The translations under genes were made by a program, and so were the position numbers. From Candidatus Chloroploca mongolica (GTDB lineage: Bacteria; Chloroflexota; Chloroflexia; Chloroflexales; Chloroflexaceae), in the NCBI RefSeq assembly GCF_004762035.2, contig NZ_SIJK02000009.1, positions 106,327-144,934 of the forward strand: a DNA stretch of 38,608 bases, written 5' to 3'. The notes below the pieces were generated by a model. That model was not told the DNA's origin, did no database searches, and saw only the letters and a list, made by a program, of their open reading frames with translations. Position 1 is the first letter of the stretch, and each line of letters begins with the position of its first letter. Shown in pieces: positions 1 through 38,608 of this stretch.

Positions 1-234
1 GTGCCCCTACGCGGGGCACGGCGGGGGCACGGGCAAGCCGTGCCCCTACGTGGGGCGGGGGCGCGGCGGTCGGGGCACGGCGCCGCCGTGCCCTTCCTTC
101 CATGGGGCATGGCGGCGGGCCGGTGGGGGCACGGCGGCACCGTGCCCGTACGTGGGGCACGGCGTGGGGCACGGCGGCACCGTGCCCGTACGTGGGGCAC
201 GGCGGTCGGGGCACGGCGCCGCCGTGCCCGTACT
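1..234. repeat. GC-rich palindrome cluster at left window end
   Basis: Almost every stretch here is a variant of a GGGCACGG...CCGTGCCC palindrome. Two perfect 21-bp palindromes (10-bp arms GGGCACGGCG and CGCCGTGCCC around a single C) lie at 73-93 and 209-229. An identical 30-bp block occurs at 126-155 and 166-195, a 40-bp period. Frames are open through it but the encoded R/G/A-rich peptide is repeat translation, so I call no gene. The right window end carries related GTGCCCCTAC sequence. Probably an intergenic repeat array next to the promoter of the first gene. Confidence 0.8.
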
Positions 235-262
235 TTGATGCCCATGGCAACCGTTCCCCGTG

Positions 263-268
263 TATAAT
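263..268 (+). promoter_or_regulatory. Putative -10 box of first gene
   Basis: A consensus TATAAT lies 28 bases before the ATG at 297, just outside the palindrome cluster. The only -35-like hexamer, TTGATG at 235-240, is 22 bases away, too far for a standard spacer, so the -35 is unclear. Transcription would start near 275, giving a short leader that still contains the AAGGA ribosome site at 285-289. Confidence 0.45.
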
Positions 269-296
269 AGGAGGTATACAAGAGAAGGAATGCTCC

Positions 297-986
297 ATGT
301 TGACGTATGAGAATTTTGTGGCGGTGTTGCTCGGGGCGATTGAACGATCGGGGCTGAACATCGCGTATACTCAAGAATTGATCGATACCCACGCCCTGGG
401 GCGTAGTTTGAGTATTACCTGTTTGCCCGATGGGGTCGAAGATGATCAAGGCCCCGAAGAACCCTCTCTGCGGGCAGTGGTGGCGTTTCGCTGGTCTCCT
501 GAGTTTACGGTCTTTTCGTTGCGTGGTGCCGATTCGCTTGATGATATCGAGCGTTTTGTTGATGAGCGCCTCTTTGCTCGGTCGCGTACGGGGCCGTCGC
601 TTGATGTTGAGGTCATCTATTACCTGCCGCTGACGCCGCTGCAACAGCGTGATGTCGCTGCACTGCCGTTGCTCGCCCATGCGGTCCAGGAGTTGCACGG
701 GACGCTGGTTGAAGAGCACGAGGTGATGCGTGTTGATGGGGTGCTGGCCTTTGATGTCGATGGCATGGCTCGGGTGCAGGGCGTTTCGGCGCTGCGGCTC
801 TGGAGCCTTGATGATGCGCTCTATGATGTGGAGTTGCTCGCGCTGACGTTTGAGGAGTTGTGTACTGAGTTGCACGCGATGCTTGAGTTGCTCTATGCTC
901 AGTTTGGTCCACCTGAGGGTAGTGAGCCGCAAAGCTTCGACTCGTTTGGCTCTGATCGCCGCTATTTCAAGCCTCCTACGGCTTAG
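297..986 (+). CDS. Uncharacterised 229-aa acidic protein
   Basis: I do not recognise this protein. It starts at ATG 297 with AAGGA seven bases upstream; the frame stays open further upstream only through the GC-rich repeat, which I do not count as coding. It has no signal peptide, membrane segment or obvious catalytic motif. It is acidic, with alternating hydrophobic strands (LRAVVAFRWSPEFTVFSLRG, DVEVIYYLPL) and leucine-rich helices near the C terminus (LTFEELCTELHAMLELLYAQFG), suggesting a compact cytosolic alpha/beta fold. A McrB-like AAA+ ATPase gene follows 133 bases downstream on the same strand, so the two could be partners, but the gap contains a repeat core and the link is only positional. 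Confidence 0.75.
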   Translation: MLTYENFVAVLLGAIERSGLNIAYTQELIDTHALGRSLSITCLPDGVEDDQGPEEPSLRAVVAFRWSPEFTVFSLRGADSLDDIERFVDERLFARSRTGPSLDVEVIYYLPLTPLQQRDVAALPLLAHAVQELHGTLVEEHEVMRVDGVLAFDVDGMARVQGVSALRLWSLDDALYDVELLALTFEELCTELHAMLELLYAQFGPPEGSEPQSFDSFGSDRRYFKPPTA

Positions 987-1014
987 ATGCAATCCTTTTT
1001 AAAAAAGACGAGTT

Positions 1015-1041
1015 TTTTGACGCAGAGACGCAAAGGCGCAA
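1015..1041 (+). repeat. Interspersed repeat core (copy 1)
   Basis: This is a degenerate copy of the TTTTGACGCAAAGGCGCAAAG core seen also at 19249-19276, 19315-19343, 22169-22243 and 29225-29348. It lies 28 bases after the stop codon of the preceding gene. I see no terminal inverted repeats around this copy. Confidence 0.65.
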
Positions 1042-1119
1042 TGTTTCTGATGTCAGGCATGCCAATTCATAGCGCTTTGGTGGCGCTGCATGAGCGTATG
1101 CGAAAAGTATTGAGCCTAG

Positions 1120-2850
1120 ATGAGTAGTCTGTTTCCTCGCGAGGCGCTGGCTTCGCTGCGTACCGATGGTGCCGCTGAACGCTGGGTGGCTGTGCAGACG
1201 TTGCTGCATCCGGTGCTTGCAGCGCTTGCCGAGCAGATCGCTGCGGTCGCTGCGCAGCGCTACCCGCGTTTCTGGCCCCTCTATGAGGTGAGTTTCAAGA
1301 GCCAGCGCTATCTCCATCGTGGTCGTGGCCGCCGCGATGCGATCAGTGATTACTGGGTGGCCTTTGATCGTCCGCCGCGAGGCGCTGGGGTGCTGCTTGC
1401 GGTCAGCGGTCGCGAAGAGGCGATTCTGATTGGCTTGCAGCTCTGGCGGGTGCGCAAGCCCGATCTTGCGCGGGTCTGGGAGACCGGGCGGGCGGTCTGG
1501 CTGCCCCTGGTCGAGCGTGTTGCGCACGAGGGCCAGGCTCGCTTTGCGCCGCACCACGCCGAGGTTGGTGTTCCAGGGGCCGATGGTGAACCGGCGCCGC
1601 TCTGGCTTGAACGCTATCTTGCGTCCCGCCGCGCCAATTATCTCTGGGCCGGGTTTGTCTATCCCTGGGCCACCATGCCGGACGATCTTGCCCAGCGCCT
1701 GACGGATGATGTGCTGGCCCTTGTCTTGCTCAATGAAGCGGTGATGGAACAGGCCGAGACGCACGCCCCAACTGGGGCACTGCGCGTGCGCGAAATGCGG
1801 CAGCCGTATCTGCCGCAGGGTTTGCCCCCGATCGAGGTGATCGCTGAACGGGTGCGCCAGGATGGCTTTGCACTGGATGATGTGACCTTGCGAGCCTATC
1901 ATATTGCGTTGCAGACACGCCCGCTGGTGATTCTGCCCGGGATCAGCGGTACCGGCAAAACGCGTCTGACCCGCCGCTATGCCGATGCAGTCTATGGCCT
2001 GGGTGATGGGCAGTCGAATCCCTATTACCTGCTTGTTGCTGTGCAACCTGACTGGCATAATGCCCGCGATCTGCTGGGGTACTACAATGCGCTGACCGGC
2101 CAGTACCACGCGACCCCGTTTCTCCGCTTTCTTTTGCAGGCTGCCGCCGATCCGCAGCAGTTCTACTATGTCTGCCTCGATGAGCTCAATCTGGCCCGTC
2201 CCGAATATTATCTGGCCCCGATCCTGTCGGCGATGGAGACCGTGGAAGGCCTGTTTGACCTGGGGGTACCAGTTGACGAGGTGGCACTGGTGGGCGGCGG
2301 GGTGGTACGCAATCCTGTGCGCTTGCCGACGAATCTGCGCCTGATTGGCACGGTCAATGTTGATGAGAGCACCTTTGCGCTGAGCGATAAAGTACTCGAC
2401 CGGGCGAATGTGATCGAATTGACCGAAGTTGATCTCGACCGATTTCGTGCGACCTACCCCGCCCCGCTGGATGATCAGCTCTGGGCGTTGCTGGTTGCAG
2501 TGCAGCGCATCCTCACCGACGCTGGCCAACCCGTAGGCTATCGCACCCTGGCGGCGATGCTCCAGTTTATAACGCAGGCGAGCGGAACCCTGTCGGTGCA
2601 GCAGGCGTTTGACCTGCAACTCAAACAGAAAATCTTGCCGCGTCTGCGTGGTGAAGATAGCCCCCGGCTTCGGCGGGCGCTGACCGAACTCTTGAGTTTC
2701 TGCCTTGGGCTTGAGACTGCCCAGTGGGGGCGCGCCAACCGGATTAGCCCTGCGCAACTGGCGGCGGCCCTCTATCCGGCAAGTGCCAGCAAACTACAGC
2801 GCATGCTCGAACGCCTTGATCAGGATGGGTTCACTGATTTTTATAGCTGA
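1120..2850 (+). CDS. McrB/MoxR-like AAA+ ATPase
   Basis: A 576-aa protein with a ~250-aa N-terminal region of unknown fold and a C-terminal AAA+ module. Visible motifs are Walker A GISGTGKT (274-281), the McrB-type stretch PDWHNARDLLGYYN (310-323), Walker B with DE at 354-355, sensor-1 N413 in GTVNVDES, and a likely arginine finger in DRAN (R428). McrB subunits of McrBC restriction complexes hydrolyse GTP and usually carry an NTAD motif; here the equivalent reads NVDE, so nucleotide preference is open. No McrC nuclease gene is visible in the window. The N-terminal region (YEVSFKSQRYLHRGRGRRDA onward) could be a substrate-reading domain. ATG 1120 has only a weak ribosome site. Role in defence or as a MoxR-type chaperone is undecided. 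Confidence 0.85.
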   Translation: MSSLFPREALASLRTDGAAERWVAVQTLLHPVLAALAEQIAAVAAQRYPRFWPLYEVSFKSQRYLHRGRGRRDAISDYWVAFDRPPRGAGVLLAVSGREEAILIGLQLWRVRKPDLARVWETGRAVWLPLVERVAHEGQARFAPHHAEVGVPGADGEPAPLWLERYLASRRANYLWAGFVYPWATMPDDLAQRLTDDVLALVLLNEAVMEQAETHAPTGALRVREMRQPYLPQGLPPIEVIAERVRQDGFALDDVTLRAYHIALQTRPLVILPGISGTGKTRLTRRYADAVYGLGDGQSNPYYLLVAVQPDWHNARDLLGYYNALTGQYHATPFLRFLLQAAADPQQFYYVCLDELNLARPEYYLAPILSAMETVEGLFDLGVPVDEVALVGGGVVRNPVRLPTNLRLIGTVNVDESTFALSDKVLDRANVIELTEVDLDRFRATYPAPLDDQLWALLVAVQRILTDAGQPVGYRTLAAMLQFITQASGTLSVQQAFDLQLKQKILPRLRGEDSPRLRRALTELLSFCLGLETAQWGRANRISPAQLAAALYPASASKLQRMLERLDQDGFTDFYS

Positions 2851-2852
2851 TT

Positions 2853-2881
2853 TTGACGTGTGGCGTTGAAGGCAGTATGAT
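2853..2881 (+). promoter_or_regulatory. Promoter of lipid kinase-rsbS-rsbT operon
   Basis: TTGACG at 2853-2858 and TATGAT at 2876-2881 are separated by exactly 17 bases, a good sigma70-type (SigA) promoter. It begins immediately after the stop codon of the AAA+ gene and would start transcription near 2888, 33 bases before the ATG at 2921. Confidence 0.6.
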
Positions 2882-2920
2882 TGCGGCAGGCGCAACCTTC
2901 CTTTTGCAGGGTAGACTCGT

Positions 2921-3637
2921 ATGACCACACGTGATTGGATTGCTTTAGGTGTCTCGTATGTATACGCCGGGGGGCTTCTCTTTCTTGCCGAGGCGGTGCG
3001 CCGTTGGCGGGGCTATCCGCAAGACTTCACCCGCAAGATCGTTCATATTGGTGCCGGGATGTGGGTCTTTGGGGTACTCGCCCTTTTTGACACCTGGTAT
3101 ATCGGTATTATCCCGTTTGCGACCTTTATTTTCATCAACTATATTCTGTGGCGCTACAAAGTGCTTGGTGCGATGGATGCCGAGGATAGTACCCCAGGTA
3201 CCGTCTATTTTGCCCTTGCGATCACGATCCTCTTTGTCGCCTTCTGGCGAACCGATTCGCCGGATGATCGCGGCTATATTGCCGCCGCTGGCACGATGGC
3301 AATGACCTGGGGTGACTCGATGGCCTCGTTGCTCGGGCGACGTTTTGGCCGTCATAAGTATACGGTCTTGGGTAGTACGCGTTCGTTTGAGGGGTCGGCC
3401 GCGATGCTGGTGGCGAGTACGCTTGCGATGTTCCTGACCCTCTTGCTTGTCCCTGGTTCGACGCTGTCGCCATTAAGTGTGCCCCTCGGTGCGGGCATGG
3501 CCTTGACTGCCGCGTTTGCGGGGGCCTTGGTGGCAACGGTTGCCGAAGCCGTTTCGCCCGCTGGAACCGACAATCTGAGTGTGCCCCTGCTCGCCGGGGC
3601 GATGATCTTTCTCGCGCTTGTCTTGTCGGGCATGTAA
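2921..3637 (+). CDS. CTP-dependent phytol/dolichol kinase family membrane protein
   Basis: A 238-aa integral membrane protein of the family of dolichol kinase, yeast Dgk1 and plant phytol kinase (VTE5), which phosphorylate a lipid alcohol, typically with CTP. Family signatures are RKIVHIG (38-44), GDSMASLLGRRFGRHKY (131-147), GSTRSFEGS (151-159) and EAVSPAGTDNLSVPL (209-223); about six hydrophobic segments surround them. In phototrophic Chloroflexales such an enzyme could recycle phytol or another bacteriochlorophyll side-chain alcohol, but dolichol- or diacylglycerol-type substrates fit equally. AGGG lies 10 bases before ATG 2921. rsbS follows 14 bases after the stop, so the kinase shares an operon with a regulatory switch pair. 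Confidence 0.85.
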   Translation: MTTRDWIALGVSYVYAGGLLFLAEAVRRWRGYPQDFTRKIVHIGAGMWVFGVLALFDTWYIGIIPFATFIFINYILWRYKVLGAMDAEDSTPGTVYFALAITILFVAFWRTDSPDDRGYIAAAGTMAMTWGDSMASLLGRRFGRHKYTVLGSTRSFEGSAAMLVASTLAMFLTLLLVPGSTLSPLSVPLGAGMALTAAFAGALVATVAEAVSPAGTDNLSVPLLAGAMIFLALVLSGM

Positions 3638-3651
3638 CAAGGGAGTTGCAG

Positions 3652-4035
3652 TTGGATAGCCTGCGCATACCGATCCTCAAAATTGGGGACATCCTGATCG
3701 CCTCCATTCAGGTTTCGTTGCATGATGCCTCGGCGGTGCAGTTCAAAGATGATCTGTTGCAGAAGATCTATGATACGCGGGCACGCGGGGTGATCATTGA
3801 CTTGACGGCGCTTGATGTGGTTGACAGTTTCATTGGCCGCCTGATTGCCGATATTGCCGCGATGGCAGGTCTGATGGGGACACGCGTCGTGCTCACCGGG
3901 TTGCAACCGGCGGTGGCGATTACCCTGGTTGAGTTAGGTCTTGAGTTGCCACGTGTACTGACAGCCCTGAACCTTGAGAAGGGGCTGAGTATGATGCAGC
4001 GCCTAACTGAGGAGAGCGACGATGGCCCAGCCTAA
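3652..4035 (+). CDS. rsbS: RsbS-like STAS domain protein (anti-sigma antagonist)
   Basis: A single STAS domain of 127 aa. The start is a TTG: the AGGGAG at 3640-3645 is six bases from TTG 3652 but touches the alternative TTG at 3646. Starting at 3652 puts the serine of VVDSF at position 59, the same number as the serine in Bacillus RsbS that RsbT phosphorylates, which supports both the start and the assignment. In the known pathway RsbS binds RsbR in a stressosome and holds RsbT until phosphorylated. The gene overlaps rsbT by 14 bases, so translation is likely coupled. No RsbR, RsbU or sigma factor gene is in the window, so the output is unknown. Confidence 0.88.
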   Translation: MDSLRIPILKIGDILIASIQVSLHDASAVQFKDDLLQKIYDTRARGVIIDLTALDVVDSFIGRLIADIAAMAGLMGTRVVLTGLQPAVAITLVELGLELPRVLTALNLEKGLSMMQRLTEESDDGPA

Positions 4036-4426
4036 GACGGCGGTCGTCCGCAGCGATCTTGATATTGTCATTGCGCGCACGATGGCGCGTGATCTGGCCA
4101 AGGCGATGAGCTTTGGAGCCATTGATCAGGCGCGTATTGCCACTGCGGTGAGTGAACTCGCCCGTAATATTTTTCTCTATGCCGGTACTGGAAAGGTGAC
4201 TGTCAAAGAGATTGATAAGAGTGGGCGAAAAGGCATTGAAATTGTGTGCGAAGACCAGGGCCCTGGGATTCCTGATGTCGATCTGGTGATGCAGGATGGC
4301 TATAGTACCTCGCGTGGTATGGGCATGGGCCTCCCCGGGGCACGCCGCTTGATGGATGAGTTTGATCTGAAATCCCAGGAGGGCGTTGGGACAAGGATTA
4401 CATGCCGTAAGTGGAAGAGTTCATAG
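4022..4426 (+). CDS. rsbT: RsbT-like serine kinase (HATPase)
   Basis: A 134-aa GHKL-type ATPase matching the switch kinase RsbT. The N-box asparagine is N49 in SELARNIF, the G1 box is DQGPGIPD (78-85) and the G2 box GMGMGLPGARRLMDEF (99-114); the fold is complete with no extra domain. RsbT phosphorylates RsbS and RsbR and, when released, activates a PP2C phosphatase such as RsbU. Its start lies inside the end of rsbS. A perfect hairpin begins at the stop codon, so the operon probably ends here. Confidence 0.9.
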   Translation: MAQPKTAVVRSDLDIVIARTMARDLAKAMSFGAIDQARIATAVSELARNIFLYAGTGKVTVKEIDKSGRKGIEIVCEDQGPGIPDVDLVMQDGYSTSRGMGMGLPGARRLMDEFDLKSQEGVGTRITCRKWKSS

Positions 4427-4470
4427 TTCACGCGTGCGGTCCTGCTTGTGCTGGCCCGCACGCGTGAACT
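4425..4470. terminator. Perfect 15-bp hairpin between convergent genes
   Basis: Arms AGTTCACGCGTGCGG (4425-4439) and CCGCACGCGTGAACT (4456-4470) pair perfectly around a 16-base loop. The stem starts within the rsbT stop codon and ends 13 bases before the stop of the converging minus-strand gene, a typical place for a bidirectional terminator. There is no T-run, so it may act as a Rho-assisted or mRNA-end-stabilising hairpin. Confidence 0.6.
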
Positions 4471-4483
4471 GAGGTGTATCTAT

Positions 4484-6628
4484 TTACTGGCACGGGGCGT
4501 GTGCGCCTGATGTGAGAACGGGGAGCATTGGGACGAAGGGGACGCCTCCTTCGGTGGTGGCGAGGGCGAGGCGGCTCACTGCGAGGCTGATGGTGCGCCC
4601 TTCGGGGGCGAGGGACGCAGGGCTCGCGAGTTCGAGAGTGGTTGTGCCGGGTGGCATGAGAACGCGGATGACGCGATAGGCCCCTGTCGGGATACCGGTG
4701 CTCGCGATGGGTTGCCCATCAAGCTGTAGGGTAAGGGGGCGGTCTTCCCCATATGCTGTTGCTTCGAACTGCGCAAGCACCGGGGTGCTCCAGGCTGCCA
4801 GCATGCCGAGCCGTGCGCTTGCGCCCATCCAGCGCCAGATGCGCTGGGCGTCGCCTTCGGGTGCAAACCAGTCTTCGTTGTGTGGGTAGAGCCCCGGATG
4901 GGCGTAGGTCGGGTCGATCCGGTAGAAGCGCAGGGTTTCGTCGGCGTCGATGAGGCTGATGCCTGGCACGTCGAGGCTGCTGCCGAGCAGTTCGGCGTCG
5001 CTGGCGCTGAGGCCTTGCGCTTCGAGGGTGGCGTAGGTGATGCCAAGTGCGGCCAGGTCGCCGGCCAGGTTTGCGCTGAAGGTGTCGTTGCTCAGCGGGG
5101 TGCGGTGCCAGACGCTGGCAAACGCTGAGGCGTGTTCTGCTGGCCGATAGTCGGGTGTGCGCGCCAGGTAGCCCCCGGCGAGCGGGCGGCCGTGACAGAT
5201 CTGGTTGAGCATTTGCTGGCTGGCGTTGGTGCGTACCGGTAGTTCGATGATCGCCCCCGGCACTGGCTCGGCCTGCAACAGTTCGGCGTAACGCGGGTCG
5301 CTGCGGATCGGCACGATTGCCCACGGGGCGACCAGGTATTCGACGATGATCAGGCCGACAATAAGGATCGGGGCGACGAGGCCTCGCCCGCGTTGCATCA
5401 GCAGTTGCAACCCAAGCCCGGCGACGAGCGCGATCGGCAAGAGCGCCAGCGCCACAAAGAGGCTCGGGCGGCTCGCGTTGCGAAAGGGCGTGACCAGGTC
5501 GAGCAGCAGGAACGGCAGCGGGAGGCCGGTATGCCAGTCACTAACTTTAAGCTCGGGGCCGAGCGCGAGGATCAGCAGGACGATGGTCAAGCCGAGCCAC
5601 GGCCACGTCTGCCGCCATGCCTTCACCAATGCGTAGAGCATCAGGCCAAGCACGCCAAGGCCAAAGGTGGCCCCGATCTCGACGCCAATCGGGTGCCACG
5701 CCTCAAGGGTTTGGCTGGCCCACGGCCCCCAGAGCGGGTGCAGCATATTGAGGGGTATTAGGTCAACCAGCGCCATGCTGTGAAAAACCTGCACCTCGTA
5801 CCAGTTGCGTACCGTATTGGCCCCGAGACGATCCAGCGGCCAGACATAGAGCAGCAAGGTGGCGGCCCAGATGGCCGCGATGCCAATGGCAACGGCGAGT
5901 CGCCGCCGGCGTATTGCCCAGTCACGGGTCAGGATCAGCACAAGACCAACATGGAAGAGCGAATAGACGGCGCTGAAGAGGCCGTAGTATTGCGCCGAGA
6001 GCGTCGTCAGCAGCAGGGCACCGGCGGCGGCCAGCGTTGCCGTGATCGTCTGGTGTTCGAGTGCGTGCATGAGCATCAGCACATAGACCGGCAACCACTG
6101 CATGGCGATCAGTTCCATCGAGCCGCCGAGAATGCGTTGCAAGTGGTACGGCGAGGCGATGACCACGAACCCGGCAAGCAGCGCCGGCAGCAGAGTGAGC
6201 CCGCCGGCCCGTGCGAGCCGGTAACTGGCGTAGCCCCCGATCGCAAACGAGAGCAGCGTCACCGTATTGAACCCGGCGACGGGGCCGAAGCCCGCAATCA
6301 TCGGCCAGACCATCACCGCACTGGGCATACTCACCGGTTGCCAAAAGAGGTCGACACTCTGCGGAAAGAAGAGATAGCTGGTCAAAAAGAGCGGCCAGCG
6401 CTGGCTGATGGCGGTATAGCCCCACCAGAGGTTCCAGATGCCCTGACCTGAATCGACGGGTACGCCGCCCTTCTGGATCACGCCATGCCCCCACGAGAGC
6501 ACCATCGGCCAGGTGAAGATCACGCCGACCAGCAGAAAGCCGAGCAACACACCGAGCCGTCTGAGCAACGGTTCAGCAGGTGCCACTGCGGTGAGTGGGA
6601 GGGTAGCGGGTGTCGTCTCGCGGGCCAA
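4484..6628 (-). CDS. Polytopic membrane protein, WNxWW family (paralogue 1)
   Basis: A 714-aa protein with about 12 hydrophobic segments over its first ~430 residues and an extracytoplasmic C-terminal half. It shares with the proteins at 12292-14487 and 17140-19290 an N-terminal helix ending in TWP, the motif WNLWW (65-69), a following FFPQ, a mid-protein PFRNASRP and the motif HGRPLAGGYLARTPDY. The layout resembles GT-C glycosyltransferases or YfhO-like proteins, but I cannot name the reaction. The start is TTG 6628, preceded by a strong GAGGAG six to seven bases away. It is the last gene of the glycan locus, 15 bases after the GT4 gene. Confidence 0.8.
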   Translation of the reverse strand: MARETTPATLPLTAVAPAEPLLRRLGVLLGFLLVGVIFTWPMVLSWGHGVIQKGGVPVDSGQGIWNLWWGYTAISQRWPLFLTSYLFFPQSVDLFWQPVSMPSAVMVWPMIAGFGPVAGFNTVTLLSFAIGGYASYRLARAGGLTLLPALLAGFVVIASPYHLQRILGGSMELIAMQWLPVYVLMLMHALEHQTITATLAAAGALLLTTLSAQYYGLFSAVYSLFHVGLVLILTRDWAIRRRRLAVAIGIAAIWAATLLLYVWPLDRLGANTVRNWYEVQVFHSMALVDLIPLNMLHPLWGPWASQTLEAWHPIGVEIGATFGLGVLGLMLYALVKAWRQTWPWLGLTIVLLILALGPELKVSDWHTGLPLPFLLLDLVTPFRNASRPSLFVALALLPIALVAGLGLQLLMQRGRGLVAPILIVGLIIVEYLVAPWAIVPIRSDPRYAELLQAEPVPGAIIELPVRTNASQQMLNQICHGRPLAGGYLARTPDYRPAEHASAFASVWHRTPLSNDTFSANLAGDLAALGITYATLEAQGLSASDAELLGSSLDVPGISLIDADETLRFYRIDPTYAHPGLYPHNEDWFAPEGDAQRIWRWMGASARLGMLAAWSTPVLAQFEATAYGEDRPLTLQLDGQPIASTGIPTGAYRVIRVLMPPGTTTLELASPASLAPEGRTISLAVSRLALATTEGGVPFVPMLPVLTSGAHAPCQ

Positions 6629-6643
6629 CGTGATCTCCTCAAT

Positions 6644-7867
6644 CTACAATCTGAAATGGGATAACTGCTCATACAAATGTTCAAGATTGGCCGCGAGCAG
6701 GTCGTCGCCATAGCGGGCCAGCGCCTCGCGGCGGCCCTCGGTGGCGAGCCGACGCCCAAGATCCGGTTCGCGCAACAGGCGGATGATCGCCGCTGCCAGC
6801 GCCTCGACATCGCCGTATGGCGTCAGCAAGCCGGTGCGTTCGTGGCTAATCACCTCGTTGCAGGCGACGACATCGGTGGTGATCACCGGCGCCTCGGCGA
6901 GCAAGGCTTCGATCAATGGGATGCCAAAGCCTTCGTAGCGACTCGGCGCAACAACAACGGCGGCTTCGCGCAGCAGACGCAGCTTCTCGGCTTCGCTGAC
7001 CCTGCCACGCACGTCGAGGTGCGCGGTGACGCCACCGGCCTCGGCGAAGCGCCGCAGTTCGGCGGCCCCGGCTTGGTTGTGGCTCACCATAATGCACCGT
7101 ACATCCGGGATGGTCTGCACGACCGTCGGCAAGGCGCGGACGAGCAGATCAAAGCCTTTGCGGGGCACGAGTTGGCCAATGAAGAGGATCGTCGGGTGCG
7201 TCGTCTTTGCCGCGGGCGCTGTGTTGGCAAGCAGATCGGCGTAGAGCTTGAAATCGAGCGCGTTGGGCAGCACGCTGATCTTGGCTGCCTCGACGCCGAG
7301 CTTGCTCAGCAGGTCGCGTTCACCGTGCGAGAGGGCGACGAGGTGGTCTACGTGTAGCAGCGGCGCATGAATGAAGTAGTTGCGGAATGCTCGTCGTGGG
7401 TAGGCCCCTCGCGCCAGGGATCTGAGCAAACGTTGCGGCGTGGTGAGCAGGTTTTCGTAGCGTAACGGCGCTTCGAGTGGGCGCTCGCGGTCAACCACCA
7501 GATCGCCGTCGTGCAGCAGGCCATGCACCGTCAGCACCGTCGGAATACCGAGACGCCGCGCTGCCAATACGGTCTGATAGCCGAGCAGGCTGCGCAGATG
7601 GTGCAGATGGATGACATCAGGGCGTGTCTCGACCAGCAGGCGCAGCAAAGACGTTGGCGCAACAAAGCCAAGCGTTGGCGCACGATGCACCGCGATGCCC
7701 CCGTCGAGCCAAGCGCAACGCGGCGTCTGGCCAGGATACCGCCGGTCGTGGTACTCGTGCGCGACAACGGTATGGCCGCGCCTGAGCAGCGCCCGCGCCT
7801 GGATCTGCTCGGGCCGACTGGGAAACGCCGGGTCAAACCCGTAGGTTGTGACGATCAGAATACGCAT
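6644..7867 (-). CDS. GT4 family glycosyltransferase
   Basis: A 407-aa cytosolic retaining glycosyltransferase with two Rossmann-like halves. The N-terminal half starts MRILIVTTYGFDP with a glycine-poor nucleotide-sugar fold; the C-terminal half has FIGQLVPRKGFD with K237 and the E-x7-E motif (E312, E320) of YEGFGIPLIEAL, which in this family binds the sugar-nucleotide donor. I start it at ATG 7867, seven bases after the stop of the SGNH hydrolase; the frame stays open nine codons further upstream but would then overlap that gene. Sugar and acceptor cannot be told. It is part of the minus-strand glycan operon. Confidence 0.9.
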   Translation of the reverse strand: MRILIVTTYGFDPAFPSRPEQIQARALLRRGHTVVAHEYHDRRYPGQTPRCAWLDGGIAVHRAPTLGFVAPTSLLRLLVETRPDVIHLHHLRSLLGYQTVLAARRLGIPTVLTVHGLLHDGDLVVDRERPLEAPLRYENLLTTPQRLLRSLARGAYPRRAFRNYFIHAPLLHVDHLVALSHGERDLLSKLGVEAAKISVLPNALDFKLYADLLANTAPAAKTTHPTILFIGQLVPRKGFDLLVRALPTVVQTIPDVRCIMVSHNQAGAAELRRFAEAGGVTAHLDVRGRVSEAEKLRLLREAAVVVAPSRYEGFGIPLIEALLAEAPVITTDVVACNEVISHERTGLLTPYGDVEALAAAIIRLLREPDLGRRLATEGRREALARYGDDLLAANLEHLYEQLSHFRL

Positions 7868-7874
7868 AAAGTGT

Positions 7875-8690
7875 CTACTCAAACCCCGAGGCAAGCCAGG
7901 CTGCTTCGGCGAGCCGGGCCTGGCCGCGGGCGCTCAGGTGAAAATAGTCGACGGGCGACACATCGGCGGCGGTCAACTCGCTTGCAAAGACGACGCCGTT
8001 ATCGTAGCGACACCGGGGCGTGCTGGCACAGACCTCGCCGAGCACCGCGTTGTACTCGGCGACGCGCTGGCGCACCCGCTCGCGTCGGGCAACATCCTCG
8101 GTGGCCTCCGAACGCGGCTCGGCCAGGGCCGACGGACAGACGGCAAAGGTCTCCCACACTAGGAGGGCACGACGGTCGTTGCGGAAGAGGGGCAGCAGAC
8201 GAGTCGGATCAGGGATGCTCATCACCAGGAGGCTCGTCTGGGGCGACTGCTCGCCGAGTTGCGTGAGCGCCGTGGCGAACTGGGTGCGAAACGTCGCGAC
8301 GGGCGTCATCGCTGCTTCGCTGGAGGCACAGGCATCATTGCCGCCCATCATCACCGTCACATACTCGACCTCCAGGGCCGACGCAATGGACAACTGAGTT
8401 GGCAGATCGGCCATGCGTGCCCCGACGCGGGCCAGGTTATAGACATTGCCAGCCAGGGCCGGGTTGCGGGTGGCCAGGCGGAGCGCCACACTATTCACCG
8501 AAGGATGGCCGCCAGTCGCCCAGGCATAGGCCGTATTATCGCCAAAATAACGCGGCCCCGCCCCAAAGCCCTGGCTCAGCGAATCGCCTGTAGCGGCAAG
8601 TGAATTGGGTAGCTGCGTTTGCGCCTGTACCGCAACGGGGAGTTGCGCCAGGATGACAAAGACGATGATGATCAAGAAAAATCGAGACAA
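7875..8690 (-). CDS. Secreted SGNH/GDSL-family hydrolase
   Basis: A 271-aa protein with a classical signal peptide (hydrophobic residues 4-20, likely cleavage after VQA at 23). The SGNH blocks are complete: GDS with nucleophile S37, block II glycine G90, GGND (116-119) and D248-x2-H251 in DYFHLS. Family members are esterases, lipases or carbohydrate O-deacetylases; beside glycosyltransferases a role in removing acyl groups from an exported glycan is a reasonable inference. The start is TTG 8690 with GGAGG seven bases upstream. The upstream 184 bases hold a duplicated palindromic repeat, so this gene may be transcribed separately from the one before it. Confidence 0.9.
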   Translation of the reverse strand: MSRFFLIIIVFVILAQLPVAVQAQTQLPNSLAATGDSLSQGFGAGPRYFGDNTAYAWATGGHPSVNSVALRLATRNPALAGNVYNLARVGARMADLPTQLSIASALEVEYVTVMMGGNDACASSEAAMTPVATFRTQFATALTQLGEQSPQTSLLVMSIPDPTRLLPLFRNDRRALLVWETFAVCPSALAEPRSEATEDVARRERVRQRVAEYNAVLGEVCASTPRCRYDNGVVFASELTAADVSPVDYFHLSARGQARLAEAAWLASGFE

Positions 8691-8769
8691 AAGAGAGCCT
8701 CCTTATCATACTATGTATGCCGTGCTGCGTCAGCAGTGTGTCAACGAAGTTTTCTACTCTGTTGCGGAG

Positions 8770-8853
8770 TTCAGCCGGCTAAAGCCGGCACTCCAGAATA
8801 CCAGAAGGGAGTGCCGGCTTCAGCCGGCTAAAGCCGGCACTCCAGAATACCAG
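8770..8853. repeat. Duplicated palindromic repeat (35-bp unit twice)
   Basis: A 35-bp unit beginning TTCAGCCGGCTAAAGCCGGC occurs at 8770-8804 and 8819-8853. The 14 bases between are part of an inverted copy, so arms GAGTGCCGGCTT (8809-8820) and AAGCCGGCACTC (8831-8842) form a hairpin. It fills most of the gap between a GT4 gene and the SGNH hydrolase gene and looks like an interspersed REP-type element. Confidence 0.8.
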
Positions 8854-8874
8854 GAAATGTAGTTGACAGACGAG

Positions 8875-9984
8875 TCAGATCTTCCGATACACGTTCTCGA
8901 CGCGATCCGTCACGGCGGACCAGGCAAACTGGGCGGCCCAGGCTGGGGCTGCGACGGCCATTGCGGCCCGGCGAGCCGGGTCGTCGAGCAGGCTCTGCAC
9001 GGCTACGGCGAGCGCCTCGGGGTCACGCGGGGTGACGAGCAAACCGGTGCGGCCTTCATCCACCACTTCGGGAAAGCCTCCGAAACGCGAGGCGACCACA
9101 GGTAACCCACACGCCTGCGCTTCGACCAGACCAATGCCAAAGGTTTCGCTGGCGTGACTGGTTGCCACCAGCAGATCCACGCTGCGGTAGAGTTGCGGCA
9201 ACGTCTGGCGTTCGAGGGCACCGAGGAAATGGACGCGGGCCTGGAGATTCAGTTCGTGGGCCAAGTCTTCGAGCGCCTGGCGTTCTTCGCCGTCGCCGGC
9301 GATCAGCAGATGGGCCGTGGGCATCTGCGCGAGCGCATGGATCGCCGTGGCGACGCCTTTCCAGGGTTGCAGGCGCCCGACAAAGAGTAGCAGCGGGGCT
9401 CCGGTTGGGAGGCCGAGGCGCTCGCGCAGCGCGAGATCGGCTGGCCCTGGCTGAAAGAGGTTCAGGTCAATGCCGTTGAAGATCACCTCGGGCATCTGCG
9501 TATATCGGCGGGCCACCGTTTCGGCATTGAAGCGCGAACACGAGACCGCCCCGTCGAGGTGACGGGCCAGCAGGCGGTCGCCCCGATAGAAATCTTCGCC
9601 GTGACAGCCGAGCAAGACCTTTGCCCCGCTGAAGCGGCGGGCGAGCAGCGCTGGCCCCATGTCGTACGGTTTCTGCAGGTGAATGATATCGTAGCCGCCC
9701 CGGATCAGTTCGGGCAGCGCCGCCACGGCCATACTCAAGCGCTCGAGCAACTTCGCCTCGGCATAGGCCCGTCGCAACAACGGCAAGGCCTGAAACCAGG
9801 CGCGTGGCACAAAAGGAAAGGTCAGCACGCGCACCCCCGGCGCAGGCTCGCGTCGCGAACCAACGCCGCCGATGATCGTCACCGCGTGCCCGCGCTGCGC
9901 CAATTCGCGGGCAAGATCCCAGACAAAACTCTCGACCCCACCGAATTTTGTTGTCGTGGTTAAATTATAGAGCGCAATTCGCAT
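8875..9984 (-). CDS. GT4 family glycosyltransferase
   Basis: A 369-aa retaining glycosyltransferase of the GT-B fold. It has the acceptor-side GGVESFV loop (15-21), LLLFVGRLQPWKG with K209, and the E-x7-E motif (E280, E288) of SETFGIGLVEA. The protein has no membrane segment but the first domain contains basic and hydrophobic patches (LPELIRGGYDIIHLQKP) usual for enzymes working on lipid-linked acceptors. Translation starts at ATG 9984, three bases after the stop of the preceding GT-C gene, so the two are likely co-translated. Confidence 0.92.
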   Translation of the reverse strand: MRIALYNLTTTTKFGGVESFVWDLARELAQRGHAVTIIGGVGSRREPAPGVRVLTFPFVPRAWFQALPLLRRAYAEAKLLERLSMAVAALPELIRGGYDIIHLQKPYDMGPALLARRFSGAKVLLGCHGEDFYRGDRLLARHLDGAVSCSRFNAETVARRYTQMPEVIFNGIDLNLFQPGPADLALRERLGLPTGAPLLLFVGRLQPWKGVATAIHALAQMPTAHLLIAGDGEERQALEDLAHELNLQARVHFLGALERQTLPQLYRSVDLLVATSHASETFGIGLVEAQACGLPVVASRFGGFPEVVDEGRTGLLVTPRDPEALAVAVQSLLDDPARRAAMAVAAPAWAAQFAWSAVTDRVENVYRKI

Positions 9985-9987
9985 TGT

Positions 9988-12291
9988 TTACCACGCTGTA
10001 TTCAAAAGCATCTTGATCACGGCTCCCTGAGCAAAAAAGAGCAACGGAAAGAGCCATGCTCGCCACTGGCGTTGACGGGCCTCGCCTTGCAGCGCATAGT
10101 GAGCCAGCACGACCGCCAGCAACGGATAGGTAAAGCCCCAGATCCGTTCGACTTCGCGGTTGAAGAGCCCGCCGACCCACATGCCAAGCACGCAAAACGC
10201 CGTGCTGAGCAAAACCAGATCGAACGGGTTCAGTGGCTCGCGCCCCTGTAGGCGTCGGCTGCCCGCGATGATCAGCGCCGCAAAAGCCCCCATGCCCCAC
10301 GGGGCCAGATACCAGAAATAGGGGCCGATGTTTGCGCCAAGATACTTGACATAAAAAGCAAAATTCGGTGGCAAGAACGCCTGGTCAACGGGGCCTTCGA
10401 TCAACTGTTTGCCGACCACGGGCGCATTGATCGCCGTTGCCTCACGCGAGGCTTCAATGATGTTAAAGCCTGAGACGAGGTAGATCAACAGATAAAAACT
10501 GACCAGCACCACCCCAGCGAGCACACTCTGGCGGAGCATATGCCGCACAAGTGGCCCAAGGGAGGGTCGCCCTTCGGCGTGCCAGGCGCGTATCAGGCTC
10601 AGGATCACCGCAGCGACGCCGAAAAAGAAGAGCTGCGTGGCGACATACGAGAAGAAGACCCCAAGCGCCGCGAGGCTGCCGGCCAGCAACGCCATCCACG
10701 GCTTGGCGTTGCGCTCGAGCGCAAAGAAGAAAGCCACCGCCGTCAATGCATTCAACGCATTGAAGACGCCGTCCATCGAGGTGACGCTGTAGACGAGGTG
10801 GCCCGGCATAGCTACAAAGATCGCCCCGGCAACCAGCGCCAGCCGTGGCCCCCCGAGCTTCCAGCCAAGCCAGAGCGCCGCAGCGGCGCTCAGCGCACTC
10901 AAGATGATCGCCAGCCAGCTCGTTGCCACCGCACCTGGCCCGAAGATCTGCTCGACTCCCCAGAGTAACAGCACGCTCCCTGGGGGATGGTTGCTATTGT
11001 GGAGCGCCATGTCCGGCGCTTCTTCCACATAACGCCCGAGAAAGCCGATTGGATCACCGGCGACCCGCCAGGTATCCTGCTGATAGTCGTACTCGCTGTC
11101 GCGAAAGACCTCATAGAGCGAGTCGTGCCCGAGCACCGTCACTTCGAGGGCAACGGGTACCAGCACGGCCCCCAGCAGCACCAGCGCTGCCCCGAGGCGA
11201 GCCATCCGTGCGCCTTGCAGCGAGAGACGCATCACCAGCCAGAGCCAGCCAACAAAGAGCAGTGTCGGCAGGATCACCAGCCATGTCCAGTAGGGTTCGG
11301 GATAGACGCCGGCCTTGAGTGGCCAGACGCTATGGTGCCCATTGGCGCGTTGCACCAGATTGATCCCGCCCACGAGCATGATGCTCCAGAACGCCATGCC
11401 AAGCAGATCGCGTTGCAGCAGACTCAGCGTTGGTTTGGCACCAGTGATGCTGCGCACACCAAGCAACCCGGCGACAGCCCCAGCCAGCCCCAGGGCGACC
11501 GGGATTTGCATCCGTACCACGCCCGGCCCGGCAGGGACAAGCCCGGTTGCCACGGCCATGCCATAGGCAACGATGCCACCAGCGACGATCACCCCGGCGA
11601 CCCAGACGGGCGTGCGTAACAAGCGCATCAGCCAGAATGCGGCAAACGCGAGCGCCAGATTGACGATGATCTGGCTGACGGCAGGCGTCACCGGCCCGGC
11701 GATCGGCAAATGAATGCCGGTAAAGCTAAAAAACTGCACGCCCAGGGCACGGTTATTATTTGGATCGAGCACCGTGGGACTCTCGATGGTCAGGCAGAGA
11801 TCCGCCCCCGCTTGCTGGTCGCCGCCGGTGAGCAGCGTATAGTGGCGGGGCTGGGGCGGCAGCGCAATCGGCACTCCAGGACCGTTGCCGGGCCGCAGCG
11901 TTGCCGTCTCGATCCCCAGGGGCAAGGCATACGCCCCTGAGATCTGCGTTGTGACCAGACTCCGCGCTGCGCTGCCAGCATGGGGCACACAGACCTCACC
12001 GGCGCCATCGGTCCAGCGAAAAAGACCCGCCTCGCTCTCCTCAAAGTTGAGCAGACCATCGTAGAGCCCCGGTGTACTGGAGATCGCCGGAATCCGCATG
12101 GGCGTATCGGTCTGAAAGCCGGCCCACGAAAGCAGGATGACCAGCACCACCAGGCCAGCCTGGATCAGCAGGGCCGTGATGTTGACGCGTAGCTTGCCTT
12201 TAGCGACAGACTGCGTCTGGCCCGGCTCGCTTGCCTCGTTGGCTGCGGGATCGGCGTGTGGCGTGCGGCGCTCCTCAGAAAGAGACTCCAT
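9988..12291 (-). CDS. GT-C-like membrane glycosyltransferase
   Basis: A 767-aa polytopic protein. A short cytosolic acidic N terminus is followed by one membrane helix (about 36-58), an extracytoplasmic domain to about residue 205 and then some dozen hydrophobic segments. The stretch EEAPDMALHNSNHPPGSVLL, with an acidic region followed by HPPG, resembles the first-loop signature of GT-C enzymes such as PMT/ArnT-type transferases that use polyprenyl-phosphate sugars. Its ATG directly follows the stop of the preceding gene (TAAATG), and the next gene starts three bases after its stop. The donor and acceptor are unknown. Confidence 0.8.
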   Translation of the reverse strand: MESLSEERRTPHADPAANEASEPGQTQSVAKGKLRVNITALLIQAGLVVLVILLSWAGFQTDTPMRIPAISSTPGLYDGLLNFEESEAGLFRWTDGAGEVCVPHAGSAARSLVTTQISGAYALPLGIETATLRPGNGPGVPIALPPQPRHYTLLTGGDQQAGADLCLTIESPTVLDPNNNRALGVQFFSFTGIHLPIAGPVTPAVSQIIVNLALAFAAFWLMRLLRTPVWVAGVIVAGGIVAYGMAVATGLVPAGPGVVRMQIPVALGLAGAVAGLLGVRSITGAKPTLSLLQRDLLGMAFWSIMLVGGINLVQRANGHHSVWPLKAGVYPEPYWTWLVILPTLLFVGWLWLVMRLSLQGARMARLGAALVLLGAVLVPVALEVTVLGHDSLYEVFRDSEYDYQQDTWRVAGDPIGFLGRYVEEAPDMALHNSNHPPGSVLLLWGVEQIFGPGAVATSWLAIILSALSAAAALWLGWKLGGPRLALVAGAIFVAMPGHLVYSVTSMDGVFNALNALTAVAFFFALERNAKPWMALLAGSLAALGVFFSYVATQLFFFGVAAVILSLIRAWHAEGRPSLGPLVRHMLRQSVLAGVVLVSFYLLIYLVSGFNIIEASREATAINAPVVGKQLIEGPVDQAFLPPNFAFYVKYLGANIGPYFWYLAPWGMGAFAALIIAGSRRLQGREPLNPFDLVLLSTAFCVLGMWVGGLFNREVERIWGFTYPLLAVVLAHYALQGEARQRQWRAWLFPLLFFAQGAVIKMLLNTAW

Positions 12292-14487
12292 TTATGGCGT
12301 ACTCCTGAACATCAGATCAACCTCTTCTGCCTGAAGTGTTCCGCTCGTTGCACTTCGCAAGACAACCTCAGTCTTGCCTGCCTCAAGGTCAAGGGGCACC
12401 TGCACCGTCTGGCGACCCGCTTCAAGCGGGATCGTCGTGAGCGTTGTTGCGCCGGTCGCAACTTGAAGACTCTCGGCGGCAGGTACGGTCACGGTCAGCG
12501 TCAGCGTTACCTGACGCGGCTTGGCACTATAGATCACGATCGTAGCAGCATCCGCTTGCATTGTCCGCACGATCTGCGTACCGTCTTCCTCGGGTGCCTC
12601 CCAGCCCTCACCGATGCCAAGAAAGGGCAACGGATCGCTCGGTGGCACAACGCGATAGGTCAGCACGGCCCCAGCTGGTTCCTGATCGCCGAGCGTCAGC
12701 GGGCGGAGCAAGCCCGAGGCACTGCGGGCATCAGAGGCAACAAAGGTCGCCCCCTCGCGGCGCGGCTCGGCCCCGCCTGCCGCCGCCTGGGCGACTTCTT
12801 GCATCGGCGTAAATTGCAGCGCCCCGCCTGCGGAATGGATCATGACATATCGAATATCAAAGTAATCAAAGAGGCTGGCAGCAATCGTCGGCATATCTTG
12901 CGCAATGATATCCGGGGCCGGCTCGGCATAGGCGAACATTCGGATCAGCGGCAACTCCTCCAGAATGGTATACGGCATCCGCCGCGATGTATAGCCTCCG
13001 ACCAGCGGTTTTTCGTGGATGATCTGGTAGAGCATATAAAACGGGCTGGTTGTATAGTAAAACGGAGCCTCAAGAAGCGCAAAGTCATCTGGATCGGCGG
13101 CCAGTTCGTGATAGATGCTGGGAATATAGATGCCAACGATCGGAAAGGGCACCGTCAGATTGTCGATCACCAGCAGCACGATCAGGGCTGGGATCAAAAT
13201 CCACGCCGCAATCCCTGCCCGTCGTTGCGCTTTGCGCGGTTCGCTGTTCGCCGTCGTGGCACCGTGCCTGCCCGTCAAGAGCCAGAGCGTGCCATAGGCG
13301 GCGAGCATCGCCAGCGCCAGCACGGCCAGCACCATAAAGCGGATCGGGTAGCGAAAGATGCCGACCAGCGGCAACTCAAAGAGGAGCGTGGCCGGCAGCG
13401 GGATACCGCTTTGCCAGCCCGCAACCTGGAGCACTGGCCCCAGCGCGAGCACGATAAAGAGCACCATGCTCACCAACCAGAAAAGACTCTCGCGCCCGCG
13501 CAGCCCCAACAGTGCCAGGAGCAATGCGATCACCCCCAGATATGCGGTCTTATTCTGGATATGGGTATTGGCTTTGTACGCCTGGGCTTGCTCGGCGAAG
13601 GTGCCCCAGATCGGGTGGATCTGACTCGGAATGACGAGATCGGCCAGGTCGACGGACTGTTCGCGGCGAAAATCGGGGCCACCTTCGGTCGCCGCCGTAG
13701 GCGTGACCGCAGCAATGCGGGCCGTCGCGATAATCAGGGGCGAGGTCAGCACCAGCGCAACAACCACCGCTCCAACAAGGGGCAGGATTGCACTGATTCG
13801 GCCCATAACGCCACTGGCTCTGGACTGAGCTTGCATCTGGCTGGTACCTGGGGCAAAGAGCATCCAGAGCGCGTACCAGCCTGCCCAGATCAGGGCAAAG
13901 AGAAAATATTGCCAATCGGCGAGCATATTCAGCGCCAGCGCTGCCCCGGCCAACACGATCATCACCAGCGAGGGCCTGCGGTAGGCGTAGCGCAACATCA
14001 GCACCGCCAGCGGCAACGGCCATGCCGCCGTCATATGCGTATGCCCACCGAGCACCTGCGCAAGCAAATAGCCACTGGTCGCAAAAACAACCCCGCCAAT
14101 CAGCGCGGCCCGACGATCACCAGTCACATCCTCGGCGAGCAGATATGCCAGAAAACCACTCAGCGTCAGATTCAGCAGGATGACAAAATTATACGCCACC
14201 GTCAAGCCAAAGAAAAAACTAATAGGAAAACTGATCAAAAAATTGATCGGATTAAGCGTTTGCAGCAACAGGCTCGTGCCTTGCGGATGGTAGAGCATCG
14301 GGGTGAAATAGGGATTGATCCCTTCGAGCAGCGCGGTACGCAACCACCACATATTCCACATATTCTGCCAGCTATCAAACGCGTTGCCTGGTACAGCGGC
14401 GGTGACATAAGCCGCAAGGGGCCAGGTAAGCAGGATCGCCAGCCCAGCATAGAGCAAAAGCGCTATCAACCTCCATATCAGTCTCAT
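12292..14487 (-). CDS. Polytopic membrane protein, WNxWW family (paralogue 2)
   Basis: A 731-aa membrane protein of the same family as the products of 4484-6628 and 17140-19290. Shared marks are an N-terminal helix ending TWP (21-23), WNMWW (44-48), YHPQG (66-70), a mid-protein FRYPIRF and the motif HEKPLVGGYTSRRMPY in the extracytoplasmic part. About 12 membrane segments are followed by a soluble C-terminal domain ending in a beta-rich region (TLTLTVTVPAAESLQVATG). The function is not established; a membrane glycosyltransferase or polymer-handling role fits its position between a flippase and a GT-C gene. Its stop codon touches the start of the next gene. Confidence 0.82.
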   Translation of the reverse strand: MRLIWRLIALLLYAGLAILLTWPLAAYVTAAVPGNAFDSWQNMWNMWWLRTALLEGINPYFTPMLYHPQGTSLLLQTLNPINFLISFPISFFFGLTVAYNFVILLNLTLSGFLAYLLAEDVTGDRRAALIGGVVFATSGYLLAQVLGGHTHMTAAWPLPLAVLMLRYAYRRPSLVMIVLAGAALALNMLADWQYFLFALIWAGWYALWMLFAPGTSQMQAQSRASGVMGRISAILPLVGAVVVALVLTSPLIIATARIAAVTPTAATEGGPDFRREQSVDLADLVIPSQIHPIWGTFAEQAQAYKANTHIQNKTAYLGVIALLLALLGLRGRESLFWLVSMVLFIVLALGPVLQVAGWQSGIPLPATLLFELPLVGIFRYPIRFMVLAVLALAMLAAYGTLWLLTGRHGATTANSEPRKAQRRAGIAAWILIPALIVLLVIDNLTVPFPIVGIYIPSIYHELAADPDDFALLEAPFYYTTSPFYMLYQIIHEKPLVGGYTSRRMPYTILEELPLIRMFAYAEPAPDIIAQDMPTIAASLFDYFDIRYVMIHSAGGALQFTPMQEVAQAAAGGAEPRREGATFVASDARSASGLLRPLTLGDQEPAGAVLTYRVVPPSDPLPFLGIGEGWEAPEEDGTQIVRTMQADAATIVIYSAKPRQVTLTLTVTVPAAESLQVATGATTLTTIPLEAGRQTVQVPLDLEAGKTEVVLRSATSGTLQAEEVDLMFRSTP

Positions 14488-14571
14488 AACAATAGACTCC
14501 TACGCAGTATGCCCAGGGTTATGGCCCTACGCGCTGCTGTGCATCGCGCAAATCCTGCCCGATGCATACCT

Positions 14572-16227
14572 CTACAATATACGCAGCAACCACCGCTTGA
14601 GCGGCAGGCGCGTCTGCTCAAGCTGGCGCCGATCTTGTGGGTCGAGGCCGCCGGTGAGCCGTAACACAACCGCAAACAGGGCGGCCCCGGCCACGACCAC
14701 GGCGAGCACCCAGAGCCCCAGCCAGAGCCGGGTGGCAATGGTTGCATCGTCTGCGGGGATTGGCAGCCAGTCACGCATCAACAGCAGCCCTGCGCCCATC
14801 GCCCCAGTCGCCAGGCTCACTCGCAGCGTGAAATTCCACGGCCAGCGCAGCCCCAGCAAACGGTAGCCACTCGCCGTTGCCCAGAAACCCGCGGCGACCC
14901 GGGCGCTGCCAAAGGCCAGCGCCACCCCGGTGATGCCCAGGATCGGCGGCAACCAGAGCGCCATTGGCACAATGACGACCAGGGTCAATAGACGTGAAAC
15001 AATGATAATGCCCAGTTTTTCATGCACAATCAGTGCATTATGTGCCGTCGTCAGCAGACACTCAAGAAACAGACACGGCACAAGCACCCAGACAATCGGG
15101 GCTGCGTCGAGGTATTGGGGCGACAGTACTTTCAGCGCCGGTGCAGTTAAGAGCACGAGTCCCACGCCACCTGGTACCATCAGCAACACCTGGAGCCGTA
15201 CGAGCGATTGATAGGCCCCATTCACGGTGCCGCCCTCGCCGGCACGAACACGGGTAAAGAGGGGCACCTGCACGCCGACCATTGGTGTATAGAGGTAACT
15301 CAGCGCCATGCGTACCAACGAGGTTCCCGCCCAGAGCAGGGCGACATCGCTGACATCTTGCGCCAGAAAGATCGCAAACCCGGCCCCTGCCACAAAGTCG
15401 GTAATCGTCATTAAAAACGACACCCCAGAGTAACGGATAAACCCTGGTGGCAAGGCGGCACGCAAGCTCACTGGTTCGCGTGTGCCGCCGGCAAGCTCTG
15501 GCCGCACGCGATCTTCCTCACGCCAGAGCGCGATAACCCGCCACATCCCGCTGATGACCACCAGGGTCGGCGCAATAAGCATCGCCAGCAACACCCCCAG
15601 GATATCCCAGCCGGCCAGCAGCGCGGCGGCACTCAGCAGGGGCGGCAACAGTCGTGCCGCCAGATCAATGCTATTCCAGGCCCGTTGGCGAAAAAAGCTC
15701 GCCAGGTAGGCCATCAGCATATCGTAGCAGACCCCGAGAAAGAGCAGCACCACGACAGCAACAATAATCAGAACGCTATGATTGGTCAGAAAGTCTAGGG
15801 CTGCCGTCTGTGCGCTGCTGTCGAGGCGCGTATCATTTGTTACTTGATCCTGGAGAAAGCCCAGGTACGGCCCACTCATCACGATCAGGCCACCGCTAAA
15901 GAGCAAGAGCAAGGCCATCTGGGCGGCAAAAACGATCGTCAGTAGGCGCAAGACCGCCCGTGTACCACCGGCCTGCATCGTCTCGGGAATATACTTTGGC
16001 AGGGCGCGTGACGTGCCAAGATCAATCGCCGTCCCTGCGCCATTATTCGTATTGCTAATCAAGGCCAGCAAGCCAAAACTTGCCGGCGAGAGAATATTCA
16101 GCTTGAGCAGGTTGGTCACCACTTCGGCAATCATGCGTACCGGCACAAAAAGCGTATTCCAGAAGACCGCATTCGAGACGCGGCTCGCCAGGGAGGGTGG
16201 TTTGCTGGTGACAGGATCCGAGGCCAT
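14572..16227 (-). CDS. Wzx/MATE-like polysaccharide flippase
   Basis: A 551-aa protein with 12-14 hydrophobic segments spread evenly along its length. The opening NAVFWNTLFVPVRMIAEVVTNLL with SPASFGLLALI is typical of oligosaccharide flippases of the MOP superfamily (Wzx/RfbX), which move undecaprenyl-linked glycan units across the membrane. It sits among glycosyltransferases, which supports this. The 84 bases between its stop and the next gene hold nothing I recognise. The methyltransferase upstream ends four bases before this gene's ATG. No clear Wzy polymerase is identifiable, though one of the unassigned membrane proteins could fill that role. Confidence 0.88.
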   Translation of the reverse strand: MASDPVTSKPPSLASRVSNAVFWNTLFVPVRMIAEVVTNLLKLNILSPASFGLLALISNTNNGAGTAIDLGTSRALPKYIPETMQAGGTRAVLRLLTIVFAAQMALLLLFSGGLIVMSGPYLGFLQDQVTNDTRLDSSAQTAALDFLTNHSVLIIVAVVVLLFLGVCYDMLMAYLASFFRQRAWNSIDLAARLLPPLLSAAALLAGWDILGVLLAMLIAPTLVVISGMWRVIALWREEDRVRPELAGGTREPVSLRAALPPGFIRYSGVSFLMTITDFVAGAGFAIFLAQDVSDVALLWAGTSLVRMALSYLYTPMVGVQVPLFTRVRAGEGGTVNGAYQSLVRLQVLLMVPGGVGLVLLTAPALKVLSPQYLDAAPIVWVLVPCLFLECLLTTAHNALIVHEKLGIIIVSRLLTLVVIVPMALWLPPILGITGVALAFGSARVAAGFWATASGYRLLGLRWPWNFTLRVSLATGAMGAGLLLMRDWLPIPADDATIATRLWLGLWVLAVVVAGAALFAVVLRLTGGLDPQDRRQLEQTRLPLKRWLLRIL

Positions 16228-16231
16228 ACGC

Positions 16232-17071
16232 TTAGTCTACCTTTGTGAGGGCAAGTTCAAACATGCCCACATACCAGCGCCGTTGCGCCCGATACGCCAC
16301 CCCTTCGAGCCCGACCGCCCGCAGCGCCGTCCGCACCGCCCGTCGCGACGCCTTGCGGCTCACAAAGGTGCCGGCCTTCAATTCCGCCTCGCGCAGATCA
16401 TGGGCGCGAAAGCCATAACGCTTGCAAAGACGTACAAATTCGTTGTAATGAAAATAGTGCATCGCGGACAGGCGCTGCATATCGCGGAACGCTGCGCCTT
16501 GCTTGCTGCGTCCGCGCCAGGCAATGATCCGCTCGGCAACCGGGCGCGGCAACCAGTTGATGCCGGCCAGATGATAGTGCGGATCGATCCAGGCACGCCG
16601 GTTGATTGCCGTCAGCAGAACCGTGCCGCCGGGGCGCAGCACTCGCGCCAGTTCACCGAGCACCCGGTACGGATCTTGCACATGCTCGAGCACATCCCAC
16701 GCCGTCACGGCCTCAAAATGGGCCTCAGGGAACGGTAGCGTCTCGCCGGCTGCGTTGAGCACCGGCACATGCAGGTCATAGCGGGCGGCACGCAACGCGA
16801 TAATTTGGCAATAGGCCGGATTATATTCACAGGCCGTCACCTGCGCCCCTTCACGCGCCGCCGCCACCGCAAATCCGCCCATCCCGGCCCCAAGATCAAG
16901 CAGACGCAACCCGGCGAGCGGGCCGACCGTATCGCGCAGCATCGCCAGCCGCTCGTCCTGATACTGCTCCTGATGAAGCCGTCGCTCACGCCATTGCGCA
17001 TAATCGCGCCGCCACTGCATATGCGTCAACCACGGCTCGATGGCTGTCTCAAGTTCTTGCATTGATCCCAT
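16232..17071 (-). CDS. Class I SAM-dependent methyltransferase
   Basis: A 279-aa methyltransferase with motif I LLDLGAGMGGFA, the acidic post-I residue in VTACEYNP, and the UbiE-like motif VTAWDVLEHVQDPYRVLGELARVLRPGG. The C-terminal ~100 residues form a basic extension (FVSRKASRRAVRTALRAVG). In a glycan locus it may methylate a sugar or lipid carrier, an inference only. Start choice is uncertain: ATG 17071 has AGAAG six bases upstream, ATG 17062 is also possible, and the frame is open to a GTG at 17143 overlapping the previous stop. That longer form would be encoded by a perfect hairpin, which I think unlikely. Confidence 0.85.
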   Translation of the reverse strand: MGSMQELETAIEPWLTHMQWRRDYAQWRERRLHQEQYQDERLAMLRDTVGPLAGLRLLDLGAGMGGFAVAAAREGAQVTACEYNPAYCQIIALRAARYDLHVPVLNAAGETLPFPEAHFEAVTAWDVLEHVQDPYRVLGELARVLRPGGTVLLTAINRRAWIDPHYHLAGINWLPRPVAERIIAWRGRSKQGAAFRDMQRLSAMHYFHYNEFVRLCKRYGFRAHDLREAELKAGTFVSRKASRRAVRTALRAVGLEGVAYRAQRRWYVGMFELALTKVD

Positions 17072-17112
17072 TCCCCGCTTCTCGTGTGTAGGGCGCGCCT
17101 GCCCCCATCCCC

Positions 17113-17151
17113 CGCGTGGAGTGAGCGGTCGCAGACCGCTCACTCCACGCG
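17113..17151. terminator. Perfect 18-bp palindromic hairpin across a stop codon
   Basis: Arms CGCGTGGAGTGAGCGGTC (17113-17130) and GACCGCTCACTCCACGCG (17134-17151) pair perfectly around GCA. The right arm contains the stop codon (17140-17142) of the minus-strand gene ending there and also encodes its last three residues (RVE). It lies between that gene and the methyltransferase gene and could terminate, attenuate or protect mRNA; it may equally be an inserted palindromic repeat. There is no T-run. Confidence 0.6.
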
Positions 17152-19290
17152 AAGCTCATACACCGCTATGCCCAGTTCCCGCGGTGTGCCCTCTTCGGGG
17201 GTCACGCTGGTGCGTAGTTCAAATTCATGCATGCCTGCTGGTACCTGGATGGTGAAGTGATAGTCCCGCATTTCACGGTGCAGCGGAAAAGACGCGAGCA
17301 TCTTTTCGCCATTGATAGCCCACAACTCTACCTGTTGACCGTCACTTCGCTCTTTGGCCTGGATCGTCAGGGTCAGCGTGGCCTCTTCGTTGGTCGGATT
17401 GACCAGAAAAAAACCGGCCACGCCCTCACTCCAGCGCCACTGGTAGGTCTCATTTTGCTCGAATTCGTGCCATCCTTCACCCAGAAAGACAAAGGGTGCG
17501 CAACGATCCTGGTGCAACGGCAGTTCGTAGGCTCGAAACCGTCCATCATCATACCACGGTGTCAGATTCCCCCCGAGACGCGCCATCACCGCCCGCGCCC
17601 GGTCTTCGCTACCTTCACGCGTCAGTGCTGGCTCGATCACGACATACCGTAGTTGATAGTAGCACTGCATTGCTGCCAGCGCATTGGCATCGAGGCTGAT
17701 GATGTCAGCTTCCGGCAAGACCAGCATCCGCCCGAGGTGTTCAGGCAATGGGCTATAGAGCAGCGTTGGGTAATAGGGCGGACGCGCCACGTAGCCGCGC
17801 AGGATCGGTTGCCTATGCACAATCTGGTTGATCAGGGTGCGGCTGTTCGTGTTATTTTCGATCGGTAGATCCACCACCACACCTGGTTCCCGTGCGGCGA
17901 TCTGCGCGTAGACCTCGGCCCGTTCCATCGTCATGGTCGTGCGGATCGGCGGCAAAAGTTCGACAAAAGCGAGCACGCCAATGACGCCCAGCACGATCCC
18001 GAAGGTACGTGGGCGCATCCGTTCGCGCATGCGTGCCACCGCGAGCGCCGCAAAGATCGTGAAGACCATGATCGTCAGCACCCCAAACAGATTCGGTCGG
18101 CGCGCGGTGGAAAGACCGGGGAGCGCCTGAAGCAGTTGGTACGGCATCGGGATGCCCGTCTCGTTGCCGAGAATGTAGAGGATCGGCCCCATCGCAAAGA
18201 GCCAGGCGACGACCGCGACGACCACGAGCCGCCAGTGCTGGCGGCCATACCAGAAGATGCCCAGCAAACCCAGCGCCGAGAGAACCCATCCCGCTGCGGT
18301 GTACGAACCTTCGACCATGCCGTAGGGGGCCATCTCGACCAGGAATTGCTCGGCTTGCATTGACCAGAAGGGATGGCGCCCCGATGGGAAAAAGAGCCCC
18401 AGCAGATCCGCCGAATAGCCCTGGGTATAGAGTGCCCAGAGATCCAGGGGCAGGTTCGGGTCGCTCAGTTCGTTGCGCAGCATCAGGATCAAGGGGAGCG
18501 TGATCAGCAGGGCCAGGCCCCCAAAGAGGCCATAACGCATCATCACACCCAGCGGATGCTCGGCGCGGATCAGGCTCACCACGGCCCACACCACCCCAAA
18601 GAGTACCGTGACCAGTGCCCAGTACCAGTCGGTATAGAGCACCGCCCCGAAGGCGAGCGCCGTGATCGGAACGAACCACCAACTCGTCTTGCGACTGAGG
18701 TAGATCAGCGCAACTACTGCGAACACAAGCCATTGCATCGTCACAAAATTGAGTTGCCCCGAGTCGAGTTTGGCAACGTGAAACGGGCTTGCCGTCAGCA
18801 GCACGCCAGCCACAAATGGCCCCAACACCCCCGGCGCAAAGGCGCGCGCCAGCAGAAAGCCGGCGTATCCCGTCAGCATGATCGCCACGATCGCCGTCAC
18901 ATTATAGGCCGCCACCGGCCCGAGCGTCAGCGTCACCGGGACAGCCGTCAAGACCGCCACCGGATTGATCGTCTGCAACACCATCTGCAAACCCTCGGGA
19001 TAGTAGAGCAGCGGCGTAAAAAAGGGATTCATCCCATGCTGAACCGCATACCCTGTCCACCAGAAGTTCCAGATATTCTGCGGCGCATCAGGCGTCTTGA
19101 TATAAAAATAGAGATTATTGCCCGCCGTGAAATAGTGGCTCGGCAGCGACAGAATCGCCGGCCAAGTCAACCACAGCGCCAGGACAGCATACGCCGCGAG
19201 GATGCCCAGATGTGTGCGCAGGCGTAATCGTGTAGGTGCTACTTCCATCTTTGCGCCTTTGCGTCTTTGCGTCAAATTATCAGCCAACAT
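17140..19290 (-). CDS. Polytopic membrane protein, WNxWW family (paralogue 3)
   Basis: A 716-aa relative of the products of 4484-6628 and 12292-14487, with LTWP (41-44), WNFWW (74-78), YYPEG (96-100), the mid-protein TARRPNLFG and HRQPILRGYVARPPYYP. About 12 membrane segments precede an extracytoplasmic part that ends in a beta-rich domain (GVAGFFLVNPTNEEATLTL). The start is ambiguous. ATG 19290 has GAGGAGG 11 bases upstream, but then residues 5-14 (NLTQRRKGAK) are mostly translation of the interspersed repeat core. ATG 19248 gives 702 aa and would use AAGG from the repeat as ribosome site. The last codons lie in a perfect hairpin. Confidence 0.8.
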   Translation of the reverse strand: MLADNLTQRRKGAKMEVAPTRLRLRTHLGILAAYAVLALWLTWPAILSLPSHYFTAGNNLYFYIKTPDAPQNIWNFWWTGYAVQHGMNPFFTPLLYYPEGLQMVLQTINPVAVLTAVPVTLTLGPVAAYNVTAIVAIMLTGYAGFLLARAFAPGVLGPFVAGVLLTASPFHVAKLDSGQLNFVTMQWLVFAVVALIYLSRKTSWWFVPITALAFGAVLYTDWYWALVTVLFGVVWAVVSLIRAEHPLGVMMRYGLFGGLALLITLPLILMLRNELSDPNLPLDLWALYTQGYSADLLGLFFPSGRHPFWSMQAEQFLVEMAPYGMVEGSYTAAGWVLSALGLLGIFWYGRQHWRLVVVAVVAWLFAMGPILYILGNETGIPMPYQLLQALPGLSTARRPNLFGVLTIMVFTIFAALAVARMRERMRPRTFGIVLGVIGVLAFVELLPPIRTTMTMERAEVYAQIAAREPGVVVDLPIENNTNSRTLINQIVHRQPILRGYVARPPYYPTLLYSPLPEHLGRMLVLPEADIISLDANALAAMQCYYQLRYVVIEPALTREGSEDRARAVMARLGGNLTPWYDDGRFRAYELPLHQDRCAPFVFLGEGWHEFEQNETYQWRWSEGVAGFFLVNPTNEEATLTLTIQAKERSDGQQVELWAINGEKMLASFPLHREMRDYHFTIQVPAGMHEFELRTSVTPEEGTPRELGIAVYELRVE
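19249..19276 (-). repeat. Interspersed repeat core (copy 2)
   Basis: On the minus strand this reads TTTGACGCAAAGACGCAAAG followed by GCGCAAAG, ending directly at the alternative ATG 19248. With copy 3 it brackets a 38-base spacer between two genes. Depending on the true start it is either leader or coding sequence. Confidence 0.75.
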
Positions 19291-19314
19291 GGGCTAGCCG
19301 CCCTCCTCAACATC

Positions 19315-19343
19315 CTTTGTGCCTTTGCGCCTTTGCGTCAAAA
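19315..19343 (-). repeat. Interspersed repeat core (copy 3)
   Basis: On the minus strand this reads TTTTGACGCAAAGGCGCAAA and onward. The TGA in it (19338-19340) is the stop codon of the DUF2079 gene. No terminal inverted repeats are visible around this copy. Confidence 0.75.
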
Positions 19344-20843
19344 CCGCACGTGCCGAAACAAAATCAAATCATCTTCTTCGTGGACTACTTCCCAGTTCGG
19401 GTCATTCCGTAGCCGCCCGACGATGTCATTGCCCTGGGCGGCTTGGTCGCGCAGGCCAGCCGCACGCAGATCGAGAAACGCATACTCGGCGGCCTCGATC
19501 GGGTGGTGCATCTGTCCACCCGGGATGAAGTAGATCTCTTCGCGTGGCAACAGGTGCGGGGCCAGGAACGAGGTCGCGGCAACCGTCGCATCCGGCGGAA
19601 ACATCGCCTTCATCGCTTCCATCAAGGCGACCCGCTCGGGTTGTTCGGGGTTGCGCACCGCCGAAATGACCGGGTTTTTCAGGGGCAGGTTGATCAGGCC
19701 GACCAGCAGCACCATGCCGATGAGCAATCCTGGTGCCCAGCTTTGTACCCGCTTGCCCTGCCAGCGCTGGGCCTGCTCAAAGAGCCACGCTGCGCCGTAA
19801 ATGGCCGCAATGATCATGCCAGGAACAACAAGAATCTGGTACTGCTCGGTGATCACATATTGGTAAATCCGATTCGAGAGCAGATTGATGCCGAAGATCG
19901 GGGCGGCCAGCAAGAGCTCGCGTGGCGCAAAGAGCGGCAAAAAGAGCAAGCCCGCAAACATCAGCACCAGATACTCGATTTTGGCCGGTTCAAAGAGAAA
20001 GAAAAAGACCTCGACCGGGTGCGTAACGATGTTGAGCAGGATATTAGGAATGCCACTCCCCAGGTGCAGGTAGTAACACGCCTGCGGGCTGACCCCGCAC
20101 GGCCACATATCGTTGTAGTCGCGGTTCAGATCAAACGGCACCTCGACTTTTTCTGGGATAAAGCCCTCATTATAAAACTGTGGCGTGATATAGGTAATGG
20201 CAACATAAAAATAGATCAGCCCGGCAAGCATGGGCACCAGCGCGTACGCCCACGGCATACGGCGCAGCACGGCGTACATGCCAAAGGCGACCACCACCAG
20301 CGCGGCGTCGGTGCGCGTCAACATCGCCAACCCGAGCATCAGCAGGTACGGCCACAGTTGCCGCCGCGTCAGGAACCAGAAGGCCCAGATGAGCAAGACA
20401 AGCCCGGGGATGCGCGGTTGAAAGGGCGCTGCCATGCCCATAAATTGCGTCGTTGGGTAGAGCAGATAGACTGCGGCGAAGGCCACCCCCGCCCACGCAT
20501 TGCTCAGGCGGTCACGGGCAATCAGGTAGACCGGAATGGCCGCCGAGACGAGCAAGAGGCTTTGCACGACGATCAGGGTGTAGGCTGACGGCACCACGGC
20601 ATAAAAAGGAATCGCCGGCAGAAAGCCCAGGGCGACATCAAGCCCCATGAATGTATCAGTGAAATTGTACCGCGAGACAAGTAAAAAATGGCCCTGCGTC
20701 GTACCCCAGATCGGCATGTGAAAATCTACCATGTCGAACCCGTGGCCCCAGTAGGAATATTTATAGGCGCCTGCCCCAATCAGTGCGGCACTCACCAGCA
20801 CCATCAGCACGATCAGGACAATGCTTGGTTGTTTGCTCTTCAT
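19338..20843 (-). CDS. DUF2079-family membrane protein
   Basis: A 501-aa polytopic protein that I recognise as DUF2079-like from YWGHGFDMVDFHMPIWGTTQ early in the protein, followed by FLVSRYNF-type and LGFLPAIPFYAV segments and about ten membrane helices. The C-terminal ~110 residues are soluble (EAMKAMFPPDATVAATSFLA onward). The family has a GT-C-like topology but no proven activity that I know of. I start it at ATG 20843; an ATG six codons upstream (20861) is possible but has its purine-rich stretch directly against the codon. The stop codon lies in an interspersed repeat core. It is the first glycan-locus gene after the TnpB insertion. Confidence 0.83.
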   Translation of the reverse strand: MKSKQPSIVLIVLMVLVSAALIGAGAYKYSYWGHGFDMVDFHMPIWGTTQGHFLLVSRYNFTDTFMGLDVALGFLPAIPFYAVVPSAYTLIVVQSLLLVSAAIPVYLIARDRLSNAWAGVAFAAVYLLYPTTQFMGMAAPFQPRIPGLVLLIWAFWFLTRRQLWPYLLMLGLAMLTRTDAALVVVAFGMYAVLRRMPWAYALVPMLAGLIYFYVAITYITPQFYNEGFIPEKVEVPFDLNRDYNDMWPCGVSPQACYYLHLGSGIPNILLNIVTHPVEVFFFLFEPAKIEYLVLMFAGLLFLPLFAPRELLLAAPIFGINLLSNRIYQYVITEQYQILVVPGMIIAAIYGAAWLFEQAQRWQGKRVQSWAPGLLIGMVLLVGLINLPLKNPVISAVRNPEQPERVALMEAMKAMFPPDATVAATSFLAPHLLPREEIYFIPGGQMHHPIEAAEYAFLDLRAAGLRDQAAQGNDIVGRLRNDPNWEVVHEEDDLILFRHVRF

Positions 20844-20983
20844 GCTCTCTTTCTGCCCCATCCCTACCCTGGGTGCGCGGGCCTCTGGCCCGCCCTCCCA
20901 GGTTCACAATGGTTTACCCTTTAGGCCGGGAAGCCCGGCAGCTTTAGCGCCGGGAGGAACGCCCCCGCTTTAGCGGCTTTAGC

Positions 20984-21012
20984 TTGACGTTTTCGCACGC
21001 CCATGCTATAAT
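20984..21012 (+). promoter_or_regulatory. tnpB promoter, leaderless arrangement
   Basis: TTGACG (20984-20989) and TATAAT (21007-21012) are 17 bases apart, and TGC before the -10 gives an extended -10. Transcription should start about 21018-21020, only two to four bases before ATG 21022, and no ribosome site precedes the ATG, so the mRNA is probably leaderless. Confidence 0.75.
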
Positions 21013-21021
21013 TCATACTAT

Positions 21022-22107
21022 ATGAAACTCACTGCGCAAATCAAACTGAATCCGACTTCTGAGCAGCACGCGGCATTGCTGGCAACATTGGCGGAAGCGA
21101 ACGCCGCGTGTGATGCTATTAGTGCTATCGCGTGGCAAGCGCGTGAGTTTCGCCGTATCCCCCTTCAAAAGATCTCTTACCATCAAGTCAAGGACTCGTT
21201 CCGGCTTGGGGCGCAAATCCTCGTTCGCTGTATTGCGAAAGTAGCAGATGCCTATACGCTCGACCGAAACGTGAAGCGCACGTTTCGTCCACACGGAGCT
21301 ATCGCCTTTGACGACCGCAACCTGTCCTGGTACACCGACAAGCAAGCGGTGTCGATCTGGACGGTTGAGGGGCGGCAGCACGTCCCCTACAGCCTGGGCG
21401 AGCATCAGCAGCAACTCTTGCTGTTCCGAAAAGGCGAGAGTGACTTGGTCTACCACAAGGGTGCGTTCTACTTGCTGGCGGTCTGCGACGTGCCAGAGCC
21501 AGATGAGCAACAGATGGACGGCGTGCTTGGGGTAGACCTGGGCATCGTGAACCTGGTGAGCGACAGCGACGGAGAGATCTACCAAGGCGGAGAAGTCGAG
21601 CGCAAACGGCATTGGTACACCCGGCGTCGAGCTGCACTCCAGTCGGTCGGCACAAAGTCGGCTAAACGACGATTGCGCCAGATGTCGGGCCGACAGAAAC
21701 GGTTTCAAAAAGACACGAACCACCGGATAAGCAAGCGGCTTGTTGCCAAGGCCGAACGCACGAAGCGGGCGATTGCTGTCGAGGAATTGACACACATTCG
21801 CCAGCGGACAAGGGCTAGAGGGCCGGAGCAGCGAGCGCGACACAGCAATTGGGCTTTCGCTCAGTTGCGGCAGTTCATCAGCTACAAGGCGCAACGAGCA
21901 GGTGTGCCAGTTGTTGCGGTTGACCCGCGCAACACCAGTCGCACCTGTGCGGTGTGCGGGCATTGCGAGCAGGCGAACCGCCGCTCGCAAGCTGAGTTTT
22001 GTTGTGTCGTGTGTGGGCATAAGGCTCCTGCCGATGTCAATGCCGCTATCAATATCAGCAATCGGGCCGCCTGTCAGACGGCCTATGGTGTCCAGCCTTC
22101 GGGTTGA
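21022..22107 (+). CDS. tnpB: TnpB RNA-guided nuclease
   Basis: A 361-aa TnpB, the transposon-encoded relative of Cas12. The RuvC catalytic residues appear intact: D172 in GVDLGIVNL, E254 in AVEELTHIR and D338 in PADVNAAINI. The zinc finger has C309-x2-C312 and C328-x2-C331. The N-terminal ~165 residues form the wedge/REC-like region, here without large insertions, and a basic stretch (KRRLRQMSGRQKRFQKD) lies between the first two RuvC motifs. TnpB cuts DNA matching an omega RNA guide taken from the element's right flank and helps the element persist. With all key residues present it may be active. The stop is followed by the right-end hairpin. Confidence 0.93.
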   Translation: MKLTAQIKLNPTSEQHAALLATLAEANAACDAISAIAWQAREFRRIPLQKISYHQVKDSFRLGAQILVRCIAKVADAYTLDRNVKRTFRPHGAIAFDDRNLSWYTDKQAVSIWTVEGRQHVPYSLGEHQQQLLLFRKGESDLVYHKGAFYLLAVCDVPEPDEQQMDGVLGVDLGIVNLVSDSDGEIYQGGEVERKRHWYTRRRAALQSVGTKSAKRRLRQMSGRQKRFQKDTNHRISKRLVAKAERTKRAIAVEELTHIRQRTRARGPEQRARHSNWAFAQLRQFISYKAQRAGVPVVAVDPRNTSRTCAVCGHCEQANRRSQAEFCCVVCGHKAPADVNAAINISNRAACQTAYGVQPSG

Positions 22108-22139
22108 GGCACAAGCCCAAGCCCTTTTAGGCTTGGGTG
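21990..22139 (+). ncRNA. Putative omega RNA scaffold of TnpB
   Basis: In studied IS605 elements the omega RNA spans the 3' end of tnpB and the right end, with the guide read from flanking host DNA. Here the 3' end of tnpB plus the hairpin CCCAAGCC/GGCTTGGG (22116-22137) would be the scaffold and the bases after about 22140 the guide. The 5' limit is a guess by analogy; no promoter of its own is evident. Confidence 0.3.
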
Positions 22140-22168
22140 TCTGACACAACACCACCTTCAGCGTCTAG

Positions 22169-22243
22169 GCAATACCTTCGCTAAAAACTTTGCGCCTTTG
22201 CGCCTTTGCGTCAAAAAAAACCGCCTTATGTGCAAGGTATTGC
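22169..22243. mobile_element. 75-bp MITE-like repeat with 10-bp inverted ends
   Basis: Perfect ends GCAATACCTT (22169-22178) and AAGGTATTGC (22234-22243) enclose a minus-strand copy of the TTTTGACGCAAAGGCGCAAAG core. Read on the minus strand, the start CAATACCTTGCA and the following AAGGCGG match the left end of the 124-bp element at 29225-29348. The flanks have only an imperfect direct repeat (GTCTAG and GTCTCG). It lies 14 bases after the stop of the minus-strand GT-C gene and just right of the TnpB element. Confidence 0.7.
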
Positions 22244-22257
22244 GTCTCGATATCAGC

Positions 22258-24450
22258 TTACCGCGCCTCTACCAACAATACCTGAACCCCAACCGCCCAC
22301 GGTGCTTGCTCAAGGTCGAGCAGGCTTGTCGGGCTGCTGAGTGTTACTTCTCCGATCATTCCTTCGTCGCACGTTGCTGGATCTGGGGCGAGGCTCACCA
22401 CCTGGATGCTGCCGTCGAGACGCACATTCTGACGTTCCCCGTCAGGGTGCAGTGCCACTTCAACCATGCGGCCCGCTGGCCCGCGCAGGCTTACCTCAAC
22501 TGGGTTGCAGCCATGCGCAACGCGCACCGACGCTTCGCCGAGGGTCCAGCGGCCCTCCGCGAGATCAAAGGTGGTCGGTGCAAACCCGCGGTAATGCCCA
22601 AAGGCCGCTGGTGCGCCTGGCACAACGCGGGTTGCCGCTGGCGTACGCCGAGCGTGCCACGCCCACGCATAGAGATCATTGTTGTCGCGTCCGTAGCTCG
22701 CGATGCGCGCCAGTGATGCCTCGGCATCCGTGATCCGGTCGTCGAGCACGGCGATCCATGCGCGCATCGCATGCGCATAGAGGCTCCGATCTTCGAGGGC
22801 GACGGCGGCGAGAAAGTGGGTTTCAGCCTTTGCCAGGTCGCCCCGCTCAAACGCAAAGTCGCCCAGGGCGATCTGACGGTTGGCGTTGGTTGGATTGGTT
22901 TCAGCCGCCTGTAGCAATGCCATTTCTGCCGTAGCCCAATCGCCCTGTGCTAGGGCGGCCCGCGCTGGCCACGCCGTACGCTCGCCCTGCGCCCAGGTGA
23001 CGTAACGTGTGCTGAAGATCAGGGCGAAAAAGATGAGCCAGCCGATCACGACGACCGCCAGCCGCCATCGCCGTTCGCTTGGGGTCATCACTTGACCCAT
23101 TGCGCGCCCGACAAACGGCAACAGCGCAGCATACGCGGCAAACGGCAGAAAAACGCTGATCAGCGGGAGCCGCAAGCGATGATGCGCAACGGTGATCGCC
23201 GAGAGTGTTACCCCATAGGCAAACCAGGTCATCAACGGGACACTGCGCCGCCAGTGCGGCGCAAAGGCCAGCCCGACAATGCCGGCAAGCATCATAAAGA
23301 TGTACTGCACATCGGCGATCAGGCTCAGCCAGCGCGGATTTTCGCCGGCACTCAGGGCGATCTGCTCGTCCTGCGGGCTGATCGTGACCACATCGCCCAC
23401 AAAGAAGCTCCGCGATTGCAACAAAAAGAGCGACGCGAGCTTGAGGCGCGTGCGCAACGCAAACCAGGCCGGGTCTTCCCGGATACGCTCGACCGTCAAG
23501 GCAACCGCAATCTTCTGTCGGTCGGCCAGGTTTGGTTCCGCAAAGATCAGGGCTTCGCCCGCCACACGATCTTCTTCGCCGCGCACCATGCCGTACCACA
23601 TGCTAATGCCGCCATTGGTATCGGCCAGGATCAGCCGCTCGTGGACAAGATAGTTGCGCAGCGCCCATGGCCCGATGATCAGGGCGGCCCCAAGCACCAG
23701 CATCACGGCCACGGCCCACCGTTGGCCGGCCCGCACGCGCACCCCGATCACGCCAACCAGCCATCGCCAGCCTGCTCGATCCGCGAGTCGGGCCTCCTCG
23801 CTCTTCACCAGTGGAGTCAGCACCAGGGGCATCATCGCCGCCAGGGGAATGAAATAGAGTGCCGTAGCGCGGGTCAGCGCCGCAAGCCCAAAGATGATCC
23901 CGCCAGCGAGGGCGAGCCATAGGCGTGGCTTTTCGATCAGATGCACCATCACCGTCAGCGCCATGGTCATCAGGATCACAAAGAGCGCCTCGGCAAAGAG
24001 CACGCTGCCAAAGCTTGCCAGCGGCACAAAACTTGCCGCAAACAATCCACTCAGCAGCGCAACATCACGCCGCTGAAAGAGGGCCTGCCCCAGCGCAACA
24101 AACGCGAGCACGCCAACGCCCGACAGGATCGCCTGCCCAAGCAAGGCCTGCGCTACATCAAGCCCACCGACGGCAAAGAGACCTGCCAGCACCACCGGAT
24201 AGACTGGTGGGCGCAGCCATTTGCCGGTATCGTGATAGCCGCCCTGCAACAGATGCACCGCCGCCCGGTAGTACTCCTCGGGGTCGCCCGGCTGCACCGC
24301 CCCACTGGTCGCCTGCCAACTCCAGAACCAGACGCGCAGTGCGACGGCCAGGGCGGCAATGCCAAGCACCGCCAGCGCGTACCAAGGTGAAAATTGTCGT
24401 GTGGCTGTGACCGCCCCCTTGCCGCCCGCCGTCTGCTGCATACGTGTCAT
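22258..24450 (-). CDS. GT-C/PMT-type glycosyltransferase with C-terminal TPR region
   Basis: A 730-aa protein. After a short cytosolic start and one helix comes QPGDPEEYYRAAVHLLQGGY, then KWLRPPVYPVVLAGLF, the acidic-plus-RPPxYP pattern of ArnT/PMT_2-type transferases that use polyprenyl-linked donors. About ten membrane segments follow up to ~residue 480. Then come roughly three TPR-like helix pairs (ARAALAQGDWATAEMALLQA; LGDFAFERGDLAKAETHFLA; AWIAVLDDRITDAEASLARI) and a beta-rich C-terminal domain, both presumably extracytoplasmic. The start ATG 24450 shares one base with the stop of the preceding gene (TGATG), so the pair is translationally coupled. The TPR part may recruit other enzymes of the locus. 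Confidence 0.85.
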   Translation of the reverse strand: MTRMQQTAGGKGAVTATRQFSPWYALAVLGIAALAVALRVWFWSWQATSGAVQPGDPEEYYRAAVHLLQGGYHDTGKWLRPPVYPVVLAGLFAVGGLDVAQALLGQAILSGVGVLAFVALGQALFQRRDVALLSGLFAASFVPLASFGSVLFAEALFVILMTMALTVMVHLIEKPRLWLALAGGIIFGLAALTRATALYFIPLAAMMPLVLTPLVKSEEARLADRAGWRWLVGVIGVRVRAGQRWAVAVMLVLGAALIIGPWALRNYLVHERLILADTNGGISMWYGMVRGEEDRVAGEALIFAEPNLADRQKIAVALTVERIREDPAWFALRTRLKLASLFLLQSRSFFVGDVVTISPQDEQIALSAGENPRWLSLIADVQYIFMMLAGIVGLAFAPHWRRSVPLMTWFAYGVTLSAITVAHHRLRLPLISVFLPFAAYAALLPFVGRAMGQVMTPSERRWRLAVVVIGWLIFFALIFSTRYVTWAQGERTAWPARAALAQGDWATAEMALLQAAETNPTNANRQIALGDFAFERGDLAKAETHFLAAVALEDRSLYAHAMRAWIAVLDDRITDAEASLARIASYGRDNNDLYAWAWHARRTPAATRVVPGAPAAFGHYRGFAPTTFDLAEGRWTLGEASVRVAHGCNPVEVSLRGPAGRMVEVALHPDGERQNVRLDGSIQVVSLAPDPATCDEGMIGEVTLSSPTSLLDLEQAPWAVGVQVLLVEAR

Positions 24451-26888
24451 CAGCTTAAGGGCGAAATGGCAATGCGGAAGAACCACTGGTCAAGCGCCGC
24501 CACCGCACTGACAAGATAGATCGTCACAATCATGATCTGCGCCCAACGCCCCCGTTGCCAGTAGCGCCCGGCATAGACGGCCCAACAGATCGCGATGATC
24601 GGCAGAATATAGAAGAGTTGCTTGTCCACCATCGAAATTCGGTAGCCCGCTAGCATAAAAACTATCGACACCGAGAACCAGGCCGCCAGGAAGACCCCCG
24701 CGAGCGGGCGCTTCCAGAGATGCAAGAACCCTGGGATCGTAAAGAGTAGCGGGAAGGCCAACCCGTAGAAGAGGTAGCGCCCCGGCCAGATGCGGTAATC
24801 AAAAGCCTGGAAGAACGCCCACATATAGAGATGGAAGGGTGCCCGTTCAACGCCGACACTGCTGGCCCCCTGGGTAAAGACCGTCGCAAAATAGGGCACG
24901 CTCCGCTCGATAATCGGCAGGATATACTGCCCATAATAGACGACGATCACCACCAGGATCGCCACCCCGGTCGCCTGCCAGATCGGCTTGATCCGCGTCC
25001 GCAGCGCCGCCCACTCGGCCCCCTTTGGTGCTGCTGCCAGCAACATCAGCGTGAGCAGCACCAGAAAGACCCCCATAAAGACCGCCGTCACCGTATAGAT
25101 CAGGAACGTAACGGTCAGCATTAGGCTAAAGATGACCATTGGCCCGCGCTCGTGGATGCGTTCCCAGGCACACACCAGGAAGGTTGTCGCCATCAGGGTC
25201 ATCCAGAGCCCAAAGGTCGTCGGCACATTGCCCCAGGCATGCAAGAGAAACGCAACGGGCATCACCGCATACATCGCTGCCGCAAAGACGACATTGCGTG
25301 CGCTGAGCCCAAAGCGCCAGCCGAGCAGGCCGATCATGATGATGCGCGTGCTATCAGCCAACGCACTCAGCATATTGATCGACAACGGCATCGGCCACGG
25401 CAACAGGCTGAGCGGCGCCGCAAAGATGTGGAAATAGGGTGAATAGGGGATAATCGGGCGATTCTCGCCCCATTCCGCCGTCGGCATCGTGCTCTCGTTG
25501 AGCGGACTATTGAGCCCATAGAGCAGCGGCAACTGGCCTTCCAGGATCCAGCGGGCGCGTTCCATATGCCATTGCACATCAACCGCGACAAAATAGGGGT
25601 AGAGCATGCCGCCCGCTTTGAACCAGTAGCTCACAAAAAAGATGAGCAGCAGCGCACTCGTCAGGGGCGCTGGCGTGAAGCGCCCGCGTTCCTCGTGTTC
25701 GCGTGGCTCAATCGCACCGATCGCAGCAAAGAACCAATTTGTCAACGGGATCAGCGCCAGCGCCAGCACAATGCTCCAGATCGCCAGGCCCGCCAGACGG
25801 GGCAGAAAGAAACTGGTCGGGAAGCGGTAGACCATCAAAGCCCAGGCCCCCACCAGCGCGACCAGCAACGCACCAATCAGGGGCCCCAGATCGCCCCACC
25901 GGTGCAGCGAGGCACGGGCCATGACCCTCGTTGTCTCACCGACACGCAGCATGCTCAGCGCGCCATAGACCCCGAGCACCATCGTCAACATCGAGAAGGT
26001 CGTGGCCCAGGGAGGCACCGCACTACGGATCACACCTGTTCCGGCTGCCGGGGCAACCACAACCCGCGAGATCAGCACCCCGAGCTCACGTGGATCATTA
26101 TAGACATTGGCTTGAAGCGCCAGTTCAAGATCACCATTGCCCATCAGACTCGCGGGAATATGCAGATGGATCATCCGCTCTTCGCCCCGGTCGGGAATGG
26201 CAACCATCGGCACCCCATTCACCAGCAACTTTGCCTCAACCGGTTGCTGGTTTGGATGGGCGGCAATCAGCCGGATATGAGCTGTCCAGGCCCCTCGACC
26301 CAACCCCGGCATCACAATCTGGCTCTCACCCTGTGACCAGCGATAGGTTCGCGCCGGTGCAATCGTCAAGGTGCCAACCAGATCTGTGGGCGGTTCAGGA
26401 TCACCCACAAGTGGCGACACCATTTGGATGGTGACCGTCTCGGCCTCAAGCAGATCGGGCGTCAGCTTGGCCACCAGCGTCCGCTCACTCAGACGCGGCA
26501 TCTCCACCCGGATGCCATCAACAGCGATGGCCACCTGGCGCAAGGCCCGATCGGGCTGATCGGGGCTAGCCTCAAACGTCGCAATCCAGACCCCATCGCG
26601 TCGCCCAGGGATTGCCAACTCACGCTCGCCGGCAGGCCAGGCAAACTGTTCACTCGCCCCACTCGCATCTATTTCGCGCCCGTTAAAATCCCGCAGAAAC
26701 GCCATATCACGGGTACTACCGAGATCGATGACCACGGTGGGCCGTGCCGTATACGCCAGCATCAAGAGCACGATCGTCAACACGATCAGCAGGATATAAG
26801 GGCGCAGATCGCCAACCCGTGGCACAGTCAAGGCCGCGCCCCTACTCGCTCGCTCAGAGATGGTACCCGATGCGGTAGATCTCGCCAT
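24450..26888 (-). CDS. Large polytopic membrane protein with extracytoplasmic beta-sandwich
   Basis: An 812-aa protein, first gene of the minus-strand glycan locus. One helix (about 31-48) leads into an extracytoplasmic region to ~290 rich in beta strands, with repeated motifs such as GVWIATFEASPDQPDRALRQ and GAWTAHIRLIAAHPNQQPVE that look like two related sandwich domains. Some 14 hydrophobic segments follow, with FVAVDVQWHMERARWILEG and ENRPIIPYSPYFHIFAAPL in loops, a layout like GT-C transferases. I cannot name the substrate. ATG 26888 has AAGAG eight to nine bases upstream. A perfect hairpin and an extended -10 lie upstream. Confidence 0.82.
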   Translation of the reverse strand: MARSTASGTISERASRGAALTVPRVGDLRPYILLIVLTIVLLMLAYTARPTVVIDLGSTRDMAFLRDFNGREIDASGASEQFAWPAGERELAIPGRRDGVWIATFEASPDQPDRALRQVAIAVDGIRVEMPRLSERTLVAKLTPDLLEAETVTIQMVSPLVGDPEPPTDLVGTLTIAPARTYRWSQGESQIVMPGLGRGAWTAHIRLIAAHPNQQPVEAKLLVNGVPMVAIPDRGEERMIHLHIPASLMGNGDLELALQANVYNDPRELGVLISRVVVAPAAGTGVIRSAVPPWATTFSMLTMVLGVYGALSMLRVGETTRVMARASLHRWGDLGPLIGALLVALVGAWALMVYRFPTSFFLPRLAGLAIWSIVLALALIPLTNWFFAAIGAIEPREHEERGRFTPAPLTSALLLIFFVSYWFKAGGMLYPYFVAVDVQWHMERARWILEGQLPLLYGLNSPLNESTMPTAEWGENRPIIPYSPYFHIFAAPLSLLPWPMPLSINMLSALADSTRIIMIGLLGWRFGLSARNVVFAAAMYAVMPVAFLLHAWGNVPTTFGLWMTLMATTFLVCAWERIHERGPMVIFSLMLTVTFLIYTVTAVFMGVFLVLLTLMLLAAAPKGAEWAALRTRIKPIWQATGVAILVVIVVYYGQYILPIIERSVPYFATVFTQGASSVGVERAPFHLYMWAFFQAFDYRIWPGRYLFYGLAFPLLFTIPGFLHLWKRPLAGVFLAAWFSVSIVFMLAGYRISMVDKQLFYILPIIAICWAVYAGRYWQRGRWAQIMIVTIYLVSAVAALDQWFFRIAISPLS

Positions 26889-26931
26889 ACGCTAACTCTT
26901 ACTCCGTAGGTTTGTCTCAATACGATTGTGC

Positions 26932-26972
26932 CGCTGGTCAACAAGCCAGCTACGCTGGCTTGTTGACCAGCG
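26932..26972. repeat. Perfect 19-bp hairpin repeat (family with 35407-35445)
   Basis: Arms CGCTGGTCAACAAGCCAGC (26932-26950) and GCTGGCTTGTTGACCAGCG (26954-26972) pair perfectly around TAC. It lies in the leader of the 812-aa membrane protein gene, 44 bases before the ATG. A hairpin of the same size and ends (CGCTGGT...ACCAGCG) is at 35407-35445. Confidence 0.75.
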
Positions 26973-27022
26973 ACTGAAAATTTGAGGGTCGCAAACCTCC
27001 CAACGCAACGACAAGACACTTG

Positions 27023-27048
27023 ATTGTACCAGAAATGCCAAGGCCCGC
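27023..27048 (-). promoter_or_regulatory. Possible promoter of the glycan locus
   Basis: On the minus strand TACAAT (27028 to 27023) is preceded by TGG, an extended -10, with a weak TTGCGG 16 bases upstream. It would give a ~130-base leader containing the 26932-26972 hairpin before ATG 26888. The same TGGTACAAT occurs before the hydrolase gene at 30867. Confidence 0.35.
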
Positions 27049-27238
27049 AACCCTTAAAGAGGGTCACCAGAGTAGTTTGATCAGAACAACAGACGTCGGT
27101 GCCACAGGCGGTGATCTGCTCCATCGCGGTGCGGTATTGGTGTTCCAGGGTGCTATCGGCCAGGCGGGCAGCGTCCATGTGCGGGGGCGCAAGAAGTATT
27201 CCTTTCGATGCGCCGCCCCACGCGGCCATCGTGGCACC

Positions 27239-27366
27239 AGCGGATCGTTGCCTGCGCTGAGGCTTGCTACCATGCTTCAGCCGGAGAGCGAGGCGGTGTG
27301 GTAGCGGATCGTTGCCTGCGCTGAGGCTTGCCACCATGCTTCAGCCGGAGAGCGAGGCGGTGTGGT
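27239..27366. repeat. 64-bp tandem duplication
   Basis: Two head-to-tail 64-bp units, 27239-27302 and 27303-27366, beginning AGCGGATCGTTGCCTGCGCT and differing at one visible base (GCTACC versus GCCACC). It lies in the gap between the glycan locus and higBA. Confidence 0.85.
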
Positions 27367-27513
27367 AATGGTTCACACGTGTCCTGGGAGCGAGGGCGTC
27401 CCGCCCATTGTCAATTCTCGCCACATAATGTACCAGGGGCTCTCACCCGCGATGTGCCAGCGGGGCGGCTAACAGTCAAGTTGGGCAGCAGGTCGAACCC
27501 TGCAAGCTCCTAC

Positions 27514-27542
27514 TTGTTCCCGTAACGGGAACGTGTTATACT
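27514..27542 (+). promoter_or_regulatory. higBA promoter
   Basis: TTGTTC (27514-27519) and TATACT (27537-27542) are 17 bases apart, and TGT before the -10 gives an extended -10. The start would be near 27549, 31 bases before higB ATG 27580. The spacer is almost filled by the palindrome at 27516-27532. Confidence 0.65.
27516..27532. promoter_or_regulatory. Palindromic operator, probable HigA site
   Basis: A perfect 17-bp palindrome with arms GTTCCCGT and ACGGGAAC around one A overlaps the -35 and fills most of the spacer of the higBA promoter. HigA antitoxins are HTH repressors of their own operon, so this is the natural candidate site; binding is inferred. Confidence 0.65.
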
Positions 27543-27579
27543 TTGCCTGGAAGGGACGCGACCTGTTGAGCAACAACAT

Positions 27580-27873
27580 ATGCGGGTCATCGCAAAGAAG
27601 ACATTACGTGAGTTCTGGGAAACCCATAGTGATGCCGAACAGGCGCTCAAGGCCTGGTACCAGGATGCAAAAAGTACAGACTGGAATAATCCGAATGATG
27701 TCAAGCGAACATATGCGAATGCAAGCATCATTGCGAATAACCGTGTCGTTTTCAATATTCGTGGTAACAACTATCGGCTCGTGGTTGCAATAAATTATGA
27801 TTTTCACATTGTCTATATTCGCTTTGTTGGTACACACAAAGAGTATGACCAGATTGACGCCGAGAAGATCTAG
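27580..27873 (+). CDS. higB: HigB-family toxin (mRNA interferase)
   Basis: A 97-aa protein of full family length. It matches HigB-type toxins of the RelE/ParE superfamily: MRVIAKKTLREFWETHSDAE at the start, NNRVVFNIRGNNYRLVVAIN in the centre and YIRFVGTHKEYDQID at the end. Such toxins bind ribosomes and cut mRNA when the antitoxin is lost. The toxin comes first in the operon, as is normal for higBA. No good ribosome site is seen before ATG 27580 (GTTGAG at -15), which may keep toxin synthesis low. The region is visibly richer in A and T than the glycan locus, consistent with acquisition. Confidence 0.92.
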   Translation: MRVIAKKTLREFWETHSDAEQALKAWYQDAKSTDWNNPNDVKRTYANASIIANNRVVFNIRGNNYRLVVAINYDFHIVYIRFVGTHKEYDQIDAEKI

Positions 27874-27886
27874 CCAAAGAAGAAAA

Positions 27887-27910
27887 TTTCATACAAGAAG
27901 GCGTATGAAA
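27887..27910 (+). other. Small hairpin between higB and higA
   Basis: TTTCATAC (27887-27894) and GTATGAAA (27903-27910) pair around eight bases, 13 bases after the higB stop. The higB-higA gap of 126 bases is long for this operon type, so the hairpin might influence antitoxin expression; it could also be chance. Confidence 0.35.
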
Positions 27911-27999
27911 AGACTTCGCTCATCACATATTAGCAAAGAGTTAAGAGACAAATGCGCCAAAAAAATACTGATGAAATATGCGTAAATACGGAGGCGACA

Positions 28000-28377
28000 A
28001 TGGACATCCGGCCTATTCGTACACCGGAAGATTATGAAGCAGCGCTCGCAGACGTCGAAGCGCTTTTTTCGTCAAAGCCTGGTAGCCCCGAAGGCGATCG
28101 TCTCGATGTACTGACCACGCTCATTGAGGCTTATGAGGCGGAGATAGAGCCTATCGATGTTCCAGATCCCATTGAGATGTTGCTGTACGTGATAGAGAGC
28201 CGAGGGTTAACTCGGCGTGACTTAGAACCGTATATTGGCACTCGGGCGCGGGTATCAGAGGTCTTAAATCGACGACGACCATTGACCCTGGAGATGATAC
28301 GGAAGTTACATCAGGGATTAGGTATTCCCGCAGAGGTACTAATTCAATCATATTCAGTCCAGCAGCAAGCGGCATAA
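28000..28377 (+). CDS. higA: HigA-family antitoxin (XRE-type HTH)
   Basis: A 125-aa antitoxin. The C-terminal half carries the HTH and family signature, PDPIEMLLYVIESRGLTRRD followed by LEPYIGTRARVSEVLNRRRP and LTLEMIRKLHQGLGIPAEVL; the N-terminal part is acidic (EDYEAALADVEALF), as expected for the toxin-binding region. I start it at ATG 28000, which has GGAGG five bases upstream; an in-frame ATG at 27952 lacks such a site. It should neutralise HigB and repress the operon through the palindrome at 27516-27532. The strong ribosome site compared with that of higB fits the need for excess antitoxin. Confidence 0.92.
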   Translation: MDIRPIRTPEDYEAALADVEALFSSKPGSPEGDRLDVLTTLIEAYEAEIEPIDVPDPIEMLLYVIESRGLTRRDLEPYIGTRARVSEVLNRRRPLTLEMIRKLHQGLGIPAEVLIQSYSVQQQAA

Positions 28378-28479
28378 GCACCCTGCCCCGCCAACACCCA
28401 CGCGATCAGTGAACCATCGTTCCAGCACCGCCTCGCGCCGAACCATTGTCGTTCCGTATCTGCAAGCCAAAAATCATAT

Positions 28480-29130
28480 ATGAAGCTGACCTCATGTACC
28501 CCATCGAATTTGGCGCGTGCCGTTATGATCTTCGCCGACAGGCTTCATGGCTTGGATTTCTTGACCACTCTACGCGCCGAAGAGGCAGGCCTTGATCCAC
28601 ATTCCGCATTTGGATCTTCGCCGTCTGGCAACAAATACCTCAAGCATATCTTGACCGATTTGAAGATTACGCCGAAGGACGCAATTCTTGACATCGGGTG
28701 CGGCAAGGGAAGCGCACTGCGAACGATGCTTGCTTTCCCGTTCGTGCGCGTGGACGGCATCGAGTTGTCGGGAAAGATCGCTGCTATAGCCACGCGAAAT
28801 TTCAAACGGTTAAACGCACACCGGGTGAACGTATTCCATGGGGATGCATCAATGTTCTCCGGTTACGACGCGTACAACATCGTCTATTTGTATAATCCCT
28901 TTCCCGTAAGCGTGATGCGACCAGTCGTTCAGGCCCTGACGCGGTCTGTTCAGGAGGTCGAGCGGGAATTGGTCATCATTTACAACAATCCTACGTGCCA
29001 CGAAACCGTTGTCGCTCAAGGTGTGTTTGCCCAAAAAGGACGGTATCCGGATCAGTGGGGCAATGGCATCGCGCTCTACTCGAATCGTGATGGTCGCGAT
29101 TCGAGACTTTTTGGGAACAAACGGATGTAG
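28480..29130 (+). CDS. Small class I SAM-dependent methyltransferase
   Basis: A 216-aa protein with motif I ILDIGCGKGSALRTML, acidic post-I residues in VDGIELSGKIAAIA and motif II-like AYNIVYLYNPFPVSVM, where NPFP resembles the NPPY/NPPF type of substrate loop. The substrate is unknown. It follows higA by 102 bases on the same strand; that gap holds no hairpin or promoter that I can defend. Base use is less GC-rich than in the glycan locus. The ATG at 28480 has no clear ribosome site, and an internal start is possible. The gene belongs to the accessory patch rather than to a recognisable pathway. Confidence 0.8.
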   Translation: MKLTSCTPSNLARAVMIFADRLHGLDFLTTLRAEEAGLDPHSAFGSSPSGNKYLKHILTDLKITPKDAILDIGCGKGSALRTMLAFPFVRVDGIELSGKIAAIATRNFKRLNAHRVNVFHGDASMFSGYDAYNIVYLYNPFPVSVMRPVVQALTRSVQEVERELVIIYNNPTCHETVVAQGVFAQKGRYPDQWGNGIALYSNRDGRDSRLFGNKRM

Positions 29131-29214
29131 TCGACTAGATCGCCACCCCGGTGGTGCTGGCAAAACAGACCTACGCCGCTTCACCCTTGCATTGACGCCC
29201 ACGGCCTGGGCGCA

Positions 29215-29356
29215 GGTTCTTGTTCCAATACCTTGCAAAGAAGGCGGTTCTTTTGACGCAAAGGCGCAAAGGCGCAAAGGTTTTCGCGTAGGTGAGCTTA
29301 CCCTTCGCGCCTTCGCGCCTTCGCGTGAGCTTCTTTGCAAGGTATTGGTTCTTGTT
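29215..29356. mobile_element. 124-bp MITE-like element with 19-bp inverted ends and target duplication
   Basis: Element 29225-29348 has perfect 19-bp ends, CCAATACCTTGCAAAGAAG (29225-29243) and CTTCTTTGCAAGGTATTGG (29330-29348). The flanks TTCTTGTT at 29217-29224 and 29349-29356 are identical, an 8-bp target duplication that can be counted as 10 bp (GGTTCTTGTT) with the terminal GG. Inside is the TTTTGACGCAAAGGCGCAAAG core and a rough inverted copy (CCTTCGCGCCTTCGCG), so the whole can fold into a long hairpin. It has no gene and would depend on a transposase elsewhere. The right duplication touches the stop codon of the GyrI-like gene. Confidence 0.8.
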
Positions 29357-29964
29357 CAGAGCATTGGTTGTCTGATAATAGTTTTCCATTTTGATGGATC
29401 CGCTTTTCTGATGTCACTTAAGTAGATTTCGTGGTGTTTTCCAGTTCGCTTGCCCCTGGCATCAATAAACGCGTGGACTTTCTCGATCGTGGGCCCTTCT
29501 TCCGAGAATGGGCCGAGATGAAGAATTTGCGCACATGTGCCTTCTGCCAGAGGCTCAAAACGTACGCGTGAAATTGCGGCAGGATTTTTCTTCTTGCGCA
29601 CATCGGCAATGGCGCTGTCGATCATTGCTACGGTGACAAAGTCGGGCTGCATGATCATCATTGTCCACTTCCAGTTGGCCTTGTCTTCGAGCAAAAACGT
29701 TGACATATCGTCTGCCCACCAGAGACCTTCCAGCGGCATGACGCCATAGTCAATGGCCAGCGGCCCCTTCTTGATCATGAACTTCACGGCATAAGAAACA
29801 GCGAATAGCGCTTCAATCGCATTAGCATATACCTGTGAAATATTGGGGTCACCTTCCCCATCGATCATCAAGTAATTCATGGTTGGCACATCAACCTGAA
29901 CAACTTCCTTTGCTGACGGCTGGTAGAGTTGTTGCAACTCTTTCTTGAGATCGATCTTCTGCAT
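29356..29964 (-). CDS. GyrI-like small-molecule-binding domain protein
   Basis: A 202-aa stand-alone GyrI-like (SbmC/BmrR effector-type) protein. The opening VVQVDVPTMNYLMIDGEGDP and the end GTCAQILHLGPFSEEGPTIE, then KHHEIYLSDIRKADPSKWKT, are typical; two tandem alpha/beta repeats can be seen. Relatives bind lipophilic compounds, and some hydrolyse them or protect gyrase; no DNA-binding domain is attached here. The start ATG 29964 has a GGGGAGGA site within ten bases upstream. A DUF1697 gene lies 11 bases upstream on the same strand, so both may be one operon. The stop codon overlaps the MITE target duplication. Confidence 0.85.
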   Translation of the reverse strand: MQKIDLKKELQQLYQPSAKEVVQVDVPTMNYLMIDGEGDPNISQVYANAIEALFAVSYAVKFMIKKGPLAIDYGVMPLEGLWWADDMSTFLLEDKANWKWTMMIMQPDFVTVAMIDSAIADVRKKKNPAAISRVRFEPLAEGTCAQILHLGPFSEEGPTIEKVHAFIDARGKRTGKHHEIYLSDIRKADPSKWKTIIRQPML

Positions 29965-29975
29965 AAATCCTCCCC

Positions 29976-30512
29976 TTATTCCTCTTTACAAAACTCAGCC
30001 AATTTCCTTGCTGTATTTACGTTTCTTGTGGTCATTCGACTATAGGATTTGTGACCAATAATCTTCGTGATGTGACTTCTGTTATAATTTTCTTTTTTTA
30101 TGTTCCATACGATGGCTTTATTTGTATAAAAAATTTCCATGTATTCTCTCCTGATTGGTAATTCCGAGATAATTTCAGGCCTGGCAATATCATCAAACAG
30201 GTATGCAACATACGTTTGCTCTCTCTCGTTGCTATGCCATTCTGCTGGTATTGCTTTTTCAATCTCTACTATCTCGAAGGAGGTTTTCACAAGGGTTGGA
30301 ATGTTCTGACCAAACGTCTTCTCAAGTTTATTCTCGATCATCTCAGTTAACTCAGAACTATCTCGCTCCGATTCGAATAGTACATTGCCAGAGTTTAAAT
30401 AGGTAACTACATTTTCAAGCCCAAGCTCTTCCAGAAGACCTTTTAATGTCTTCATTGGTACCTGAATAGACTTTCCGACATTGATTCCACGTAGCAACGC
30501 AACAAACTTCAA
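29976..30512 (-). CDS. DUF1697-family protein, AT-rich
   Basis: A 178-aa protein matching DUF1697: MKFVALLRGINVGKSIQVPM at the start, VVTYLNSGNVLFES in the middle and TTRNVNTARKLAEF at the end are family hallmarks. The function of the family is unknown; the fold is a cytosolic alpha/beta protein without membrane parts. Its sequence is markedly AT-rich with many AAA, ATT and TTT codons (IEIEKAIPAE, IVWNIKKENYN), unlike all neighbours, which points to recent transfer, perhaps from a low-GC bacterium. GGGGAGGA stands just before ATG 30512. It is followed 11 bases later by the GyrI-like gene. Confidence 0.88.
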   Translation of the reverse strand: MKFVALLRGINVGKSIQVPMKTLKGLLEELGLENVVTYLNSGNVLFESERDSSELTEMIENKLEKTFGQNIPTLVKTSFEIVEIEKAIPAEWHSNEREQTYVAYLFDDIARPEIISELPIRREYMEIFYTNKAIVWNIKKENYNRSHITKIIGHKSYSRMTTRNVNTARKLAEFCKEE

Positions 30513-30646
30513 GTATTTCCTCCCCTATTATTCGTAGGTGAATCGATCCTTCTCAGTCCCTCATGCTGTTCATATGCTGTCGGTGTTGTCCATCTATGAT
30601 ACCACATCAGCAATGGCCTGCTCCAACTGAGAGCCAGCCACACCAG

Positions 30647-30771
30647 GGCTGATGCAAAGTCATTTCGATCGTCCGCAGATTACGCAGATTACGCAGATTA
30701 GGGCTTCCGCATCTGCGTAATCTGCGTAATCTGCGGACTTTATCTAACCCTACTGGGACGTTGCATGAGCC
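30647..30771. repeat. 125-bp MITE-like inverted-repeat element
   Basis: The centre is a perfect 28-bp inverted repeat, 30671-30698 against 30711-30738, around a 12-base loop; its arms are made of repeated ATTACGCAG/CTGCGTAAT units. Outer ends GGCTGATGCAA (30647-30657) and TTGCATGAGCC (30761-30771) are inverted with one mismatch, suggesting a mobile or once-mobile non-coding element. It differs from the CAATACCTT family. Confidence 0.65.
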
Positions 30772-30813
30772 TCTAAGATCGGTGAGGTGCAAGCGCACAA
30801 ATGCTGGTGAGTT

Positions 30814-30822
30814 TGGTACAAT
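30814..30822 (+). promoter_or_regulatory. Extended -10 of the lipoprotein hydrolase gene
   Basis: TGGTACAAT stands 45 bases before the start codon at 30867. No good -35 is present at 17 bases, as is allowed for extended -10 promoters. The same nonamer precedes the glycan locus on the other strand. Confidence 0.4.
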
Positions 30823-30866
30823 CAATCATCTGCCCAGTGAGTATCGAATAGACAGGATTTGTTGCC

Positions 30867-32021
30867 TTGAGCATGTTCTCTGATCGTTGGTTTGCGAGCG
30901 CACGCTATCTGCTGCTCCTTTTGCTGAGCCTTGCGATGCTGGTAGCTTGCACAGGTCAACCTGTTGGATCAGCACCGCCAGTGGCAACGGCACCGCCCGC
31001 GCGGACGGCAACGCCGGTGGCAACGGTAACGCCGGTGGCAACGGCAGCGCCCGCGCCGACAGCAACGTCGATGGCAACGGTAACGCCGATGGCAACGGCA
31101 ACGCCCGCGCCGACAGCAACGCCCGTGCCGACCGCGACCCCCGATCCGGTGGCCGGGTTGACGATCCCCGCTCTTCGTGCGCTGAGGTATGGCGCGGGGG
31201 AGCTTGTGATCGGTGAGCGGTATGCAAGTGGTCCTGGTTATACGACGTATCGTATCACGTATCCGTCGGTTGATGGGCTGCGCCTGACGGGTCTGTTACA
31301 TCTTCCCGATGGCACTGGCCCGTTCCCGGTGCTTATTGCCAACCGTGGCTATATTGCGCCCGAGCGCTATCAGCCAGGGATGGATAGCCGGGTGTTCAGT
31401 GACTATGCTGCGCAGCGCGGCTATCTTGTGGTTGCCCCCGATTATCGGGGTTACGGCGGCGGCGATGCGGGCCCAAATGCCTTTTATACCGGGTATTATC
31501 TTGATGTGCTCAGCCTGATCCCGCTGGTGCAGCGCCTGCCGATGGCCCGCGAGGGCAAGGTTGGTATGTGGGGCCATAGTCGTGGGGCGTCGATTACCGT
31601 TGCGGCGCTCACGATCAGTGATCAGCTTGCGGCTGCGGTGGTCTACGCGCCGGCGCCTGCCGATCTCGCCGTCGATTATGCCCGGCGCTTCCAGCAGAGT
31701 GGGGGCGATCCGGGCACCGAGACCTGGCCCTTCCCGCCTGAACGCGACCCCGATGCGTATGCCCGCGTGTCGCCGCTGACCTATCTCGGCGCGACGCAGG
31801 CCCCCGTGATGCTGCACCACGGGACGGCAGATACAACCGTGGCGAGCTCGGCTAGCATCGCGATTGCCGAGACCCTTCGTGCCGCCGGTAAAGATGTCAC
31901 GCTCCATCTCTATGAAGCTGGCCCGCACACCCTCACCGGTGCGCAAGAGCAGCTCTATCTCGAACGCTCACTCACCTTTTTTGATCAGCATCTACGTGTG
32001 CTTGATACCAATGAGAATTGA
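30867..32021 (+). CDS. Lipoprotein alpha/beta hydrolase (S9-like esterase or peptidase)
   Basis: A 384-aa protein with a lipoprotein signal (hydrophobic 14-27, lipobox LVAC at 25-28, lipidated C28), so it is anchored outside the cytoplasmic membrane. Residues ~36-94 are a Thr/Pro/Ala-rich linker made by DNA tandem repeats. The catalytic domain has S238 in GHSRG, D322 in GTADTTV and H354 in GPHTL, with an oxyanion-side NRGYIAPERY; the fold is that of prolyl-oligopeptidase-like esterases. The start may be TTG 30867, nine bases after AGGA, or ATG 30873. It stands alone; the substrate is unknown. Confidence 0.9.
   Translation: MSMFSDRWFASARYLLLLLLSLAMLVACTGQPVGSAPPVATAPPARTATPVATVTPVATAAPAPTATSMATVTPMATATPAPTATPVPTATPDPVAGLTIPALRALRYGAGELVIGERYASGPGYTTYRITYPSVDGLRLTGLLHLPDGTGPFPVLIANRGYIAPERYQPGMDSRVFSDYAAQRGYLVVAPDYRGYGGGDAGPNAFYTGYYLDVLSLIPLVQRLPMAREGKVGMWGHSRGASITVAALTISDQLAAAVVYAPAPADLAVDYARRFQQSGGDPGTETWPFPPERDPDAYARVSPLTYLGATQAPVMLHHGTADTTVASSASIAIAETLRAAGKDVTLHLYEAGPHTLTGAQEQLYLERSLTFFDQHLRVLDTNEN
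31010..31117 (+). repeat. 54-bp coding tandem repeat
   Basis: Two 54-bp units (31010-31063 and 31064-31117), each 18 codons, encode the Thr/Pro/Ala linker of the hydrolase; a partial third unit follows. Within each unit a shorter GTGGCAACGG-like piece repeats, so the linker is likely to vary in length by slippage. Confidence 0.8.
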
Positions 32022-32103
32022 GCAATCTGCATAGGCACTCCCGCCAGCGCGCATTGGAAGGCCTTGTGCGGCAATCTGTAATCTAAAATCTGCAATCTAA
32101 AAC

Positions 32104-33027
32104 CTACGTCAATCCTGCTTTACTCAGGATCGTGCGGGCCACAGGACTGAGCATGTAGTCGTAGAGTTCCTGGACGGCGCGGGGTTGACTACGTTCCCGC
32201 ATCCGGATGAGGAACCAGTCCTGGTGCAGCGGCTGCCCGGCCAGGTCGATGGTGCCGATGCCGTCGCTGCGGCCAGGTATGCAGATCTTTGGCACAAAGG
32301 CGAGGCCAAGCCCTGCCCGTACGCTCTGCAGCACTCCGGTGATGCTGTCAGTCTCTAATGCCGGGTGTAGATCCGCTGGCAACACACTCCGCTTGCGTAG
32401 TCCTTCTTCGATCGTGCGCCGTAATGACGAGCCCTGGCGCGGCAAGATCAAGGGCTGTTCGCGCAAGATGCCCGGCGGAACCTGGGCCTGTTTGAGCAGC
32501 GGATTGCCGGTTGCGCCGACCAGTACCAGGTTTTCGCTGCCCAGTTCCACAAGGTCAAGGCCACGTCGACGCTGCTGTTCTTCCAACACGATCAGGGTGA
32601 TCTCGCGTTCACCAAGCGCATCAAGCAAGCTGTCAGCCGGGGCGATGATCAATTCCAGGTGAACCGCAGGAAAGCGGGTGTGAAAATCGGCCAGCAGTCG
32701 GGGAAGGAGGCGTTCGCCACTATTTGCTGTGCATCCGACAACTACTCGTCCCGCGACCTGGCCTTTCAGGGCCAGAATGGTTTGTTCGGCCCGCTCGGCG
32801 AGTTGCACCAGATCACGCGCACTCGCAAGCAGTTCTTCACCCGCATGGGTCGGTACCATGCGCTTGCCGACCCGCCGAAAGAGCTTGATCTCGCCGAGTT
32901 GCTCTTCCAGGGCACGGATCTGCTGGCTTACGGCGGGTTGCGTCATGTGCAACGCCAGCGCGGCTGCCGAATAACTGCCGGTGTCAACGACCGTCAGAAA
33001 GGTGCGCAGGTGAAAGGTGTTGAGCAT
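32104..33027 (-). CDS. LysR-family transcriptional regulator
   Basis: A 307-aa regulator. The N-terminal winged HTH spans about residues 3-62 (FHLRTFLTVVDTGSYSAAAL, then MTQPAVSQQIRALEEQLG), followed by the linker helix and a periplasmic-binding-protein-like effector domain (from ~90, starting GRVVVGCTANSGERLLPRLL). The effector is unknown. The gene starts four bases after the stop of the MBL hydrolase gene and is the last of a four-gene minus-strand run, so it is probably co-transcribed with an EamA transporter and the hydrolase; LysR proteins often control neighbouring genes. The 82 bases between its stop and the hydrolase gene hold only short AATCTGCAATCTAAAA-like repeats. Confidence 0.93.
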   Translation of the reverse strand: MLNTFHLRTFLTVVDTGSYSAAALALHMTQPAVSQQIRALEEQLGEIKLFRRVGKRMVPTHAGEELLASARDLVQLAERAEQTILALKGQVAGRVVVGCTANSGERLLPRLLADFHTRFPAVHLELIIAPADSLLDALGEREITLIVLEEQQRRRGLDLVELGSENLVLVGATGNPLLKQAQVPPGILREQPLILPRQGSSLRRTIEEGLRKRSVLPADLHPALETDSITGVLQSVRAGLGLAFVPKICIPGRSDGIGTIDLAGQPLHQDWFLIRMRERSQPRAVQELYDYMLSPVARTILSKAGLT

Positions 33028-33031
33028 GCGT

Positions 33032-33961
33032 TTAGCCTGCTGCCCAGATCAAACGGGTATCAATCAGTTCAAGCCGAGCCTCGCCTTGTTGCTCGAGATA
33101 GGTCAGGTGCGCGCCAACGGCCCCGCTGAAAATGGCGTACTGGGCTACGCCGGCAAGGCTGTGCCCGATCATCCCGAGCACGCGGCTGGTGATCGTGGCG
33201 AGATCGCCCGCTTCATTCAGGGCCGCACGTACCAGATCCGAGGCCCCGCGCACGGCAACCTCATTGGCGGCCAGGTGTTCCCCGATCTCCGCCCGCGCAG
33301 CCACAGCCCCATGCCCCGGCACAAACCAGTCCGCCTCTAGTTGCCCAAGGACCGCAAGCGACGCCAGTTGCGCCGCAACATCGTGCGTATACGGCACTCC
33401 GCCATGCTTCGCCAGCACCGCCGGCCCAAAAAAGCCATCAGCCGCCAGACATACGCCATCCACCAGTACCCCGATCTGCGCTGGACTATGCCCTGGCAGA
33501 CCGAGCAACTCAAGTTCAACCCCGGCGATCGTGGTGGTGCGCCTCATCCCTGCGGTGACGGTCTGCCACTCGTCGAGCAGGTGATGAACAGGCGAGCCAG
33601 GGGCAAGCACCCATTTGCCACGCAAGGAGGCTGGCGGGCACGCCCCACCGCTGAGATAGATTGGTTCAAGCAGCGGATGCTGGATCAACGCTGCCTCGAA
33701 GGGCGTCGCATAGACCTGGAGCTCGGGGTATTGCTTGAGCAGAAACGCATTGCCCCCAACATGATCGGCGTGATGATGGGTGCTGATGATCGCCCGTGGC
33801 GTGAGCCCGGTTGCCACCAGCGCCTTTTTCAAACTGCGTGCGGCATCTTTATCGATGCCACTATCAACAATGATGGCCCCACCGTCACCAGTTGCAATCA
33901 CGCCCAGATTATTGGCCCCGGGCACGTACGCAACGCGCCCGGACAATTGCTGTAGTGTCAT
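33032..33961 (-). CDS. MBL-fold metallo-hydrolase
   Basis: A 309-aa metallo-beta-lactamase-fold enzyme. The metal site HxHxDH is H62-x-H64-x-D66-H67 in STHHHADHVGG, preceded by IVDSG (31-35); further ligands are likely in LPGHSPAQIG, LAADGFF and VPGHG. The domain is followed by ~70 helical residues. Family members include lactonases, glyoxalase II-like thioesterases and others; the reaction is not evident. The start ATG 33961 overlaps the stop of the EamA gene by four bases (ATGA), and LysR follows four bases after the stop, so the three form one translational unit. Confidence 0.9.
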   Translation of the reverse strand: MTLQQLSGRVAYVPGANNLGVIATGDGGAIIVDSGIDKDAARSLKKALVATGLTPRAIISTHHHADHVGGNAFLLKQYPELQVYATPFEAALIQHPLLEPIYLSGGACPPASLRGKWVLAPGSPVHHLLDEWQTVTAGMRRTTTIAGVELELLGLPGHSPAQIGVLVDGVCLAADGFFGPAVLAKHGGVPYTHDVAAQLASLAVLGQLEADWFVPGHGAVAARAEIGEHLAANEVAVRGASDLVRAALNEAGDLATITSRVLGMIGHSLAGVAQYAIFSGAVGAHLTYLEQQGEARLELIDTRLIWAAG

Positions 33962-34872
33962 GCCTCGCGCTCTCCTCGCATCAGGATAAACATCGCCCCG
34001 AGCAGCAGCGCCGCACCGAGAAAACCGAGTGGCCCCAGCCGCTCTTGAAAGAGCCACCACGCCAGTACCGTCGAAGTCAACGGTTCAAACAGGGTCAGAA
34101 TGCTTGCCACAGTTGCACTGGTTGTCCGCATCCCACGTAAGAAGAGGATATAGCCAAAGGCCGTCGGGATCAAACCCAGATGCAACAAGAGCAACCAGCC
34201 GAGCGGCGGATAGTCGAGCACGAGCCCGCCGGCGAGGGCAAAGGGCAGGATCATCAGTGCCCCAGCGGTAAAGCCCAGACTGATTGGTTGCAACGGATGG
34301 TACCGTGGGGCCAGCGCCCGGCTGGTCATCGTCACAAACGCATAACTGAGACCGGTGCCCAGCGCGAGCATCACCCCGATCATCATCTGATTGCGGTCGC
34401 GCCCCAAATCCGGCCCCCCGCCCACCAGCAACACTGTGCCGAGAAGGGCCAGCACCATCGCAATCCCAACCGTAGCCGTCAACCGCTCCTTCAACAGTGG
34501 GGCCGCCAGAATTGCCACCATCACCGGGCAAGTACAGAGCGCGATCAGCACCGCCACCGTCACCCCAAGCCGCTCAATCGCCGCAAAATAGGTCACCTGG
34601 TAAAGCGCCATCGAGAGACCGAGTCCCAGCATCAGCCAGAAATCGCGTCCTTGAATGCGGAACCCCGCCCGCCCCAGGGTTAGATAGGTTGCCAGCAGCA
34701 GCACTGGCGAAGCGAGGGCCAGCCGAAAAAAGCCCACCGACAACGGATTGGCGTCTGAAATAAGAAAGAGCGCCCGCGTCGCAATGCCAACGGTGCCCCA
34801 CAGCGTCGCCGCAATGGCAATAAAAATGACGCCCAGACGCAACTGTCCGGGCGAAACCACACTGGTTGTCAT
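33958..34872 (-). CDS. EamA/DMT-family transporter
   Basis: A 304-aa membrane protein with ten helices in two EamA repeats; LWGTVGIATRAL near the start and the conserved ILTLFEPLTSTVLAWWLFQE with ERLGPLGFLGAALLLG in the second repeat are diagnostic. Such proteins export or import small metabolites such as amino acids or nucleosides. I start at ATG 34872, which has GAGG six bases upstream and lies seven bases after the previous stop; an upstream in-frame start at 34899 would overlap that gene. It overlaps the MBL hydrolase gene by four bases. Confidence 0.93.
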   Translation of the reverse strand: MTTSVVSPGQLRLGVIFIAIAATLWGTVGIATRALFLISDANPLSVGFFRLALASPVLLLATYLTLGRAGFRIQGRDFWLMLGLGLSMALYQVTYFAAIERLGVTVAVLIALCTCPVMVAILAAPLLKERLTATVGIAMVLALLGTVLLVGGGPDLGRDRNQMMIGVMLALGTGLSYAFVTMTSRALAPRYHPLQPISLGFTAGALMILPFALAGGLVLDYPPLGWLLLLHLGLIPTAFGYILFLRGMRTTSATVASILTLFEPLTSTVLAWWLFQERLGPLGFLGAALLLGAMFILMRGEREA

Positions 34873-34879
34873 TCCAACC

Positions 34880-35371
34880 TCAACGCTTGACTGGTGCAAT
34901 CAGGGTCGGCTCAACCTCAAGCAGACTGGCGAGGCGATTCAGACCACCAGAATTAAATGTAACCACATAGTAAGGTGTCAGCGGAAGCCGCTCGCCCGAA
35001 CGAAAGCGCAACTCAATCCGATGTTGCGAACGGCGCAACACGCGCACATCCATCGCCACCAATTCGCTGAACGGACGTTCCAGCACCACCCGCCCGGTCA
35101 TCCCATAGCGCTGAATGCGGATCAGATCACCGCCCCGGTCAAACGAAGCAACCACCAGTTCGCCGCCTTTATGCAACGCAAAGAGACCGAGGCTGATCAG
35201 CAACGCCAATGCGGTCAACCCACCAATATCAGCCGGGGCGCGGCCATCAACCATGCGTGTGACAATATCCACCACACCATAGATCACCAGGCCCACAAAG
35301 AGCCAGGCCATCAGCGGCAGGTAACGCACGTTCAGGTTGTAACGATCGCCGCTGAGCAGAAACAGGGTCAT
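34880..35371 (-). CDS. Small membrane-anchored protein of unknown function
   Basis: A 163-aa protein with two hydrophobic segments (MAWLFVGLVIYGVVDIV and GGLTALALLISLGLFAL) followed by a cytosolic beta-rich part (RIQRYGMTGRVVLERPFSEL, then VRVLRRSQHRIELRFRSGER) that looks like a PH-like/bPH domain. I do not recognise a named family. The start is ATG 35371 with GGAAGG seven bases upstream; the open frame continues upstream only through a hairpin repeat. EamA begins seven bases after its stop, so it is likely the first gene of that operon. Confidence 0.75.
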   Translation of the reverse strand: MTLFLLSGDRYNLNVRYLPLMAWLFVGLVIYGVVDIVTRMVDGRAPADIGGLTALALLISLGLFALHKGGELVVASFDRGGDLIRIQRYGMTGRVVLERPFSELVAMDVRVLRRSQHRIELRFRSGERLPLTPYYVVTFNSGGLNRLASLLEVEPTLIAPVKR

Positions 35372-35406
35372 GAGAAGCACCTTCCGGTGAGGTTGTTGGT
35401 TCCTTC

Positions 35407-35445
35407 GCTGGTAAAAAGTCGGCATTGCTGACTTTTTACCAGCGC
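35407..35445. repeat. 39-bp hairpin repeat (family with 26932-26972)
   Basis: Arms 35407-35425 (CGCTGGTAAAAAGTCGGCA) and 35427-35445 (TGCTGACTTTTTACCAGCG) pair with one mismatch around a single base. On the minus strand it lies 31 bases after the acyl-CoA dehydrogenase stop, preceded by a smaller GGCGGC/GCCGCC hairpin (35460-35474), so it may serve as that gene's terminator. Confidence 0.65.
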
Positions 35446-35476
35446 AAAAGAGCTTGTCGGGCGGCAAAGCCGCCGC

Positions 35477-36616
35477 TTAACGTACCAGTTCGCGACTGAT
35501 GACCAGACGCTGGATCTCCGAGGTTCCTTCGTAGATCTCAGTAATCTTAGCATCGCGGAAGAAGCGTTCGACCGTATATTCTTTGGAATAGCCATTCGAC
35601 CCGTGCAGCTGAACCGCTTTGGTTGCCACCCACATAGCCGTTTCTGAGGCGTAGACTTTGCACATCGCGGCATCTTTGACATAATCGAGGCCATTATCTT
35701 TGCGCCAGGCCGCCTCGTACGTCAACAGACGTGCTGCCTTGATCCGCGTCGCCATATCGGCCAGCGTAAAGCCAACCGCCTGGAACTCGTGGATCGGCTT
35801 GCCAAACTGCTCACGGATCTTGGTATACCCAAGCGCCGCTTCGTACGCCCCCTGCGCAATGCCGAGCGCCTGCGCCGCAATCCCGATGCGCCCCGCGTTG
35901 AGGATCGTCATCGCAATCTTGAAGCCCTGCCCCTCTTCGCCGAGGCGACGCGATACCGGAACACGGTAGTTGTCATAGGCCATCTGGCAGCTATGGGCAC
36001 TGCGAATGCCAAGTTTGTGTTCCACCTTGATAATGCTGCAGCCAGGCTCGTGGGTGTCAATCAAGAAGGCCGAAATGCCCTTGACCCCTTTTGAGGGTTC
36101 GGTCATTGCCATCAAAATGATCATATCGGCGTGATCGCCGTTGGTGACCCAGTTTTTGATCCCGTTGATGACATAATCATCGCCCTCACGCACCGCTGTC
36201 GTCTTTTGTGCGGCCGCATCGGAACCAGCACCCGGCTCAGAGAGCGAAAAGGCTCCGAGTTTCTGTCCCGAAGCGAGGGGCACAAGCAATTCACGCTTCT
36301 GCTCTTCGGTGCCAAACTTCTCGAGCCCGTAACAGACGAGCGAATTGTTCACCGAAGCAATCACGCCGAGCGACGCATCAACCCGGCTCAGTTCCTCGAC
36401 CACAATCGCATACGAAATATAATCGAGCCCTGAACCACCATAGTCCTCGTTGACGGCCACACCCAGCAACCCGAGCTCACCCATCTTGCGCACAAGATCG
36501 GTGGGCCAGATGCCCTCTTCATCGCGCTGAGCTGCGGTTGGTGCAATTTCTTTCTCAGCAAATTGACGCACCATCTCACGCAGCATCTGCTGATCGTCAG
36601 TCGGATGAAACTTCAT
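35477..36616 (-). CDS. Acyl-CoA dehydrogenase
   Basis: A 379-aa flavoenzyme of full length for the short/medium-chain acyl-CoA dehydrogenase family, which oxidises acyl-CoA to enoyl-CoA with FAD and passes electrons to ETF. Signatures are [12 protein letters not shown] (FAD and substrate loop), [54 protein letters not shown] and IYEGTSEIQ, where E363 is the likely catalytic base. ATG 36616 has GAGGAG six bases upstream; the frame is open upstream but unsupported. It stands apart from its neighbours (154 bases to the SDR gene, without recognisable signals) and is probably its own unit. Closest types are butyryl- or isovaleryl-CoA dehydrogenases; substrate not decidable. Confidence 0.95.
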
Positions 36617-36770
36617 TGTATTCTCCTCATCCACTTCGCTAGCGCTACCGGTCAGGGGAAGCAATGCCCCTAGACTGTCACTATTGTACCGCAGATTCTG
36701 TTCAGGTACGCCGTGGGCTTGCGGCCCTACGTGCGATGCTTGCCTGACCCTGACGACGCCGGATGCATCC

Positions 36771-37727
36771 TCAGCGCAACTGAGGATGCCCCCGATACCA
36801 TGCCACTGTCGCTTCCATCGCTTCGGCGAGAGGGGTTGCCTGCATCTCAAAGGTCTGAGCAAAGCGACTCGTGTCAACAACGAAGGGTTGCTCAAACTCG
36901 TACATCATCTCGACGGTCTCGCGTGCGCCAGGGATAAAGAGCCCTGCCAGGGCCATCATTGGTTTGTTTACGCTACTCACCTTGATCGGGTGGCCGACGG
37001 TAGCGTAGAGCAACTGGGCAAATTGGCGTTGCGTCATTTCGGGCCGATCACTGGGGACATGCCAGGCCTTGCCCAGCGCTTCGTCGTGTTCACCAAGGAT
37101 GACCAGCGCACGTCCAAAGTCTTCGATGTAGGTCGCCGTGTGCGGCAGATCAAGCTTGCCGACGAAACTCGCTGCTTTGCCTTGGAGCGCCGGAGAAAAG
37201 ACCCGCTCACCAAATGTCGAGTCAGTCACCCATGGCCCAAAGAAATCCGAGCCTCGCCCAATGGTGACTGCGACATGACCGGTGGCGTGGGCTTCCAAGG
37301 CTGCCTGGCTCATTGTAGCTCGTGTCTTGCCTTTGCGGGTGTGTGCGGCATAGGGCAGGTCTTCGGTCAACGGCTGGCCTCGGGTATCGCCATACATATA
37401 GGTATTGTCGCCGATGACCAGGCGCGCCTGGCTGCCCGTCAGACCGGCGATGATCGCGGCTTGCAGGGGCGGAAATTTCTCCGGCCATTCCCAATAGTGC
37501 GGCTGGGCGCACTGGTAGACGACGGCCGCATCCTGCGTCACCTCCCGCACACAGTCGGCATTGTAGAGGTCGCCTGCTACGATTGCGACACCCTCAGGAA
37601 TTTCGGCCATCTGACCGCTACGACTGACCATTCGTATCCGCTCGCCTCGGCGTACCAGTTCATTCATCACCGCACGACCCAGTGGCCCGGTGCCAAAAAT
37701 AACATGCGTTGTTGCTGTCATCATCAC
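36771..37727 (-). CDS. Atypical extended SDR / NAD-dependent epimerase-like protein
   Basis: A 318-aa Rossmann protein with the nucleotide site FGTGPLGRAV (G12, G14, G17) and the epimerase-like stretch VIGDNTYMYGD. The usual catalytic Y-x3-K is missing: the place where it should be reads HTRKGKTRATM. The C-terminal part (PDIRP-like VPSDRPEMTQRQFAQLLYAT) is that of sugar-nucleotide or NmrA-like members. It may be a reductase with altered chemistry or a redox sensor. The start is GTG 37727, overlapping the TetR stop by four bases, or ATG 37724 (TGATG). Coupling to tetR suggests it is the regulated gene. Confidence 0.87.
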   Translation of the reverse strand: MMMTATTHVIFGTGPLGRAVMNELVRRGERIRMVSRSGQMAEIPEGVAIVAGDLYNADCVREVTQDAAVVYQCAQPHYWEWPEKFPPLQAAIIAGLTGSQARLVIGDNTYMYGDTRGQPLTEDLPYAAHTRKGKTRATMSQAALEAHATGHVAVTIGRGSDFFGPWVTDSTFGERVFSPALQGKAASFVGKLDLPHTATYIEDFGRALVILGEHDEALGKAWHVPSDRPEMTQRQFAQLLYATVGHPIKVSSVNKPMMALAGLFIPGARETVEMMYEFEQPFVVDTSRFAQTFEMQATPLAEAMEATVAWYRGHPQLR

Positions 37728-38425
37728 TGTATTTCTAACTGAGCGGCAAAAGCCGTTACCTCATGGACAAAAAAGGCCTCTCCATCACCGACAAGCGGTT
37801 GGAGATGGTGAAACATCTCGAGCATGATCGCCCCATGCACCCGTGCCCAGCCACTCATCAGCAGCACCACCAGGGCGTCGGGCATTTCTATCGCCGAGCT
37901 CTGCTTCCACGAGGCAATCGCTGTGCTCATCTCGCTAGCAATGTTCTGGTAGCTTGGCGGAATCTGCAAGGTACCGGTTTCAAAAGTGCTTGCAAAGAGG
38001 TGAAAGAGCCCTAGAAAGGGGCGGCGTGCCAACGGGATTGTTATCTCTTCTGGAGCCTGGTAGCCCGGAATAGGATTGCCATAGATCAACAAAAAGTCGG
38101 TAGGATGGCTGATCGCCCATTGCCGATAGGCCAGGCAGATCGCCATAATGCGGTCGAACGGCGGCTGGTTCCTGACTGCGGCCTCGGCAGTTTCAGTCGC
38201 CTCGGCCAGCGAGGTAAAGGCGTCAATAATCAGCGCTGTGATCAGATCGTCGAGGCTTGGAAAATAGTTATAGATCGCCGGGGCGGTAATCTCCATCGCC
38301 CGCGCAATGCCGCGCAATGACAACCCTGCGGTGCCATGGGCCGCCATCTGGGCGCGCGCGGTTGCCTTGATCTGGTTCGCGGTTGCGGCACCGTTGCCGC
38401 GCACTGCTCGGGCTGCTCTCGGCAT
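37724..38425 (-). CDS. TetR-family transcriptional regulator
   Basis: A 233-aa repressor. The HTH is in residues ~15-62 (QIKATARAQMAAHGTAGLSL, then RGIARAMEITAPAIYNYFPS), with the typical YNYFPSLDDLI recognition-helix end; the C-terminal domain (from ~70) resembles TetR_C WHG-type domains (CLAYRQWAISHPTDFLLIYG). I start at ATG 38425, preceded by GAGGAG nine bases away; a GTG at 38452 lies at the edge of the operator and is less likely. The promoter and a 23-bp palindrome just upstream point to autorepression. It overlaps the SDR gene and probably controls it in response to an unknown ligand. Confidence 0.93.
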   Translation of the reverse strand: MPRAARAVRGNGAATANQIKATARAQMAAHGTAGLSLRGIARAMEITAPAIYNYFPSLDDLITALIIDAFTSLAEATETAEAAVRNQPPFDRIMAICLAYRQWAISHPTDFLLIYGNPIPGYQAPEEITIPLARRPFLGLFHLFASTFETGTLQIPPSYQNIASEMSTAIASWKQSSAIEMPDALVVLLMSGWARVHGAIMLEMFHHLQPLVGDGEAFFVHEVTAFAAQLEIQ

Positions 38426-38453
38426 CGTAGGCTTCTCCTCGGAAGTAAACACT

Positions 38454-38476
38454 GTTTATTTACACTGTAAGTAAAC
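38454..38476. promoter_or_regulatory. TetR operator (23-bp palindrome)
   Basis: Half sites GTTTATTTACA (38454-38464) and TGTAAGTAAAC (38466-38476) flank a central C with one mismatched pair, the usual form of a TetR-family operator. It covers the -10 box of the tetR promoter, so binding would block transcription. A further GTGTTTACTT copy is repeated toward the gene. Confidence 0.75.
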
Positions 38477-38498
38477 ACCATGGAGGCGCATTTGTCAA
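38470..38498 (-). promoter_or_regulatory. tetR-SDR operon promoter
   Basis: On the minus strand a perfect -35 TTGACA (38498 to 38493) is 17 bases from TTTACT (38475 to 38470). Transcription would begin near 38463, about 38 bases before ATG 38425, inside the operator. Confidence 0.7.
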
Positions 38499-38553
38499 GC
38501 CCCCAGGAAGGTAGGACTAGGGCGATGGCATCTTCCGTTGGTGCACCCCACCA

Positions 38554-38608
38554 GGGCACCCGCAAGGGGTGCCCCTACACCGGGCCCGCCCCCCGGCCCT
38601 GTAGGGGC
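38554..38608. repeat. GC-rich hairpins at right window end
   Basis: Arms GGGCACCC (38554-38561) and GGGTGCCC (38567-38574) form one hairpin; GCCCCTACA (38571-38579) and TGTAGGGGC (38600-38608) form an overlapping one that reaches the last base. The GTGCCCCTAC word is shared with the left window end. The element is probably cut off by the window border. Confidence 0.65.

Follow-up and report, generated by a model that had tools for sequence, protein, structure and literature searches.

What do three divergent membrane proteins do that are encoded within one glycan gene cluster of the filamentous bacterium Candidatus Chloroploca mongolica? In the window (the whole stretch of DNA analysed, 38,608 nucleotides), the original prediction had placed their open reading frames (ORFs) at 4484-6628, 12292-14487 and 17140-19290, and all three are present there on the minus strand:

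17140..19290, minus strand: copy A, 716 aa, predicted GT-C core with a C-terminal CBM-like module
12292..14487, minus strand: copy B, 731 aa, with BLASTP matches and orthologues in other genera
4484..6628, minus strand: copy C, 714 aa, TTG start, with BLASTP matches and an AlphaFold model

The motifs by which their kinship had been recognised are found in the translations of copies C, B and A, in that order, as FTWP/LTWP/LTWP for the TWP motif, WNLWW/WNMWW/WNFWW for the tryptophan motif, FFPQ/YHPQG/YYPEG for the one that follows, PFRNASRP/FRYPIRF/TARRPNLF in mid-protein, and HGRPLAGGYLAR/HEKPLVGGYTSR/HRQPILRGYVAR in the soluble half. Pairwise BLASTP bears out a single family at 27-31% identity, with E values of 2e-36 (31% over 517), 2e-42 (28% over 510) and 1e-51 (27% over 749). 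Because these values run from 2e-36 to 1e-51, the likeness is not due to chance, and on sequence grounds copies A, B and C share common descent. Purifying selection (dN/dS 0.10-0.20) is indicated in all six comparisons with orthologues from two genomes of the same genus. Terminator-like sites occur at shuffle level (16 versus 15.2 in shuffles), and promoter-like sites number 10 versus 5.1 in shuffles.

The original prediction knew of no activity assigned to the family, and our Pfam and NCBIfam searches gave no named family. Copies A, B and C were without a Pfam match at E<=1 and without a credible NCBIfam match, one to STM3941 (E 0.41) being taken as chance; PHROGs gave nothing usable for them, and a PDB sequence-profile search with the family gave nothing credible, matches to EMC6, aquaporin and similar proteins (E 0.53 and up) again being taken as chance. 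A clear match to a family of known non-transferase function had been named beforehand as counter-evidence, and these searches brought no credible match of that kind.

Relatives appear when profiles are compared. With family member L118 removed from the set, hhalign matched the family to PTPS_related (PF10131, clan GT-C) over the membrane core (probability 99.1, E 5e-19, 352 columns). Because this profile-profile match is joined by no match of the window proteins to the PF10131 Pfam model (0 of 3 at E<=1), the family is best placed as a relative of PTPS_related, not a member; by this match the membrane cores are homologous, and an Asp of PTPS_related proteins aligns under Asp68 of copy A in an alignment with L118 still in the set. 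PF10131 itself is listed as of unknown function in the excerpt of PMC7801869. A second match, to YfhO (PF09586; probability 99.0, E 3.7e-18, 242 columns), indicates homology over part of the membrane core. The YfhO Pfam model matches none of the three window proteins, is absent from the 13 families matched by 30 family members, and has no match in the organism's own genome at E<=1e-5. Those 30 members touch PTPS_related (5 of 30, best 1.7e-4) and STT3 (3 of 30, best 1.1e-3) weakly; the STT3 family, sought in the phylum with a profile comparison in view, gave partial matches in only 2 of 41 genomes. The YfhO-like 'component 27' (median ~665 aa), as described in the excerpt of PMC10584680, is a dark bacterial GT-C family, as the window family is.

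AlphaFold models of copy A (pLDDT 90.8, pTM 0.90) and copy C (pLDDT 89.9, pTM 0.89) predict a GT-C glycosyltransferase fold with a CBM6/CBM35-like C-terminal domain. Differing folds would have spoken against the original prediction, and the two models agree in helix/strand order and in their best structural matches. Foldseek ranked AftD best for copy A (5e-9), with STT3 from 3e-8 and then CBM6/35 domains for the tail. By VIA, copy A superimposes on STT3 (Z 25.2; 462 residues, 5.9 A), AftD (Z 23.4; 470 residues, 4.5 A) and ArnT (Z 17.2; 440 residues, 5.4 A), and copy C on STT3 (Z 23.8; 453 residues, 5.6 A) and AftD (Z 22.4; 466 residues, 4.4 A). CBM-like tails aside, GT-Cs alone cover the core among the best 50 VIA matches per model, with one exception, a GPI transamidase chain (9ub7_B, Z 9.9, copy C). 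About eleven membrane helices per protein can be read off the model's helix list, and a long first outer loop is predicted, together with a small outer 'dome' bearing the HxxPxxxGYxxR motif.

Conservation within this predicted scaffold was read from 90 rows (score >300, profile start <=30, end >=640, near-identical sequences dropped), a set without partial ORFs and shorter remote members, so that 90/90 refers to full-length members; two rows, L006 and L007, are one own-genome gene with different ends. An outer-loop acid at copy A position 68 is kept in 90/90 homologues (88 D, 2 E), and in the copy A model it opens helix 68-84, after helices 24-47. W74, P98, G368, P476, Q489, H492 and R503 of copy A are invariant in 90/90, the last three belonging to the HxxPxxxGYxxR region, and an Arg stands at 397 or 398 in 90/90, ahead of model helix 399-424. 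The family thus has two features of GT-Cs: a conserved first-loop carboxylate after TM1, and an Arg directly ahead of one of the late membrane helices, as in STT3 and Glyco_transf_22, for both of which an Arg before TM10 is reported in the excerpt of PMC7801869. The loop motif D-x-x-Q-x-x-W-N-x-W-W is predicted to hold the catalytic carboxylate:

19087..19089, minus strand: Asp68 of copy A, predicted catalytic base (putative role; acid in 90/90)
14374-14376, minus strand: Asp38 of copy B, equivalent predicted base
6452-6454, minus strand: Asp59 of copy C, equivalent predicted base

Two known systems resemble this arrangement. Mycobacterial AftD, second in kind to STT3 by VIA as well as the best Foldseek match, carries carbohydrate-binding modules, as do the mycobacterial arabinofuranosyltransferases EmbA/B/C (excerpts of PMC11127046 and PMC3044687), although it shares 11-14% identity with the window proteins; at 1,312 residues it has almost double their length, and it contains additional domains of other kinds. 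As described in the excerpt of PMC11127046, GT136 (ORF12 of Citrobacter youngae O1) combines a GT-C core with a C-terminal CBM and an essential outer-loop Asp (D31), and its cluster encodes a MATE flippase; by description, then, the likeness extends to the GT-C core, the C-terminal CBM(-like) domain (at 598-716 of copy A by the structural matches) and the outer-loop Asp, and perhaps, through the Wzx/MATE-like candidate, to a flippase in the cluster. In contrast, the closest sequence example of GT136 is ArnT (same excerpt), and no pentofuranose-donor gene is recognised within the window.

The family extends beyond these three copies. The organism's own genome holds at least 8 copies, one remote match at E 4.8e-9 included, and 115 of the 301 Chloroflexota genomes sampled contain the family; three candidates were scored per genome and copy numbers are floors; many of the shorter remote members found there match just to about position 490. 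In a tree of full-length homologues, quickly built and with SH-aLRT support only, copies A, B and C fall into three old clades, which stay together within a gene cluster conserved across Chloroflexales. At least 2 family ORFs of >=400 aa occur in 14 of the 48 named-contig loci holding such ORFs, and co-located pairs are 26% to 52% identical, some aligning only in part; on these figures, recent tandem duplication was rejected. Contigs labelled Deltaproteobacteria (L079) and Gracilibacteria (L083) were not accepted as proof of spread outside the phylum; L083 groups inside Oscillochloridaceae in the tree and may be mis-binned.

The genes around the three copies offer a context for their action. 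GT4s, a methyltransferase, a flippase candidate and further GT-Cs make up a cluster that is conserved across genera:

19338..20861, minus strand: DUF2079 membrane protein (Pfam 7.3e-51), conserved within the cluster
22258..24486, minus strand: PMT_2 and TPR membrane protein (Pfam PMT_2 2e-8, TPR_19 2.7e-5)
14572..16227, minus strand: Wzx/MATE-like flippase candidate, with Polysacc_synt matches among orthologues
6644..7894, minus strand: GT4-type cytoplasmic glycosyltransferase (Pfam Glycos_transf_1 6e-34)
8875..9984, minus strand: GT4-type cytoplasmic glycosyltransferase (Pfam Glycos_transf_1 1.3e-45)
16232..17143, minus strand: SAM methyltransferase (Pfam Methyltransf_11 2.3e-20), position conserved
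7875..8690, minus strand: GDSL esterase (Pfam Lipase_GDSL_2 1.3e-14)

Against the family, hhalign gave probabilities of 0.1-0.3 for the MATE, GT4 and methyltransferase sets, and 1.9 and 0.5 for the DUF2079 protein and the PMT_2 protein at 22258..24486, both likely GT-Cs. The flippase candidate has neither a Pfam match of its own nor a PDB profile match, and of the 10 rows in the alignment of its orthologues, 3 match Polysacc_synt (best 5.2e-5); the genome contains no GtrA flippase at E<=1e-3. The window showed no GT2 donor synthase, and none of the 56 GT2 matches listed for the genome places on its contig; one of the 56, a candidate donor synthase, matches ArnC at 3e-64 and GtrB at 1e-43. The three-component GT136 system also has a polyprenyl phosphoribose synthase and a phosphatase, and such a phosphoribose-donor route was approached through UbiA: among 12 UbiA matches in the genome, 5 were scanned with NCBIfam, and 0 of these 5 exceeded the phosphoribosyltransferase cut-off.

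Taken together, we consider it likely that copies A-C are paralogous, extracytoplasmic GT-C glycosyltransferases that use polyprenyl-phosphate sugars and belong to a family without a name. The proposal of a membrane glycosyltransferase for lipid-linked sugars is strengthened by the predicted GT-C fold, the outer-loop acid in 90/90 and the profile matches to PTPS_related and YfhO. A GtrB/ArnC-type enzyme, with its gene in another part of the genome, would make a polyprenyl-phosphate sugar in the cytoplasm. This would then be flipped, a step that the Wzx/MATE-like protein of the locus may perform. Outside the membrane, the loop Asp of each copy would serve as base while the sugar is moved onto a surface glycan, and the growing or finished acceptor may be held by the C-terminal CBM-like module. 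Donor sugar, acceptor position or linkage probably distinguishes the old, separate copies from one another; that old clades are kept together in a conserved cluster is compatible with a different sugar per copy.

The structural comparisons also raise the question of whether these proteins are oligosaccharyltransferases, which, as STT3, PglB and AglB do, would transfer an entire oligosaccharide to protein, with a polyprenyl diphosphate as its carrier. STT3 chains top the VIA matches for both models, the likeness to STT3/PglB/AglB spans core and dome (Z 15.8-25.2 for copies A and C), and the locus encodes a Wzx/MATE-like flippase candidate and GT4s. The hallmark of STT3, however, is WWDYG, and WWDYG, WWDxG and WWxYG occur in 0 of 90 rows; at least 8 paralogues in a genome would be unusual for an oligosaccharyltransferase, and both the CBM-like tail and the likeness to AftD suggest that the acceptor is a glycan. 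We therefore regard such a role as improbable. The copies could instead be surface-glycan polymerases or ligases, Wzy- or WaaL-like in role, that act on diphosphate-linked repeat units from a GT-C scaffold. In favour are the cytoplasmic GT4s and the Wzx-like candidate of the cluster, and those window ORFs that were given to Pfam included none recognisable as Wzy-like. Several copies per cluster argue against this, as does the profile relative YfhO, which according to the excerpts of PMC8035078 and PMC11898649 uses an UndP-linked (monophosphate) sugar, and we judge it quite improbable.

A GT-C-like fold does not in itself establish activity: PIG-U is a known inactive GT-C relative (excerpt of PMC7801869), and a carbohydrate-binding-like module could do work alone, so the copies might be non-catalytic scaffolds or sensors that bind glycan or lipid-linked sugar. 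This is hard to sustain because the acid, the Q/H/R residues and the Arg before the late helix, as candidate active-site residues, are all kept in 90/90, and we consider it very improbable. Active polyprenyl-phosphate-sugar transferases remain our preferred interpretation.

The original prediction made no mention of the C-terminal module or of its occurrence in neighbouring GT-Cs. Matches to a module HMM, supported for copies A and C by fold comparison, place it as follows:

17143..17538, minus strand: CBM6/CBM35-like module of copy A (residues 585-716; module HMM and VIA)
12298..12666, minus strand: module of copy B (residues 608-730; module HMM)
4544..4933, minus strand: module of copy C (residues 566-695; module HMM and fold matches)
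9988..12291, minus strand: PMT_2-type GT-C, 767 aa (Pfam PMT_2 2.8e-6)
11698-12108, minus strand: module in the 9988..12291 protein (residues 62-198)
24450..26888, minus strand: membrane protein, 812 aa, without a Pfam match
26037-26435, minus strand: module in the 24450..26888 protein (residues 152-284)

The copy A module superimposes on a CBM6 (VIA Z 11.2, 3.1 A over 111 residues), and that of copy C matches beta-sandwich binding domains (Z 9.4-10.1). In the 9988..12291 protein the domain E value was 0.087 on the first pass and 4.7e-20 after iteration, and in the 24450..26888 protein 3.3e-4 and 1.8e-20; the two proteins align with the family by hhalign at probability 89 (E 2.2e-6) and 85.5 (E 5.7e-6). 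The tail of the PMT_2 protein at 22258..24486 had looked like a module by eye, and the module HMM found none there, even iterated. By these profile matches, further GT-C types encoded alongside the family also carry the module, two of them within the window, which is new here. As a tentative possibility, we envisage that different GT-C subfamilies of the cluster (the WNxWW family, PMT_2-type, GT87-type, DUF2298-type and unnamed ones) form an extracytoplasmic assembly line. Each would have gained one and the same carbohydrate-recognition module, which is C-terminal in one case and follows the first membrane helix in the others, and all would dock on one common acceptor glycan, each adding a different sugar or linkage.

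Among the literature matches listed, there was no work on glycan biosynthesis in Chloroflexales. What is new is this family; the GT-C kind and a comparable dark YfhO-like family were already known (excerpt of PMC10584680). A previously unannotated family thereby joins the probable builders of bacterial surface glycans on the outside of the cell, and the acid of D-x-x-Q-x-x-W-N-x-W-W, together with the HxxPxxxGYxxR motif, offers a hypothesis at the level of residues. That GT-C proteins of different types have a module in common suggests that recognition of the acceptor is transferable as a separate part, and separable acceptor recognition would help to predict acceptors from sequence.

The three ORFs that the original prediction had assigned to one unnamed membrane-protein family, which we call the WNxWW family after one of its motifs, are present on the minus strand, and all motifs listed for their products were found in the translations:

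4484-6628, minus strand: copy C, 714 aa, TTG start
12292-14487, minus strand: copy B, 731 aa
17140-19290, minus strand: copy A, 716 aa

Pairwise, copies A, B and C are 27-31% identical, with BLASTP E-values of 2e-36, 2e-42 and 1e-51, and are therefore true homologues. That the family has no name was likewise borne out, as Pfam, NCBIfam and PHROGs gave nothing credible: no Pfam family matched any copy at E<=1, PHROGs contained no match to the three, and the single NCBIfam match (E 0.41) was judged a chance result. The window lies at a contig end in the 6.3-Mb genome of a Candidatus Chloroploca, a filamentous phototroph of the Chloroflexota (Chloroflexales).

Structural models of copies A and C agree with the proposal that these proteins are membrane glycosyltransferases. 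AlphaFold2 models built from a 30-row alignment (copy A, pLDDT 90.8, pTM 0.90; copy C, pLDDT 89.9, pTM 0.89) have a nearly identical order of helices and strands, and both adopt a GT-C fold. A Foldseek search of the PDB with copy A ranked AftD, STT3, AglB, DPY19, PglB, Emb, AftA and ArnT, in that order, with CBM6 and CBM35 domains after the GT-Cs. By VIA-align, copy A superimposed on STT3 (Z 25.2, 462 residues, 5.9 A), AftD (Z 23.4, 470 residues, 4.5 A) and PMT (Z 19.9, 350 residues, 4.7 A), and copy C on STT3 (Z 23.8, 453 residues, 5.6 A) and AftD (Z 22.4, 466 residues, 4.4 A). Residues 598-716 of copy A matched CBM6 (Z 11.2, 111 residues, 3.1 A), and the tail of copy C matched beta-sandwich domains from clostridial binary toxins and from a cellulose synthase chain, which we take to be BcsB (Z 9.4-10.1). 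The predicted layout is thus a GT-C core (about 20-445), followed by a dome on the outer side (about 445-595) and then a CBM-like beta-sandwich, with borders read from the helix list of the model.

Conservation among 90 full-length homologues (copy A numbering) points to a candidate active site. The residue that opens the first outer-loop helix, at position 68, is Asp in 88 and Glu in 2; W74, P98, G368, P476, Q489, H492 and R503 are invariant in all 90, and every homologue has an Arg at 397 or 398, directly before helix 399-424. In the accounts cited here, the catalytic acid of GT-Cs follows the first membrane helix, as with D31 of GT136, required in vivo and in vitro (PMC11127046), and Glu71 of DPY19 (PMC10154233); an Arg before a late helix has also been noted in GT-Cs (PMC7801869). 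The HxxPxxxGYxxR motif maps to the 'luminal dome', a core described as common to DPY19, OST and arabinosyltransferases (PMC10154233), and H492 and R503 would, by inference, contact the donor.

Relatives by profile were sought with hhalign, using a 90-row family profile and sets from which family members had been removed, with E-values referring to one comparison each. The profile matched the PTPS_related set (18 sequences; prob 99.1, E 5e-19, 352 columns) and the YfhO set (30 sequences; prob 99.0, E 3.7e-18, 242 columns), and in a run preceding the removal an Asp of PTPS_related aligned under D68. Sets from the same loci gave prob 0.3 (MATE), 0.2 and 0.1 (GT4s) and 0.1 (methyltransferase). Two likely GT-Cs, the DUF2079 protein (19338-20861, minus strand) and PMT22258, a PMT_2 and TPR protein (22258-24486, minus strand), reached only 1.9 and 0.5, and profile kinship therefore does not extend to them. 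Pfam scans of single members were in weak agreement, with matches to PTPS_related (5/30), STT3 (3/30) and DUF2079 (1/30). WWDYG, the STT3 motif, occurs in 0/90 family rows. Assignment to YfhO, PTPS_related or STT3 was considered and rejected, and the family is kept apart from all three since the Pfam match or motif that defines each was looked for and not found. We consider it likely, with good confidence, that the three copies are GT-C glycosyltransferases of an unnamed family, acting like YfhO, GT136 or AftD. YfhO is described as a GT-C enzyme that decorates teichoic acids with GlcNAc (PMC8035078). An uncharacterised GT-C family has already been announced in print: component 27, a dark YfhO-like GT-C family that, by its description, can be set beside the WNxWW family (PMC10584680). 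Uncharacterised GT-C families are not rare.

GtrA was absent from the genome at E<=1e-3, in a search that was positive in 7/14 control genomes. Three ORFs from among its 56 GT2 matches were compared with the PDB: one matched ArnC (3e-64) and GtrB (1e-43) over nearly its full length and has two hydrophobic segments at its C-terminus (locus L162), and two had DPM synthase as top match (3.5e-17, L166; 5e-16, L160). From these matches, the genome can probably make lipid-monophosphate sugars. The gene at 14572-16227 (minus strand) is tentatively a MATE/Wzx flippase. Other neighbours are:

2921-3637, plus strand: CTP_transf_1-type membrane protein (PF01148, 2.4e-5)
3646-4426, plus strand: STAS-domain ORF and HATPase_c ORF (Pfam 5e-13 and 1.1e-12; 14-base overlap)
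21022-22107, plus strand: TnpB-type ORF (Cas12f1-like_TNB 1.8e-22, OrfB_IS605 1.3e-11)

The CTP_transf_1-type gene adjoins copy C and points away from it, and relatives are found close to the copy-C gene in L190 (Ca. C. asiatica), L086 and L056. Its product presumably belongs with CDP-diglyceride synthases and dolichol or phytol kinases; if it were a polyprenol kinase, this would suit the lipid-sugar chemistry. The STAS and HATPase_c ORFs may form a partner-switching pair next to the glycan cluster. The TnpB-type ORF, with a TATAAT promoter-like site just upstream (20984-21012), lies in the 1.4 kb that separate the DUF2079 gene from the PMT22258 gene. The corresponding intervals in L190 (7 bp) and L191 (Ca. 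Chloroploca sp. Khr17; 221 bp) are short and lack a TnpB match, and TnpB is therefore an insertion in the lineage of the window.

The family extends beyond the three copies. The genome holds at least 8 copies, one a remote match (E 4.8e-9); at E<=1e-8, 34 of 41 genomes (this one and 40 relatives) had matches, up to 13 per genome, some of which may be pieces of a single gene. At E<=1e-10, 115/301 sampled genomes of the phylum, this one included, matched. Many remote members match mainly across the GT-C core, with profile matches ending at about 490-590, and the C-terminal part is therefore not universal. Scanning named genome contigs with a single pattern yielded 51 family loci, titled as Chloroflexota groups (49), a Deltaproteobacteria MAG (1) and a Gracilibacteria MAG (1). 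The Gracilibacteria contig (L083, JAAUTF010000402.1) has as many as four family ORFs or fragments, one placed within an Oscillochloridaceae group of the tree, and may be a Chloroflexota contig that was binned wrongly.

A quick maximum-likelihood tree (90 rows, SH-aLRT support only) placed copies A, B and C in separate groups (11, 11 and 15 rows), each with support of 100 and with members from other genera. The cluster order (812-aa membrane protein at 24450, DUF2079, family, methyltransferase, flippase candidate, family, GT4, GDSL, GT4, family) is found again, with some genes gained or lost, in L190 and L191, of the same genus as the window, and in L042, L045, L055, L063, L044 and L086. At least two family ORFs (>=400 aa), at most 52% identical, occur in 14/48 named-contig loci, and dN/dS was 0.10-0.20 in 6/6 same-genus comparisons. 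Old, separate paralogues, kept together at low dN/dS, are what non-redundant enzymes would show. In L191 a second copy-B-clade member (6984-9050, minus strand; 43% identical) adjoins copy B; it is not present in the window or the L190 stretch.

The family tail also matched, by hhalign, columns 75-198 of PMT9988, the PMT_2-type GT-C at 9988-12291 (minus strand; prob 89, E 2.2e-6), and columns 173-312 of unk24450, the 812-aa membrane protein at 24450-26888 (minus strand; prob 85.5, E 5.7e-6). In a single pass, an HMM of this module (88-row alignment) matched non-family ORFs at the retrieved loci, with a best domain E of 1.3e-10. The domain E was below 1e-3 in 16 of these ORFs and in unk24450; PMT9988 scored no better than 0.087, and its orthologue in Ca. 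C. asiatica 5e-4. Iteration found the module in 26 non-family ORFs of fetched loci, by our count 22 distinct genes when copies and the window's own are excluded. It occurs in 25/586 non-family ORFs (>=300 codons) at family-gene loci versus 1/189 at other loci, and, among those with at least six hydrophobic segments, in 23/100 versus 0/52, counts in which some genes are entered twice and loci overlap. Exactly one hydrophobic segment precedes the module and at least three follow it in 23/26 carriers; none precedes it in L191 18048-20000 (truncated by the locus end) and L061, and four precede it, with none after, in L166. Among nine carriers scanned, Pfam found GT87 (2), PMT_2/PMT (1), DUF2298 (1) and TPR (1), with 4 unmatched. 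A single module is thus joined to several GT-C types adjoining the WNxWW family. Its predicted fold suggests an extracytoplasmic location, and the CBM6/35-like nature of that fold suggests that it may bind sugar.

The L061 carrier (9700-12558) is a DUF2298 membrane protein (Pfam 3e-89) with the module near its N-terminus; it lies beside a family copy, and DUF2298 may thus take part in surface glycans. The L166 carrier (2000-3466, minus strand; contig C82 of the same genome) is a 489-aa TPR protein with the module at its C-terminus, adjoining a DPM-like GT2 that has hydrophobic segments at its own C-terminus, at a locus without a family gene. A module-only match to copy A 608-713 (30% identity, E 2.2e-4), at G000:C33:94319-94639 (plus strand) of this genome, lies in an 897-aa open frame that is probably a further carrier. 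Old paralogues held in a single conserved cluster, together with a shared module, provide a testable picture.
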